Origin: Closterium sp. NIES-65
Lineage: Eukaryota; Streptophyta; Zygnematophyceae; Desmidiales; Closteriaceae
Assembly (NCBI GenBank): GCA_948144175.1
Contig: CANXME010001985.1
Coordinates: 186,001-250,000, forward strand
Length of the DNA: 64,000 bases
Direction: 5' to 3'
The notes under the pieces are model-generated. The model was not told the DNA's origin, did not search any database, and saw only the letters and a list, made by a program, of their open reading frames with translations. Position numbers and translations under genes: made by a program. This document shows, in pieces, positions 1 to 64,000 of this stretch. Numbering within the stretch: the first letter of the stretch is position 1; each line of letters starts with the position of its first letter.

Positions 1-638
1 TCTTCGTCTTCAGGTGAATCCCTTCACGCATGAACCACATGGCGTAGCGCGCTCGCACAGCAGCCTTGAAGCACCAGTTGATGGAGAAGTCCAAGGGTTG
101 AATCTGGCTCGTACAACCCGCTGGGATGACTGCAGGTGTGATGCTGTGCGTGCGGTACGACTGAAGCATGGTCTGGGTGATGTGACCGCGGTAGGAGTCC
201 AACACCAGCATCGCCCGCCTTGCGTTCTGGCCGTGCTGGGGGTTCAGATGGGGCAGCACCCCCCACTGCGCTCTCGTCCATCCACCCGTTGTCCTGTGCT
301 TGGACCACAATTCCTGCCAGGCACACAAGGGACAGACGGGCATCAGCACAGTGGGGCACGCTCATCAGGCAGACGCACAGTTGAGTTCATTACGCTTACC
401 TTCTAGAATCTCACAGTTGGGGACGTTCTTCATCTTGAACCACACCCACGGCCGCAACTTCTCCTCGGATGCAGTGCATGCGAGCATCACCGTCAAGCGC
501 GTCTTCTACTAGCCTGCAGTGCGGATTGGGACCGAGCGCGCGCCACGGTGCTCGATAGTCCGTTCGGCTGGCATCTCCACGAATAGTGGAGTCTGGTCCA
601 CGTTGATGATGCGGGCCAGGTCAATGTTGTGCCGCGCC
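1..638 (-). pseudogene. pogo/Jerky-like DNA transposase, C-terminal (DDE) part, broken and cut by the window edge
   Basis: Read on the minus strand, about 638 to 380 gives a DDE_1-type core: IINVDQTPLFVEM, then ERTIEHRGARSVPIRT, then KTRLTVMLACTASEEKLRP. This matches the catalytic region of CENP-B/Jerky/pogo (Tc1-mariner superfamily) transposases, where the NVDQTP aspartate is one of the metal-binding acids. Two adjacent in-frame stop codons (about 526-531) replace the residues normally found between the GARS strand and the KTR(V/L)TVML strand, so this copy is inactive unless rescued. The N-terminal part lies at 7875-9495, on the far side of the copia insertion. The C-terminal end is outside the window. 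Confidence 0.65.
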
Positions 639-772
639 TGTTAGAATCTAGCAGCAGGAATGAGTGCATTGAACAGAGATGTAGGTACATATGCTGACCC
701 TAATTTGGGTTGTACCCCTTATGGGCTACCCCACTACAGCCTACACAGCACAAGCATTATCATAGTTTGACA
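639..772 (-). repeat. copia LTR, downstream (3') copy
   Basis: 134 bp, TG...CA ends, about 96% identical to 7741-7874. It is the 3' LTR because the element reads on the minus strand. Confidence 0.93.
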
Positions 773-1205
773 CACACCCATAGGCAAAGTGGGGGAGAGC
801 AAGGGGTCACAAGACCAGTCAAGAGAAGCAAAGCAAGCTCAGGGTGGATCACAACGTCACCACACACACTAAGCACAAGAAGAGGGCCACAAGGCCAGTT
901 CACATGCAAAGGTATATATGCAACAACAGCATCACAGTGATCTCTACCTAGCAAAGCAAGCAAGCAGGTATATATATAGATCACAGTACAAACAAGGTCT
1001 ATAGCAAGTGATGAAACGTAGGCACCAGGCCAAACAAAGTAAAGAAACGCTGATGATCACCAGACGGAAGTGCCTTGGTGAATATCTAAGCAGTGTTGGC
1101 CCAAATGGCCACGTGAGCAAGACGAAGCTGACCTCGCTGCTGCAACTCTCGAGCGAGGAAGTAACGAAGAGCGATGTGCTTCGTTCTGTGCTCCAGTCTG
1201 TGCTC

Positions 1206-2924
1206 CTAACACAAGGCAATGGCGGCCTTGTTGTCTACGTACAGCACTGGAGGAGAACAAGGCCGGTCTCCCAGGTCGGTCAGCAGGTAGGTGAGCCAGC
1301 GTAGCTCCTGTGCAGCCATGGCTGTGGTGAAGATCTCAGCCTCACAACTAGAGCCGAGAACAGAAGACGAGCGTGTAGACCGCCAAGAAACAGAGCCAGA
1401 GCCAAGGCTGAAGGTGTAACCCTGTGACGACCGCTGCGTAGCCTGGTCGTCAACCCAAGAAGCGTCCGAGTGCCCAGTGAGGACAACTGAGCTCCGTCCT
1501 CCAAGCACGAGCCCCATGCCCAATGTACTGCACAAGTAGCGCAGTACCCTCTTAGCAGCAGCCATGTGCTCCGCTCGGTGCCTACCAGGAGCCATGTAGC
1601 GAGCGAGAAGGCCAAGAGGGTACGCAAGGTCAGGACGAGTGCAGGTCATCAGGTACATGAGGCAGCCCACTAGCTCTGGGTAAGGACCACTCGGCTCTAC
1701 CGACTCGTCCGAAGGTGGAGCTGAGAGCGAGTGACCTGTAGCCAGAGGAGTGTGCTGTGGTGAGGACCAGGTGAAGCGGAAGCGCTGAAGGACCTGCTGC
1801 ACCATGTGTGACTGAGTCAGTGTGATGGTGCGGCGTGCTCTGTCCCGGGTGATCTGCAAGCCAAGGTAGCTGCGCAGCTCACCCAGGTCTGTGCACGTGT
1901 GTCTCTTCTGCAGCTCCGACTTCATCAGGGCGAGAGCCTCAATGTCCGCAATGGCAAAGACCAAGTCGTCGACGTACACGAGGATGGAGAACGGCGGCAG
2001 CGAAGTGTCGGTGCGCAGAAACAGCGACGGGTCAGCAGTAGAAGGCGCGAACCCAAGAGCCGCAAGTGTCGTCCTCAGTTTGTCGTGCCACTCACGTGGC
2101 GCTTGGAGAAGACCGTAGACCGGCCGCCGGAGGCTCCACTGGGTACCAAGAGGAAACGAACCAGTGAAGCCAGGAGGGCGGCGCAGCCAGATCTCCTCGT
2201 GCAGGCTACCCTGTAAGAAACCTGTGCTAAAGTCAAGAGAGTGAAGCTCGTAGTCACGCTGAGCAACAACGTGCAGCAGCACCCGAAGAGTGGTCATCTT
2301 CGGAGTGGGGGAGAAGGTCTGGAAGATGTCAACTCCCTCTCGCTGACTGAAACCTCGAGCAACGTAACGAGCCTTGAAGACAGGCGGAGAACCTGGCGGC
2401 CGCTTCACCTTGAAAATCCACATGCCACTGACGATGTTCGCCCCAGGAGGGGGAACCTCGTCGACGTAGGTGCCTGTGGACTTCGAGGATGCCATCTCTG
2501 CGTCCATGGCTGTCTGCCACTGAGAGGAGTACTCACCCGCGATCGCCTCAACGTAAGAGCGCGGGGTCGGGATGTTTGGAGCATCCGGGTCTCCCTCAGG
2601 GGCAAGCAGCATGGACACGAGATGAGGCGCAGCGGCTGCAAGACACTCAAGGTCCTCCTGCCTGTCCTCAAGGACGTCCGTGCCAAGAGCACTCTCACCC
2701 CCGACGGACGGAGGACAGACAGACTCAGACTCAGCAACAAGACTAGCGGCGTAGTCTAGACCACAGGCAGCAGCAAAGTCAACAAGCTCAGCGACTAAGG
2801 TAGACGCAGCAGCAGACTCAAACAACGGGTCAGTGACAGCTGTGGCTAGCAGACGTGTGACAGTAGGGCTAGCAGCACAAACGCGGTCAGACTCAGGCTC
2901 AGGAACGGTAGGCAGAGAAGACAC
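1206..2924 (-). pseudogene. copia reverse transcriptase-RNase H region (fossil)
   Basis: This region shows the copia RVT_2 signature: a PPPGANIVSGMWIFKVKR start, the palm motif ILVYVDDLVFA, and an RNase H part with GHSDASWVDD and SSCEAEIF. It forms the 3' half of the polyprotein and runs towards the left LTR. Treated as a fossil part of the element at 639-7874. Confidence 0.9.
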
Positions 2925-4517
2925 AAGAGGGGCCGGCAGGGGAACACGCTGCGGAGGAGAGGAAGGACAACAAACTACGAGGTGGGTGCCGGGGACAACC
3001 GGCTGACGCGAACGAGGAACACGACGACCGAAACGACCAGAACGGACAGGCGAGACAGGACGCGACGCAGGCTCACGAGGCTCAGTAAGACCCCCTGACT
3101 GCTCAGTGTAAGGAGAAGGAGCAGGCTGCGGTGAGCTAGGCTGTAACGGAAGACTAGTAGACGAAGGGAGACTAAGAACCTGGCGAAGTACAGTGTCAGA
3201 CGGTGGCTGAGACGACGGAGACGGCGGAGCAAAGAACAGGCGCGGCTGTGCAGTGCCACCAGCACCAGCAGCTCCAGCACCCCCAGCAGCTCCAGCACCT
3301 CAAGCAGCACCAGACCCCTCACCGCCAGCTCCTCCAGGACCAGCTCCACCAGTAGCAGCACCCTCAGAACCAGCACCTCCTGTCCCAGGGTCCCCTGCCT
3401 CAGTGTCACCAGCAGCAGCACCCCCAGACCAGAGGTCTCCAGCAGTAGCACCATCAGGCTCAGCACCTCGAGCCCCATCAGCTCCAGTACCTCCAGTACG
3501 AGCACCTCCGGGACCAGCACCACTCCCAGCTCTAGTGACGGCAGCAGAAGTACCTCCAATGGCAGAGCGCCGAGCTCCAGAATTGCGACCCTGACGGCGA
3601 CCGTACGAGTCGTGCAGCTGATGAGAGGTGAGAGGTACACATGGACGAAGGCGGCTACTCCAAGTAGACCGCGCAACAGCGGACTTAGAACCCTCAGCGC
3701 CAGCACCCGCAGCAGCTCTAGGACCTCCAGCGCCAGCACCCTCAGCAGCTCCAGAACCTCCAGGTCCAGAACCTCTAGCACCAGCACCCGCAGCAGCTCC
3801 AGAACCTCCACCTCCAGCACCCTCAGCAGCTCCAGAACCTCCAGTAGAAACAACTCCAGTAGCAGAGTCACCGGCTTTAGCGCCTCTCGCAGCAGGGCCC
3901 CTAGCTTCAGCAGCGCGACCCTGACGGCCAACGTACCACTCACGCAGCTACTGTGGGGAGAGAGGGAGTCGACGACGGGACTGCAGCGGCGAGGTACCAG
4001 CAGAGCGACTACGGAGACGGCTGCCCCAGGGAGACTGCTCACCAGACGCCTCAGCGCTCCCAGGTGCACCACCCCCCGACTCAATACCCCCAGGCTCAGC
4101 ACCCCCAGACTCCTCACGCCCAAACTCAGCACCCCAAGTCTCCGCACCCCCAAGCTCCGCACCTCCAGGCTCCGCACTCCCAGGCTCAGCACCCCAAGGC
4201 TCAGCAACCCCAGGCTCCGCAACCCAAGGCTCAGCACCCCCAGTAGCAGCACCACGAGCAGGACCACCCTCAGCAGGACCTGAGTCACCAGTGACCTCAA
4301 CTGGCGCAGGCAAGAGAGGAGGGTCTACCTGAGACACACCTGAAGGAGCAGGACCGGGAGTGGGGAGGGGGTCTACCTGGGGAGCACCTGGAGCAAGGAA
4401 GAGCGACGGGGGGGGGAGAGGGGCACTGCGGTAGGGGAAGAGACGGTAAAAAGGAACCGACTCGTCGAACGTGACGTCCTGAGAGGGGAAGACACGGCGC
4501 GAGGTGGGGTGGTAAAA

Positions 4518-5399
4518 CTACCAACCAGGCGCGTCAGAGTCAAAGCCAAGGAAGACACAGGGAACAGCGCGGGCGGAGAGCTTGTCCGCGGTGGTATCAC
4601 GGACAAAGGCACGAGCACCCCAGACCCGGAAACGCGACGCATCGCCAACCTTCCCCGTCCACAGCAGTGTGGGCGAGGTCTCCGGCAAGGAGACACGGGG
4701 CCAGATATTGAGCTGATGCGCGGCGTACCGAACCGCAAACGGCCACAGAAAATGGGGGGCAGCCGCATGGATCATGGAGGTACGAGCGACCTCCATGACT
4801 AAGCCAATGCGGCGCTCAGCAACCCCATTCTGCTGCGGAGAGGCCGGAAGCGTGAACGACTGGGTGATGCCGTGCTCATCACAGAAGGCTGCCAAGAGGT
4901 CGGAGGAAAACTCACCACCTCTGTCAGAGTGCAGACGCAAGACGGGAAACTCCGTCCTGAACCGCTCGCGGAGCTGGAGACAAGTAGCGCGGATCCAAGG
5001 GATCAAAACAACAGGGACCTCACCCTTGGTGCGCAAGGGGAAAACCGTGGTGTAACGCGTGTAGTCGTCGACGACCAGCAGGAAGTACCGCTCGTGGCCC
5101 TGTCCACGGACGCGGGCTGGGCCCCACCCGTCCATGTGGAGACTCTGCAGGGGAGCCTCTGTGGGAGGGAACGAGGAGGAGTGAGGAGCGGCGCAGTGCC
5201 GCCCCTCGACACAGGGAAGACAAGGAGGAGCAGGCGAGGGTGGGAGGGGAGGGAGAACCTTGGGGAGACCAGAGACAAGGACACGGCGGTGCATGCTGCG
5301 AAGGCGCTGCACCGAGGGGTGACCAAGGCGGTGGTGCCAAAGGAGGGTCTGGTGCGACAAGGCGCGACACGAGCAGGGGGCCGACAACTGACCTGACAT
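4518..5399 (-). pseudogene. copia gag-pre-integrase and integrase region (fossil)
   Basis: It contains the zinc-binding pre-integrase stretch (LLWHHRLGHPSVQRLRSM, with a downstream CLPCVEG) and an integrase core (HMDGWGP, VVDDYTRYTTVF, LHSDRGGEF, SPQQNGVAERR). The order upstream of reverse transcriptase places the element in Ty1/copia rather than Ty3/gypsy. Confidence 0.9.
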
Positions 5400-5427
5400 A
5401 GACGCAGACGCTGCTACCTAAGGGGAC

Positions 5428-6654
5428 TCAGTGGTCAGTGTGTACAAGCCCGACCCCGGCTGCTGAGTGAAGGTAGCCATGTGTCGACCCGTCTGAGTAC
5501 ACGTGCAGTGTGTCACATGCTCGTAGGCAGGGGTGAACTGGTGAACACCTGCGTCCTGGAGCGCAGAACCTGCCACAAAGTTTCATTGAGAACGAGGGGA
5601 GGTAAAGAACAGACAGTGTGCCGGACGGGACAGCAGGACAAGGGAGGACAGTGGAGGAGGTCACACGGACTGGACCCCCAGAGGGGTCTGCCAGGGAGAA
5701 TGGAACCGGCCGACTGAGCGGCGTGAGGGTGGTGCTGTCGCGAAAGAAGGAGCAAGAAGCACCAGAGTCAAGTGTTAAGGTGTACAAGGCCTGAGCAGGC
5801 GCAGTACCAGAGAGAGCAGACTCACCAGCACCTGGAGCAGCAACCTCACCAGTACCTAGAGCACGAGACACACTAGTCCCTAGAGCAGCAGCCTCACCAG
5901 CACCTAGAGCAGCAAGCTCTATACCTGGGTCAGGCGGTACGCACAGGTAATAGGCACGGTCAGTACTAGTAGGCAATGCACAAATGGCAGTGAGAATAGC
6001 ATCATAGTCAAGAGCAAATATATCTACCCTCTGCCCAAGCAGTTCCACCCAGTCGGGGAGCTCAACCTCGTCGCCAAACTTGGTACGCCAGGCGTCGCTC
6101 AGACGGGCGAAGCAGCAGGACTGTGTGTGTCTGAGCGTCCCGCAAGCCTGACTAGTCCGAGCACCAGTGCGAATGACGTATGGGCAGCGAACAGTACTCA
6201 GATACCCTCTACTCTGAGCGTACCACTCACGAAGCTGCTGGGGCGTGCGAGACTCGCGCGGACGTCGCTCGAGCTGCATCTGGCCACCGCCAGTAGCAGC
6301 AATAGTAGTAGTAGCAGCAGTAGCAGCACTAACAGCAGTAGCAGCAGCTGCAGCAGTTGCAGCGCGGCCACCCCTACAACCCCAACTAGCGTACCACTCA
6401 CTAAGCTGCTGGGGCGTGAGGGACTCACGCGGACGTCGCTGGAGCTGCATCTGGCCACTGTTAGTAGCAGCAGTAGCAGTAGCAGTAGCAATAGCAGTAG
6501 TAGCAGCAGCAGTGCGTGCAAGGCACGCGCGGTAGGCAGGCAGGCCGGCAGGCAGGCAGGCCGGCAGGCAGGCAGGAGGCAGGCAGGCGGCATCGCACGG
6601 ACAAGGTAGGTGATCACCAGTGGCACGCAGGGCCGGCGCTCGGCGGGGCCGCAA
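5428..6654 (-). pseudogene. copia gag/protease region (fossil)
   Basis: This is the 5' coding part of the element. The protease-like stretch LTLDSGASCSFFRD carries the aspartyl protease DSG triad. Upstream lies a gag-like segment with duplicated TPQQLxEWYA blocks separated by Ala/Thr-rich simple repeats. It belongs to the fossil at 639-7874. Confidence 0.75.
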
Positions 6655-7264
6655 CAGCGGCCGCAGAGTAGGGCCGCGTCGGCGGTAGGGCAGGTCCGCG
6701 ACAGGTGCTGCAGGGCGGGGCCGTGACAGCTGCAGGGCGGGGCCGCAACGGCGGCAGAAGGCTCCGCGGCAGCTGCGGCACGGCGAGGCCGCGACCGCGG
6801 CAGGAGGCTCCGAGGCAGCTGCTGCAGGGTGGGGCCGCGACTGCGGCAGAAGGCTCCGCGACAGCTGCTGCAGGGTAGGGCCGCGACGGCGGCAAGAGGC
6901 TCCGCGGCAGCTGCCGCAGGGCAGGGCCGCGACTGTAGTAGGGCACTCCGTGGCAGCTCCTGCAGGAGCGACGATGGGAGTCAGGCAGGGGCGGCGTCCA
7001 GGGGCAGCCGCGAGGAACAGGGGCAGCCGCGGCGCACTAGGCTACAGCGCGCTGCGCGTGCTGCGGGCGCGGCGCGCAGGGCTGCAGCGCAACGCACTAA
7101 ACCCTAAACGCGGCGCGCGGGCAGCGAACGCGACGCGCGGGGCTGCAGCGCGACGCGCAGGCAGCGGACGTGACGCGCAGGGCTGCAGTGCGACGCGCGG
7201 GCTGCGAACGCGACGCGCAGGGCTGCAGCGCGGCGCGCGGGCAGCGGGCGCGTCGCGTGGGGCA

Positions 7265-7570
7265 GCGACCTGGCCTGACGGGCCTGCAGGGGCGGCTCGC
7301 TGGCCTGATGGGCCTGCAGGGGCGGCTAGCGGGCCTGACGGGCCTGCAGGGGCGGCTAGCGGGCCTGACGGGCCTGCAGGGGCAGCTAGCGGGCCTGACG
7401 GGCCTGCAGGGGCGGCTAGCAGGCCTGACGGGCCTGCAGGGGCGGCACTCTAGCCTGACGGGCCTGCAAGGGTGGCTCACGGGCCTGACGGGCCTGCAGG
7501 GACGGCTAGGGGGCTTGACGGGCTTGCAGGGGCGGCTTGCGGGTCGTACGGGCCTGCAGGGACGGCGCGC
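7265..7570. repeat. 30-bp minisatellite in the copia leader
   Basis: About ten tandem copies of a 30-bp unit containing GGGCCTGACGGGCCTGCAGG lie between the primer-binding site and gag. Central copies are nearly identical and edge copies are more diverged. No coding role is evident. Confidence 0.85.
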
Positions 7571-7740
7571 TAACCTAGGGCAGTAGTAGGCAGCGCGAGG
7601 GCTGCAGGACGGTGCGTGCAGCGCACCACGTCACAAGGCAAGGCAGGCAGGCAAGCAGGCGCACGCGGGGTAGCGTGGTAACCGCAACGGTAGGTGGGCC
7701 CGGAAAAAAACGGTCCTACGGACCTAGTGCTCTGATACCA

Positions 7741-7874
7741 TGTTAGAATCTAGCAGCACGAATGAGTGCATTGAGCAGAGATGTGGGTACATATGCTGAC
7801 CCTAATTTGGGTTGTACCCCTTATGGGCTACCCCACTACAGCCTACACAGCACACTCATTATCATAGTTTGACA
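7741..7874 (-). repeat. copia LTR, upstream (5') copy
   Basis: 134 bp, TG...CA. It abuts the tRNA primer-binding site on the minus strand, which identifies it as the 5' LTR. Confidence 0.93.
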
Positions 7875-9495
7875 GCACCATGATGATGCGCTTGAACTTC
7901 CAGAAGGACTCGCAGTCCTTTGCGCACTCTGCAAACGAGACAAGCGCAACGGAAGCACGGGATGGTTAGACACTGGTTGAGGTACATGGATTCAATAGCG
8001 CGACACGAAATCCTTCAACACGCAGCTGCCGACAGACGTTGGCCGACCTTGGTCTTCACCCGCATCACCAGGTTCCAGCGGTCATGGAAACGCTGGCTCT
8101 AGTGAGAGCTCGCGTTCCAGTTCTTGCTGGGGTAATGCTTCTTCATTCACTCGCGGCTCCACTTCTGGGTGTCCTTCACCGAGATGGCCACCCCGTTAGC
8201 GCGCTGAAGGCAGATGTAGCGGTACAACGCTCCCTCCATGTCGGGTAGTGTGAGTGGCGCCCCCCCCCGTGCATCCGCTTGCGACAGTTAGCCGCGCCCT
8301 TGTAGACACCCGCTTCCGCCTCCGCACACCAGCGTCTGATGCAGGCGATGGACGCGGTTGACTCCATCCTCGTCTTCTTCAAGGAGCCGAGCTCCTGATA
8401 GCGGCGCGCCCACTTAAGCTTCTCACGCACGGTCCAACTGCGGCGCTTCTTCGTAGTGTCTTTGCTGCGAGGGGAAGGTGGGCGGGTGTTGGGATTATGG
8501 AGGGTGGGGTCCTTCCGCGTGACCTTCTCAGGGAACGTGGGAATCGGGCCCGCCGCCGCCGGGTACTCATCGTCGCTGCCCAGCGTCTCGTTCACGACGA
8601 TGTCGTCAGGATTCGGCGCCTTCTTCGCCTTCTTCTTAGCCGCACCCTTGCTGGATCCCGGGTCTCTGTCGGATGTCCGCTTCTTGTTGCTTGTGCGGCG
8701 ACGAGCAGGGGCTAAGCAGGGGCCTTAGCAGGGGCTTCCGCAACCTTGGCTTTCCCCTTCTCCACAGCGGTGAGTATCGGGCGACGCTCCTCCCCCGGAC
8801 CGTCGTCGTCAGAGAGCACCACGCGGGCCCGCTTCGACTTGGACCGTAGGCGATGGCGCAGCCTCCGCTTCAGTAGCGGAAGGTCGTCGTCGGTCCCAAG
8901 GCTCCATGGGTCGTCGTCGCCGCCTTCCTCGTCAAATAAGACGGCATCCGTAGCAACCTTGTCCGACTCCGCCACAGCATCCGCGATTGCGGCCGCATCC
9001 GCAGGCGCAACTGTCTCAAGTTCCGCCCCCCCCCTCGTCGTCACCCTCCTCATTCGCATCCACCGCCGCTTCCTGTGCATCCGCCGCTGCCTCCGCGTTG
9101 TCACCATGCGCATTTTCACCTCCGTCGTTGTCGGAATCACCAGCTCGCCACTCTTCCACCTCGTCGTCGCTCCCGACCGGCCGATTCTACCAGTCGTCCT
9201 CCTCGATGTCGGCAGGACCTAATTCGTTGCCCGAAGCGCTGTCGTCGTGGCCGTTCTTCGGCCAATCCTCCTCGGTGTCGTCGGCGTTCGCTTCGTCTCC
9301 GTCGTCCCTGTCACAGCTCGCACCGGAGGCGGCGGTAGGACTTCCCGCCTTGCTCGCGTTCTTCGCCATGGCTACATGGATGTCATCGCCGGGCGAGTTA
9401 ATTCGCCCGTAGTTATTCACCTGCACGTGAGGACGAGGTGAGGACTTGCCTACTGGTAATTTGCTGCGCATGGTTAGAGAGCCTGCCGAGAGCAA
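7875..9495 (-). pseudogene. pogo/Jerky-like DNA transposase, N-terminal part, broken
   Basis: Minus-strand reading from about 9495 gives an acidic, low-complexity N-terminus. A basic helix-turn-helix-like region follows (KKRRSWTVREKLKWARRYQ, then IACIRRWCAEAEAG, about 8450-8300). Next comes a CENP-B-type block (PDMEGALYRYICLQRANG, then ISVKDTQKWSREW, about 8245-8140), leading to ESFWKFKRIIMV just before the copia insertion. Counting one copy of the copia target duplication, the frame continues directly into the DDE part at 638. The copy is decayed: a frame change lies near the C-run at 8261-8268, and stop codons occur elsewhere. The acidic N-terminus may instead belong to a flanking host exon. 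Confidence 0.55.
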
Positions 9496-9962
9496 GGTTG
9501 AGACGAGTATTCAACCTCCTTGAGCACGAAATGAAGTGAGAGCCCAACTACCCCCCCCAGCCAGAGTGCCCCATCCATAGGTGCCAAGCCGCTCCTCTAC
9601 GAGGCATCTCCTCGTAGAGGACAGCCCTCACGCTGCCAACGCGCTGCCAGCAGCGTTCTGGAAGTATCCCTGCGCTGCTGGCAGCAAAACGACGCTGGCA
9701 GCATCATTAGATGCTGCCAGCAGAGGAATGTTGCCAGCGGTGGCAGCTCCCTCACGTGGCAAGTGTGGGCGCTGCATGCATCACCACCGAGATCGGCCTG
9801 TTTCAATGAATCTGGTCCTTGGGTGGTTTCTACACACTTGGCAAGTGGTACAGTCAACTTAAAATTTTTTCCATTTATAAGACTTATAAGACACCCTAAA
9901 CCATCCCGTTTACAAGATAACTCAAGCATTTTTGCCAGTGTACGAGATAAGACATATATGTC
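9496..9962. other. non-coding spacer with GC-rich repeats and a 20-bp palindrome
   Basis: No gene is visible. A degenerate GCTGCCAGC repeat fills 9630-9740. A perfect palindrome, ATAAGACATATATGTCTTAT, lies at 9947-9966. An A/T-rich stretch surrounds 9850-9900. Confidence 0.5.
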
Positions 9963-10035
9963 TTATATCCGGGCGATGACGGTATGCAGGGTAATGCTTT
10001 GCATTGCATGGGGCACGCACTCCTCTGGGCCGCAT

Positions 10036-10345
10036 GGGGCTTCTTTTCTTCCTACGGTATCCTGCTTCTTCACCAAGTGGCTGCTCTTCTCCTCACAGAG
10101 TAAACACCAGTCACTAGGCATCCTATGGATATCATGTAAAGAGAGCCATCTCAATTCGGCACTGCTTTGGCCCATGCGGGGAACAGTGGTGCCTATCCTA
10201 CTTCCTATGCTGCTTCTTCACAAGATGCTTACCCCTCTTAAGCATGATATAGCTTAAAGAATCCTCACTTAGGTGCTGCTCTGGCCCACGTGGGATTCTT
10301 CCTGTCCTGCTTCTTCACCAGGTGCCTCCTGCCTTTGCGCTGATT
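10036..10345 (-). repeat. three tandem copies of the Fcf2 terminal-exon tail
   Basis: On the minus strand the segment coding (H)LVKKQD occurs near 10320-10300. Two diverged relatives follow, near 10235-10190 (ILVKKQHRK) and 10085-10040 (HLVKKQDTVGRKEAP). Only the first is joined to the conserved RKRKFLEIAEENQRK exon. The others look like downstream exon-tail duplications. Confidence 0.6.
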
Positions 10346-13300
10346 CTCCTCCGCAATTTCCAGGAACTTGCGCTTCCTGCGCCGGCCATAACAAGGGGGA
10401 AGGGAGAATGGGGGAGGGCGGGGGAAGGGAATGTGGGGGGCGAGGGGTGGGAGGGAGGTCAAACGGGAGGAGCATTGGGGGGATGATTTTTGAGGCGCCT
10501 GTTGAGGCGATTTTTGAGGCGCCTCAAAAGGGAATGCGGGGGGCGAGGGGTGGGAGGGAGGTCAAACGGGAGGAGCATTGGGGGGATGATGGACAGGGTT
10601 ACACAGGTCAGAGCCCAAGTTCCTGTCACTTTAGAAAGGGTTACTGTCTGTTGAAACTTGAAAGCACTGTGCAACTGCAAAAAGGATCAAACTTGAAAGC
10701 TCTGTGCAACTGCCTCACCTGTATTTCTTCAAGTCCTCGTCGTTCAACAGCTCTGCTGCAGCATCAGTGGCACCCCGTTCCCAGCAACCAGCAACAGCGC
10801 CAGCAGCACCACCACCCTGCGATAACCTCACCTGTATTTCTTCAAGTCCTCATCATGCAACAGCTCTGCTGCAAAGCTCTGCTTCCTCTCCCTCCTCGTC
10901 AGCCTGCTACTGTAGAAATCTGCTGCTCCCTCCACCACTGTGCCTATCTGAAATTGAGCAAGACATGTGGCAAAAAGGGACATATGGGAGCGAGGTGGGT
11001 GGGTAGAGCAAGAAAGGGGGGGTAGAGGGGTGGGGGGGAGCGGGCATATGGGTGTGTGCTTCCTCTCCCTCCGTGTCAGCCTGCTGCTGTAGAAGTCTGC
11101 TGCTCCCTCCACCACTGTGCCGATCTGAAACATGAAAATGACGACGAGTGAAGAGTGCAAATGACGACGAGTGAATGACAATCAACTCTGCTTCCGCTCC
11201 CTCCTCGTCAGCCTGCTGCTGTAGAAATCTGCTGTTCCCTCCACCACTGTGCCGATCTGGTGATGAGGAGAGGAGGACAAGTGAAGGAGGTAATGGAAGG
11301 GGCGGAACGCGTGGCGTTGTTGTGGGAAGGGGTTCAGGGGGGAAGAAGAACCTTCATATGCAAATGCTGATGACTGGAAAGGGCGAAAGATGACTGGAAA
11401 GGGCGAAAGATGACTGGAAAGGGCGAAAGATGACTGGAAAGGGCGAAAAATGACTGGAAAGGGCGAAAGATGACTGGAAAGGGCGAAAGATGACTGGAAA
11501 GGGCGAAAGATGACTGGAAACCAGAGCGAGAAGACAGGGAAAGCATTCGCACTGCCATGGCAAGAGAAATGGCACTCTTGGTGCTTGATAAACAGAACAG
11601 GTACCTGAAAGTGTGTCGGAAGCTTCTTAGAGTCTGCCGATCGATAATGTCTCTTGGGATCTAGAACGTTCCTCATCTGAACACAGGAGCACAGAGCAGC
11701 ACAGAGCACAGAGCAGCACAGAGCACAGAGCACAGTCACGAAGATCAGAGACAGTCAAGAGAATGACAGAGACGATCAGAATGCATTCACAATCCCAGGC
11801 ACTCACACAGATATTAGAGCAAAATACTCACTTTTGAGACGTCTCAAAACAACCCCTAGTCCGAGGCGAGCCGACACAGGTGTGTAGGTCGTCTCAAAAG
11901 CAAAATACTCATGGCTGTAGACTGAAACTGAAACTGAGATTTTGACTGAGACTGGGACTGGGAATGTGACTTACAACTGAGACTGAGACAGAAACACAGA
12001 CTGAGAAACAGAGGCAACACATTACCCGCAGCAACTGAAGCTCTGTCTTGATCTCAGGAGTTATATCCGGTGCAGGAAGGTTGTACCTGGGAGTCACAAA
12101 AACGAGCATTTTTTAAGAGCCTTTAAATTCAGCGAAGCGAAACCGCACATTCGACAACTGGATTTACAAGAGTTCTGTAGATACGAGTGCAACAAACAGG
12201 AAGCTCGCACTTAGTCCGACCATTGCAAGCTAGCTGGGTGGTGCACAATGCATAACACCACCCAGCCAGTCAGGCCAGCTCACCACTTGGGTCCGGCGGT
12301 GTTGGGTTTGTTCTTGCGAGCAATCTGTGCCAGCTTGTGAGGGTCTTTGTGGGGGAAGTACCAGCAACTGTAGGCTATAGCTACATGAAGGATGGTTCGT
12401 TATGAGGCGCCTCACTAAGAGCAACTCACCATTTCGGTCCGGCGGTGTTGGGTTTGTTCTTGCGTGCAATCTGCGCCAGCTTGTGAGGGTCCTTCGGGGG
12501 CACCTGCAACTGCCCCTCCACCCACTTCTCCCTCCCCTTCCCTCCCCCTTCCCCTTCCCCACCTCCCCTTCCTCCCCCTCCGCCTCCTCCTCCCACGCTC
12601 CCTTTCCCCTCTCCTCCCTCCCCTCCCTTACCTCCCTTCCCCTCCCCTCCCTCCTTCTCTTTCTGTTTGATAACAGACAATCGAATCCCAGTCGTGCTTC
12701 TAATGCCGCCCAGTTCGGAAGCTTCCCGCAAGACGATCCGTGCCGACCCAGTCGTGGCTACAGTGACTCCCCTGATGCCGGTGCTCTTCCCCCTCGCCAC
12801 GTCAGTCTTGCCCCTTGCCACGTCAGCACCAGCGCCGGGTTTTTGAGGGGGCGGTTTAGCTTTAGCAGGCTTGTTTTTGTGGCGAGAGTGTGAGAAAAGG
12901 GAGGGGGAAAAGAGGGAGGAGGAGAGGGAGGATAGGGAGAAGGGAGAGGAGGAGGAGGAGGAGGAGGAGGAGAAGGTGGAGGAGGAAGTGGAGGGAAGGG
13001 TGATTTTGGGTTCCCAAACTATGGGGGCGAAGGAGCGGGCGTAGTCGTCAAGTTTCCTGCAGATGAAGTGAGAAGGGGTGGAAGGAATGGAAAGAAGGGA
13101 TGAAGTTAGTGAGAAGGGATAGAAGTAAGGGCGTGAGGGATGGGGGCGAAGGAACGAGCATAGTCATCTAGTTTCCTGCACAGCTCGTGAGAAGGGATGG
13201 AAGGAAGGGTAACAGGAGAGTGTAAGTGTGTGAAGATCTCTTAACCAAAATCTTGCACAAAGCAAGCGCGAGGGTTTGGAGCTTGGGATGGGCCTGAAAT

Positions 13301-14611
13301 GTGTTTATTTTTCAGGGTTTGGGGTTTTGAGCATGGGTGGAGGAGTGTAGGAAGGAGGAAGGGCAGTGTGGTGGTACGATACACGAATGTGAGGTCCCAC
13401 GGGTCATGGCACGTCGTCACTTGCTCCCTCACACGGGCGAGTCTTACTTACTTTTGCCTCACCGCTTGCTCCCTCACACGGGCGACACTTATTCTTGCCT
13501 CACTGCTTGCTCGCTCAACAACATATACTCTTCCTCCCCTTCCTCACCCTCCTCACCCTCCTCCCCCTCCTGATAAAAGGTTTGTTATGAGACGTCTCAA
13601 CACGAGGCTTACTTACTTTTGCCTCACAGCTTGCTCGCTCAGTACCATATACTCTTCCTCCCCTTCCTCCCCCTCCTCGCCCTCCTCCCCCTCCTCGCCC
13701 TCCTCGCCCTCCTCGCCCTCCTCGCCCTCCTCCCCCTCCTCCCTCTCCTCTTCCTCTTCCTCCTCTCCCTCCTCGCCCTCCTCCCTCTCCTCGTCCTCTC
13801 CCTCCTCTTCCTCTCCCTCTTCCCCCTCCATCTCCTCATCTTCCTCCTCGCTTTCCCCTCCTTCATTCGGTCTTTCCTCCTCTCCTGTGTCCTCTCCTCC
13901 CCCCTCTGCTTCCGCCTCTGCGTCCCCCTCTGCTTCCGCCCCTTCTTCCGCCTCTGCTTCCGCCTCTTCTTCCGCCTCTCCTTCCGCCCCTGCTTCCGCC
14001 TCTTCTTCCGCCTCTCCTTCCGCCTCTGCTTCCGCCACTGCTTCCGCCTCTCCTTCCGCCTCTCCTTCCGCCTCTTCTTCCGCCTCTTCTTCCGCCTCTC
14101 CTTCCGCCACTGCTTCCGCCTCTCCTTCCGCCTCTCCTTCCGCCTCTCCTTCCGCCTCCACTTCCGCCTCTCCTTCCGCCTCTCCTTCCGCCTCTCCTTC
14201 CGCATCTCCTTCCGCCTCTCCTTCCGCCTCTCCTTCCGCCTCTTCTTCCGCCTCTCCTTCCGCCTCCGCTTCCGCCTCTACTTCCGCCACTGCTTCCGCA
14301 TCTTCCCCATCTAAAGCATCCTCAACTTCTTCCTCCTCCCCACTCCTCTCCTCCACCCCCTTGTCCCCATCATCCTCCCCATTTTCCGCCCCTCCTTTCC
14401 CCTCACCGCCTAACAAAGCCCCCTCATCATCCGCCCGATCCGCGCTTCCCTCGGATTCTCCCCCCGCTTCCGCCTCTTCCACCGGAGCCGCGCTTCCTCC
14501 TGATTTTTCCCCCGCTTCCGCTTCTTCCACGTTACGCGAGACTTCCACCGGTTGCTCCCCCGCCTCCTGCACCTCTTGCTCTGATGCTACTCCCGTCATT
14601 CCTAAAACCAA
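10265..14611 (-). CDS. FCF2: Fcf2/DNTTIP2-type pre-rRNA processing protein
   Basis: The conserved C-terminal half of Fcf2 (TdIF2/DNTTIP2) reads across GT-AG introns on the minus strand. NKPNTAGPKW (to about 12428) joins YNLPAPDITPEIKTELQLLR (about 12090-12030), then MRNVLDPKRHYRSADSKKLP (11677-11605). The IGTVVEG and DFYSSRLTRRERKQ block follows (three copies, 11256-10870), then AAELLxDEDLKKYR and RKRKFLEIAEENQRKGRRH (10376-10265). Family members act in the nucleolus in 35S pre-rRNA cleavage for 40S subunits. The N-terminal exon (about 13613-14611) encodes a 300-residue Glu/Ala/Gly tract made by a hexanucleotide-type repeat; acidic N-termini are usual in this family but not this long. Exon edges are duplicated throughout, so the exact exon set and the start are uncertain. 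Confidence 0.82.
10427..10590. repeat. 61-bp tandem duplication split by a GAGGCGCCTC palindromic insert
   Basis: 10427-10487 and 10530-10590 are direct copies differing at about one base. Between them is a 42-bp insert (10488-10529). It starts TTTTGAGGCGCCT and ends AGGCGCCTCAAAA, so its ends are inverted repeats. It also contains a complete TTTTGAGGCGCCTCAAAA palindrome at 10512-10529. It lies in an Fcf2 intron. Confidence 0.9.
10713..11256 (-). repeat. amplified Fcf2 exons (IGTVVEG exon x3, DEDLKKYR exon end x2)
   Basis: The exon beginning IGTVVEG and running through SSRLTRRERKQ occurs at about 11256-11185, 11128-11060 and 10955-10870, each preceded by an AG acceptor. The exon end AAELL..DEDLKKYR followed by a GTGAGG donor occurs near 10826 and again near 10713. 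Copies differ at scattered sites, and the intron lengths between them differ. Confidence 0.85.
11370..11525. repeat. 20-bp tandem repeat in an Fcf2 intron
   Basis: About eight copies of TGACTGGAAAGGGCGAAAGA, almost identical. There are no spacers, so it is a minisatellite and not a CRISPR-like array. Confidence 0.92.
11831..11899. mobile_element. 69-bp micro-transposon with GAGACG terminal inverted repeats
   Basis: The insert begins CTTTTGAGACGTCTCAAAAC and ends GTCGTCTCAAAA, giving inverted termini of about 11 bp. It is flanked by 12-bp direct repeats GCAAAATACTCA (11819-11830 and 11900-11911). About 35 bp of unrelated sequence lies inside. It has no coding capacity. The left end already contains a full palindrome (11832-11849), so it may itself be a nested or collapsed copy. 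It lies in an Fcf2 intron. Confidence 0.75.
12279..12507 (-). repeat. duplicated Fcf2 exon end with palindrome at the junction
   Basis: The exon segment coding KDPHKLAQIARKNKP to the splice donor occurs twice (about 12500-12428 and 12365-12286). The copies are separated by a junction containing the perfect palindrome TGAGGCGCCTCA (12403-12414). Both copies keep a GT donor. Confidence 0.88.
13010..13185 (-). repeat. duplicated Fcf2 exon start (KLDDYARSFAPI)
   Basis: An AG acceptor followed by GAAACTTGACGACTACGCCC (about 13060) recurs near 13180 as GAAACTAGATGACTATGCTC. Both encode KLDDYARSFAPI. No palindrome is visible between them. Confidence 0.8.
13430..13665 (-). repeat. three copies of the Fcf2 exon-1 end, palindrome at one junction
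   Basis: Segments coding the end of the Glu-rich exon (SEQAVRQ plus GTAAGTAAG donor) lie near 13620, 13505 and 13450. The 13505 copy has lost the GT of the donor. The perfect palindrome TGAGACGTCTCA (13588-13599) sits between the first two, preceded by GGTTTGTTA. This is almost the same left flank as at the 12.4-kb junction (GGTTCGTTA). Confidence 0.85.
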
Positions 14612-15007
14612 GAGAATGGAACTTCTATCTTCAGGTAACGTTGGAGAGTCAAGAAGGCCAACAAGAAGAAAAAAGAGGGCTCTAATTTCCCGAGGGCTAC
14701 CCTAGAAACGCTCCTGGATCGATGCCACGCACCTAACCTTCAACGACAGAGGAAATCACTTCAGGTAATTTGCTGAAATGGCGTATCAGTGAAAGGTCTT
14801 TCTAGAAACCCGAAACCCTGCTAGACCCCCAAATGGATTTTGCGGTTCCATAAAACATTACCCGCTGCACCGGCGTAGTGTTTGCCTCAATTTTATGTCA
14901 TAAAATGAACCTACGCAACATATGGATATAGAGTAATCTTCATGTACTACATTGAAATAATGATAAAAAAATAACAGTCACAACAATATTTCAGTATCGA
15001 TGTGCTT
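14612..15007. other. spacer between Fcf2 and P5CR
   Basis: The upstream region of Fcf2 and the 3' flank of P5CR. It is A/T-rich around 14880-14990. No other gene is visible; an upstream Fcf2 leader exon could lie here. Confidence 0.4.
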
Positions 15008-18000
15008 CTACTTTGACAGCTCTTTGCTTCTTTCCGTGGCTGCAACTACTGCGTTCATCAACGTCGCTCGGAATCCTCCCTTCTCCAGTGCATAAATGCC
15101 TGCAATCGTTGTACCTGTGCACAGAAAAACAAACGGGGGCGGGAGACGGGGGAGGGGAAAAGCTTGGTTGTGAGGCGCGGAATCCTCCCTTCTCTAGAGC
15201 ATGAGTGCCTGCAATCGTTGTACCTGTGTGCAAAAAAAATACATGGGGCATCATAAATAGCGGGCCAAGGTTGCCATGGAGATAACAACAAATGTATGCG
15301 TATAAAACACTTATGTGTTACCTCCAGGAGATGCCACTGAGTCCTTGAGTTGGCCGGGGTGCTTGCCCGTTTCCAATACCATCTTTGCAGATCCGTACAC
15401 CTGTATTGTGCAATTGAAAGGAGAGGGGGGAAAGAGGGTTGCCAGCATTAACAATAAAAGGGGGGCCACCGAGCGCTTCAGTTGGCCGGGGTGCTTGCCC
15501 GTTTCCAATACCATCTTTGCAGATCCGTACACCTGTATTGTGCAATTGAAAGGAGAGGGGGGAAAGAGGGTTGCCCGCATGAACAATAACAGGGAGGCCA
15601 CCGAGCCTTTGAGTTGGCCGGGGTGCTTGCCAGTTTCCAATACCATCTTTGCAGTTCCGTACACCTGGGTTGTGCGATAAAAGGGAGAGGAAGGGAAGAG
15701 GTACGTCCCTCGGCTTGCTTGCAGTATCATCAGCAGGGTTGCTTGAATAGCTCGACAAAACATGGCCTACACTTGCATAAATCAAGGTTATTGCGACAAA
15801 GAAAAGGCAATTTACGTACGGTTTGAGCGGCGAGCGAGAGAGCAACGTCTCTTGGCAGGCCAGCAGCCACCCCTCCATCCGCCAGCGCCTCTATCGCCAT
15901 GAACACATATGCCGGGCCGCTGCCACTGAGAGGGGGAGAGGGGAGTGGGGTGGACGGCGGTACAGAGAGGTGAGAATGGGCAGGCCGGCAGCCACTCCTC
16001 CATCCGCCAGCGCCTCTATTGCCATCAACACATATGCCGGGCCGCTGCCACTGAGAGGGGGAGCACGGGGGCCAAGGTGACGGAGGGAGGTGGGAAAGAG
16101 GGGGATGATGCGTGAAGAATAGAGCAAAATCGCCTGGCAGGCTGGCAACATCGCCACCAGCAGCCACCCCTCCATCCGCCAGTGCTTCTATGGCCATGAA
16201 CACATATGCCGGCCCGCTGCCACTGAGAGGGGGAGATGTGGGAGGGGGTAGAAAGGAAACCAGGCGCAGGTTCAGAAGAGAGCAGGAGACAGCATTAAGT
16301 ACAGCTTCTCCCCACCTGCTGGATCTCACCCCACCGCTTCAAACACCTTGTGAGTACATAGCTCCGTAAACCATCTATACACCGTACAAGACACACCATG
16401 CCATGCGTTCTTTCCGAGAATTCCTAAAAGCGTACCTGAGCCCAGTGATGGTGTCAAGCAGCTTCTCCTCCACCTGCTTTATTTTCCCCACCGCTTCCAA
16501 GTTCGAACATGCACCGCACCGCTATACACACCTTCTGAAAACACACTATCCATACCTGTCAACACCATGTCAGCCATACCTGAGCTCATCATCATGCTTA
16601 CCTGAGCCCAGTGACGGCATCAAGCAGCTTCTCCTCCACCTGCTGTATTTTCCCCACTGCTTCAAACATGTGCCGCACCAACGCTGCATCCCTGCTTGAG
16701 TCGATTCAGAAGGAGCATCGTTGCATCAGCAGCCATACCTGAGCCCAGTGACCGCATCCAGCAGTTTCTCCTCCACCTGCTGTATCTTCCCAACTGCTTC
16801 AAACATGCGCCGCACCAGTGCTGCATCTTCGGCTGTCGCCTTGCCTCCCAGGCTCATGGCTGGGTGGGGAAGAAGTCGAGATGGGGGAGATGCCAGGGGT
16901 GGAAGGAAGAGGAAAGGTTTGGCGCTTCAAACATGCGCCGCACCAGCGCTGCATCCTCTGCCGTCGCCTTGCTGCCCAGGCTCATGGCTGGGGAAGGTTG
17001 TCAGAGAGGGGAGAGGTTAGAAGGAAGGAAATGACAGAAGCTGGAAGAAGCCGTGAGTGGGAATACCAAGGGAGGTTCGTTTTAAGAGCGTTGAACATGT
17101 TACGCACCGCACCAGTGCTGATAGGTCTGGCAGCAGTGGCCGTGAGCAAACTTCTGAGTCGACTCAAAAGTCAGGACCAGTGCTGATAGGTCTGGCAGCA
17201 GTGGCCGTGAGCAAGAACCTGTGCTGGCTGCACTTTCTTTTGCTCCGTCTCACCTGCTGCTGTTTGCCCCACCAAGCAGGGGGTATTCGGCATGACTCGA
17301 ACAATCTTTGCCTCGTCACCCGCCCACTGCTGCAGATTCGCAATCGTCACCCCCGCAGCAATGGACACAACCAGGTGGGTGCTTGTTGTGGGTGCTTGTT
17401 GGTCTGTCAGCAATCCTTCTCACCTGCTGCTGTTTGCCCCACGAGGCACGGGGTATTCGGCATGACTCGAACAATCTTCGCCTCGTCACCCGCCCACTGC
17501 TGCAGATTCGCAATCGTCACTCCCGCAGCAATGGACACAACCAGGTGGGTGCTTGTGATGGCGGCGCTGTCTCTCAGTTCCGATAGTACCGCCTTCACCG
17601 TGTGGGGTTTCACAGCAATGAAGATCACATCGCTGGCTGCTGCAAGCTGTATGGATAGAGGAAAGGGAGAGACAGGAAGGAAGGGGGGGAATGGAGCGAA
17701 GGGAGGGAATCAATGGACACAACCAGGTGGGTGCTTGTGATGGCGGCACTGTCCCTCAGTTCTGACAGCACGGCCTTCACACTGTGGGGCTTCACTGCCA
17801 TAAATATGACGTCACTGGCTGCAGCGAGCTGGGGGAAGGAAGACAGGGAAAGGAGGGAAGAGGCATGGAGAGAAGGCCAGCAATGGACACAACCAGGTGG
17901 GTGCTTGTGATGGCGGCGCTGTCCCTCAGTTCTGACAGCACGGCCTTCACTCTGTGGGGCTTCACAGCAATGAAGATCACATCGATGGCTGCTGCAAGCT

Positions 18001-19004
18001 GTATGGATAGAGGAAAGGGAGAGACAGGAAGGAAGGGAGGGAATGGAGCGAAGGTGGCGGCGCTGTCCCTCAGTTCCGACAGCGCGGCCTTCACTCTGTG
18101 GGGCTTCACTGCAATAAAAATCGCATCGCTGGCTGCTGCGAGCTGGACGGAAGAGAGGGAAGAAAATGTAACGCTTGGAAGGGGGGATGATGAAGAGGAC
18201 AGGGAAGGGACAGGGACGGACAGGGGATGGGAGGGAATGGGACAACAACAGATTTTAACACGAGATAACAAGAGAGGACGATGCAGCATAACTCTTTGCA
18301 CGTAGTCTTAGCAGCCATCCCCATCTCAGCGAACACCGCCAGTCACTCGTGACTGAGGTCCATGGCACTCATGTCGCTCATGTCGCTCATGTCGCTCATG
18401 TCGCTCATGTCGCTCATGTTACTCATGTCGCTCATGTCGCTCATGGTTACTCAGGGAAAGGATCAGTCGGCATACCTCTTTGCACGTAGTCTTAGCAGCC
18501 ACCCCCATCTCGGCAAACACGGCCAGTCGCTCCTGGCTGAGATCCATGGCGCTCATGTCGCTCGCTGCTACAACCCCCGCGGCGCTCATCCCCCGCGCCA
18601 GCGCCTCCGCCATCTGCCCCGCGCCTGTGTAATGGGGAAAGGGGAGAAGGAGGGGATCCTGTGAACAGGGGAAAGGGGAGCCTCATGCGCTCATCCCCCG
18701 CGCCAGCGCCTCCGCCATCTGCCCCGCGCCTGTGCGTTGGGGGGACTTTGCCGCGGAGAAGGGGGAGAGGGGGCGTATGTGGAGGGAAATTTGTAAGATT
18801 ACACCACTATCAAGCCGGGAAATTCAGAGAACCGAGCACGCAGGTCACAACGAGACGCGTATGCGAGTGGCCACGTCGCGTTTCGGGGCAGTCAACGATA
18901 GTCGGCAACGGTCAGAGAATGAACAGGGTGAATTTCGAGTCGACGACGCCGGTGCGCAATCACTCACCCACGAACCCCAAGCGCACCCGCTTCGCCTCCG
19001 ACAT
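15008..19004 (-). CDS. P5CR: pyrroline-5-carboxylate reductase
   Basis: Catalyses NAD(P)H-dependent reduction of pyrroline-5-carboxylate to proline, the last step of proline synthesis. Exon 1 (19004-18968, [13 protein letters not shown]) joins exon 2 at 18627 to give the Rossmann motif [16 protein letters not shown]. Later exons encode [69 protein letters not shown], the family signature [35 protein letters not shown], then [19 protein letters not shown]. The TAG stop is at 15010-15008. The order matches plant P5CR end to end. Almost every internal exon is present in two to five tandem copies, some with ruined donors, so only a subset can be spliced into a normal protein of about 275 residues. 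It diverges from the gene at 19823. Confidence 0.9.
15052..15230 (-). repeat. P5CR last-exon start, two copies
   Basis: [16 protein letters not shown] is encoded at about 15115-15070 (used; it continues to the stop) and again at 15222-15173 (broken off). Between them is GGTTGTGAGGCGC, resembling half of the palindromic junction motif. Confidence 0.8.
15342..15680 (-). repeat. P5CR exon ([15 protein letters not shown]) in three copies
   Basis: About 106 bp at 15346-15451 is repeated nearly perfectly at 15479-15584, and in more diverged form to about 15680. All three retain the [19 protein letters not shown] reading and an upstream AG. The first two are so alike that the event is recent. Confidence 0.9.
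15812..16230 (-). repeat. P5CR signature exon ([19 protein letters not shown]) in three copies
   Basis: Copies start near 16229, 16055 and 15930. Only the last (15930-15812) continues through [16 protein letters not shown] to a GT donor. The other two break off after the ADGGVAAG stretch. Confidence 0.9.
16270..16990 (-). repeat. P5CR exon ([19 protein letters not shown]) in four to five copies
   Basis: Copies lie near 16985-16915 (start only), 16865-16740 (complete, donor GTATGG), 16690-16601 (start lost, donor GTAAGC), 16510-16430 (diverged, donor GTACGC) and 16330-16270 (decayed). An imperfect palindrome TGAGTCGATTCA (16697-16708) sits exactly between the second and third. Confidence 0.87.
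17111..17214. repeat. 39-bp direct repeat with TGAGTCGACTCA at the junction
   Basis: 17111-17149 and 17176-17214 are identical. Between them is the perfect palindrome TGAGTCGACTCA (17155-17166) inside a 26-bp spacer. It lies in a P5CR intron. Confidence 0.95.
17238..17565 (-). repeat. P5CR exon ([20 protein letters not shown]) in two copies
   Basis: About 150 bp at 17238-17393 recurs at 17415-17565 with few differences. Both encode [18 protein letters not shown] and [10 protein letters not shown]. Confidence 0.9.
17542..18150 (-). repeat. P5CR exon ([19 protein letters not shown]) in four copies
   Basis: Copies lie at about 18148-18052, 18000-17880, 17832-17714 and 17650-17542. Each starts after an AG with LAAAxDxIF. 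They differ by conservative changes ([52 protein letters not shown]). Three include [10 protein letters not shown]. Confidence 0.9.
18300..18735 (-). repeat. P5CR exon 2 in one complete and two partial copies
   Basis: The complete exon is 18627-18477. A start-only copy ([14 protein letters not shown]) is at 18735-18689. An end-only copy ([15 protein letters not shown]) is near 18345-18295; there the donor GAGGTATGC has become GAGTTATGC and can no longer be spliced. Confidence 0.88.
18366..18446. repeat. 9-bp microsatellite (CATGTCGCT)n
   Basis: About eight tandem CATGTCGCT units between P5CR exon-2 copies. The unit matches coding sequence of exon 2 (near 18556), so it may have grown from it. 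Confidence 0.85.
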
Positions 19005-19822
19005 AATGCCAAACCGCGTTCCGACTGAAAATGCGGGGAGTTCTGGGCGGCGGAAATGGAGGGGAGGATCCACACCCAGTTGGAGAACTAAGGCAAGAAT
19101 GAAAGAGGATATTCCTTCAGGTAAAATGGAGGAGATTTGGGTCGGACGGATTATTTCAACATAAGGCTTTCCAGAGCATGCGACATGTGTGGGCTGAGGT
19201 CGACGAAGTGTACATAAAGCACTTCAATCTTATATTATTGACCGGAATTCGAATGTTTTACAACACAATGCGTAGTAGTTGAATGAATTTTTCAAACTTC
19301 TCGAATCATCTGCAGGATTTTTTATCTCCTTTTTAAATTCATGAAATGGATCTCATATATTTAATCAAACTTGCATGTTATTCAACGCAATCCCTGAGCT
19401 TCCTCTCCAAATGCTCACATTGCTTGCTTGCAAGTCTGATTCAAACGACCCTTTATCGAGCAGCTTCCCTCTTTCATTTACACTTCACTTCTACTCCTGT
19501 CCTGTTCAGTCCCCTTCCCACATGAACTACGGCACTCGCCAGACTGTTTGTTAGCTCCCCCTTCGCCCACCTTCTCTCGCCGCCGATCCGTCGTTTCGCC
19601 TCAGGTGAATTGGCGCGCATGCACTTTCTGTTTCCTTTGATCTCACTCACTCACTAAAACATGTGTTTAAATGGTGTGTAAGGTTGCGGAATCGCCCACG
19701 ATAGGTTTTTCCTTCCTCCTCATTCCCAACCCCGGGAAGCGTTTTTCGCAGGGGTGAACCTGGTCCAGGATAGGAAGGCGGATAGCTGCTAAGAGTTGCG
19801 CGTCCATCCGCCGTTACCATAA
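19005..19822. promoter_or_regulatory. divergent spacer between P5CR and the 19.8-kb gene
   Basis: An 818-bp interval between two head-to-head starts, A/T-rich at 19210-19400. It presumably holds both promoters. No convincing core element can be named. Confidence 0.4.
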
Positions 19823-20194
19823 ATGGCGTCAGTGCTGGCCTCTGCTGTAGTGTCACTAAGAAACGAGGAGCCACGTACAATCAGTGTAACCTCCGCAGAT
19901 GTTCAAAGCGCCTTGGTTGCAGCTCAAGCAGACGCAGCAGGACCGGCGACAGATATGGCGATAGGGGAGGAGAAAGCACAAGAAGCTGCTAAGGTTAGCC
20001 TTTCAGACACGATTGGTCTTCTCAAGGCTCGTATTGGAGCTTGCTTAAACGAGTACATTGAGAAGTATGAAGGAGGAGGTGGGAATGGGGAGGAGGGGGA
20101 TGCAGGACTCTGGGATGGTGAAGAGAATGGAGAGGAGGAAGAGGACGAGGGTAGTAAAAGGAAGAAGAAAGGCAAGAGAACTGGCGGAAAATGA
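19823..20194 (+). CDS. small protein with acidic-basic C-terminus, unrecognised
   Basis: A 123-residue single-exon reading frame starting MASVLASAVVSLRNEEPR. An amphipathic middle (about residues 25-80, including TIGLLKARIGACLNEYIEKY) looks helical. After that comes an Asp/Glu/Gly-rich stretch ending in a Lys-rich tail. Size and layout (short structured part, disordered acidic end) recall the KEOPS subunit GON7, but I see no diagnostic motif and do not assign it. It is divergent from P5CR, and the frame is open with no repeats, so it is probably a real gene. Confidence 0.55.
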   Translation: MASVLASAVVSLRNEEPRTISVTSADVQSALVAAQADAAGPATDMAIGEEKAQEAAKVSLSDTIGLLKARIGACLNEYIEKYEGGGGNGEEGDAGLWDGEENGEEEEDEGSKRKKKGKRTGGK

Positions 20195-20529
20195 GTTACC
20201 TACAAGATTGCCAGAATGAAAGGCTTCTTTTTTTATTGCAACATGGTACCGGTATGGTTGGTTTATGTAATGTGTTGCAGCAGTTGCTAGCTAGAGCAGC
20301 AGGGGCTTGTATTTACCTGTGAAAAAATGAGGGAAGGTGCATCACAATGGTATCTTTCAGTGTTGAGATAGGTCTGGTGCACAATTAAAGAGCAGGGCCA
20401 AGTGTGAAGGTACAGTAGCATATTAAGACCTTGTCAGTGTACAATGTCCTGCCTAACCTAGCAATTCATTCCTCTAGTTGACAGGATAATAACATTATTC
20501 CCTAATACGGTACAACTGGCTGCTTAACA

Positions 20530-20650
20530 GCAGCTTTCTAGCGCTCAAACAGGGCCTTGAGGCTCACAGACACCAGCAGAAGATTTTTCAAACATCTCAG
20601 CATTACGGTAGGCTGCCTCACAACAGCTTCTTGCGCTCAAAGAAGGCCTT
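20530..20650 (-). repeat. decayed copy of the p24 last exon beyond its stop
   Basis: 20530-20578 repeats the end of the p24 last exon (AGCGCTCAAA..GGCCTTGAGG..CACACCAGCAG) with gaps. Between it and the real exon is TTTTTCAAACATCTCA (about 20585-20600), three changes from the palindrome TTTTGAGACGTCTCA. The rest of 20195-20617 is A/T-rich 3' flank with no gene. Confidence 0.65.
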
Positions 20651-22836
20651 GAGGTGCCAGAGCTGCAGGGCAGCCAGGCTCACACACACCAGCAGCGACA
20701 CGATGCTCAGCCAAGCCACCCTTGAGTTGGTCACCTCATTCAAATCACGCATGTCCGATTCTCTGGTGGGTGGAACAGAAGGTTTTAAGCAGGACAAGGC
20801 AGACAGAAAAGGTGGCCTGTCAGGAAGAAAACGTAGCTATATCTATGCAAACCAACGGCTGACACTGCAACCGTGATTGATTCAAAGCCTTATCACCATT
20901 ACACTCCAAGGCCCCCTCTGCCATCACAATCTATGCAGCAAACGACCACCTCCCCTCATATGACCCAAGATAGAACTTTCCGAATTCCCCATCTCGCAAG
21001 TACGGTACTCCTACTCTCAGTTATGCAGGGATTCACTTACCTCTTGCGAAAGTATGCCATTTCCCCCCGAATGGACCTCACTGCCTCATCCAATTTGCGG
21101 AGCTCCAGGGCGATGCCCTTAATGATCACGTCACAGTGCAGGCATGGTGGTGATGGGTGGAGTGAAGGAGAATGAGGACAGTACCATGACAAAATATTTC
21201 GAAGCAGGCTATAGCATCACACTGAACAATCTAGAACGGTTGGGAAGAGCACAGGCCGACCATGCATGTTCAAATCTAGCCAAACAACACCCACTACAAC
21301 ACACACACATCATAGGCATGCAGGTTAAGAGTCAAGCACAAAACAATCACCCTCACAGCCATTACCCCTTCCAAATCTGACCAAGTTCATGGTAGAAAAC
21401 GATCTGTCCATGTGCACCTAGAACAGCCATGCACAATGCAAAACATTTTTCTCAGACCGTAATGACTCACATCAAGTTTATCCTTCTTGGCGATTTTGCC
21501 CCAGTCCTTAGCTGCTACACCAATCTTCCATTCAAGCTCAACCTGTAGCATCACCACACAGAACGTTGGAGCAGAACGTGTAAGATGAATCATGCTGTAA
21601 GATGTGTGAAGCAAAGTGAATGTGTATGTTGGTGGCGTCAATTTCTGGTAGACATGGCCAAGTGATGTGCACACCCGTCAATGTGCTATTGATAGAGCTT
21701 TTAACCGTTCATTGTTCATCCCCTTGCCTTGACCCTTCCTAGCCTTTCCCAACTGGCTCTCTCACCATGACGCTGTGGATCTCTTGCGGATGGTCCACGG
21801 GTAGCCAGAAAGATGCCAACTACTGCCCCGTCTCCTTGATCGCAAACACAACTTTTGAGACGTCTCAGAATATCACGTCTCAAAACTAGACGTTTCAAGG
21901 CTTCCTCACCATGACGCTGTGGATCTCTTGCGGATGGTCTACGGGTAGCCAAAAGCAGGCCATGTACTGGCCCGTCTCCTTGGTTGTGAATCCGAAATGC
22001 CCTTCTTCCACGCTGTCCTGCCAGTGCAGCTGATGCCCGTACGGTGACGTCACCTGCCATGTGGTTATGCAAGGCGGAGGTGAAAATGTTTTGATACGCA
22101 TAGGTCCAGATTTTGTCATAGTGGCCATCTTCCACGATGTCGTGCCAATGCATGTGATGGCTGTACAATGTCGTCACTTGCCATGCCATCACGCAAGGTT
22201 AGCAGTTTGGAAAATAAATGCCTATGCAAACCGGAATGCTGGAACCGCGATTAAAGGACTGCTATTTCGTTCAAATGGCAAGGAGGAGATACATGAGATG
22301 CAGGGGGAGATGCGGAAGTTTCGAAAGAAACTGCCTTTTTGCAGGAGGAGAGGAAAGGCAGTGGCAAGACAGGGAGCGGATTCTAGCAATGGGGGAACAA
22401 CAGAGCCATATTCAAGATACTGGGAGTTATAAAAAAAACACAACTTGATCAACGTGCGTACCAAACAAAAATTAAAAAGAGAGACCGTGTTGAACGACGC
22501 GATCTGCGATCCGACCTTCAGCATTGAAAGCGGGTAGTATAAATCCAACCGGAGGCCTTGGAAACAAACTTATAACATATAATTCTACCAACCTAAGTAG
22601 CCGAGACGTACCTTGGCTGTGACCCTGCCGGTTTCGTCCAGCCGGTTCCCATGAGAGTCGTGCTTTACTATAGAATATGTTCCTACAACGAGGGTTCCCT
22701 CCTGAATCTCCTCCCCTAAACATTTCGAGTAGGCCGTGACCTCGAATTTGACAGCCAGACAACCCCGTTGGCAGCACGAAATGGCGATCACGGCAGCTAG
22801 AAGAAAACCAAGGAAGCGTCTCAACGGTGCAACCAT
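20618..22836 (-). CDS. p24 (emp24/gp25L) family cargo receptor, delta type
   Basis: Five exons (22836-22612, 22053-21910, 21542-21471, 21117-21041, 20762-20618) give 220 residues. A signal peptide (MVAPLRRFLGFLLAAVIAIS) leads into the GOLD domain with two cysteines (CLAVKFEVTAYSKCLGEE). It has the typical GHQLHWQDSVEEGHFGFTTK stretch and a coiled coil (GIALELRKLDEAVRSIRGEM). A transmembrane segment (WLSIVSLLVCVSLAALQL) precedes the cytosolic tail FFERKKLL with FF and dilysine signals. Such proteins cycle between ER and Golgi in COPI/COPII vesicles. All junctions keep phase with GT-AG introns. Exon 2 edges are duplicated (see 21761-21992 and 22100-22190). Confidence 0.92.
21761..21992 (-). repeat. 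duplicated p24 exon-2 end with palindromic insert at the junction
   Basis: About 87 bp (21905-21991) is repeated at 21761-21847. Between them is CTTTTGAGACGTCTCAGAAT (from 21852) ending CACGTCTCAAAA at 21885. This is a 34-bp insert with inverted ends of about 10 bp, followed by a further half-motif ACGTTTCAAGG. Perfect core TGAGACGTCTCA at 21856-21867. Confidence 0.92.
22000..22190 (-). repeat. duplicated p24 exon-2 start
   Basis: The exon start (GTGACGTCACCG, HQLHWQDSVEEGH) at 22053 has a diverged upstream copy at about 22175-22105 reading VTTLYSHHMHWHDIVEDGHY, also after an AG. The upstream copy then runs into stop-free but unrelated sequence. Confidence 0.8.
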
Positions 22837-23490
22837 GGTGGCAAGCTCGATCGAGCAGGAGATAGGAGTTATTTGGTGTCAATGTGAACACAACTTCAAA
22901 TGCGCGGCCGAAACCAGAGCACGGCGTCTTACGCGGCGACCACAGGAAACAAGCTCCCGAAGAATCACAAAATAGAACTGCGATTCAAGAGCGCTGATTA
23001 AAGTTGGAGATGGAATCTAGGACTAGACCGTGGTGATAACTTCCACTACAGAACTGGAATGCAGGAGATATCTAGGTCTAGAATGTGCTTATTCTTCTGA
23101 TCAGGCTTTTTGGGATCAGGTTGGTGAGCAAGAATGTGTTCTAGAGGTTCTTGATAACTCAAAACCATGCTCAACCGTTTGTGAATTTTTATAAGCGCAA
23201 ACCACCTCGTGAGCCATCTTTTTAGTAACTTTTAGGTCGGCGGGGAGGTTGGTAGCGGTTCAGTACGCTTTCGACGTAAACACAAAAGCAGAAAGAACCA
23301 CCCAAACGTCTATCTGTGGCTAGATTCAATATCAACACAGCAAAACTTGATGAAGCTTTTGCCTTTGTCCCTTAATTATTTCATTTCGTTATTCAGAACA
23401 ATCATACGGTAGCAACCTACAATAGCCTATAAAAACGCAAAAACTGAACACATGACACAACAGAACAGAAGTATAGTTGGCAGTGTGTTA
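22837..23490. other. spacer upstream of the p24 gene
   Basis: I see no gene. It presumably contains the p24 promoter and the 3' flank of the SNARE gene. Confidence 0.4.
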
Positions 23491-24514
23491 TCATTGCTTT
23501 GTAAAGAAGTATAGAATGAAAAAGAGTGTTACACACGACACAACCATGGCTGCCAAGCCCCGATTCTGCTTAGAACTGAACACCTGCAATTTAGAAGAGT
23601 GCCAAACAATGAGGACAGCTGAGGTACCGGTGAGCAGAGAGGTGGCGGTAATACAAAGCAAAGCTGGACGGCAGAATAGGAAGGGATGCGAAAGCAGTTG
23701 TGAAATGAAGCAGGTGCACAGAAGGGGAAGAGGTGAATCAGCTTACTTTTGTGAAACGATCCACTGTCCCAGCAAGCATCCTTCTAGCAGAGTCCATTTC
23801 CAGTCCCTGAAATAAAGCAGACCAGTGAAGTTGGTTCCGGAATAGACCGATCAAACCGATGTCAGAACTGGAGAGTTAAGGCAGAGGAATTTAGAAGCAC
23901 AGCGGGTATGCATTAACAGTTGCGACCTAATGTGGATCACAGTTATTAATTACTCACCATGCCATCCAGGAACCGATTTTGTGATTGAACTTCGCCATGA
24001 ATGTCTTTAGTTAACTGGCACAAGGACAAGTGATTGAGAAAAGACGGAAGCACACCGTTTAATAGGGAACATAAGATACGGTGAAAAACGTCTCTCCTTT
24101 CTCTCGCCTTTGGCAATAGTTTCTCACGACGTTGAAGCTCAAACGTCTAACCATTTTTCTCTTTCTCAACTCCAACAGAAAATCGGCAAGCCTTCCGTCT
24201 CTCATCGCAAACTTAATCCCTTCAAGACATACGTCACAGCGGAACTATATGCAGGTCCCAATTCGTTCCCAGAAAAGCAACCTAACAGCCCTATTGTTTT
24301 CAACCTTTACATTTATCCCTTTCCGCCAATTCCACGTTACCCGTGAATGTCCAACGTTTGCCGTTTTTTCTCCTACCTCCTTGATTAGTCTAGCCCTCTC
24401 CTCCAGTTGACTCAACGCTTCCTCGTTGCTCTGCTCCGACGCATACGCTGTGGACCTCATGGCCCCGCCAGCTCCCGACTCGATATCCCCGAACGAGCCC
24501 CCACTTCGGACCAT
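23491..24514 (-). CDS. BET1: Bet1-like Qc-SNARE
   Basis: Four exons (24514-24377, 24014-23958, 23806-23747, 23583-23491) encode 115 residues in a consistent phase. The N-terminus MVRSGGSFGDIESGAGG is followed by a SNARE motif: QSNEEALSQLEERARLIKE, LTKDIHGEVQSQNRFLDGM, GLEMDSARRMLAGTVDRFTK. The last motif holds the Q layer (SQNRFLD). The protein ends with a C-terminal anchor AAMVVSCVTLFFILYFFTKQ. This is the Bet1/Sft1 layout; these proteins act in ER-Golgi fusion. No duplicated exons are visible in this gene, a contrast with its neighbours. Confidence 0.88.
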
Positions 24515-26134
24515 GACGACTATGTGTGTGTATGTTACGCGACAACAGAATCCGAAAAGAGCGCTTTGAATTGAAAAAAAAAATCTCCTAATTACGGCTG
24601 TCAACTTTCTAGCTTCAGTCACACAAGGACAGCTGCAGTAGCACCTTCCTGACTGCGCACAACCAGCAGAAGCTGCTACGGAGAGCTTCCCAAAATAACC
24701 ACACGTCTGAGCAAACACTCGTAAGCTGTAATCCTCGTCCTACTTGTAAGCTGTCGCGTCCAAGAATCTCTGAAGCACAGAAGGGTCACATGAAGCACGA
24801 AAACAGCAGCTGAAGACCGTCATCCGCCTTTGGAAGCAGCCACCACCCCTTGGTTTCCCTTTCCACCTGGGGAATGTTCCAGCCAAGTGTGGTTTCTTCC
24901 AAGGCTTGTTCGGCATTTTCGTCACAGTGTCTTTTGTTCAGACACGGTCAGCCGTTTGAACCGCTATGAAATGCGAGTTAACTCACAAAACCGTTATAAA
25001 CGAGGCCAGCGAAATGGTTGGGATCGTTTCATTGGGTGTCGAGTCCAGGACAGCCAAACAAGGAACGCGGGTTTTTATTGGATGACGAGGCCGAGGTCTG
25101 TCACGTCCCGAAAGCTCAACACGACTCCCTCCCAATCAATGGTTCTGGAGCGATAACTGAGATGACACGAGTCACGACCACCCACTTCTGGAGCCTTCGC
25201 GAAAGCGATGTTACCGAGGGGATTCGTGTTTTCAAATTGGGAAATGTTCATATTAGGGCCCCAGAGCTCTAGAAAAGTTGCCGACTTGGGGCCTTGTGTT
25301 TCGCAAGGAGTCGAACCTGGGCCGGGCCTGTGCCCAACGAGTTTCGAGCCTCATCCACGCGCTCCGTCAGACCTGACCACAGAAGGTGACGATTTCTTCC
25401 TTGACGACATCGAAAAAATTGACTCGACATTTAAAAATTGACGATTTTTTTTCTCGTGCGTCATGCCTTCGAAAGGGCCTCAGCCCTAAACATCTTGCCG
25501 CACGGTGTTTAGGGTTGATGCTTCCCCAAATATATGCCAAACGAATGGGGTTTATATATTTTACCATATCAATGTTGTTTTTTTTCTGGGTTAAACGATT
25601 GTTTTTCTGGGTAATTTACGATGACGAGTCACTAGCGAATTCCGTCAGCCCCAGGCCAGTAGGTGGTGACCTGGTGAAAAGGCCAGGCTCGGCCTACCTG
25701 CCTAGGTGTGCTGGTTGCTTTGGGGGAACGTAGTAGGGGTGCGACTCACGAGGCCCCAGTTTGGCCACTTTCTTTCTGATCTTTTCCCTTTCAAATTTGC
25801 CTGCAATCCCATCTGAAAGTTCGTCAATCACACGCTCAGGTGCAGTGCGAGCCATAGCGGAGCAGGTATACCACGTCTACGAGATAAAGCGAAGCTGGCG
25901 ATTGTCGTTCACCCTGAACAGATCTCGTCACTGGAAATTCCCTGACCGTGACTAGGCTATGGATGGCCGCGACTCGCACGATGGACTCTCGAAATTTGAC
26001 GCCACCACGATTCACATGACTGCAGCAAATGACGCATGAACTCTGCGACCTAGTACGGTTCAGTAGCGTTCTCTGCAATCTAAAGCGTTCAAAGCAGCTA
26101 ACCTTCAAAATCCAACTCTTCATGTCAACTCATC
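24515..26134. other. gene-poor spacer
   Basis: No supported gene. Near 25307-25330 the minus strand carries CCAGGTTCGACTCC, a polymerase III B-box-like motif, but no complete tRNA or clear SINE boundary. 25560-25610 is T-rich. Confidence 0.4.
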
Positions 26135-28874
26135 GTGCGCAGGGTTCAATGCATACACAAATACATCCTTTGCTGGATCAGAGACCTCTCCCTAGATATT
26201 ATTTTCGACGGCCAGTTGAGTCACGCTAGCGTCTGCCAGCAATGGCACGACATCGCGTGTCGCGTACAAGACAGCGTCTGCTTGAACGCGGACCGCTTCG
26301 TGGAACCTCGTCAGCTACTTCTGCAGCTTGCGCGTTTCGTCAATCTCAGAAAGCTCGTCCTCCCCGCTGGCTGCCTGAGAGCTGTCTCCGATGACCTCCT
26401 CTGCTGCCTCGCGGACACGTGTCGCGATCTTACCGATTTTCTCGTCGCTTTCTACATGCCAGACTCATTCGGCCGATCTGACACCAGCGGAGTTTTCACC
26501 GAGCCCGGACTTTCCCGCCTTTTCGCGGGCTGCACTCGTTTGGAGGTTCTTCATCTGCACTGTCCGGAAAATCTCACCGCCATTCCTCCTTCTATCAGCC
26601 GCCTCGCTTCCCTCACGAAACTCCACCTCGCCGCCTACGAGGTCGAGATCCTTCCCGATACAATCACTTCGTTACAATCACTCCGACACCTGGTGCTTCG
26701 CTTGCCCAAGCTGAACGACCTTCCCCAGAATCTCGGAAGTCTTACTAATCTGGAGTCGCTGGAGCTGAAAGACTGCCTTTCGCTGATGCCAATCCCGGAA
26801 TCCCTTGGGAAACTTGCGAGTCTACACCGTCTTTCCATCGTCGGCTTCTTGTTGCTTCAGCTGCCCAATTCGCTTCCCAATCTCTCATCCCTGGAGTTCC
26901 TGGAGATTCGAAAGTGTGCATTCGTTTATCCGCTGCCCCGGAACTTCGGGCAGCTTCACGCGCTCGAAACTCTACACCTGGAGGATATTGAAAAAACGCC
27001 CAGCCTGCCCCAGTCTTTCGGGCAGCTGCACCGGTTGAAGCGGATTACAATGAAGAACTGTTTCAGTATTTCAACTCTGCCCCGTTGTCTCCTCCGCCTG
27101 CCTTCCCTCATGGAACTATATCTACTCCTTCCCGAGCTTTCCGCGCTTCCTGCTGAAGTCTGGAGGTTCTCGGAGCTTCAGACTTTCTCGTTGGCTGCTG
27201 TGAATGTTAGAAGCCTGCCTACTTCCATCAATATGTCCTCTTCGCTTGAAAAGCTTTCTCTCAAGAGCCTCCGAAATCTGACTTCTCTGCCCGAGGAATT
27301 CGGGCAGCTGGCCGCTCTGAAGTCTCTCCACCTGATTGACCTTCGAGAGCTCACCTGCCTGCCCGAGTCCTTCGGGCAGCTGACAAATCTTCAAGATTTA
27401 AGAATCATGGAGTGCCATCAACTGCTGCAGCTGCCCGAAACCTTATCCTTGTTATTATCTCTTGAGGACCTGCTTCTGTTGGATTGCTGGCGACTCACTA
27501 CAATACCAAACAGCATGGGAAACGGGCTGCCGAATCTGCGCAGGTTAGAGCTACTTGACTGCCGAGCCCTCACCCGTCTCCCTCCTTCCATCTCCGGCCT
27601 TTCCTCCCTCGAATTACTGAGCATCCAACAAGCAATGCGGTTCAGAGGCAAATTGCCAGAGGGGCTGGGCAGCTTGGGGAAACTGAAGCAGTTGTCACTC
27701 CGCGACATGCGTCACCTCTCTGGCTCCTGCCTCTGTCTCCGGCCTTCTTTCCCTCACCAGCCTGGTGCTGATAAACTGCCCGGAGGTAGAATCGCTGCCT
27801 GGGGACATCGGACGGCTGGGCGCACTTCAGGAGCTCAGCATCGCGAAAGTGTGAGGCTCGAAAAGTTGCGGGCCAGCAGCTTCAAAGTTGCTTTTCCGCA
27901 AAAAAGCTTCTGAAAAGCAACTTTGAAGCTGCTGGCCCGCAACTTTTCGAGCCTCACACTTTCGCGATGAGGCTCTCGAAGCTGTACCGCTTGGATTGCA
28001 TCCCGCGATCGCTGGTGGAGCTGCCACAGTTGCGGGTGCTGGAGGTGCGGATGTGTTTCAAAGCACTCGCTCTGCTAGGGGATGAAACGGCGGCTAGCAG
28101 GACCTTGGACTACCGCAGCAGCAGCAGCAGCAGCCGCGGGGCTACGAGCACCAGCAGCAGCAACAATCTGAGAAGGAACGTCAGCAAAGTGATTCTTCCG
28201 TACCTTCAGAGCTTGAACGTTAAAGATCTTCCCTTCCAGTCCTTTGGACCGTCCCTCAACCGTCTGTCATCTCTGTCAAGCCTGGAGGTTCTGTTAATGG
28301 AGAAACTGGTCTCACTCCCTGACTCCATATCGGGCTTTCGAATCTGCAAGTGCTCCGAATCTTCCGCTGCAGGAGGCTGAAAGCGCTACCAAAGGACCTT
28401 GGTTTGCTTTCTCGCTTGCAAGTCTTCGAATTGGTGGAGGTCGATGATTTGGTTCGCCTGCCCGAGTCGCTAGGGCAGCTGGGGCAGCTGGAGACGTTGA
28501 AAATCATCAGGTGTCCCAGGCTAGTCAAGCTTCCAGCGTCGTTTTCCAGCCTGTCAAAGCTGCAGCATTGTGTTTTTGCTAATGTGGGATTTCCATCTCT
28601 GCCAAAAGACATCCACAGGCTCTCCTCTCTCCAGACCTTGGTGCTTTTGGGGCTGTTTAACCTTTCCAAGCTGCCCGGAACTTTTCTGCAGCTGCCCCAG
28701 CTGAAGAAGCTGGATGTGAGCTACTGTGAGAAGCTGGTTTGGAAGTTGCCCCAGCGGGAAGAAGCTGGATCTTCCCGGGAAATGCCGATGCTGCGCAAGT
28801 GTTCGATTCGCGCATGCCCTCTTCTTTCAAGGAAAATTGCCAAGAGAATCTGCAAAGAGGGGGGCTGTCAATAA
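26135..28874 (+). pseudogene. F-box/LRR paralogue 1, broken
   Basis: Closely related along its length to the intact gene at 29540-32344. The F-box part is eroded: a shortened version lies near 26165-26260, while ASVCQQWHDIACR remains. About fifteen leucine-rich repeats follow (for example LPESFGQLTNLQDLRIMECH). Compared with the paralogue there is a small deletion near 27722 that shifts frame (LSGLPASVSG becomes LSGSCLCL), a hairpin insertion at 27839-27969, and a one-base deletion near 28340 (SISGLLNLQ becomes SISGFRIC). The C-terminal LRRs remain readable to about 28874 in pieces. The acidic tail present in the paralogue is missing here but lies inverted at 28990-29345. Confidence 0.8.
27839..27969. 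repeat. perfect inverted repeat, 58-bp arms, 15-nt loop, inside paralogue 1
   Basis: 27839-27896 is the exact reverse complement of 27912-27969. Compared with the intact paralogue (about 31235-31265) the hairpin is an insertion between the GGAGCT and AGGCTC of consecutive LRR codons. The arms include GTGAGGCTCGAAAAGTTGCG. No target duplication is obvious. Confidence 0.95.
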
Positions 28875-28989
28875 GAGGGAGGAGGGGGGGCTGTCAATAA
28901 TCTCCTCCCACCCCCCCAACCCCCTGCTACCACACTTGTATACTACGACTTTCTGACCCTCCTTATTATGAGCACAACTGCTCTCTTCC

Positions 28990-29345
28990 GCCTAGTTTTC
29001 CTGGTCTTCCTCATCCTCCTCATCCTCTTCTCCATCCTCACCATCCCCTTCCTCATCATTCACTTCTCCATAAGCTTCTAATTGGCCATCCTCCTCTCCA
29101 TCCTCCTCTCCACCCTCCCCTCCATCCTCCCCTCCATCCTCCTCGTCATCCTCCTCGCCATCCTCCTCTTCATCTTCCTCGTCCTCATCATCCTCCCCCA
29201 TAAAAGCTTCCTCGTCTTCACCATCCTCTTCATCCTCACTACTCTCCATCCCCTCCATCAAATCCAAGCACGCCTCATACTCTCCGTTTTCCTCGTCCGT
29301 CCACTCATCCTCCTCATCCTCTTCGATAGCTATTCTTCAGACAGC
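28990..29345 (-). pseudogene. inverted fragment: acidic tail of an F-box/LRR gene
   Basis: On the minus strand this reads an acidic tail containing DEWTDEENGEYEACLDLM and EEAFMGEDDEDEE. It is clearly related to the C-terminus of the intact gene (EWTDDENNGEYDACLDLM, about 32215-32275). It sits between the two plus-strand paralogues in the opposite orientation. It was therefore inverted away from paralogue 1, or is the remnant of a third copy. Confidence 0.75.
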
Positions 29346-29539
29346 TATCTTCGATGTCCTTAGATTTCGGGTCGTAGGCCTCTCCGAAACAGGCCATGCT
29401 CAGGTTTCTCTTGTGGTTGCTTAGCATTCACTGCTGAAAACAACTAACTGTGACTTCTATCTTTAGTGTGAGCTTGACCTAAGATAGAAACCAGACTTAG
29501 CAAGAGCCAGTTAAGCTTTTCCACCTTCTGCTGCTCAAA

Positions 29540-32344
29540 ATGCCGGTTGGATCGCCAATCCAACGGCTTTCTGACGACCTACTTTTGAAGATATTCACTC
29601 TGCTCATTCGATCCGACGGTCAGTTTACTTACGCTAGCGTCTGTCAGCGATGGCACGACGTCGCGTGTCGCTTACGATCCACCGTCCGCTTAAACGCGGA
29701 CCGTTTCGTGGGCCCTCATAAGCTACGTACGCAGCTTTCGCGGTTCGTCAACATAAAAAAGGTCGTCCTCCCCGCTGGCAGCCTGCGCGCCGTTTCTGAT
29801 GACCTCCTCTGCTGCATCGCCGACACGTGTCGCGATCTCACCGATTTTCACGTCGCTTTCTACATGCCAGACTCATTCGGTCAATCCGACAGCGGCGGAG
29901 TTTTCACCGAGCACGGACTTTCCCGCCTTTTCACCAACTGCACTCGTCTCCAGGACCTTCATCTGCACTGTCCGGATCATCTCACCGCCATCCCTCCTTC
30001 TATCAGCCGCCTCGCTTCCCTCACGAAACTCCACCTCATCGCCCTACAAGTCGAGATCCTTCCCGATACATTCACTTCGTTACAGTCACTCCGACACCTG
30101 GTGCTTCGCTTGCCCAAGCTTAACGATCTTCCCGAAAATCTGAAAAAACTTTCATCTCTGGAATCGCTGGAGCTTAAAGACTGCGCTTCGCTGATGCCAA
30201 TCCCGGAATCTATTGGGAAACTTGCGAATCTACACCGTCTTTCCATTAGTGGCTTCTTGATGCTTCTGCTGCCCGATTCACTTCCCGATCTTTCATCCCT
30301 GGAGGTTCTAGAGATTCGAGAGTCCGCAGTCGTTTATCCGCTGCCCGAGAATTTCGGGCAGCTTGACGCTCTCGAAACTCTACACCTGGAGGATATTGGT
30401 CTAACGCCCAGCCTGCCCGATTCTCTGGGGCAGCTGCAGCGGTTGAAGCGGGTTACCATGAATAACTGTTTCGGCATTTCGGCTCTGCCTCGGTGTCTCC
30501 TCAGTCTGCCTTCCCTCACGGATCTAAATCTTCGCCTCCCCGAGCTTTCCGAGCTGCCTGCTGAAATCTGGAGTTTGCCCGAGCTTCAGACATTCTCGTT
30601 GGCTGCTGCGAACGTTACAAGCCTGCCTGATTCCATGGCTCTGGCCGATTGGCTCCAAAAGCTTTCCCTCAAAGGTTTCCGAAATCTGACTTCTCTGCCC
30701 GAGGAATTGGGGCAGCTGGACGCTCTAAAGTCTCTCCACCTGAATGACCTTCGAAAACTCACATTCCTGCCCGAGTCTTTGGGGCAGCTGACAAATCTTC
30801 AAGATCTAAGAATCATGGAGTGTCATCTGCTGCGGCAGCTGCCCGAGTCTTTATACACACTATTATCCCTTGAGCATCTACTTCTGATGGATTGCTGGCG
30901 GCTCACCTCACTACCAAGCAGCATGGGAAACGGGCTGCCGAATCTGCGCAAGTTAGATATTCTCCACTGCAGATCCCTCACCCGCCTCCCTCCTTCCCTC
31001 TGCGGCCTGTCCTCTCTCGAATACCTGAGCATCCTGAGGGCAAGCCGCTTCAAAGGCAAATTGCCCGAGGGGTTGGGCCGCTTGGGGAAACTGAAGGCGT
31101 TGTCTCTCCGTGACATCTGTAACCTCTCTGGCCTTCCTGCCTCTGTCTCCGGCCTTCTCTCCCTCACCAGCCTGGTACTGGTAAACTGCCCCTGGGTAGA
31201 ATCACTGCCTGAGGATATTGGACGGCTGGGATCACTCCAGGAGCTGAGGCTCGTGAAGCTACAGCGCTTGGATTGCATCCCTCGGTCGCTGGTTGAGCTG
31301 CCGCGATTGCAGGTGCTAGACGTGCGGATGTGTTTCAAGGCCTGCACTTTGCTAGGGGATGAGAATAACCGCAGCAGCAGCAGCACCGCTAGGGCCAGCA
31401 GCAGCACGGTTAGGGCCAGCAGCAGCACCTCTAGGGCCAGGCGCAGCACTGATAGGGCAAGCAGCAGGCGCAGGGTTGCGAACGTCAGCAGCAGCAACAC
31501 TCTTATGGGGAATGAAAGCAGAGTGCCGCTTCCATCCCTGCAAAGTTTAACTGCTAAGGGTTTCCGATTCAAATCCTTAGGACCGTCTCTTGGTCACCTC
31601 ACGTCGCTGACAAGCCTCGAGATTCTGTGTATGGAGAAACTGGCCTCGCTCCCCGACTCCATATCCGGCCTTTTAAACCTGCAAGTGCTCCGAATCTTAC
31701 GCTGCAGGAGGCTGAAAGAGCTGCCAAAAAACGTTGGATCGCTTTCCCGCTTGCGGGTCCTCGAATTGGTGGAGCTCGATGATTTTTCTGCCCTGCCCAA
31801 GTCGCTCGGGCAGCTGGAGCAACTGGAGACGTTGAGATTAATCAGGTGTTTCAGGCTGGTCAAGCTTCCAGCTTCGTTTACCAATTTGTCAAGGCTGCAG
31901 CACTGTGCAATGGCCAACCTGGGAATTCCATCCTTGCCCGATAATATCCACAAGCTCTCGTCTCTCCAGACTTTGGTGCTTTTGGGGCTGTTTAACCTTT
32001 CTAGCCTGCCCAGAACCTTTCTGAAGCTGCCCCAGCTGAAGAAGTTGGATGTGAGCTACTGTGAGAAACTGGTTTGGGTGCCGGGACCTTCCCAGGAAAT
32101 GCTAACACTGCGCAAGTGTTCGATTTGCGCATGCCCTCTTCTTTCAAAGGAGATTGCCAAGAGAATTTTTAGGGGTGGGGCTATCAAGAAGAGGGAGGAT
32201 GAGGAAGAGGACGAGGAGGATGAGTGGACCGATGATGAGAATAATGGAGAGTATGATGCGTGCTTAGATTTGATGGCGGGGATGGCAAGTGAGGATGAAG
32301 AGGATGATGAAGACGAGAAAGCTTTTATAGGAGGGTGGAGATAA
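29540..32344 (+). CDS. F-box/LRR protein with acidic tail (paralogue 2)
   Basis: A 934-residue single-exon reading frame. Residues about 6-45 form an F-box (IQRLSDDLLLKIFTLL, then YASVCQRWHDVACR), which in the family binds SKP1 in SCF ubiquitin ligases. Residues about 80-840 hold some 25 leucine-rich repeats of the 23-24-residue type seen in plant NBS-LRR proteins (LPEELGQLDALKSLHLNDLR and similar). They are interrupted near 615-660 by a Ser/Arg/Ala-rich insert coded by AGC repeats. The last 60 residues are Asp/Glu-rich. No NB-ARC or TIR domain is visible. The LRRs presumably select a substrate, but which one is unknown. The start was chosen because the F-box follows at once. Confidence 0.8.
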   Translation: MPVGSPIQRLSDDLLLKIFTLLIRSDGQFTYASVCQRWHDVACRLRSTVRLNADRFVGPHKLRTQLSRFVNIKKVVLPAGSLRAVSDDLLCCIADTCRDLTDFHVAFYMPDSFGQSDSGGVFTEHGLSRLFTNCTRLQDLHLHCPDHLTAIPPSISRLASLTKLHLIALQVEILPDTFTSLQSLRHLVLRLPKLNDLPENLKKLSSLESLELKDCASLMPIPESIGKLANLHRLSISGFLMLLLPDSLPDLSSLEVLEIRESAVVYPLPENFGQLDALETLHLEDIGLTPSLPDSLGQLQRLKRVTMNNCFGISALPRCLLSLPSLTDLNLRLPELSELPAEIWSLPELQTFSLAAANVTSLPDSMALADWLQKLSLKGFRNLTSLPEELGQLDALKSLHLNDLRKLTFLPESLGQLTNLQDLRIMECHLLRQLPESLYTLLSLEHLLLMDCWRLTSLPSSMGNGLPNLRKLDILHCRSLTRLPPSLCGLSSLEYLSILRASRFKGKLPEGLGRLGKLKALSLRDICNLSGLPASVSGLLSLTSLVLVNCPWVESLPEDIGRLGSLQELRLVKLQRLDCIPRSLVELPRLQVLDVRMCFKACTLLGDENNRSSSSTARASSSTVRASSSTSRARRSTDRASSRRRVANVSSSNTLMGNESRVPLPSLQSLTAKGFRFKSLGPSLGHLTSLTSLEILCMEKLASLPDSISGLLNLQVLRILRCRRLKELPKNVGSLSRLRVLELVELDDFSALPKSLGQLEQLETLRLIRCFRLVKLPASFTNLSRLQHCAMANLGIPSLPDNIHKLSSLQTLVLLGLFNLSSLPRTFLKLPQLKKLDVSYCEKLVWVPGPSQEMLTLRKCSICACPLLSKEIAKRIFRGGAIKKREDEEEDEEDEWTDDENNGEYDACLDLMAGMASEDEEDDEDEKAFIGGWR

Positions 32345-33132
32345 GGATGGCAGGGTGGAGGTAAGGATGGCCAACTAGGAGCTTGAGGAGAAGTGGATGA
32401 TGATGAAATGGATGGTGAGGATGGATAAGGGAACGTATACGTTGAAGAAGGCAAGACTAACGGGGATGAAGAGGGTGACGAGGAAGTGCCAAGAGGATGA
32501 AGAATATGAAATGAAAGGGGATGGGAATGAAGAAGATGAGGAGGGTGAGGCGCATGAAGAAGAATATAGTATATCTGTAGTATACAAAAAATAGAAATAA
32601 TATGTAATGTATAATTTAGAATATGAATAATATTAGCTATATACTGTAAGTATGTTTGATTTGGGGACTGCATTTATTACCTATGCTTTGTACCATCTCT
32701 GTCTACCATTGCTTCTTCGCGAATGTACACGTGGTAAAACCCACTACACTAAGAAAGACTACGCTGTGCTGTGTCGACACCATTGCAACGAGGACAGCAA
32801 GCGCGTACAACCGAACATCCCAAGGGCATATTTTCGTGCTCTCGAACTTCTGGAACCGTTCTTGATGTTAATTCACCATCGTACAACGTAAAGAACCTTA
32901 CGGAACCGCTTGCAGGTGAAGTTCTGCTGCATCTCGTATGATCGTCTCCAACATCGTCTGTGTGACCGCCATAACACAGGAGATCAGCTTTCTGTATGCG
33001 CAGATAGCCTTACATCACCAGGAGTCCGTTGCTCCTTTGCCCTAAAAAAGGTTTCGTGTAGCTGTTTGGAGCTTATCGAATCAAAGGTATCTATTGCGGC
33101 CATTAAGCGCTTTCGTTCCAAGGCATTCGATC
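32345..33132. other. spacer between the F-box/LRR gene and TFIP11
   Basis: 32345-32600 continues as GAT/GAA-rich sequence like the acidic tail, beyond the stop. 32600-32650 is A/T-rich. No gene is recognised in the rest. Confidence 0.4.
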
Positions 33133-36100
33133 ATGGACGTTGACGGTGACGGAGAGCAGCGGATGCGGTTCAGCCTGGACGGAGATTTCGACGACGGCCA
33201 GTTTATCAACGGAGAGTTTTTCTCCTCGTCGCGCCGTCAGGGCCGTCAGCAGACCCGCGACGACGTCCTTTACGGTGTCTTCAACGAAGCATCTGATGAC
33301 GAAGATGACGACGACGACGAGGAATTCGGCGGTGGGGGTAAGAGACGGAGGAAGAAACGTCGCGGAAAAGACGATCTGATGGGAAAAGGCGATTTTACGA
33401 AACCCGTTAATTTCGTGTCGAAAGGTACAGTAAATCCGAACCTGGATCGGGATGCTGTAGAGGAAAGGCCCGGATTGGGAGCCAAGCCGCAGGAGCCGGC
33501 AGAGGATGAGGATCGGAGCGGATTGGGTCGGACGGGCCTCGGGTTTGGTGGAGCAGGCTTGGGATTCACGTCCGGGGGTTCCGAACCTGAAAGGCCAGGT
33601 TTGGGAGCCAGGGGGGAGGCACAAGGAGAGGAGGAGGAGGAGGAAGAGGATCACTTAGCCAAGACTGCTTTCGGCCAGCGGCTAAGGGAGCGAGCAGAGC
33701 AGAGGAGGGAGATGGAGAGGGAGCGAGCGAAGCAGGAGAAGCAAGAGGCGTCGTTTTTCGCGCAGCAGAAGGCGAATAAAGGGGTTGCTGGCGGGCTTTT
33801 CGGCTCTGGAGGTGGGGGAGGGGGAGGGAAGGGTGCTGCTCATGGGGTTGGAACGTTCGAGAAGCACACTAAAGGAATAGGGATGAAGCTTTTAGAGAAG
33901 ATGGGGTACAAGGGAGGCGGGCTGGGTAAGAACCAGCAGGGTATAGCGAAGCCGATAGAAGCGAAGCTTCGCCCGAAGAACATGGGTATGGGCTTTAACG
34001 ACTTCAAGGAGAAAGAAGTCGGGTTACCACCCCCGCCGTCCGGGAAAGACGGGGAGGTGTTGGGAGGGGAAGGGGAGGGGGGAGTGGCTTTGGAGGTTGT
34101 GGAAAAGAGAGGGAGAGAGAAGCTATGGAAGAAGAAATTTGCTGGGAGGAGGAAGGAGTATAAGACAGCGGCTGAGCTGCTGGAAGAGAAGCAGGCGGAG
34201 GGGCGGGAGGTGACTCAGACGATCCTGGACATGCGTGGAGCACAGGTGGGTTGCAGTTGTTGCGACTGGCTTTTGTGGTCGACTTGACAATAAGATTATA
34301 ATATGAGAAGCATGCGGAGGGGAGAGAAGTGACTCAGACTGTTGGACATGCGCGGAGCACAGGTGGGTTGCTGTTGTTGCGACTGGCTTTTTGTAGTCGA
34401 GTTGAGATAAGTCTCTTATGAGAGAAGCAGGCGGAGGGGCGGGAGGTGACTCAGACGATCCTGGACACGTGCGGAGCCCAGGTATGCCGTTTTTGTTGCG
34501 AATGGTCGGTGTGTTGACGAATAAGGACCAGCTGAACGGGGAGCACAAGGTTCAAGATGATGACACGCCCATGCCCGAGCTGCAGCACAACCCCTGTCAC
34601 CTGTCGTGTATGCTCGTCTATCTCTGTGTGACGTGCCCCCCCAGCTGCACCACAACCTCACCCTCGTGTCTGTTATTCTTTTCACTCTCTCTGTTCCCTG
34701 CCCAGGTCCGTGTGTTGACGAATATGGACCGGCTGAACGAGGAGCAGAAACTGCAAGAGGACGACACGCCGATGCCGGAGCTGCAGCACAACCTGCGACT
34801 GGTGGTGGATCTAGCAGAAGCAGACATTCAAACCATCGACAAGCGCTTGCGATTCCAACGAGACTCGCTCACCGCTCTCAAGCAGGAGCGCGACCGCACG
34901 CAGCAGCGCAAGCAGCAGCAGGCGCAGCAGCTAGTGGATCTCCAGAGGATTGTTGGGGTGCTGGAGAATGTTTTGTCGTCTGCCCCTCCGCCGCTGCCGC
35001 CGCCGTCGACGGCGTCGGCTGAAGCCCTCGCGCAGGACTCGCACGCGATTGCGACATCTGTCGTGACGCCATTGGCTGCGCTGCGGAGGCTGAGGGAGCA
35101 GCATCCCGAGGAGTTCAAGATGTATAATGTCTCGGCGGTGGCGTTGGGGTTTGTGCTTCCCCGTCTGGCTCCGCTTTTCCGCACCTGGAATCCCCTTGCC
35201 CACCCGTCCCACGGTCACGCTGTGCTATCCTCCTGGCGTTCTGTGCTTGCACGGGATGTAGGGGGAAGAGGAGGAGGAAAAGGTGAGAGTGACGAGGAGA
35301 GTGGGGCGATTTTTGCTGACGTGGCACTGGCTGATTCGGTGGCAGATCCGGGAGCAGCCGCAGGAGGGGTGGGAGGGGCGCCTGCTGAGATGGACCCATA
35401 CGCTCGCCTCGTCGCAGATCTCGTGCTGCCAGCTATCAGATCCGCAGTGGTCAATCTTTGGGAGCCTCGGGAGCCCGAGCCTCTCCTGAACTTCCTCGAC
35501 ACGTGGCGCGCTCCCGTGCTGCCATCTGTCCTCCTGAGAACGATTCTCGCGCACCTGGTGTTCCCGAAGCTGGCAGCCACGGTGGAGGCTTGGGACCCGA
35601 GGCTAGAAACCGTACCTGTCCACCAGTGGCTGCACCCGTGGCTCCCGTACCTAGGCTCTCAGCTCGAGACGCTCTACCCAACCATACGCTTCAGGCTCGG
35701 ATCTGCCCTCACCGCATGGCATCCATCCGACTCGTCCGCTCTTGCAATGCTCGCCCCGTGGAAATCTGTGTTTGACGCTGCGAGCTGGGACACTCTAGTG
35801 AGTCGGTCTATCGTCCCAAAGCTTATACAATTACTGCAGACTGAGTTCTTAGTGAATCCGCAGCAGCAGCAGCTGGAGCCGTTTCATTGGGCCATGTCGT
35901 GGGCGGGTGTGGTCCCCACGCGCCACCTCATCGCCTTGCTGGATACTGCCTTCTTCCCGCAGTGGCACCAGGTGCTCTACCATTGGCTGTGTGCAAACCC
36001 TAATTTCGATGAAGTCACCCGGTGGTATCTGGGATGGAAGGCGCTTTTTCCCACCGAGATTTTAAGCTCGGAAAGGGTGCGGCAGCAGCTGAACGTCGCT

Positions 36101-36637
36101 TTAGATATGATGAATCAGGCTGTAGAGGGGATGCCGGTTCTGCAACCCGGCGTGAAGGAGAACGTCTCTTACTTGAGAGTTTCGGAGCAGCAGGCGTTTG
36201 CAGATGGGGTTGGGGCAGGGGCAGGGGGAGGTGTATCTGGTGCAGGCAGTGCTGCTGCTGGGGGAGGTGGTATTGCAGCAGGTGGGGTTGGTGCGGGTGG
36301 TGGGATGGGTGGTGCTGGTGCAACCAGTGGTAGCACATTGACAGGAGGGAGAGGGGGTGGAGGAGGGAGGACGGGGATGTTGCACCAGGAGGATGAGAAG
36401 GAGCTTTCTCTACGCGAGGTCGTGGAGCGATTCGCGCTGCAGAACGACGTGAAATTCCTGCCGAAACCCGGCCGCACGCATGAAGGCATGCCGGTGTTTT
36501 TGTTTGGCACGATCAGCCTGGTGATAGATTCTCCGAAGCAGCTGCTGATGGCGCAGGATGATAAGCATGCGTGGGTGCCTGTGTCGTTGCAGCAGGTGTT
36601 GGATATGCATAGGAAGAAGGGGGGGAGGTGGGCTTAG
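33133..36637 (+). CDS. TFIP11: G-patch spliceosome disassembly factor TFIP11/NTR1 (STIPL1-type)
   Basis: Two main exons (33133-34245 and 34706-36637) give about 1014 residues. The N-terminal TIP domain reads [35 protein letters not shown] and [11 protein letters not shown]. The G-patch (about residues 240-285) reads [20 protein letters not shown] and [16 protein letters not shown]. The second exon opens [17 protein letters not shown] and [17 protein letters not shown], the GCF-like region. The end carries [20 protein letters not shown] as in the family C-terminus. The protein activates the PRP43 helicase to release the intron lariat complex in the nucleus. It is longer than the Arabidopsis and human proteins because of Gly-rich inserts near residue 705. 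Exon-edge duplications occur in its intron and 3' flank. Confidence 0.92.
34183..34480 (+). repeat. TFIP11 exon-1 end in three copies
   Basis: GAGAAGCAGGCGGAGGGGCG through TCCTGGACATGCG and a GTGGGTTG donor occurs at about 34190-34265, 34306-34387 and 34423-34480. Each junction holds a degenerate TGGTCGACTTGA or TAGTCGAGTTGA followed by ATAAG and ATGAGA, apparently eroded forms of the TGAGTCGACTCA junction. Confidence 0.85.
34508..34795 (+). repeat. TFIP11 exon-2 start in two copies
   Basis: 34508-34595 reads [20 protein letters not shown] and is a diverged copy of 34712-34795 ([20 protein letters not shown]). Only the second runs on into the long exon. Confidence 0.85.
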
Positions 36638-36920
36638 GGTGCAGAACATGGTAGGATGTCTGAGTCGATTTAAAAGTCCTCTGAAGCAGCTGCTGATGGC
36701 GCAGGACGATAAGCATGTGTGGGTGCCTGTGTCGTTGCAGCAGGTGTTGGATATGCATAGAAAGAAGGGGGGAAGGTGGGCTTATGGCGCAGAACATGGG
36801 ATGACTTATGAGTCAACTCAAAGTTCCTCTGAAGCAGCTGCTGATGGCACGAGACGATGAGCATGTGTAGGTGGGTGCCTGTGCTGTTGCAGCAAGTGTT
36901 GGATATGCATACTAATAGAG
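36530..36920 (+). repeat. TFIP11 C-terminus and 3' end in three tandem copies
   Basis: A 129-bp segment (36530-36658, including the stop codon) recurs at 36677-36805 and from 36824 to about 36920. The junctions are TGAGTCGATTTAAAAG (36661-36676) and TGAGTCAACTCAAAG (36809-36823), both members of the palindromic family. Confidence 0.92.
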
Positions 36921-37321
36921 GGGGAAAGGTGGGCTAAGCTAGCGGTCTTGCATAGTTTTTGGTTGATCATGTTTATCTTGGCCCCCTTTTGGCCAATGGC
37001 ACTGCTGCAGTTTGAGCGTTGATGAGGTTTTTAATGATTGTGCGCACATCTATTGCCTTTACCCTTTTCCACATGCAGTATTTTATTATGTAAGAGAGCA
37101 ATGAGGACAAGAATGTTGGACTGCTGAGCGCGCGTTATGCCCGCTCCATGATATTGGAGCTTATCCATCTGCTGAAAGATGTAGTTTTCAATAGCAGCCC
37201 TGTACTTGTGCGAGTGCTTGTAATCATTGAGTTGGTATCTTAGCTTCAGCCACCGTACTTCTGCATATAATGAAACCGGGCAACTTTAAGCGTATGGACC
37301 AATTCACTAACTTGCGGCAAC

Positions 37322-37358
37322 GCAGAATCCACCAGAAGGCAGGCTTGGTGGATTCTGC
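37322..37358. repeat. 12-bp inverted repeat
   Basis: GCAGAATCCACC (37322-37333) and GGTGGATTCTGC (37347-37358) are perfect complements with a 13-nt loop. It lies in non-coding sequence just upstream of the SINE. Confidence 0.85.
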
Positions 37359-37469
37359 TTTGCCACAACCGAAAAAAATCTTCATCAACTGCCCGCTGCC
37401 GTGGATCCTGTCTGGAATCTGCGAGGCAGCGCATTTTCCGTGGCAGAATCGGCCTTGGAAAACTGGAAG

Positions 37470-37720
37470 GTAAAGGTAAAGGTAAAGGTAAAGGAGGGGG
37501 GAATGGCCCCCTTTGGGTTACCCCCGGCTGTCGATCGTAATCTGCCTACCCACTTGTTTACACGCCTCGCTGGGTATCGAGGTTGTTGTATCCACTCCCA
37601 GATGAGCAGTGCGAAACCCCCTTCTGGGGGGCTGGCAGAACACGCCGGCACTGGGGTTTGAACCCGGAACCTCATCCTTCGGGAGTGCCCCATTCAATTT
37701 GACTGGGACACTTCAGGATT
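37470..37720 (-). mobile_element. tRNA-derived SINE with (TTTACC)4 tail
   Basis: On the minus strand a polymerase III B box, GGTTCAAACCC (37664-37654), lies near the 5' end. The element ends in four TTTACC units (about 37493-37470). It is flanked by 20-bp target duplications CGGCCTTGGAAAACTGGAAG (37450-37469) and the same with one change (37721-37740). A box A is not clearly seen. There is no coding capacity. Confidence 0.85.
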
Positions 37721-37740
37721 CGGCTTTGGAAAACTGGAAG

Positions 37741-39282
37741 TGTGTGGATGAGCACAGAGAAGAACAACCACAACAAGAAGGCCCACCGTGCTAGACCCCC
37801 TCCGTTATGTTGCGGGATTTGTCTGTTCTGTCATCACGTGCCCCCTTTTGCGACCCCTCGCTCCCATTTGCCATGTTGTTCTGGAAGACATTTCGTTGTA
37901 CACCCATCTCGTTCGTGACCAGTCACATCTCTCCGTATCCTTCTGAACCGTTATGATTCATTGCGCAGTTGCATTCATGAATCGTGAGTCAACACGAGGT
38001 GCAGTTTCGATCAAAATGCCAGGCCAACACGAGAAGGCTCGTTTTACTGTACTCTTTGGGGCAATGTTCCGTTTTGTGTGCGGTAGAGTGAATTGGGTGT
38101 GGTGGGGGAGAATGTCTTGTTGTACGCCGAGCCTGCGGGTTTGTCATGGACATGACTTGGTTTCGAGAACCCTGATTGGCCAGCACGCGTTTGTTCAGTC
38201 TAGCCAACGACCCTTCTGCTCCTGAATTCAGTCCTTATCAGCACGAGCAAGCGACCAGCCCAACGAAGGCAGTGAGGCAAGCAAACCCTAGCGGCCCCCC
38301 CACAATGTTCCCACAACCTGAAACACCTGACGTGAGTCGTGACCAAACCCTTGCCATCGAAGTCCAGCGTACCAACCGCCTTCACTCAGAAAAAACGACG
38401 TTGATTTTATTTTGGAGCTTCCTGCCCGAAGTGGTAGTTTGCCACGCTTCACCTTTCGCGAAGGCCTTCTACATGAGAAGAGTTAATTGTGATAGTGCAG
38501 GCAACTGTCATTGTCGTGAGTCGGTCGTCCCACCGTAATTAAGAAATGTGTCAGCTACAGAACATGTAGTCTGCTCTCAGCCACAGAATTTCAGTAGCAT
38601 GGCTTTTTGTGAAGGAAATAAAAATCATGGAACTGTACGCCAAAACACATCTCGTCCTGGAAGCCCTCCGTCTCCCCCATTTCTGCCTCCATGTCGTCTG
38701 TCCACGGAAACAGTGGAGCTCATCTTCCCTCCCCACTCGAGCCCCCACTGACTCGAGGCAGCTTGCACCCTGCCAGAGGCAGCAGCCACAGCAGATGACC
38801 AAACGCGGTTTTCCCCTCTCTTCTCCTCCTATCTCTTTCTCCAGCTCCCCTGGCTTCAGTGCTACCATAATGTTGATTTTGATAGCTGAGAAACCCTAGT
38901 CTAGAACTTACGGTTGCTTATCATGGCACTGTATTTAGTTTCCGAAACGTCAACCTAGTTTCCGAAACGTCAGCTTTTTGTTGAGTGACTTATCGTCTTT
39001 GGTAAGTCACCTTGTGGTATAGGTGATTGTTCCAACTGACAGAACACGCACATTTAGTTTCACCGTTCATTTTGCTCGATAATCGGCGGACTAAGCGATC
39101 CGGAGTCCTCATAGGTACCACATTAGTTGTAGCAGGTCTGTGAGACGTCGCTTTGTGTGGAATTGCCTTGTTGGTCTATTCTTAGCTCCTGAGCCATTTC
39201 TACCTATATATCTCTTCGGTTTTATCAGGAAGCGGGTGAAGTGATCCAGCAACCAGCATATTGAGTTCTTCATAGAAGCGCA
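37741..39282. other. spacer before the LRR-protease gene
   Basis: No gene is recognised. 38936-38972 holds two copies of TAGTTTCCGAAACGTCA. The promoter of the next gene presumably lies in 39000-39282. 36921-37449 is likewise non-coding. Confidence 0.4.
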
Positions 39283-42200
39283 ATGAGGCTGTTCCAGAGA
39301 AAACATCCGTTTCATCCCGACATAATTAAAGCTTTGGTTCTCGCGCTTAGCTTCCTCGTGGTGTTCTCGCCTCCCGTCAAAGCACAGGCGGTCGCAGACT
39401 CCCAAAGTAAGCATTTTGACGCCGTTCACCTCAGCTTATCCCGTCGTTAGTGTCTACGTTATTTCTAAGTTTCCTCCGAGTTGCATTACCGTGTCTGCTT
39501 GCAGAACCTGCTCTTCAAGCTATTCTGGACACGTGGGGTTCGGCCCTGCGGCTGAGCCAGACGTGGTTCGTTGCATCAGACTGTTCGCAATGGCTCGGTC
39601 TCACTTGCAACTCGCTTGGCGAGGTCATTTCTCTGTACGTTGTGTCGTTGCACTACAACTCCTAGTTTCTCCACTCCCTAACCCGTATGTTACATATCTT
39701 ATTTCTCCGTGCCGCTTCATCTCACCCAATGTCCAATGTGTGCGTGCGCTGCCCATCTTTGTTGTACAAATGTTTTTTTTTCCCTTCCAGAGAGTTCCCC
39801 GGACGAACTGAGCTCCGGGGAGCTTCGATTCCGGCCGCAGTTACTCAGCTCACGGCTCTTCAGAAACTGTATGCGCGAATCGGAAGGAGAGCAGAAAGTG
39901 CCCGCGAATGTTTTTGTTGGGTTGAGGGGAAGATGGGGACAGGCGTGGGAAAGGGAAAGTAGGGAAGGGGAAGCGGATGGAGGGAGGTGGGGAAACCAGG
40001 AGGGAGGGGAATTTCCGATTTTTATTCGTTTCCACGGTCCGTTCCGCGTGCTTGCCTGTTTTCTCCGATCGCCTGCCTTGTTCCGCTCCTCACTTTCTTA
40101 TATCTTTCTTATCCGCTGACGTGGCGCAGGTCCCTGGACCACAACCTGCTTGTTGGCGAAATTCCTGCTGACATCGGATTCCTAACTGCGCTGACGAATC
40201 TGTAAGCATCAGATTTAATCATTTGCCACCTGTCACTGCGATTACGTAGCCGTTCCCTCATCTTCCCTGGACTCTGCGGCACACCTTTTCTTGCTTTTGT
40301 TCCTGCTGATGTTTCTCTCCTTGCCTTCCTCTTCCTGCCGCGGTTCCATTCTCTCCCACGCATTTTTTCATTCTGCTTTCACCCTCTCCCATGGTCGGCA
40401 CCAGTTCTGTGTGCAGATAATGTCGGCTTTGGCTAAGCTTTCTTGTCATTATTTTTCCCTCTTGTCAGGTCGCTTAGCGGAAACGCCTTGACTGGTGGGC
40501 TTCCAAGCAGCATAGCCAGTCTGGTCAACCTGCGGTCACTGTAAGCATGCCGCAACATGTACTCGCGTAGCCAACACTCTCAACCCTTCATTCGACCGAC
40601 CTCGGTTTCGTCTAACATTTTTTTTCTTTGTTCCGTTCAGGGATGTAAGTTCAAACCGATTGACCGGAGCCATTCCTAACGTCTTCAGTGGGCTCACTGC
40701 TCTCACCACTCTGTACGTCGTCCTTCGTGGATTCGATTATCTTCGTGATGGTGTTTTCTCGTCTGCTGTTTCTGAAATTGTTTTCAGTCAACGGTGCCTG
40801 TTTATTTTTTATTCTCTCGTTTCTTCCGGTGCTCACCAAGCTCGCTATGCATATTTGGTTCATTGTTTGTCCGATGCAGAGCTCTCGGGTCCAATGGCTT
40901 CACTGGAGTCTTTCCACCTGCCCTCCTCAACCTTTCTCAACTCCAGTTCCTGTAATACACTCATCGCGTTCACTCCTTTCTATCCTTACTCTCAGTCGCC
41001 CGCTTACCTTGTTTTTTTTTTATGGAGGTGCTTTTCTTATATCAGCGGATTCTGTACCTTCCTTTTCTGATGAAAGACACTATTATCGTGCTCATTTTTA
41101 TGCCTTTTTTTTGTTCTGTTGAACTTGAATGGATGTTCTCCTGTTCAGGCTAGTGGGAGACAATCAGTTTTCCGGTTTTCTTCCGGAGAGTATCGTCGGC
41201 CTGCAGTCCCTCGTCGCATTGTACGAATATTCCGTTTTCTGGATTGTTGTTTGAACTTAGTATGTTGCGCTCGAATGACTGCTGGTTGACCTATTGTTGT
41301 TATCTTAGTAGCTGTTGGTTGCTCATTATCAATCTGCTCAAAATCTTTTTTGTATGACAGGGACGTCAGCCGCAATCAGTTTTATGGCAACCTCCCCGCC
41401 GCACTTGAAGCTTTTACCGGCCTCGTCTTTGTGTACGTCTTGCTCTTCAATCTTGAAGTTCTTGCCCGCTCTTCACGGTTTTTAGGGGTACTACGTGGGC
41501 TACGCCATGCGTCAACCTATTTCCATCTGTTCGTTCGCGTTCGGATCTTCTACTTCGATTATATATTTTCCAGCCTCCCATACCGATTGAATATCCCATC
41601 GTTGCTTCTGATCTGTTGGCTTACCTGCTCCCGTCCTCTTGTTTTGCTTCCGACAGTGACGTCAGCAACAACCAATTCAGCGGAACTCCTACCTCCTCCT
41701 TCGCCTCTGCTTCGCTGGCAAACACCGCTCAGGCAACCTACGATCTGAGCGCAAATTATTTCAGCAACCTTCCGGTTAGCTACACCGCGCAGTCTGCGGA
41801 TTTCTGCCCGTCGAATCTTGAGGGGGCTTTCGCGCAGGCGAATCTCGCCCAGTTCGGCGCGTCAAAGTCCAGCAGCTCGAGGGAGAATTGTTTTCTGGGG
41901 GGAAATTGGAACGTTTCGGAACATTTCGGTAATGGGAAGGGCAAGAGCAACAAGAAAGATCCGAAGAAGTTTGCGGGGAGCAGTGGGGGAAGCGCTAGCG
42001 CTGGGACTGGTTGCAGCGTTGCCGCGCAGCGCAGAGCGATTGAATGCGTGGCGTTTTGCGGAGCGGCTCTTCCCGCGGGTGCTTGCGGTGGCCTCGGTTA
42101 TTGCACACTCTCCACGCCGTCCCGCACCCCCGCTTGCATCTGTTACGACGGGATGTACAATGTTACCCTGTCAGTTCGCGTGGGTGGTGTTACTGTAACA

Positions 42201-44345
42201 TACCCTTCGTGCTCGCCGTTCCAGAGCGTCGTCACCCCTCCCCCGTCGCCACCGGACGATGACACCATGCGGAAGCGAGACTACCGCGGTGCGAAATTGG
42301 ACGGCGCAGCGGATATCAGCGGGTCGTATTACAACCAGTATTTCCGCCACATGACCGTTGGATTCTCGGGAACCGTGGCGAGCCCTCAGTGGACCATTCC
42401 GCCGTCTGTTGACTGGACATCCCGCATTCCGTCTGCCCTTCTTGCCACCAAGAACCAAGGCGCTTGCTGTAAGTCAGACCGTAGCGCGCTCACCTACTAG
42501 AATGACATTGCTGCTTTCTAACCTATTCCCCACCCCCACCCGGCTTTCCATTTCGACATGAAATTTCTTGGCAAGCCCTGATTTTTCTCCATCCGTTCCC
42601 CTCCCCCCCTGCTTCGCCTTCCCCGTTTCAGCCGCGTGTTGGATCTTCGCCCCAGTGGCCGCGGTGGAAGCAGCGTACGCCATCGCCTACAACCTCGCCC
42701 CGCCCAACATCTCAGAGCAGAAGGCGATTGACTGCCAGGGCACGTGGTCGTGTGATGGAGGCAAGCCGGACGACGCCTTCAACTACATTGCTGCCAGCGG
42801 CGGACTGCCTTCCGCTGATAGCTATCCTTACACGGGCATTCTCAACTCTGGCACGTGCAAGGTGAATGACCAGGTGAATACCCCCCATTTCTGTGGAAGT
42901 GTATGTTTAGGCAGGTTTCCAGGCCGTGCTCGCGTATTTGCAAACCCGCCGCATTACTTTAGCTCACTCTCGTCAGAATCTTCGAGGACAATTTCCCCCC
43001 TCGATGTTCCGTCTCCTTGAGCTCACCTGTTTTCGTTCTTGGCCTGTCTGCAGATCTCTGCTCGCTTCCGCGTTCGCCGCCTCCTTTCCGCCGAAGATGC
43101 CACCGGTACCGCCATTGACACCGCCATTACTGTCCCCGCACACCATTCCCGCATGCTCGCTATCTACAAGCCCGCTGGCTCTTCCCCGATTCCTGCTTCG
43201 ATGCCATCCGCCCCCTATCCCATCTCCATGTTCGAAAGCATTGGCATTACTGGGTGGCTCGGGATCGCCCTCGCTGTTCAAAGGCAACCTGTTGTGGTTT
43301 ACATAGATGCACATTCAGACACTTTCAAGGCATACTCTGGCGGGTTTGTGTACAACGATCCTAGCTGTTACGGCACGGGGGTGCTCGACCACCTGGTGGT
43401 GGTCGTGGGGTTCAACATGATGGATGCGGTGCCGTACTGGATCATCCGCAACTCATGGGGCCCCTCCTGGGGCGAGAACGGCTACATGAGGATTGCGATT
43501 ACTGGCGGCGCGGGAGTGTGCGGGATGAACACGATGCCCGGCCTCTACCCCGTCATTACAAGTGCGTTGAATCACTGCTCCATGCTTGTTTCCTCTCTCC
43601 CCCACGAGCGTTCTCTAGTTCCAAACTGCGTCTTTTACTCACAGTTGGATGGCCATATTTTGTGTTTGCGTCGTTGGATACAGATTTGCTCATATGACTT
43701 ACATTCTTTGATCCTCTGCCTCGTCATTTCTCTCTCTTCTGATCTGGCTGCAGCCCCTGACCCGTGCAAGCCCATCAACCCATGCGGCGGGGGCACCTGC
43801 ACCTCCACTCCGACCAACAAGAGCCAGCGCAACAAGTGCACATGCCCTGCTGGATTCATTGCTGTTACCAACCTGGACAAGACGCAGACCTGCGCCCTGG
43901 GTCAGTACCTTTACTTTGCCTATAATTTTTGTTGGAGATTGTGCTGTTGTAGTGTAGGTGAGAGGTTGTCTTGAGTCAGGTGTAGACGTGGCTTCTGTGG
44001 GTTCGTACGATTTTCTTTTCGAAATATGCTGTGCTCACCTACTGTTCTGTCCTTTCATCTCCCATTTGCAATGTTCCTTTCCCTCTTCAACAGCCAAGGT
44101 GTGCACGTTCTTTGCTGTCAACCCATGCGGCTTCGGCACATGCGTTGATGACGCCAAGGGCGGATACACCTGCCTCTGCTCCTTGGGTTACAGCCTCGGC
44201 TCTCTCACCGACGGCACCCCCACCTGTGTGCCGGGCTCACTTGTGACCAGAGTCGTGCTCCCTGCTCCCATGTCCTGTGGCTTAGTGCGCACTACGTACC
44301 AGCTTTCCAAGAAGGATTTTGTGGCTCTCAACCCGGTAAGCACAA

Positions 44346-44430
<85 letters not shown>

Positions 44431-45336
44431 TTTTTCCAGTTCTCTGCTTATGCTGCTTTGCTCATCGATGCTTCGGCCTGACTTTTTTCATGCGGTTCTT
44501 TCTGCATTGGTTTCATCGTGTGCAGAAGCTCAAGTGCAGTGGTACATTCCCTGCTGGCACATCGATTGTCATCCGCAATGCTGGCACTGCCTCTGCTACA
44601 CTGGGCTGTGTGGTTCCCTACACAATCGCTCAGGTGCTTCTCAAACCCAGCTTCCTGGTCACCCCCATTGTGCCCTCTGCTCCTTCGCCGTAATTTCTGT
44701 AACCTTCGCACTTATTATTTGCTCTGTTTGTTCCTGCAGGGTGATACGTGCGCATCTATTGCCACACTCTTCAACGTGACTCAGGCCTACCTTAATGTTG
44801 CCAATCCTGACTTGGAGTGCAACGCTCTCACACCAGGCCAGCAGATCTGCGTGCAAACAGGCACTCCGCAGGCGCAAAGCTGCACCACTTACTACACAGT
44901 CAGCCCAGGCGAGACCTGCAATGACGTCATGATCAATACCTATCCTCCAATCAGTGCGGCGCAACTGTACCAGTACAATCCGGGGCTTATCTGCTCTTCG
45001 GACACGTCACAGCGGCTTGTGGGGCAAGATGTAAGTCTGGCATAACAATTTTGTGTTGCACGCTTAACAGTATGCTGCAATTCCTCATTCACTCTCGAGC
45101 TCACCCGCTCTTTCTTTAAACTCTTGCTGTCTTTTCAGATCTGTGTGGAGTCTGTGTTGGTGGGGGCTCCTTGTGCCTATGGCACCTACACTGTTGTGAG
45201 AGGGGATACTTGTTCCAGTGTGGTGTGCAAGATCTTCAAATGCAGCTACAGTCTCATGTACCTCTACAATCCCGGATGGGTATGCACCAGCAGTTCACTC
45301 TATGTTGGCCGTGTGCTCTGCAAGCCGAAGCCATAG
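39283..45336 (+). CDS. secreted LRR - papain-type (C1A) cysteine protease - EGF-like - LysM protein
   Basis: Seventeen exons with consistent phases give about 1099 residues. A signal peptide (LVLALSFLVVFSPPVKAQA) is followed by a plant-type LRR cap (SDCSQWLGLTCNSLGEV). Six consecutive 72-nt phase-2 exons each encode one 24-residue LRR (for example LDHNLLVGEIPADIGFL). Exon 10 adds a Cys-rich EGF-like part and a Pro-rich linker. The protease starts PPSVDWTS; its active site KNQGACSACWIFAP forms across intron 10 and keeps the oxyanion Gln and nucleophile Cys (about residue 528). His is in VLDHLVVVVGF (about 715) and Asn in IIRNSWGPSWGENGY (about 735), so all four residues are present. Two EGF-like modules follow (INPCGGGTC, VNPCGFGTC), then LysM-like modules; three are clear (YTIAQGDTCASIATLFNV, YYTVSPGETCNDV, TYTVVRGDTCSSV). 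No I29 inhibitor propeptide is evident. Likely role: extracellular, glycan-tethered proteolysis (inference). Confidence 0.88.
44346..44425. repeat. (CT)n microsatellite in an intron
   Basis: About 80 bp of nearly pure CT dinucleotides just after the donor of exon 14 of the LRR-protease gene. It forms an unusually long pyrimidine tract within the intron that splits the first LysM-like module. Confidence 0.95.
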
Positions 45337-46229
45337 TACTTCTTGACATTCGTGGTGTATCCGACCTCATTGCTGAAAGCCTTAGTGTTGACTGAGAAGC
45401 AGGTCACAAGTGGCATAACATGCCTGGTGCCTACTTTATTCCCAAACTATTTGTTCATTTGTTTTGTGTTTCCCTTGTCCATTGGTGTCTGGTTGTGTAT
45501 TAATAAGCTGATTTGTTCAGTTGATGCACTTCTCGAAATGGAAGGCAAATGGCAGTAGTATGCTTTGTTGGCGAACAGTCCAACATTCCAGGTGTAACAA
45601 TATCGCACCTTTTACGGTACAAGCGAAGCATCACCTGTTCAATTACGGTATTGAGGTTGCTCGTATAGAGCACGCAGATCGACAGTCGCAGGTAAAATGT
45701 CGTGAATGTAGACCGACCTGGACCAAGAGGTTGCGACCTTCGACTGTCGCAACTGTCTCTAGAGGTTACAAGCTGCAACGAGGTAACTTTAGGGATCGCT
45801 ATAGTCACTGCCACTGTAGTGATACCTGTATTACCGTACCTATAATGAACGAATCTACCCTGCAGAGTACATGGTTAGCTATGATCTGCACTGTATATTG
45901 CATGTGATCAAAGTTTTAATCAATCTTGTCATTTACCGTACATTCACTGTGATCAAAGTTTTACTGTAAAGACTTCCACTGTCTTACGGTACTCTGGAAG
46001 AGCTATCCCATCCAAAGGTCCTTCGTCACCTGATACAGTTGATTATATATTTTTCATTACACCTAACTATAGCCCTCCATTGTACAAATTCAATCACGTA
46101 AATATAGGTTGTGCTTGAAAATCAGAGTTGTTGACCCACTGAGCTTTGCCACTTAAAAATGGGTTGCAATCCAGGAAAACCAACCATCCCCTGCAATAGG
46201 TACACATGACATGTACGGTACCTATTTGG
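45337..46229. other. spacer with repeated TACGGTA/TACCGTA motifs
   Basis: 3' flanks of two convergent genes. No gene is seen. The heptamer TACGGTA, in either orientation, occurs about six times (near 45615, 45646, 45835, 45935, 45984, 46215). Confidence 0.45.
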
Positions 46230-46910
46230 TCATTGTGGTAGAAGTATGATCTCGACATTGTTATCTCGGCCTTGCAGTAGCATCTCCGCTGCAAATGAGA
46301 TAATCTTTCTCTTCTTCGCAGCACGTAGCGTTCCTCCAAGTGCTTCAAAAATGTCTCCGGTTTCATCAAAAAGCTTGCCAAACTTCACCTGTGTGGTAAA
46401 ACAAACGGACAGGGACAACGAAAAGCAGGGAGAACGCTGATGATTGAAGGTAGTATGGTCGGGGATACGCCAGAGGTAGCTGGTTGTCGGGAGGATCAAG
46501 AACCACAGCCACATGTAAAACGAAATATATGATGCATCATGTGTAGCCATGCCGAAACAGCATTCCAATTTGAGATTATGCAGTAGCCAGCAACATCTCT
46601 ATCGATGTTGCTGACACACGCATGCACGCACACAGGCACGCACGCACGCACTCATGCACAGACGTGCATTAGCACCCAAATCCTTTCTATGATGCACACA
46701 AATACATCACGTGCACGGACGGGTCCCTCAATGACAAAATGGCACAGGTAGTAGGAAGTGCTTACCTGCACATTTGCGATAAAGAAAGTGCGGCAAACAG
46801 ATAGATGGGAATGTATCCATAACACACACCTTGACAGATCCATCTGCCTGTTTCTCCCCCAGCTTTGTGATTTCCTCCTTGAGCTTCTCAATCTCCTCAT
46901 CCACATTCAT
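46230..46910 (-). CDS. Costars family protein (ABRACL homologue)
   Basis: Two exons (46910-46830 and 46388-46230) encode 79 residues. The start is MNVDEEIEKLKEEITKLGEK, then QADGSVK. Across a GT-AG intron follow VKFGKLFDETGDIFEALGGT, LRAAKKRKIISFAAEMLLQG and NNVEIILLPQ. Length and every block match the single-domain Costars/ABRACL family, a winged-helix fold linked to actin regulation in Dictyostelium and animals. Plants have a conserved member whose function is poorly known. The 440-bp intron contains no obvious duplicated exon. Confidence 0.93.
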
Positions 46911-47927
46911 GACTGTCCCCTGACTCTGTCTGCCTGCCTGCCTGCTTTCAACGGCGTTTCTGTTCCTGCTTCACAGACTTTGGATTAACTGAGAACGTAA
47001 CGGGTACATCGGGGAGGAGGATGAACAGAATAACGGAGTGCATTCGCATGAGCATTGACTAGCAACAGAGTGATGAAACATGAAGCTTCGGAATTTTTTT
47101 TTTTTTTTTTTCCGAGACTATGCCGTGAAGGCGTTCCGTTTTACAAAGAAAAATAATGGAGAACGTAAGGTTTCGGTTACTCCTACGCCAGTCATCAGCA
47201 ACTGAAGGTAGCTAGCTAAAATGCACGGCTCACCTTCACGAGCTTCGCTACCAAGGATGACCGTTGAAATCAGACCCAAAAAACGAGCAATAACAACGGG
47301 AATGTGATTTCAGAGAGCGAGTTCGGATGGCTGGAACAATTTCTTCAAGGAAAGGCTGATCAGGAAGAAAGAATGCCAGCGCAGTAGTGAAGAGATGGTG
47401 CAACCAGTGATTGCTATCAGTGACAAGAGTTGAACCTATTCGATTTCCTCTAATCACCACGCTGAACCTCTCTAGATGTCTCATTGACCGCTTGATGTTG
47501 CAAAGGATCTCACATGACCGCATTTAGACACCTTCGGAGAATTCCTCCCACGAAGGGCAGATTACTGAGAAATCGTTGTCAGGGAAAGGTAATCTCGAGG
47601 GGCGAGGAGGGGTAACAAGAGGTGGGGCTGGGCTGACGATTTGTCAAGCGTTGGTTGGGATGGGATGGGAGCGGATAGGCCTGGCCGAACGGGCTGAGGA
47701 CCTCTGAGGAAAACATTACACTCAACAGCAGAAAACAGCTTACATGTTTGGAAGACCTCACAAACTAATAAATAGCAGGGATGATCATTATCGCGACCAG
47801 TTCTGTTCCGCTTCTGAGCGAGTCAGTTCCTCGTGATTCTTGAAGGTGATCGTTGCAACGCTACTTGATATGTGGTGTTTATGCGCCTGTTGATGCAACG
47901 ACGGTTGCTGGTAGCGTAAATACAGTC
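46911..47927. other. spacer with a T-tract
   Basis: No gene is recognised. 47094-47112 is a run of T. An ACGC-rich microsatellite lies in the preceding intron side (about 46617-46652). It presumably contains two divergent promoters. Confidence 0.4.
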
Positions 47928-50313
47928 ATGGTGGTGCGGAAGTTAATCAAGCAAAAGCCGCGGAGAGGGAAGTTCTCAGGCAAGAATTTCAAAAAGCGCG
48001 AAGTCCTTATCAACGCAGAGGAGCAGGCGAGAATCGAGGCGAAAACTCTAGGACTGAAGTACATCCCGCCAGTTGGCGGTAAAAAGAAGAAGAAAAAGCC
48101 AAAGTGTTCCCGATGGTTATTTCCAGGAGCGCACTACCCCGGAAAACCCGCGCCTCCTCGAAAAAACGCGCGCGGAAGTGACACTGAGAGTCTGGATGAT
48201 GACGTGGATAGGCGTATCGCTGACGTGGATGCGTCGGAAATGGATAAGGGGGTGTCCGAGCGAAAAGGCGCGGGAAAATTGCGGTATTTCGAGCAGATGG
48301 TTGGACAGGAGAGGACGCAGGGCGGCGAGCTTGATAGCGTGACGTTTTCGCGAGCGAAGAAACGAGAAAAGGAGGAGAGTCGCGGGAAGAAGCGGGAGGA
48401 GAAGGAGGAGAAACGCGAGAGGGAGCGCCAGGAAAAAGAGGAGCGACAAGCGGAAAAGCGTGCGAAACGCGAGAGCCGAAGCGGTGGAGTAGCATGCGGG
48501 AATGCGGACCTGTCAGGTTCCGCTGCGGAGCTAGCATCTAATGCAGCTGAACGGTCCATTGGGGTTGGGGTTAAAGCGTCTTCTGGTGGCAAGCCGTCGG
48601 TTGGGGTTAAAGCATCGGGTGTGGCGGACGTGTCCAATGCAGCAGCAGACAGCTCGAGCGAGGATGAGGAGGAGGCGAAGAGGCAGGCAGCGATCAGCTC
48701 TGTCGTGGTTGAAGGGTCGCACATCATGGGCGCTGCTGCTAATCCCACGTTCAGGTGAATCCCTGAATAAGTTCGGGTTTAGGGTGCTGGGTAGAGGGGA
48801 TGAGACAAGAGGCGATCACTTCTGTCGTGGTTGAAGGGTCACATATCATGGGCGCTGCGGCCGCTCCTAACACGTACGGGTGAGACCCTGAATATATTCA
48901 GCTTCGGGGATCGTGTTCAGGGTAGAGGCACGCAGCCTTGAGGTTCTCTGTGTTGAAGGGTTGCACATCATTAGGTTTCTGCAAAAGCTCTGAACTCCCT
49001 GCGAGGGTGGGTCTGCAGGATTAGGATTTCAGGCAGGCGCAACGTTTGAGCCGCAGTTGGTTGGATAAACATGAAATCTCGAAGGTCCCTGTGGGGACGA
49101 GTGTTTTCAGTTGTGTATGTGTGGCAATGCTTGTGTCTGTGTGACAATGCTTGTGTCTGTGTGGCCATGCTTGTGTCTGTGTGGCCATGCTTGTGTCTGT
49201 GTGGCCATGCTTGTGTCTGCGTGGCCATGCTTGTGTCTGTGTGACCATGCTTGCTGTGTGGCAGGCACAAACGCAAGGCGAAGAGGGGGCTTCAATCAAC
49301 CCTAGCGAGCAAGGAGAGGAGGCGGCTGAGGAAGATGGGTATACAGCCAGATGGGGAGGAGGGGAGTGAGAGTGAGGATGAGGGGGAGGAGGAGGGAGGG
49401 GAGGATGGGGAGGGGAGAGGCAGCGGAGATAAGTCGAAAGACCTGAAGCTGAAGCACTATCAGATTCGGGTGAGTATTTTGTACTGGTGAGTCCGGATCG
49501 AGTGTATTGGATAGGAGAATCCGTGCTGATTCCCTCCCCTGCTCTCCTGCCATCTTTCCCAATCTGATCCCTTAGCTTGCTGGTAAACATGTGGATTTGG
49601 ATTGTGCCCTCCATTACTCTCCCAAGGCCGATTCTATTTTGACATGTTTTCATCCCTCGCTCCGATCTCTCTCAAGCCATTCTGTTTGCTTATTCATAAC
49701 AATGTGTGCTCCGATCTTGCCCCCTTTTTCTTCTTTACTATGCCACCCACATTATCTCCCTCTGTCCATGTATCCTTAGCTTTAACCTGATTTGATTCTA
49801 CATCCAGGCCAGGATATGCTGCAGCACCATTTGTACGGGCTGCTGAAGATGACACCTTTTTTCTCTTGCTCCTGCCTATCCCAATCATCTATTTGATTTT
49901 ATTTGATTTGATGAATCCTCCAGGCCCAGGATATGCTGCATCAGCATTTGGACAAGCTACTGGAGATGACTGTAGCTGCTGCAGAGAAAGGAGTAGGGGA
50001 AGGAGAGGGAGGGGAAGGGGGAGCAGATGGTGCAGTCAATGGTAGCAGTGATGGTGGCTGTGGCAGTGGCAGGGGTGGTGGTGAAACAAAAGGAGAGAGG
50101 AAGCGCAAGGAAAAAAGGGGGAAGAAAGAGGGGAGGGAGGAAGGAATTGGGGAGAAGACCGAGGGAGTTGGACTGAAAGGCCAGGAGGGAAAGGAGGGGA
50201 AGAGACGAAAGAAGGGAGAGAGGAGAAAGGAGGCAAAGCAAGCTAAGGCACAAGCGCCAGAGTTGGGTGGAATTGCTCTTTTTCGAAAAGGCCCTGTAGT
50301 TTCACTTCAATGA
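47928..50313 (+). CDS. Lys/Glu-rich, probably nucleolar protein, family not recognised
   Basis: Three exons (47928-48754, 49265-49469, 49924-50313) in phase give 473 residues. The start MVVRKLIKQKPRRGKFSGKN is strongly basic, followed by a GGKKKKKKPK cluster. Exon 1 then becomes a charged helix-forming tract (KKREEKEEKRERERQEKEER). Exon 2 reads HKRKAKRGLQSTLASKERRR with an acidic stretch and ends LKLKHYQIR. Exon 3 starts AQDMLHQHLDKLLEM and ends in a Lys-rich tail. Basic clusters alternating with acidic tracts are common in ribosome-biogenesis proteins, but I do not recognise a family. An in-frame ATG at 47853 is an alternative start. Exon-edge copies lie in both introns. Confidence 0.7.
48688..48985 (+). 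repeat. exon-1 end of the 47.9-kb gene in three copies
   Basis: The segment coding SSVVVEGSHIMGAAA (48688-48741) recurs at 48812-48863 (also followed by GGTGAG). In decayed form it recurs at 48942-48971. The first junction contains GGATGAGACAAGAGG, possibly an eroded GAGACG motif. Confidence 0.8.
49110..49258. repeat. 20-bp tandem repeat in an intron
   Basis: Seven copies of a 20-bp unit based on TGTGTCTGTGTGGCCATGCT. There are no spacers. The last copy ends at the acceptor of exon 2, so the array supplies part of the intron's 3' end. Confidence 0.93.
49803..49975 (+). repeat. exon-3 start of the 47.9-kb gene in two copies
   Basis: A diverged copy of the sequence coding AQDMLHQHLDKLLEM lies at 49803-49853, ahead of the real exon at 49924. 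It has lost one base, so it could not be used in frame. Confidence 0.75.
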
Positions 50314-50683
50314 AATGACTCACCTTGCCGTGAAATCTACATGTGATGACGTTGCCTGATTGCTCTCTATAACAGAGTTTCCTGCTTTCAGATTTTAAAA
50401 TCTCGTTTTGAATTGCAAAGGCGACGCGGTGCCCTTATACGGGGGCCTGTACAAAATCGAGATCCCTGAAACAACAATGCGTTCCGAGGGCATGAGAACG
50501 AATGCTCATGTGGGAACGTTGCTTCTGCTGATGCCTCCAGGAGGTCGTCGTCGGGATTGCAATTTGCAGCTCGCCATTTCGCATGCGCCCTCAAATCCTG
50601 CCATCGGTGTTTGTGCACTAGCATCAGCGTCAGCTTCTTTGCTGTGCCCTGCGTCTCTGCTGTTCCATTTTAGCCAACAACAG
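50314..50683. other. spacer / leader of the dUTPase gene
   Basis: A reading frame in phase with dUTPase is open from 50408, but its composition is unlike coding sequence here. I treat it as 5' leader and promoter. Confidence 0.4.
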
Positions 50684-51819
50684 ATGGTTTTCTCCATTCT
50701 CCGACATAACCTTGGTTCTCTCCTAGGCAGGTACCTTCTCGCTAATCCGTCGGCCTCTTGTTTGGTTTACTCCGTTCCTTTTGTACGAGGCGAAGTGTCC
50801 ACGCGGGGTGTACAACACATTCGGTGTCATTCTAGATTTAGCAGTGTCCTCATGGCATCAGAAGAGCCGGAATCAAAGGAGACCATTGCTCCAGATCAGC
50901 AAACCACGAAAAATGTCACGGCGTCAGAAGAACCGAAGATAGATGGCAATCAAGCTCCAGAAGAATCGCCGTTGAAGAAGATGAAGGTAGACCCAGAAAT
51001 CTCCCTCCGTGTGAAGAAGCTGTCAGAGACCGCTGTTCTTCCCAAACGAGGGTCGGCGAGTGCTGCCGGTTACGATCTTTCAAGGTACGCGAATCAGATT
51101 CCACGAGTCAGATTCTAGCAGCGATAACGGGGAGTCAAGTGGCTGACTTGACTACTGTTTCGGGTCAATTTCAATATCCCGCCTCATGACTGTTCTTCTT
51201 ATCGCATCCTTGACATATTTCAGTGCACATGACATCACCGTTCCTGCAAGAGGGCAAGCACTCGTCAAGACTGACCTCGCAGTCGCCATTCCGCTGGGGA
51301 CTTACGCTCGAGTGGGTGAGTCCCAGTTTCGCTCTTACATTTCCCATTCTTACGCTCGAGTGGGTGAGTCCCAGTTTCGCTCTTACATTTCGCCATTCCG
51401 TCAATCTTTGAGACTTTCTCCAGCCTATTTCTGAAACACCCGACGCCTGGTTCGCGAATGTTTCTTATGCTTAGAGCAGAAACTTCTAAGCCATTTGCTT
51501 TGATTCCTCCTCTTCCATCCTTCATTCTCTGGTCCATTGTCGTGTCATTTCAGCTCCTCGCTCTGGCCTCGCCCTGAAGCATTCCATCAACGTGGGAGGC
51601 GGCGTGGTTGACTACGATTACCGTGGAAATGTGGGAGTGATTCTCTTCAATCATTCTGACAAGGACTTCCCTGTGAAGGTCGGAGACAGAGTTGCACAGC
51701 TGATCCTGGAGCGAATAGTCACTCCTGATGTTGTGGAGGTGGAAGAGTTGGATGAGACCACACGGGGGGCTGGAGGTTTTGGCTCCACAGGTGGCAGTGA
51801 TGCTTTGAAGCAAATATAG
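50684..51819 (+). CDS. DUT: dUTP diphosphatase
   Basis: Hydrolyses dUTP to dUMP and pyrophosphate, keeping uracil out of DNA and feeding dTMP synthesis. Exons 50684-51084, 51224-51315 and 51554-51819 give 252 residues. All five family motifs of the trimeric enzyme are present: AAGYDLSSAHD (motif 1), PRSGLA (2), [15 protein letters not shown] (3, with the catalytic Asp), [11 protein letters not shown] (4) and [11 protein letters not shown] (5). From 50684 the protein begins with an Arg/Ser-rich stretch ([20 protein letters not shown]) that looks like an organelle presequence. The in-frame ATG at 50852 (MASEEPESK) would give a nuclear/cytosolic form. Alternative starts for two locations are plausible but unproven. 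Confidence 0.93.
51301..51391 (+). repeat. duplicated exon-2 end with two splice donors in dUTPase
   Basis: About 42 bp (CTTACGCTCGAGTGGGTGAG...) at 51301-51342 recurs at 51350-51391, including the GTGAGT donor. Use of the second donor would insert about 16 residues (including ESQFRSYI) before motif 2. No palindrome lies at this junction. Confidence 0.9.
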
Positions 51820-51995
51820 AAGACTAGGCCGAGCTGAAAATAATTCCCAAGGATGAGGGGACATTGCTAACGTGTATTTGGTTTGGGCAAGAGCTAGTGT
51901 GCTGCTGTGCCAGCCCAATCATTTTTATGTTGAACTACGGTACTTGAACACCTCTCTGCACAGCTTATTGGTTTAGCATGCGCAGCTCATTCAGT

Positions 51996-52494
51996 GTACC
52001 GTATAGTTCCGGCCCGTATAGTTCCGGCTAGAAGACCCGGGGGACTCTCTACAAATGCTGGAAATTGTGCTTGGGTGGACATTATGGCGGCAGCAATTTT
52101 TAAGACCCAGGGTAACCTATTTGTCAATTATCAATCTGATATTTAGGGTGTACGACTCAATTTGGGGTGGGGGGGTCTAATATTCGTAACGAATTCGCGA
52201 AAATTTCACGCGTGCGGCGCGTCAGATCTGTGTCAAAGTTCGAGTCTGACACAAATGAAGTGTCAGAATTCGAGTCTGACACAAAAAAACGTGTCAGAAT
52301 TCGAATTTACACCAGTAAAAGCTGACGCACAATATCAATTACAACTACTGTATACAGAAAAGGGGGGTCTTATGATGATTAGAAGCCAAGGTGGGGTCCT
52401 CACAAAATCGGCCACAATAAGAGTCCCCCTACCCATTCAAGAGTCCCGGGGGACCTTCTTACCGGCGGGTCTTCTAGCCGGAACTATACGGTAC
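51996..52494. mobile_element. MITE-like element with about 28-bp inverted ends
   Basis: The right end (52467-52494) is the reverse complement of GTACCGTATAGTTCCGG plus CTAGAAGACCC at the left end. There the first 16 bp are tandemly doubled (51996-52038). There is no coding capacity. Internally, GTGTCAGAATTCGAGTCTGA-type units repeat three times (52215-52300). Target duplications are not clear. Confidence 0.7.
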
Positions 52495-52686
52495 ATGATG
52501 TTATGCATGGGCACAATTTGAACGAATTTTGCATCCTTCATCATCGGACTAATGATCAGACTAGCAGGAACCAATCACGGTACTTCAAAATATTAGACGA
52601 GCAGGAACTAAGGTACCGGGTACAATGTCTGTCCACTTGCACAGGCTAATCTTTGTCTGAAGAGTCATGATGATGTGCACTCAAGC

Positions 52687-53736
52687 TTACTCCTCCCCTG
52701 TTCTTGTTCCAAGAACCGAGATGTCCTCGTACCGCTTCTGCACAGGAACAGAGAGAGAAGGAAAGTGAGGAGGCAATATGTAAAAAAGACAGTGAGGTTA
52801 GTACTAAACATTAACACCTAGTTCAAAATACATCTGTAACAGGAATAAGGACCAATATATCTCTAGGATCGGAACTTACCCCCTTGTTGTACGAATCCCA
52901 GAGCTGGTCGAAAGTGTAGTTGACCGCCTGGTGAGGGAGCAGCATGGAAGGAGAAGTCAAGGGCGGAGAGGCAAATGAAGTTGAAGTAATCGACACACGC
53001 GTTCCCATTGGCGTCATCATAACAGAAATCGCTGACGTTTAACAGCTCTAAATCGCCAGCGCGACAGTGCAACTGCGGTGGGCCTGTGTTTCACCTTGGA
53101 CAGCTATGCAAGGCTCCTAGACCACAGCACTTACCGCAAGCACGAGGAAGAATCTAACTGCACCGCACGACCCCACGCGTTACGCTACATGCAAGGCTAT
53201 CTGATACGAGCCGTAACAAGGCTATCTGATACGAGCCGTAACAAGGCTATCTGATACGAGCCGTAACAAGGATATCTGATTCGAGCCGTAACAAGGCTAT
53301 CTGATAAACGTGTAGCGTGGAACTGGACCTCGATAATAGAACAGGTTAACGGAAGGAGAGTGAGATCAAGCTGTCGAAACGGGGTACCCGGTAGTGACTC
53401 AGAGATGTTCCCAGGCATCGGCGAACATTTTGAATTCATTTCCATCCTGAACACGTTCCTGGTCCAAATGCATCGCCGCTAGCTAAACATTCTCCGCGTC
53501 CTAAGCGCTTGGAACCTCGCACGACGCACAGTCGAAGCCAAGAAGGTAGTCAAACCTAACCGAACTCAGATCTACCGTTCGATTGATCGAGAGACCCGGG
53601 GAATGTCGAGAGAAACGAACTGCGGAGCGCGAACATGACTTACCCGCTCTCCGGCAAGTGCGCCGACGAAGATGAAGCCGATGTATACCGAGTTACGCTT
53701 CATGACTGTGCGGTAAAGCACGTCCGCGAGCCCCAT
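52687..53736 (-). CDS. QCR9: cytochrome bc1 complex subunit 9
   Basis: Three exons (53736-53644, 52927-52880, 52737-52687) encode 63 residues. MGLADVLYRTVMKRNSVYIG leads into a single membrane span (FIFVGALAGER), then AVNYTFDQLWDSYNKG and KRYEDISVLGTRTGEE. This matches the small QCR9/UCRC subunit of mitochondrial complex III (inner membrane, near cytochrome c1), including the KRYEDI tail of plant proteins. All introns are GT-AG. The upstream region has been displaced by the retrotransposon at 54134-63508, whose left flanking repeat starts about 190 bp above the start codon. Confidence 0.93.
53191..53305. repeat. 25-bp tandem repeat in QCR9 intron 1
   Basis: Four and a half copies of a 25-bp unit containing GGCTATCTGATACGAGCCGT. 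The fourth copy has two substitutions. Confidence 0.93.
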
Positions 53737-53928
53737 GGTCGCTGGCAAGGAGGTCGAACGGATAAAGAATCGAACGCGTGGGAGCGGTACGGCGGAGATG
53801 AACCCCCCTGGCAGATGGACGGTTGAGCTTGATGGGCGGTTTGCGGCGTGGCGAGAGTGGACTGCAGAAATAAGGTGGTGTGTTGGAATAAGGGCGGGGG
53901 CTACGAGGTACCGGGAGGGGGAGCGTGG

Positions 53929-54133
53929 CGGAAAGCTTTGAGGGAAAAGTGCGGAGCGTGGCGGATTTACGCGGGCGTGGATCGTAGGGGGGAAAAGCGA
54001 ATGGCGGGGAGCGGGGAGGACACGGAACGCGCGGAGCTTTGCGGCCAATAGCACCTTCGAAAACACATGAACCATTATTATCTGATTCCGTAGCTGCTAC
54101 AGTTCTGCGTATGCCATACACGATCCGATCCCT
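53929..54133. repeat. 205-bp direct repeat, left copy
   Basis: Matches 63509-63713 with four differences, all transitions, over 205 bp. It bounds the left side of the retrotransposon and lies in the upstream region of QCR9. Confidence 0.95.
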
Positions 54134-54591
54134 CAAGAAGAATACAAGCATAAACCCTGTTCCCAAAAATTTCTACCCAACCATTCCGATATGGAATAGA
54201 ACCGCACAATGCAGACTCTCCGATCCACCTGTGACCATATGGCATCAGAATATACGCAGGTGATTTTCACACCCAACCTCCAAGGTCAAGAATTATGTGT
54301 TGTATAGACACTAGACCTAAACATTGCCCGCCATAGTGTTTCTGAAAAGGAAAGGGAATGAAGGAAGAAAGGGAGAAGGAAGATGAAACTGCCAAAAAGA
54401 ACCCAAATGCAGCACACATAAAACCCCCACTCAAGATACCCAATCAAAATGCCCAGTCAAGACACCCCATCAAGACATCCCATCAAACACCCCATCTCCC
54501 CACCCCCCCTTTTCAATCATATCAACGTATCGACCATGTACGGGGCCTCCACCCAGAGAGCCCCACCTTCCACATCGGCATCGTCCCTCTC

Positions 54592-57467
54592 CTAATCCAC
54601 CAAATTTACGTTAATCCCCCCCATGGAAGACGCTGCTCGAAGCAGGATGACACGGGCTTGCGTCCGTTGTAACGCCACCACGATGAGCGCCTTCAGTGAC
54701 CCTAAAAGATAAGCCAAAAACACAGAGTCGTCCTCTCGACAAGCCCCCCGCGACACAGCTAGTCCCATGTGCGCATCCCCCTGCTGACGAAGCCACCGCT
54801 GAAAACGATCGCCGAAACACCCCCACGTCTCAACTATCAAAGGGGTAAACTGCACGCCCCGGTTGCGTGCAAGCAGAGGCGTGTAGTCACTCGTTTTGCT
54901 GCGCTCCCATTCCCTTGCCGCCACACCTATTTGACGCCCGCACTGTCCCAGCAGTGATGGAGACAGCGATAGCGGGTCCGCGACGCTGATCTATAGGGCG
55001 TGAGCCTCTCCCGCCATTAGACGTCGCACCGCCACATCAACCCGCTTCCCATGCAGCACCACACTATCCTCCATTGTCACCCCCCCCCCCCGACGCCTTA
55101 GAGATCTTCGCCACCGCAAACTTCACCTCATCATGCACCCGAGAAGGACCATGCTGATGCCTGCATGTCATGGCATGGTGCGGATCTGCTGGGTCAACAA
55201 TTGCTGTGCCATAAACACACCTCCCCGCCACCTGCAGCTGCTGGATTGGGAGGCCGAGCCGTATAGCAGCAGCAATGCCCCACTCAGCCGCAGTGAATGT
55301 GAGATCCGAGTGAGCCGGAACCGTCGAAACCCATGCACCTGCCCGCGGGCCCTGAAGGGATGTGAAACGGGCCAAGGTGGCATCGTCACGAGCCAAGCGG
55401 CGCAGTGCCTGGAGCTCCTCTACAGCTAACTGCCGCTGCCGCGCCTGGAAAAGCCGAACAGGAGGGGCCGCTACACACAGAGGTAAGCCCGGTATCTCGT
55501 GGCGGATAGTCGCTGGCAGCTGCTCAAGAGCCTTGACAAACCACGGGTCAAGAAACTCTGCCCCTGTCGAAGTGGTGAGGTACTCTGCAAACATCGCCTC
55601 CTCACCCGCCACCCCTAACTGTGCAATGTCACGCGCGGACTGCGCCCACCCACAAACATAGGACAGTGGGCTCAAAGAGGCCGCCGCCCGGATCCTGAAC
55701 CCTCCGAGACGCACAGGGAGATGCAGCTGTATTGCTGTTCAAAGCAATCCTCTAAACAACTGTCCCAATCCCTAAAAGCCTCAACTACCTCCGGACGCGG
55801 CGGCATAGTCCGGGCGAGGTACATCGGCCGCGCTGAAACTGCAATGGCGAGGAGGTGTGAAGCCATCTGGGGGTGGTCGAGCAAGGGGAGCCATGGCAGT
55901 GGCGCTTGCAACTGTCGAAGCCGCTCCCGTAGGCGGACCACCTCCCAAACCTCCTCTCCAATAGGCACGCCCGACCCTCATCCACCCGCTGCATCCCCAA
56001 TGGCAGTGCCCGCTCCACCTCCTTGCCCTCGCGCTCCCAAAACCGGCACTTGTGCGCCTGCACCTCCAGCCCCACCCACTCCAACCGCTCCCGAAGCACC
56101 CCAAAAGCCTCCAGAATCCTAGCCGTTGGCCCCAAAATATAGGTATCGTCTCCATAGCTGAGGAAAAGCAGGTCCTTGAACTCCCTAGTAACCGGCTCCA
56201 TCACCTGCTGCTGAGTGAACGCGAAAAGAAAAGGGCCGAGCGGGTCCCCCTGCCTCGATCCCCGTGCTGACTCGATGCTCTGTACGAAAGGGCCTGCTCG
56301 GAGGTACAGGTCACTAGGTGTCCCATAAAAGACACGCAAGAATGGGATCATCCCTGAGAAAGGCGACTCCTGCAGCCCATCGAACATCACATGACGGTGA
56401 AACGAATTGAAGGCGTTTGCGACGTCTATCTGTAGCGCACACCAGTTGGGTTGAGTGGCCAGCGCTGACCGGAAAGAGTGAGTGAGAATCTCCGCCCCGA
56501 CCCTGGTGCCCGCTCCCAGCTGGTTGCACGGCAGGAAGTAGGAAACCATTGCAGGGCGGAGCAAGATGCTGAGAGCTCGAGCAAGGATACGAGGAAGCAC
56601 CTCCCCGATCGCCACCGGCCGGACGTCGCCGTTAGGCTTGGAAAGCCCGACTAGGTTGGATGCGGCGAGCCACGGCCGAGCGCGCTCGGGGACCTGTCCT
56701 GCCACCCATTAGTTGAACACTTCCAACAAGTGGGAAAGGCAGGAAAGTTCAGTGAGGAAGGTGTCGCGCAGATGCTCTGTAACCCACCCCGATGGCCCTG
56801 CTGCTGAAGCTCGAGCGGCTGTATGGATACCTCTGGCCAGGATGTCGCTCGTGAGTGAAGGCCGCTGAGCAGGTTCGATGGTGAAATCGTGGACCCACTG
56901 TGGTACCTCGCCAACGCTAGCCGGGTGCTTCTCTCGCAGCGACTGCACCATGACCTCAGACGGTCGAGCCAGCTCCCCTAATGTAAGGCAGGCCAATCCA
57001 CGACTCCACTCCCCCACTTTGCATCGAGATCGGCACCGTGACAGGTGGATGGCATCCGGGTCCTGGTCAGAGCAAGTGTAGGAAAGTGGGCGAACTGCTG
57101 GCCGCGTCGCCACCATGGCAGAATCGAACAGCTCCCGCCACCTCCCCTCCCAGAACGCACCCAACTCCTCTGTGATCAGCGCCTTCTGACCTATGCCTGG
57201 CTTGGGAGGCATGGTTAGGATGAGGCGCGGAAACGCCAAGAGTAGGAGGGTAGCGGCTTCATCTCCCGGCTGGCTCTCCAAGCGCTTAAGGATGCAACAG
57301 AGCGCGTCTAAAACCCCCGACCTAGCTTGCTGTGGGATCCGGCGCACTGTCCTCCCTCCAACCGCCTCCACGCTGAAAAATGTTTCCCATTCCCATGACG
57401 TAACCCCAGCCCACGCCTCCTCCCCAAATTCCCGCGGCGTGGATCGCTCCTGCGTGTCGGTCTCCAC
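54592..57467 (-). pseudogene. reverse transcriptase and C-terminal domain of the non-LTR element
   Basis: The upstream part (57467-56709) includes RASAAGPSGWVTEHLRDTFL. After a TAA stop near 56710 the same frame continues into the RT fingers and palm. These read GLSKPNGDVRPVAIGEVLPR, LQIDVANAFNSFHR, RGSRQGDPLGPFLFAF and the catalytic LSYGDDTYILGP. Further on, 55714-55064 holds CVYGTAIVDPADPHHAMTCR followed by HQHGPSR (the Cys/His block typical before a restriction-like nuclease). 54924-54592 reads LARNRGVQFTPLIVETWGCF, probably the nuclease region. Reading-frame changes between blocks and the TAA indicate an inactive or recoded copy. Confidence 0.75.
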
Positions 57468-57521
57468 CAGAGATGAAATCGAGCCGAGAGCCTGTGCACG
57501 CCTCTCCGCCTCCGCCGCTCG

Positions 57522-60500
57522 TCACACCCTCATGTGGTTCGCAGCGGCCCCCCGCGTAGCGAAAGTGTGGAAACACGTGTCGCACGGAAAGCGGGGGCAT
57601 GGGGAAGGCGGCATGGGAGGTGCTTCGTCCGCCTCTGACTCCTCCACAGTCGCCATGGGGGTATCAAATCCAAAGGTCGACACCACTCCTCCAAATGTTG
57701 CTCCTGGTCGTCCATCGATCGCCCCCCTGATTGCTGTGCTCCTTGGGGTGCCCAGGGCACCCTCGGCTGCCCCCCTGGCTGCTGCACTCCCTGGGGTGCC
57801 CCAGTCACCCTCGGCTGCCCCCCTACCTGCTGCTCCCCCTGGGGTGCTCCGAGCACCCTCGGCTGTCCTCCTGCCTGCTGCACTCCCTGCCCTCCTCCTT
57901 GCTGCACTCCCTGGGGTTCTCCAGGCACCATCGACTGCCCTCCTGCCTGCTGCACTCCCTGGGGTGCTCCAGTCACCCCCGGCTGCTCCCCTACCTGCTG
58001 CTCGCCGTGGGGTGCTCGGGTCACCCCCGGCTGCCCCCCTAGCTGCTGCTCTCCCTGGGGTGCTCCGGTCGCCCCCGGCTGCCCCCCAGCCTGCTGCTCT
58101 CCCTGGGGTGCTCCAGGCATCCTCGGCTGCCCTCCTACCTGCTGCACTCCCTGGGGTGCCCCGGGCACCCTCGGCTGCCCTCCTGCCTGCTGCACTCCCT
58201 GGGGTGCCCGGGGCACCCTCGGCTGCCCTCCTGCCTGCAGCACTCCCTGGGGTGCCCCGGGCACCCTCGGCTGCCCTCCTGCCTGCTGCACTACCTGGGA
58301 TGCCCCGGGCACCCCCGGCTGCCCTCCTGCCTGCTGCACTCCCTGGGGTGCTCCGGGCACCCCCGGCTGACCCCCTGCCTGCTGCACTCCCTGGGGTGCC
58401 CCGGGCACCCCCGGTTGCCCCCCTGCCTGCTGCACTCCCTGGGGTGCCCCGGGCACCCCCGGCTGCCCTCCTGCCTGCTGCACTCCCTGGGGTGCCCCGG
58501 GCACCCCCGGTCGCCCACCTGCCTGCTGCACTCCCCGGGGCGCCCCGGGCACCCTCGGCTGCCCTCCTGCCTGCTGCGCTCCCCGGGGTGCTCCGGGCAC
58601 CCCCTGCTGCCCTCCTGCCTGCTGCACTCCCTGGGGTGCCCTGGGCACCCCCGGCTCCCCACCTGCCTGCTGCACTCCCTGGGGCGCCCCGGGCACCCCG
58701 GGCTGACCCCCTGCCTGCTGCACTCCCTGGGGCTCCCCGGGCACCCCCGGTTTCCCTCATGCCTGCTGCACTCCCTGGGGTGCCCCGGGCATCCCCTGCT
58801 GCCCTCCTGCCTGCTGCACTCCCTGGGGTGCTCCAGGCACCCCCGGCTGACCCCCTGCCTGCTGCACTCCCTGGGGTGCCCCGGGCACCCCCGGTTGCCC
58901 CCCTGCCTGCTGCACTCCCTGGGGTGCCCCGGGCACCCTCAGCTGCCCTCCTGCCTGCTGCACTCTCTGGGGTGCACCGGGCACCCCCGGCTGCCCTCCT
59001 GCCTGCTGCACTCCCTGGGGTGCTCCGGGCATCCCCGACTGACCCCCTGCCTGCTGCACTCCCTGGGGTGCCCCGGGCACCCTCGGCTGCCCTCCTGCCT
59101 GCTGCACCCCCCGGGGTGCCCCGGGCACCCTCGGCTGCCCTCCTGCCTGCTGCACCCCCCGGGGTGCCCCGGGCACCCCCGGTTGCCCCCCTGCCTGCTG
59201 CACCCCCCGGGGTGCCCCGGGCACCCCCGGCTGCCCCCCTGCCTGCTGCACTCTCTGGGGTGCCCCGGGCACCCCCGGCTGCCCTCCTGCCTGCTGCACT
59301 CCCTGGGGTGCTCCGGGTATCCCCGACTGACCCCCTGCCTGCTGCACTCCCTGGGGTGCCCCGGGCACCCTCGGCTGCCCTCCTGCCTGCTGCACCCCCC
59401 GGGGTGCCCCGGGCACCCCCGGTTGCCCCCCTGCCTGCTGCACTCCCTGGGGTGCCCCGGGCACCCCCGGCTGCCCCCCTGCCTGCTGCACCCCCTGGGG
59501 TGCCCCGGGCACCCCCGGCTGACCCCCTGCCTGCTGCACTCCCTTGGGTGCCCCGGGCACCCTCGGCTGCCCTCCTGCCTGCTGCACCCCCTGGGGTGCC
59601 CCGGGCACCCCCGGTTGCCCCCCTGCCTGCTGCACTCCCTGGGGTGCCCCGGGCACCCTCGGCTGCCCTCCTGCCTGCTGCACTCTCTGGGGTGCCCCGG
59701 GCACCCCCGGCTGCCCCCCTGTCTGCTGCACTCCCTTGGGTGCCCCGGGCACCCCTGGCTGCCCCCCTGCCTGCTGCACTCCCTGGGGCGCCCCGGGCAC
59801 CCCCGGCTGCCCTCCTGCCTGCTGCCCTCCCTGGGGTGCCCCGGACACCCTCGGCTGCCCTTCTGCCTGCTGCACCCCCTGGGGTGCCCCGGGCATCACC
59901 GGTTGCCCCCCTGCCTGTTGCACTCCCTGGGGTGCCCCGGGCACCCTCGGCTGCCCTCCTGCCTGCTGCACTCCCTGGGGTGCCCCGGGCACCCCCGGCT
60001 GCCCCCCTGCCTGCTGCACTCCCTGGGGTGCTCCGGGCACCCTCGGCTGCCCCCCTGCCTGTTGCTCTCCCTGGGGTGCTCCGGTCACCCCCGGCAACTC
60101 CCCTGGCTGCTGCTCTCCTTGGGGCGCCCCGGGCACCCAGGGCTGCCCCCCCCACCCGCGGAGCTCTCGGGGGTGTCTCGGTCGCCCCTGGCTGCCCCTC
60201 CGCCTGCTGTGCGGCAGCTCCGCTTCCAGTTCGCCCTTGTGTCTTACGGGCGTGTCGTCTCCCGCCTCGGCCCCGTGCCCGGGTTCTCTTCGCTTGGCTT
60301 GTAGAGTCTGCACTAGCAACCTCCAGCTGCCCCCGCGCCGGCAGCTCCCGCCGCTCCCCCTCCGACAGCTCCTACTGCCCTCCCCCCGACAGCTCGAGCT
60401 GCCCTCCCGTTGGCAGCTCCTGCCGCTCCTCCCCCGGCAGCTCCTGCTGCTCTCCTGCCTGCAGCCGGACTTGGCTCCCTGATTGGTCCTGCTGCACCTC

Positions 60501-61635
60501 TGGCATTAGCTCGGCCATCTCCACATCCACCGCTTGCTGCTCCCTTGCCGGCAGCTGCCCCACCCCCGGCGGAATCTGCCGCTCTTCCCTTGGCAGCTCC
60601 AGCTGCTCTCCCCCGGACGGCCCCTGCTGCCCTCCTGCCTGTGGCCAGGCCTGGTTTCCCGATTGGTCCTGCTGTGCCTCTGGCTGTAGCTCGGCCATCT
60701 CCACTTCTACCGCTTGCTGCTCCCTTGCTTGCTGCTCCCTTGCCGGCAGCTCCTGCTGCTCTTCCCTTGGCAGCTCACGCTGCTCTACCCCGGGCGGCTC
60801 CTGCTGCCCTCCTGCGTGTGGCCAGGCACGGTTCCCCGATTGGTCCTGCTGCACCTCTGGCTGTAGCTCGGCCATCTCCACTTCTACCACTTGCTGCCCC
60901 CCAGCCGGCAGGTCCTGCTGCCCTCTCGCCGGCACCTCCAACTGCCCTCTCACCGGCACCTCCTGCTGCCCTCTCGCCGGCACCTCCTGCTGCCCTCTCA
61001 TTGGTGCCTCCTGCTGCCCTCCCGCTGGCACATCCTGCTGCCCTCCCGTTGGCACCTCCTGCTGGCACCTCCCGCTGCCCTCCTGCCTGCAGCTCCTGCT
61101 GCCCCCCCGCCGGCAGCTCCAGCTGCCCTCCCGCCAGCCGCTCCTGCTGCTCTCCCTTCGGCAGTACCTGCTGCTCGCCTGCCGACCACACCTGCCGCCC
61201 TCTTGCCTGCGGCTCTTGCTGCCCTCTCGCCGGCAGCTCCAGCTCCCCTCTCGCCGGCAGCTCCTGCTCCCCTCTCGCCGGCAGCTCCTGCTCCACTCCC
61301 ATCGGCCGCATCTGCTGTTCCCTTGCCTGTGGCTTCCGGGCCTCCCCCAACAGCCAGTTCTGCTGCCCCCCCTCCTGCCTCGAGGGGTGTGTCCCCGCTG
61401 GACTCCACTGCTGCCCTTCCGCCCGGGATCTCCGTCTCTGTTCCTGCCTTTGGGCCAGGCGAGGCCCGCGCGGAGCTGTGAGGGCTGGGCGTGCCGAAGG
61501 ATTTCCTAGGGCCCTCCGCCGCCTATCATGAGACTCCTGCAGACGCCGGCGGTGTGCCTCCCATGCAGCCATCGCCGCGTCATCACCGGTACCTTGCCTG
61601 TGCGCCCCATGACCGCACTCGCCCTCGTCCGCCAC
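57522..61635 (-). pseudogene. repeat-rich N-terminal region and C2H2 finger of the non-LTR element
   Basis: It opens near 61635 with MADEGECGHGAHRQGTGDDA and a basic stretch. Several kilobases of Gln/Gly/Pro/Ala-rich repeats follow, open in more than one frame. It ends with a C2H2 finger FPCDTCFHTFATRGAAANHM (57600-57535) just ahead of the RT part. The frame in phase with the finger reads GTPGSAAGRRAAEGAR repeats. The neighbouring frame reads GVQQAGGQPGVPGAPQ and is also long, a by-product of the repeat unit being a multiple of three. Confidence 0.55.
57740..60150. repeat. 48-bp minisatellite, about 50 copies
   Basis: Tandem 48-bp units (for example CTGCACTCCCTGGGGTGCCC inside each) over about 2.4 kb. 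Because 48 is divisible by three, five or six frames stay open and create very long spurious ORFs. It lies inside the non-LTR element's N-terminal region. Confidence 0.95.
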
Positions 61636-62159
61636 GTCCAGGTCCCGGTTGGAGATGGTGCCGCTGCCGCCTACGAAGCCGCCGAGAGTGTCTTTGGGTG
61701 GTTCCTCTGTCCCCCACTATGTCGAGAGGGGTCTATACCTTTGTCGCTTGCTGGGCTTGCCAAAAAGGCAGAATGCATCCTCGTGGTGGAGGCGACAGAC
61801 TTGTGGGTATTGCATACTCGGCGCTGCCTCCCTGGGTCTCTTGTGGCCAATCCTCGCGATGATCTTCCTCCCCCGGTCTGGGGGGTCTGGATCGTTGGTC
61901 ATGGCGTAAGCTGTTTGCGGGGGGCGCTGGAGGGGCGCCTCCCGCCTTCGATATAAGGCTCGCAGTCCGGGTGAGTCGAAGGTGTTGGGCGTCGCTGGCG
62001 CACGGAGACTCCCCTATACACTGGACGCTCCTACCTGCAGGTGTTGGTACCTAGGCGCGGGTCTCGCTTTGTGGTCCTCCCTACACGCGGTAGTTGCTGC
62101 CTAGGCGCGAGCTTCACTGCGATGGCGCTCCTACGCGCGAGTATAGCTGCCTTGGCGCT

Positions 62160-62640
62160 GATCCCTCCGCCGCGGCGCGGATTTCGTTGCTACGGCGCGG
62201 GTTTCACTGTAACGTGGCGGATTTCGCTGCTACGGCGCGGACTTCGCTGCTACGGCGCGGGTTTCGCTGCTAAGGCGCGGATTTCACTGCTACGGCGCGC
62301 AATTCGTTGCTACGGCGCGCACTTCGCTGCAACGGCGCGCACTTCAACACTACGGCGCGGGCTTCACTGCTACGACGCGGATTTTGCTGCTACGGCGCGG
62401 ATTTCGCTGCTACGGCGCAGATGTCGCTGCTTCGGCGCAGATGTCGCTGCTTCATCGTGGGTTTTGTTGCCTAGGCGTGGATGTCGCTGCTACGACGGGG
62501 ATTTCGCTGCCCCGGCGCGAATGTCGCTGCTACGGCGTTGATCTCGCTGCTACGGCGTTGATCTCGCTGCTACGGCGCGATGTTCACTGCTGCGGTGCGG
62601 ATATCGCTGTTACGGCACGGGTTCCACTGCCCAGCTGCGC
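62160..62640. repeat. 20-bp tandem repeat, upstream part of the non-LTR element
   Basis: About two dozen degenerate copies of TTTCGCTGCTACGGCGCGGA. Likely 5' untranslated region of the element. Confidence 0.9.
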
Positions 62641-62689
62641 GCTGCTACCTGCAGTTCGCGGGCTAAGCGGCTAAATCACCGGTTGGTCA

Positions 62690-62930
62690 GCAAGATCGCT
62701 GCTTTGCAGCTAGGTCACGGGCGGGGCGGCTGAATCGCTGGCTGAGCGGCTAAAATGCGGGCTAGGCGGCTAGATCGAGGCGTAGGCGGCTAGATCACGG
62801 GCTGGGCAGCTAGATCGCGGGCTGGGCGGCTAAATCGCGGGCTAGGCGGCTAGATCGCGACCTGGGCGGCTTAATCGCGGGCTAAGGCTGGGTCGCGGGC
62901 TACGTGGCGTAATCGCGCTGCTACTAGCGA
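62690..62930. repeat. second 20-bp tandem repeat (GCGGCTAGATCGCGGGCTAG)
   Basis: About ten degenerate units directly after the previous array, unrelated in sequence to it. After 62940 a CTGCTGCCTAG repeat continues to about 63040. 63050-63508 shows no gene. Confidence 0.85.
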
Positions 62931-63508
62931 GGAAAGAGCTGCTGCCTAGCGGGAGTCGCGCTGCTGCCTAGCTGGGATTGCGCTGCTGCCTAGGTAGCTG
63001 GGATCGCGTTGCTGCCTAGGTAGCTGCTGCCTAGGTAGCGCTGCATACGTCGTTAGCTTTCACCATGGTAGTGTAAATCACAATGCAAACTCGATATGCG
63101 AATGTGGCTTGGGGCATCCGCTACAACGCTTCCATCCAACACTTAGTTCCGCAGATACTCTTGCTGAGCCCTATTGCGGTAGCCTCAGAAATGAGTGCGT
63201 GGCTCCTATTATGCTTGAAAGACTCATCTGCAGCTGCAATTCTTTCTCGATCTGTGCACAGAAGGTGTTACGTTGTGCTGCGGCTCTGTTCAGCTTTTTA
63301 ATCAATGCGTATCAGTCGAGGAGTTACGCCGGGCCTGGCGGAGCCTTTTTCTCCCTCGTCGTCATCGAGAAAGCCGCAACTAGTACACGTTCGCGTTTTA
63401 GATCCCTGCCGATTCTGCTTCCTCGGGTGCGAAATCGATATCTCGAATTGAGAGAATTAGCTTTTTCACGGCTGAGTACTTTCGTGAGTACTCTTGCGCG
63501 TTTCACGT

Positions 63509-63713
63509 CGGAAAGCTTTGAGGGAAAAGTGCGGAGCATGGCGGATTTACGCGGACGTGGATCGTAGGGGGGAAAAGCGAATGGCGGGGAGCGGGGAGGA
63601 CACGGAACGCGCGGAGCTTTGCGGCCAATAGCACCTTCGAAAACACATGAACCATTATTATCTGATTCCGTAGCTGCTATAGTTCTGCGTATGCCATACA
63701 CGATCCAATCCCT
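63509..63713. repeat. 205-bp direct repeat, right copy
   Basis: 98% identical to 53929-54133. Probably the second half of a long target duplication made when the non-LTR element inserted. Confidence 0.95.
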
Positions 63714-64000
63714 GGTATTATAATACAGCAGCTGAACAGTTATCAAGATGTACCGTATGGCCCCGGATATAAGCGCAGGCCAATTAAAGGCGCATGCGCT
63801 TGTATCTGAAGCAATGCGCTTATGGCCGATCCTCAATTATAAGCGCACCCCCTATAAAACCTTGATTTATTATAAGCACATGCACAAGTTTTATTTTAAA
63901 TCATGATTAAAACAGTAACGATTCCCTATTTTGCAGCGTGTCCACCCACATCCATTTCTACCGTACTTCGGTTGACTCTCTTGAGCACGGGCGATTCGAT
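63714..64000. other. A/T-rich end of window with repeated TATAAGCGCA
   Basis: No gene. TATAAGCGCA occurs twice (63769-63778, 63839-63848), with a nearby TATAAGCACA and the inverted ATGCGCTTAT (63815-63824). If the 205-bp repeats are a target duplication, this was originally adjacent to the QCR9 promoter. Confidence 0.6.

Follow-up and report, generated by a model that had tools for sequence, protein, structure and literature searches.

Transposases produce target duplications of fixed length, and MITEs and fold-back DNA transposons, which are short and have inverted ends, are flanked by such fixed-length duplications. LINE insertions leave duplications of variable length, and the non-LTR retrotransposons, which insert by target-primed reverse transcription, combine variable duplications with an element body and one defined 3' end. 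Tandem duplications with filler are usually read as break-repair accidents, and the filler, if there is any, varies from event to event. We know of no long flanking duplication among the features of bacterial REPINs. Passages of PMC8355091 show that, in mouse and human cells, breaks with complementary 3' overhangs give rise to small tandem duplications, and they cite work on rice by Vaughn and Bennetzen. For the non-coding DNA of organelles, very short selfish palindromes are described in parts of PMC2670323 and PMC2800124.

The window (the whole 64,000-nucleotide stretch of DNA analysed here) contains a shared palindromic insert with inverted ends that lies between direct copies of local sequence, is absent after the second copy, and accompanies duplications of variable length. 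An earlier sequence-only reading had proposed one recurring insert with a local duplication of widely varying length, and about eight events support this. The six perfect palindromes of the form TGAG-N-CG-N'-CTCA (alternatively spelled TGAGNCGN'CTCA) that it reported are all present where it placed them, as are the near-perfect ones at 16697-16708, 36661-36676 and 36809-36820. They are far above chance, as was claimed, although the expected number is 0.027 under a first-order Markov model and not 0.015. The outer arm TGAG is found in 6 of the 28 perfect palindromes of at least 12 bp in the window, and the next commonest arm is found twice. The variable base differs between sites (G, A or T between inserts) and is uniform among the half-sites of one insert; it matches between the two arms of each of the nine copies, the three imperfect palindromes included, again as first noticed.

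With the worn copies included, the family has a 22-bp consensus of approximately ACTTTTGAG-N-CG-N'-CTCAAAAGT (scan form ACTTTTGAGNCGN'CTCAAAAGT; as a search pattern, ACTTTTGAGNCGNCTCAAAAGT). Wear is limited to the outer arms at 12.4, 13.6 and 21.8 kb, where the 12-bp core is perfect, and extends to the core at 16.7 and 36.6 kb. Scanning the whole window with the consensus identified six places with at most five mismatches (17150, 10510, 11830, 21851, 36804 and 36656), all of which are duplication junctions, against a mean of 0.03 places in 30 simulated windows. Two more places appear at six mismatches, 10486 and 13583, both within inserts (0.47 expected), while at seven mismatches the yield of two family sites and three places away from junctions is at chance level (4.7 expected). 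Since the consensus was built from the same sites that the scan recovers, the scan adds only that there is no good copy elsewhere in the window. The half-site TTTTGAG-N-CG (TTTTGAGNCG) has nine exact occurrences in the window, all inside family inserts, versus a mean of 0.335 and a maximum of 4 for 200 permuted motifs. With one mismatch allowed there are 25 half-sites, 15 in family inserts and 10 elsewhere; two of the latter (15168 and 22089) fall in duplication spacers that were scored as lacking the palindrome, and may be worn relics or chance matches. The enrichment of 12-mers with at most one mismatch is mild (8 versus a mean of 3.0, with 8 reached in 2 of 100 shuffles), and the force of the case lies in the perfect palindromes and their position. 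The inserts and their flanking copies are listed in the table.

Table. Inserts of the palindrome family and the direct copies that flank them
Feature	Position	Strand	Remarks
Left copy, 61-bp duplication	10427..10487	+	60/61 identical to 10530-10590
42-bp insert	10488..10529	.	Outer ends inverted, 13-bp perfect arms; perfect 18-bp palindrome 10512-10529; motif TTTTGAGGCG three times direct at 12-bp spacing (middle one with one mismatch) and once inverted
Right copy, 61 bp	10530..10590	+	Flank alignment
Left copy, 12-bp duplication (13 with one ambiguous base)	11819..11830	+	12/12 identical
69-bp insert	11831..11899	.	Inverted ends CTTTTGAGACG / CGTCTCAAAA(G); perfect 18-bp palindrome 11832-11849
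Right copy, 12 bp	11900..11911	+	Flank alignment
Left copy, 95 bp	12276..12370	+	Flank alignment
Palindrome TGAGGCGCCTCA	12403..12414	.	Inside 51-bp insert 12371-12421
Right copy, 91 bp	12422..12512	+	Flank alignment
Left copy, 85 bp	13487..13571	+	Flank alignment
Palindrome TGAGACGTCTCA	13588..13599	.	Inside 39-bp insert 13572-13610
Right copy, 85 bp	13611..13695	+	Flank alignment
Left copy, 104 bp	16587..16690	+	Overlaps P5CR-like coding piece (minus strand)
Worn palindrome TGAGTCGATTCA	16697..16708	.	Inside 33-bp insert 16691-16723
Right copy, 104 bp	16724..16827	+	Overlaps same P5CR-like coding piece at 16741-16860 (minus strand)
Left copy, 39-bp duplication	17111..17149	+	39/39 identical
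26-bp insert	17150..17175	.	22-bp near-palindrome ACTTCTGAGTCGACTCAAAAGT plus 4 bases
Right copy, 39 bp	17176..17214	+	Flank alignment
Left copy, 78-84 bp	21755..21838	+	Flank alignment
Insert core	21851..21898	.	12-bp palindrome 21856-21867 with full left arm; second right half-site 21876-21885, then worn third
Right copy, 78-84 bp	21899..21982	+	Flank alignment
Copy 1, 121 bp	36531..36651	+	Includes end and stop codon of TFIP11-like ORF 34418-36637
Worn palindrome TCTGAGTCGATTTAAAAGTC	36659..36678	.	22-bp consensus scan, flank alignment
Copy 2, 121 bp	36679..36799	+	148-bp unit shared with 36531 copy
Worn palindrome ACTTATGAGTCAACTCAAAGT	36804..36824	.	Probably copied from palindrome 36659..36678
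Copy 3, more diverged	36825..36935	+	Flank alignment

Local or gapped alignment of the flanks finds direct copies at every site, with lengths of 61, 12, ~93, 85, 104, 39, ~80 and 121 bp. The 36.8 kb site lies in a 148-bp tandem unit at the same offset as the site at 36.66 kb, and the two probably go back to a single event that was copied, so that the family represents about eight independent events. The lengths first proposed for 10.4, 11.8 and 17.1 kb agree with the alignment. The duplications put at about 87 bp at 12.3 and 21.8 kb exist, with lengths of 91-95 and 78-84 bp, and the 129 bp given for 36.5 kb has to be corrected to 121 bp. Nearly all sites had been placed between copies, and the two listed without a duplication, 13588 and 16697, are also between copies (85 and 104 bp). 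The placement exactly between the copies is true of the whole inserts at the three young sites, apart from four extra bases on one side at 17.1 kb, but older sites have extra bases. Between the 22-bp consensus and the copies, these number 27 on the left and 2 on the right at 12.4 kb, 11 and 6 at 13.6 kb, 1 and 10 at 16.7 kb, and 4 and 1 at 36.6 kb, with 12 on the left at 21.8 kb.

The comparison with control palindromes, run inside the window, bears out the association. In a flank test (score of at least 50, total gap of at most 60), eight of nine family sites lie between adjacent direct copies versus 2 of 22 other palindromes (Fisher p 5e-5). The ninth, at 11.8 kb, fails because its duplication is only 12-13 bp, and both passing controls are within tandem arrays (57.9-60.1 and 60.3-60.9 kb). 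The region from 10 to 23 kb is rich in duplications regardless of palindromes: of 1500 random positions in each region, 320 pass at 10.3-23 kb, 117 at 33-37.5 kb, 21 at 23-33 kb, 212 at 37.5-63 kb and 109 at 0.3-10.3 kb. That 320 random positions pass the same test might suggest chance or an assembly artefact in a duplication-rich region. This appears very improbable, since six perfect palindromes stand against 0.027 expected and 6 of the 7 family sites at 10.3-23 kb pass (binomial p 5e-4 at the regional random rate). The copies differ by 12-14% at some sites, so those duplications are old, and the variable base varies between sites, unlike a library adaptor.

At the sites inspected, the sequence after copy 2 has no palindrome, except inside the 148-bp unit, which includes the palindrome and was doubled again at 36.5-36.9 kb. 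It follows that palindrome and duplication arrived together, and that the palindrome is no older hot spot. Palindromes stall replication, and stalling at pre-existing ones could have produced the duplications; re-copying would leave a palindrome after copy 2, where other sequence is found, and would not explain why unrelated loci have one palindrome in common. We rejected this origin as scarcely credible. A snap-back origin was rejected as well, and hairpin-primed repair alone, one of the mechanisms first suggested, is a misfit: it would copy local sequence, yet unrelated loci share the same sequence.

Not every duplication has an insert. The segments 10300-23000 and 33000-37500 are dense in local duplications of about 40-180 bp, several of them over Fcf2, P5CR, p24 and TFIP11-like coding pieces, and the duplication list has none between 22.1 and 34.1 kb. 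Among 28 local duplications examined at 10.3-23 and 33-37.5 kb (28 of 31 rows, with 10654, of 25 bp, and the tandem arrays 11369 and 14430 dropped), the palindrome is in the spacer of 8 and missing from the other 20. The palindrome thus marks a subset, and duplication here also arises without the insert; the claim that the palindromes mark duplication junctions is upheld, but most duplications carry none. The 20 palindrome-free spacers contain no palindrome longer than 8 bp, and one 9-mer is common to three of them. Two of the 20 are young, 17244-17386 (~96%) and 18582-18629 (48/48).

The structure of the insert is clearest at the three youngest sites (copies 60/61, 12/12 and 39/39), where it measures 42 bp (10.4 kb), 69 bp (11.8 kb) and 26 bp (17.1 kb) and opens and closes with the motif, in inverted orientation, at most 4 bp from the duplication edge. 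At the edge of copy 1 it starts with TTTTGAG (10.4 kb), CTTTTGAG (11.8 kb) or ACTTCTGAG (17.1 kb), and at the edge of copy 2 it ends with CTCAAAA (10.4 and 11.8 kb) or with CTCAAAAGT and four bases (17.1 kb). The assignment to insert or target is ambiguous for two bases at 10.4 kb and for one at 11.8 kb. Of the six duplication edges at the young sites, five coincide with the motif end, to within one or two ambiguous bases, and the remaining one lies 4 bp away from it; six readable edges, from three young sites only and with positions that depend on alignment, are few. The inserts at 10.4, 11.8 and 21.8 kb exceed the palindrome (42, 69 and ~50 bp) and have extra half-sites inside, the one at 21.8 kb having one left half-site, two right ones 15 bp apart, and then a worn third. 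Terminal inverted repeats are 13 bp at 10.4 kb and 11 bp at 11.8 kb and are not readable at older sites. These three inserts fold more stably than shuffles (z -5.7 at 10.4 kb, -2.3 at 11.8 kb and -3.4 at 21.8 kb); at 11.8 kb the outer ends pair in the centroid structure but not in the minimum-energy fold, and at 21.8 kb it is an inner half-site that pairs with the left end. Three other inserts that were folded are not exceptional against shuffles (z -0.1 to -0.9).

Beyond the palindrome, little or nothing is common to the loci. A longer element hidden beside it was considered and rejected, since 140 pairs of flanks are near chance (12 with p <0.05 versus 7 expected, the lowest value, 0.003, being the floor of 300 shuffles). 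Weak hints of a shared flank are GGTTYGTTA, which precedes the palindrome on its left side at both 12.4 and 13.6 kb, and a 19-bp stretch that 11.8 and 13.6 kb have in common with one mismatch. No autonomous or longer member of the family was found in the window, and no Rfam family scores there at its gathering threshold; a known RNA in the 69-bp insert was dismissed, its one mir-722 match being far below that score.

The reading that we prefer, with a probability of roughly 0.5, is a fold-back micro-insert of mobile kind that has defined ends and enters a widely staggered break, where fill-in duplicates the target. Its ends would be [A]CTTTTGAG-N-CG...CG-N'-CTCAAAAG[T], inverted (also written CTTTTGAGNCG with inverted copies). 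It would enter a break with the two strands cut 12 to ~120 bp apart, and gap filling of the long overhangs would directly duplicate the intervening sequence and leave the insert at the junction. In its smallest form the insert would be two ends joined head to head, a 22-bp palindrome, and the longer ones (42, ~50 and 69 bp) would contain extra direct and inverted copies of the motif. Staggered cutting with fill-in, a described route to tandem duplications, is what we infer here, and our guess is that the insert is a very small non-autonomous mobile element. The same sequence at about eight separate duplication junctions, the motif ends at the young edges, the matching variable base, the folding of three inserts and a LINE-like reverse transcriptase frame with weak matches at 55.8-56.7 kb count for a mobile insert. 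The small number of readable sites, the spread of duplication length from 12 to ~120 bp, the failure to find an autonomous or longer member in the window, the extra bases between consensus and copies at five older sites, and the 20 palindrome-free duplications of the same region, two of them young, count against it.

Two other origins were weighed, and their order behind the mobile fold-back insert, organelle capture second and templated extension third, rests mainly on the five of six readable edges at the motif end. Ordinary staggered-break repair may make the duplications, with captured palindrome-rich scrap, such as mitochondrial or plastid DNA, as filler. This would account for reiterated, slightly varied, arm-matched palindromes and also for the 20 of 28 duplications that lack them. 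Parts of PMC2670323 report palindromic repeats in both organelle genomes of Volvox carteri, with nuclear copies put down to DNA transfer, and mitochondrial DNA capture at breaks is mentioned in a passage of PMC2671141. Random ends are expected of scrap, however, and not ends that fall at the motif, and the Volvox plastid repeats as described in those parts of PMC2670323 have loops of 3-5 nt and an average of 50 nt, while the palindromes here are loopless; we consider capture rather unlikely. Alternatively, a template-using enzyme (a reverse transcriptase or an end-joining polymerase) may add TTTTGAG-N-CG to both 3' ends of a staggered break, and the ends would pair through their self-complementary centre and be filled in, making the palindrome a repair signature and not a mobile element. 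The constant direction of the motif from each readable duplication edge, the self-complementary centre, and the repetition of the motif at 12-bp or 15-bp steps within two inserts suit such an enzyme. It is nevertheless improbable, as no template was found, the exact half-site being confined in the window to the inserts and Rfam giving no family at gathering score.

The window has a nuclear eukaryotic look, with conserved genes in short pieces and F-box/LRR-type ORFs. The minus strand of 10-22 kb holds pieces of Fcf2, pyrroline-5-carboxylate reductase (P5CR) and a p24 protein, and a TFIP11-like gene is present in two ORFs (33.1-34.3 and 34.4-36.6 kb). The closest solved structure for P5CR is 5bse, which we take to be from the plant Medicago (76.5 and 98.9 bits versus 43.9 and 64.1 for the next), and this makes a source among green algae or plants likely. 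A Copia-type reverse transcriptase is at 1.2-2.9 kb, and the TFIP11-like, F-box/LRR and Copia proteins have no confirmed relative in IMG/VR. The TFIP11-like ORF finishes, stop codon included, inside copy 1 at 36.5 kb, and the later copies lie downstream. The two copies at 16.7 kb overlap one and the same P5CR coding piece, by coordinates derived manually from the frames. Such copies over coding sequence indicate that the process can generate spare pieces of exons. At 17.1 kb the 39-bp copies are between two P5CR coding pieces and are probably in an intron.

Several other features of the window were observed. An open frame at 55788-56705 (minus strand) has an RVT_1 domain (9e-18), and its best solved matches, LINE-1 and R2, are weak (E ~2e-4). 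At 52230-52304 another, different 30-bp palindromic unit, GTGTCAGAATTCGAGTCTGACAC with an A-rich spacer, is repeated in tandem about 2.5 times. A piece of the TFIP11-like gene at 34184-34483 is in 2.5 tandem copies of 117 bp, with a GTCGAC/GTCGAG motif in the spacer that may be a worn relative of the palindrome. A large 48-bp minisatellite (47 copies) at 57887-60148 has long open frames on both strands without a Pfam match, and 11369-11520 is a nearly perfect 20-bp tandem array of 7.6 copies.

Searching with the pattern TTTTGAGNCGNCTCAAAA gave 11 stretches in IMG/VR and at least 120 in GTDB genomes, and GACTTNTGAGTCGACTCAAAAG has no match in IMG/VR. Among the matches listed (131 stretches, one match each, some loci being near-duplicates), 3 were dropped for having fewer than 60 bases on one side, and none of the remaining 128 is between direct copies. 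We take the TTTTGAGNCGNCTCAAAA matches in prokaryotic and viral contigs as chance.

It is possible, though doubtful, that the inserts are nuclear fold-back micro-elements, minimally two 11-bp ends head to head, that insert through breaks staggered by 12 to ~120 bp and thereby duplicate host-gene pieces the size of exons. The agent, either a mobile element or an end-extending enzyme without a set length of target duplication, would then repeatedly create extra exon copies. If true, the recurrence of an insert with defined ends would imply that some lineages have a specific agent that makes or seals breaks, and would link a mobile palindrome to the origin of duplicated exon pieces. The motif offers an easy way to detect such events, of various ages, in related genomes.

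In searches of open-licence literature, no title or opening of an abstract described the motif or the combination, and six motif strings had no match in the open-licence papers searched. The nearest systems each share part of the pattern. The inserts resemble organelle hairpin elements (Volvox repeats, sponge RHEs, and Allomyces and yeast elements) in size and palindromy, but those are organellar and these nuclear; the Allomyces elements, according to the part of PMC2800124 that treats them, have no flanking duplications, whereas each insert here lies between direct copies. REPINs (PMC3116915) are likewise tiny palindrome-built mobile units, but of bacteria.

Staggered-break repair, whether patch-mediated or by fill-in with CST and Pol alpha-primase, gives local direct duplications with a short insert as seen here. 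It explains the direct copies but not a fixed insert with defined inverted ends, and in place of the varying filler of plain repair there is one 22-bp consensus at about eight events. MITEs share the inverted ends, and the 69-bp insert, whose ends measure 11 bp and whose duplication measures 12 bp, could be taken for a MITE, but the duplications here have no fixed length (12, 39, 61, ~80, 85, ~93, 104 and 121 bp) and the smallest insert is without any interior. Non-LTR or SINE insertion matches the variable target duplication, and the window has a LINE-like reverse transcriptase frame, but instead of a body and one 3' tail the young inserts have 26-69 bp and two inverted ends. The fixed duplication length thus speaks against MITEs, the element body against LINE/SINE insertion, and the recurring filler against plain filler repair; a categorically new agent is conceivable.
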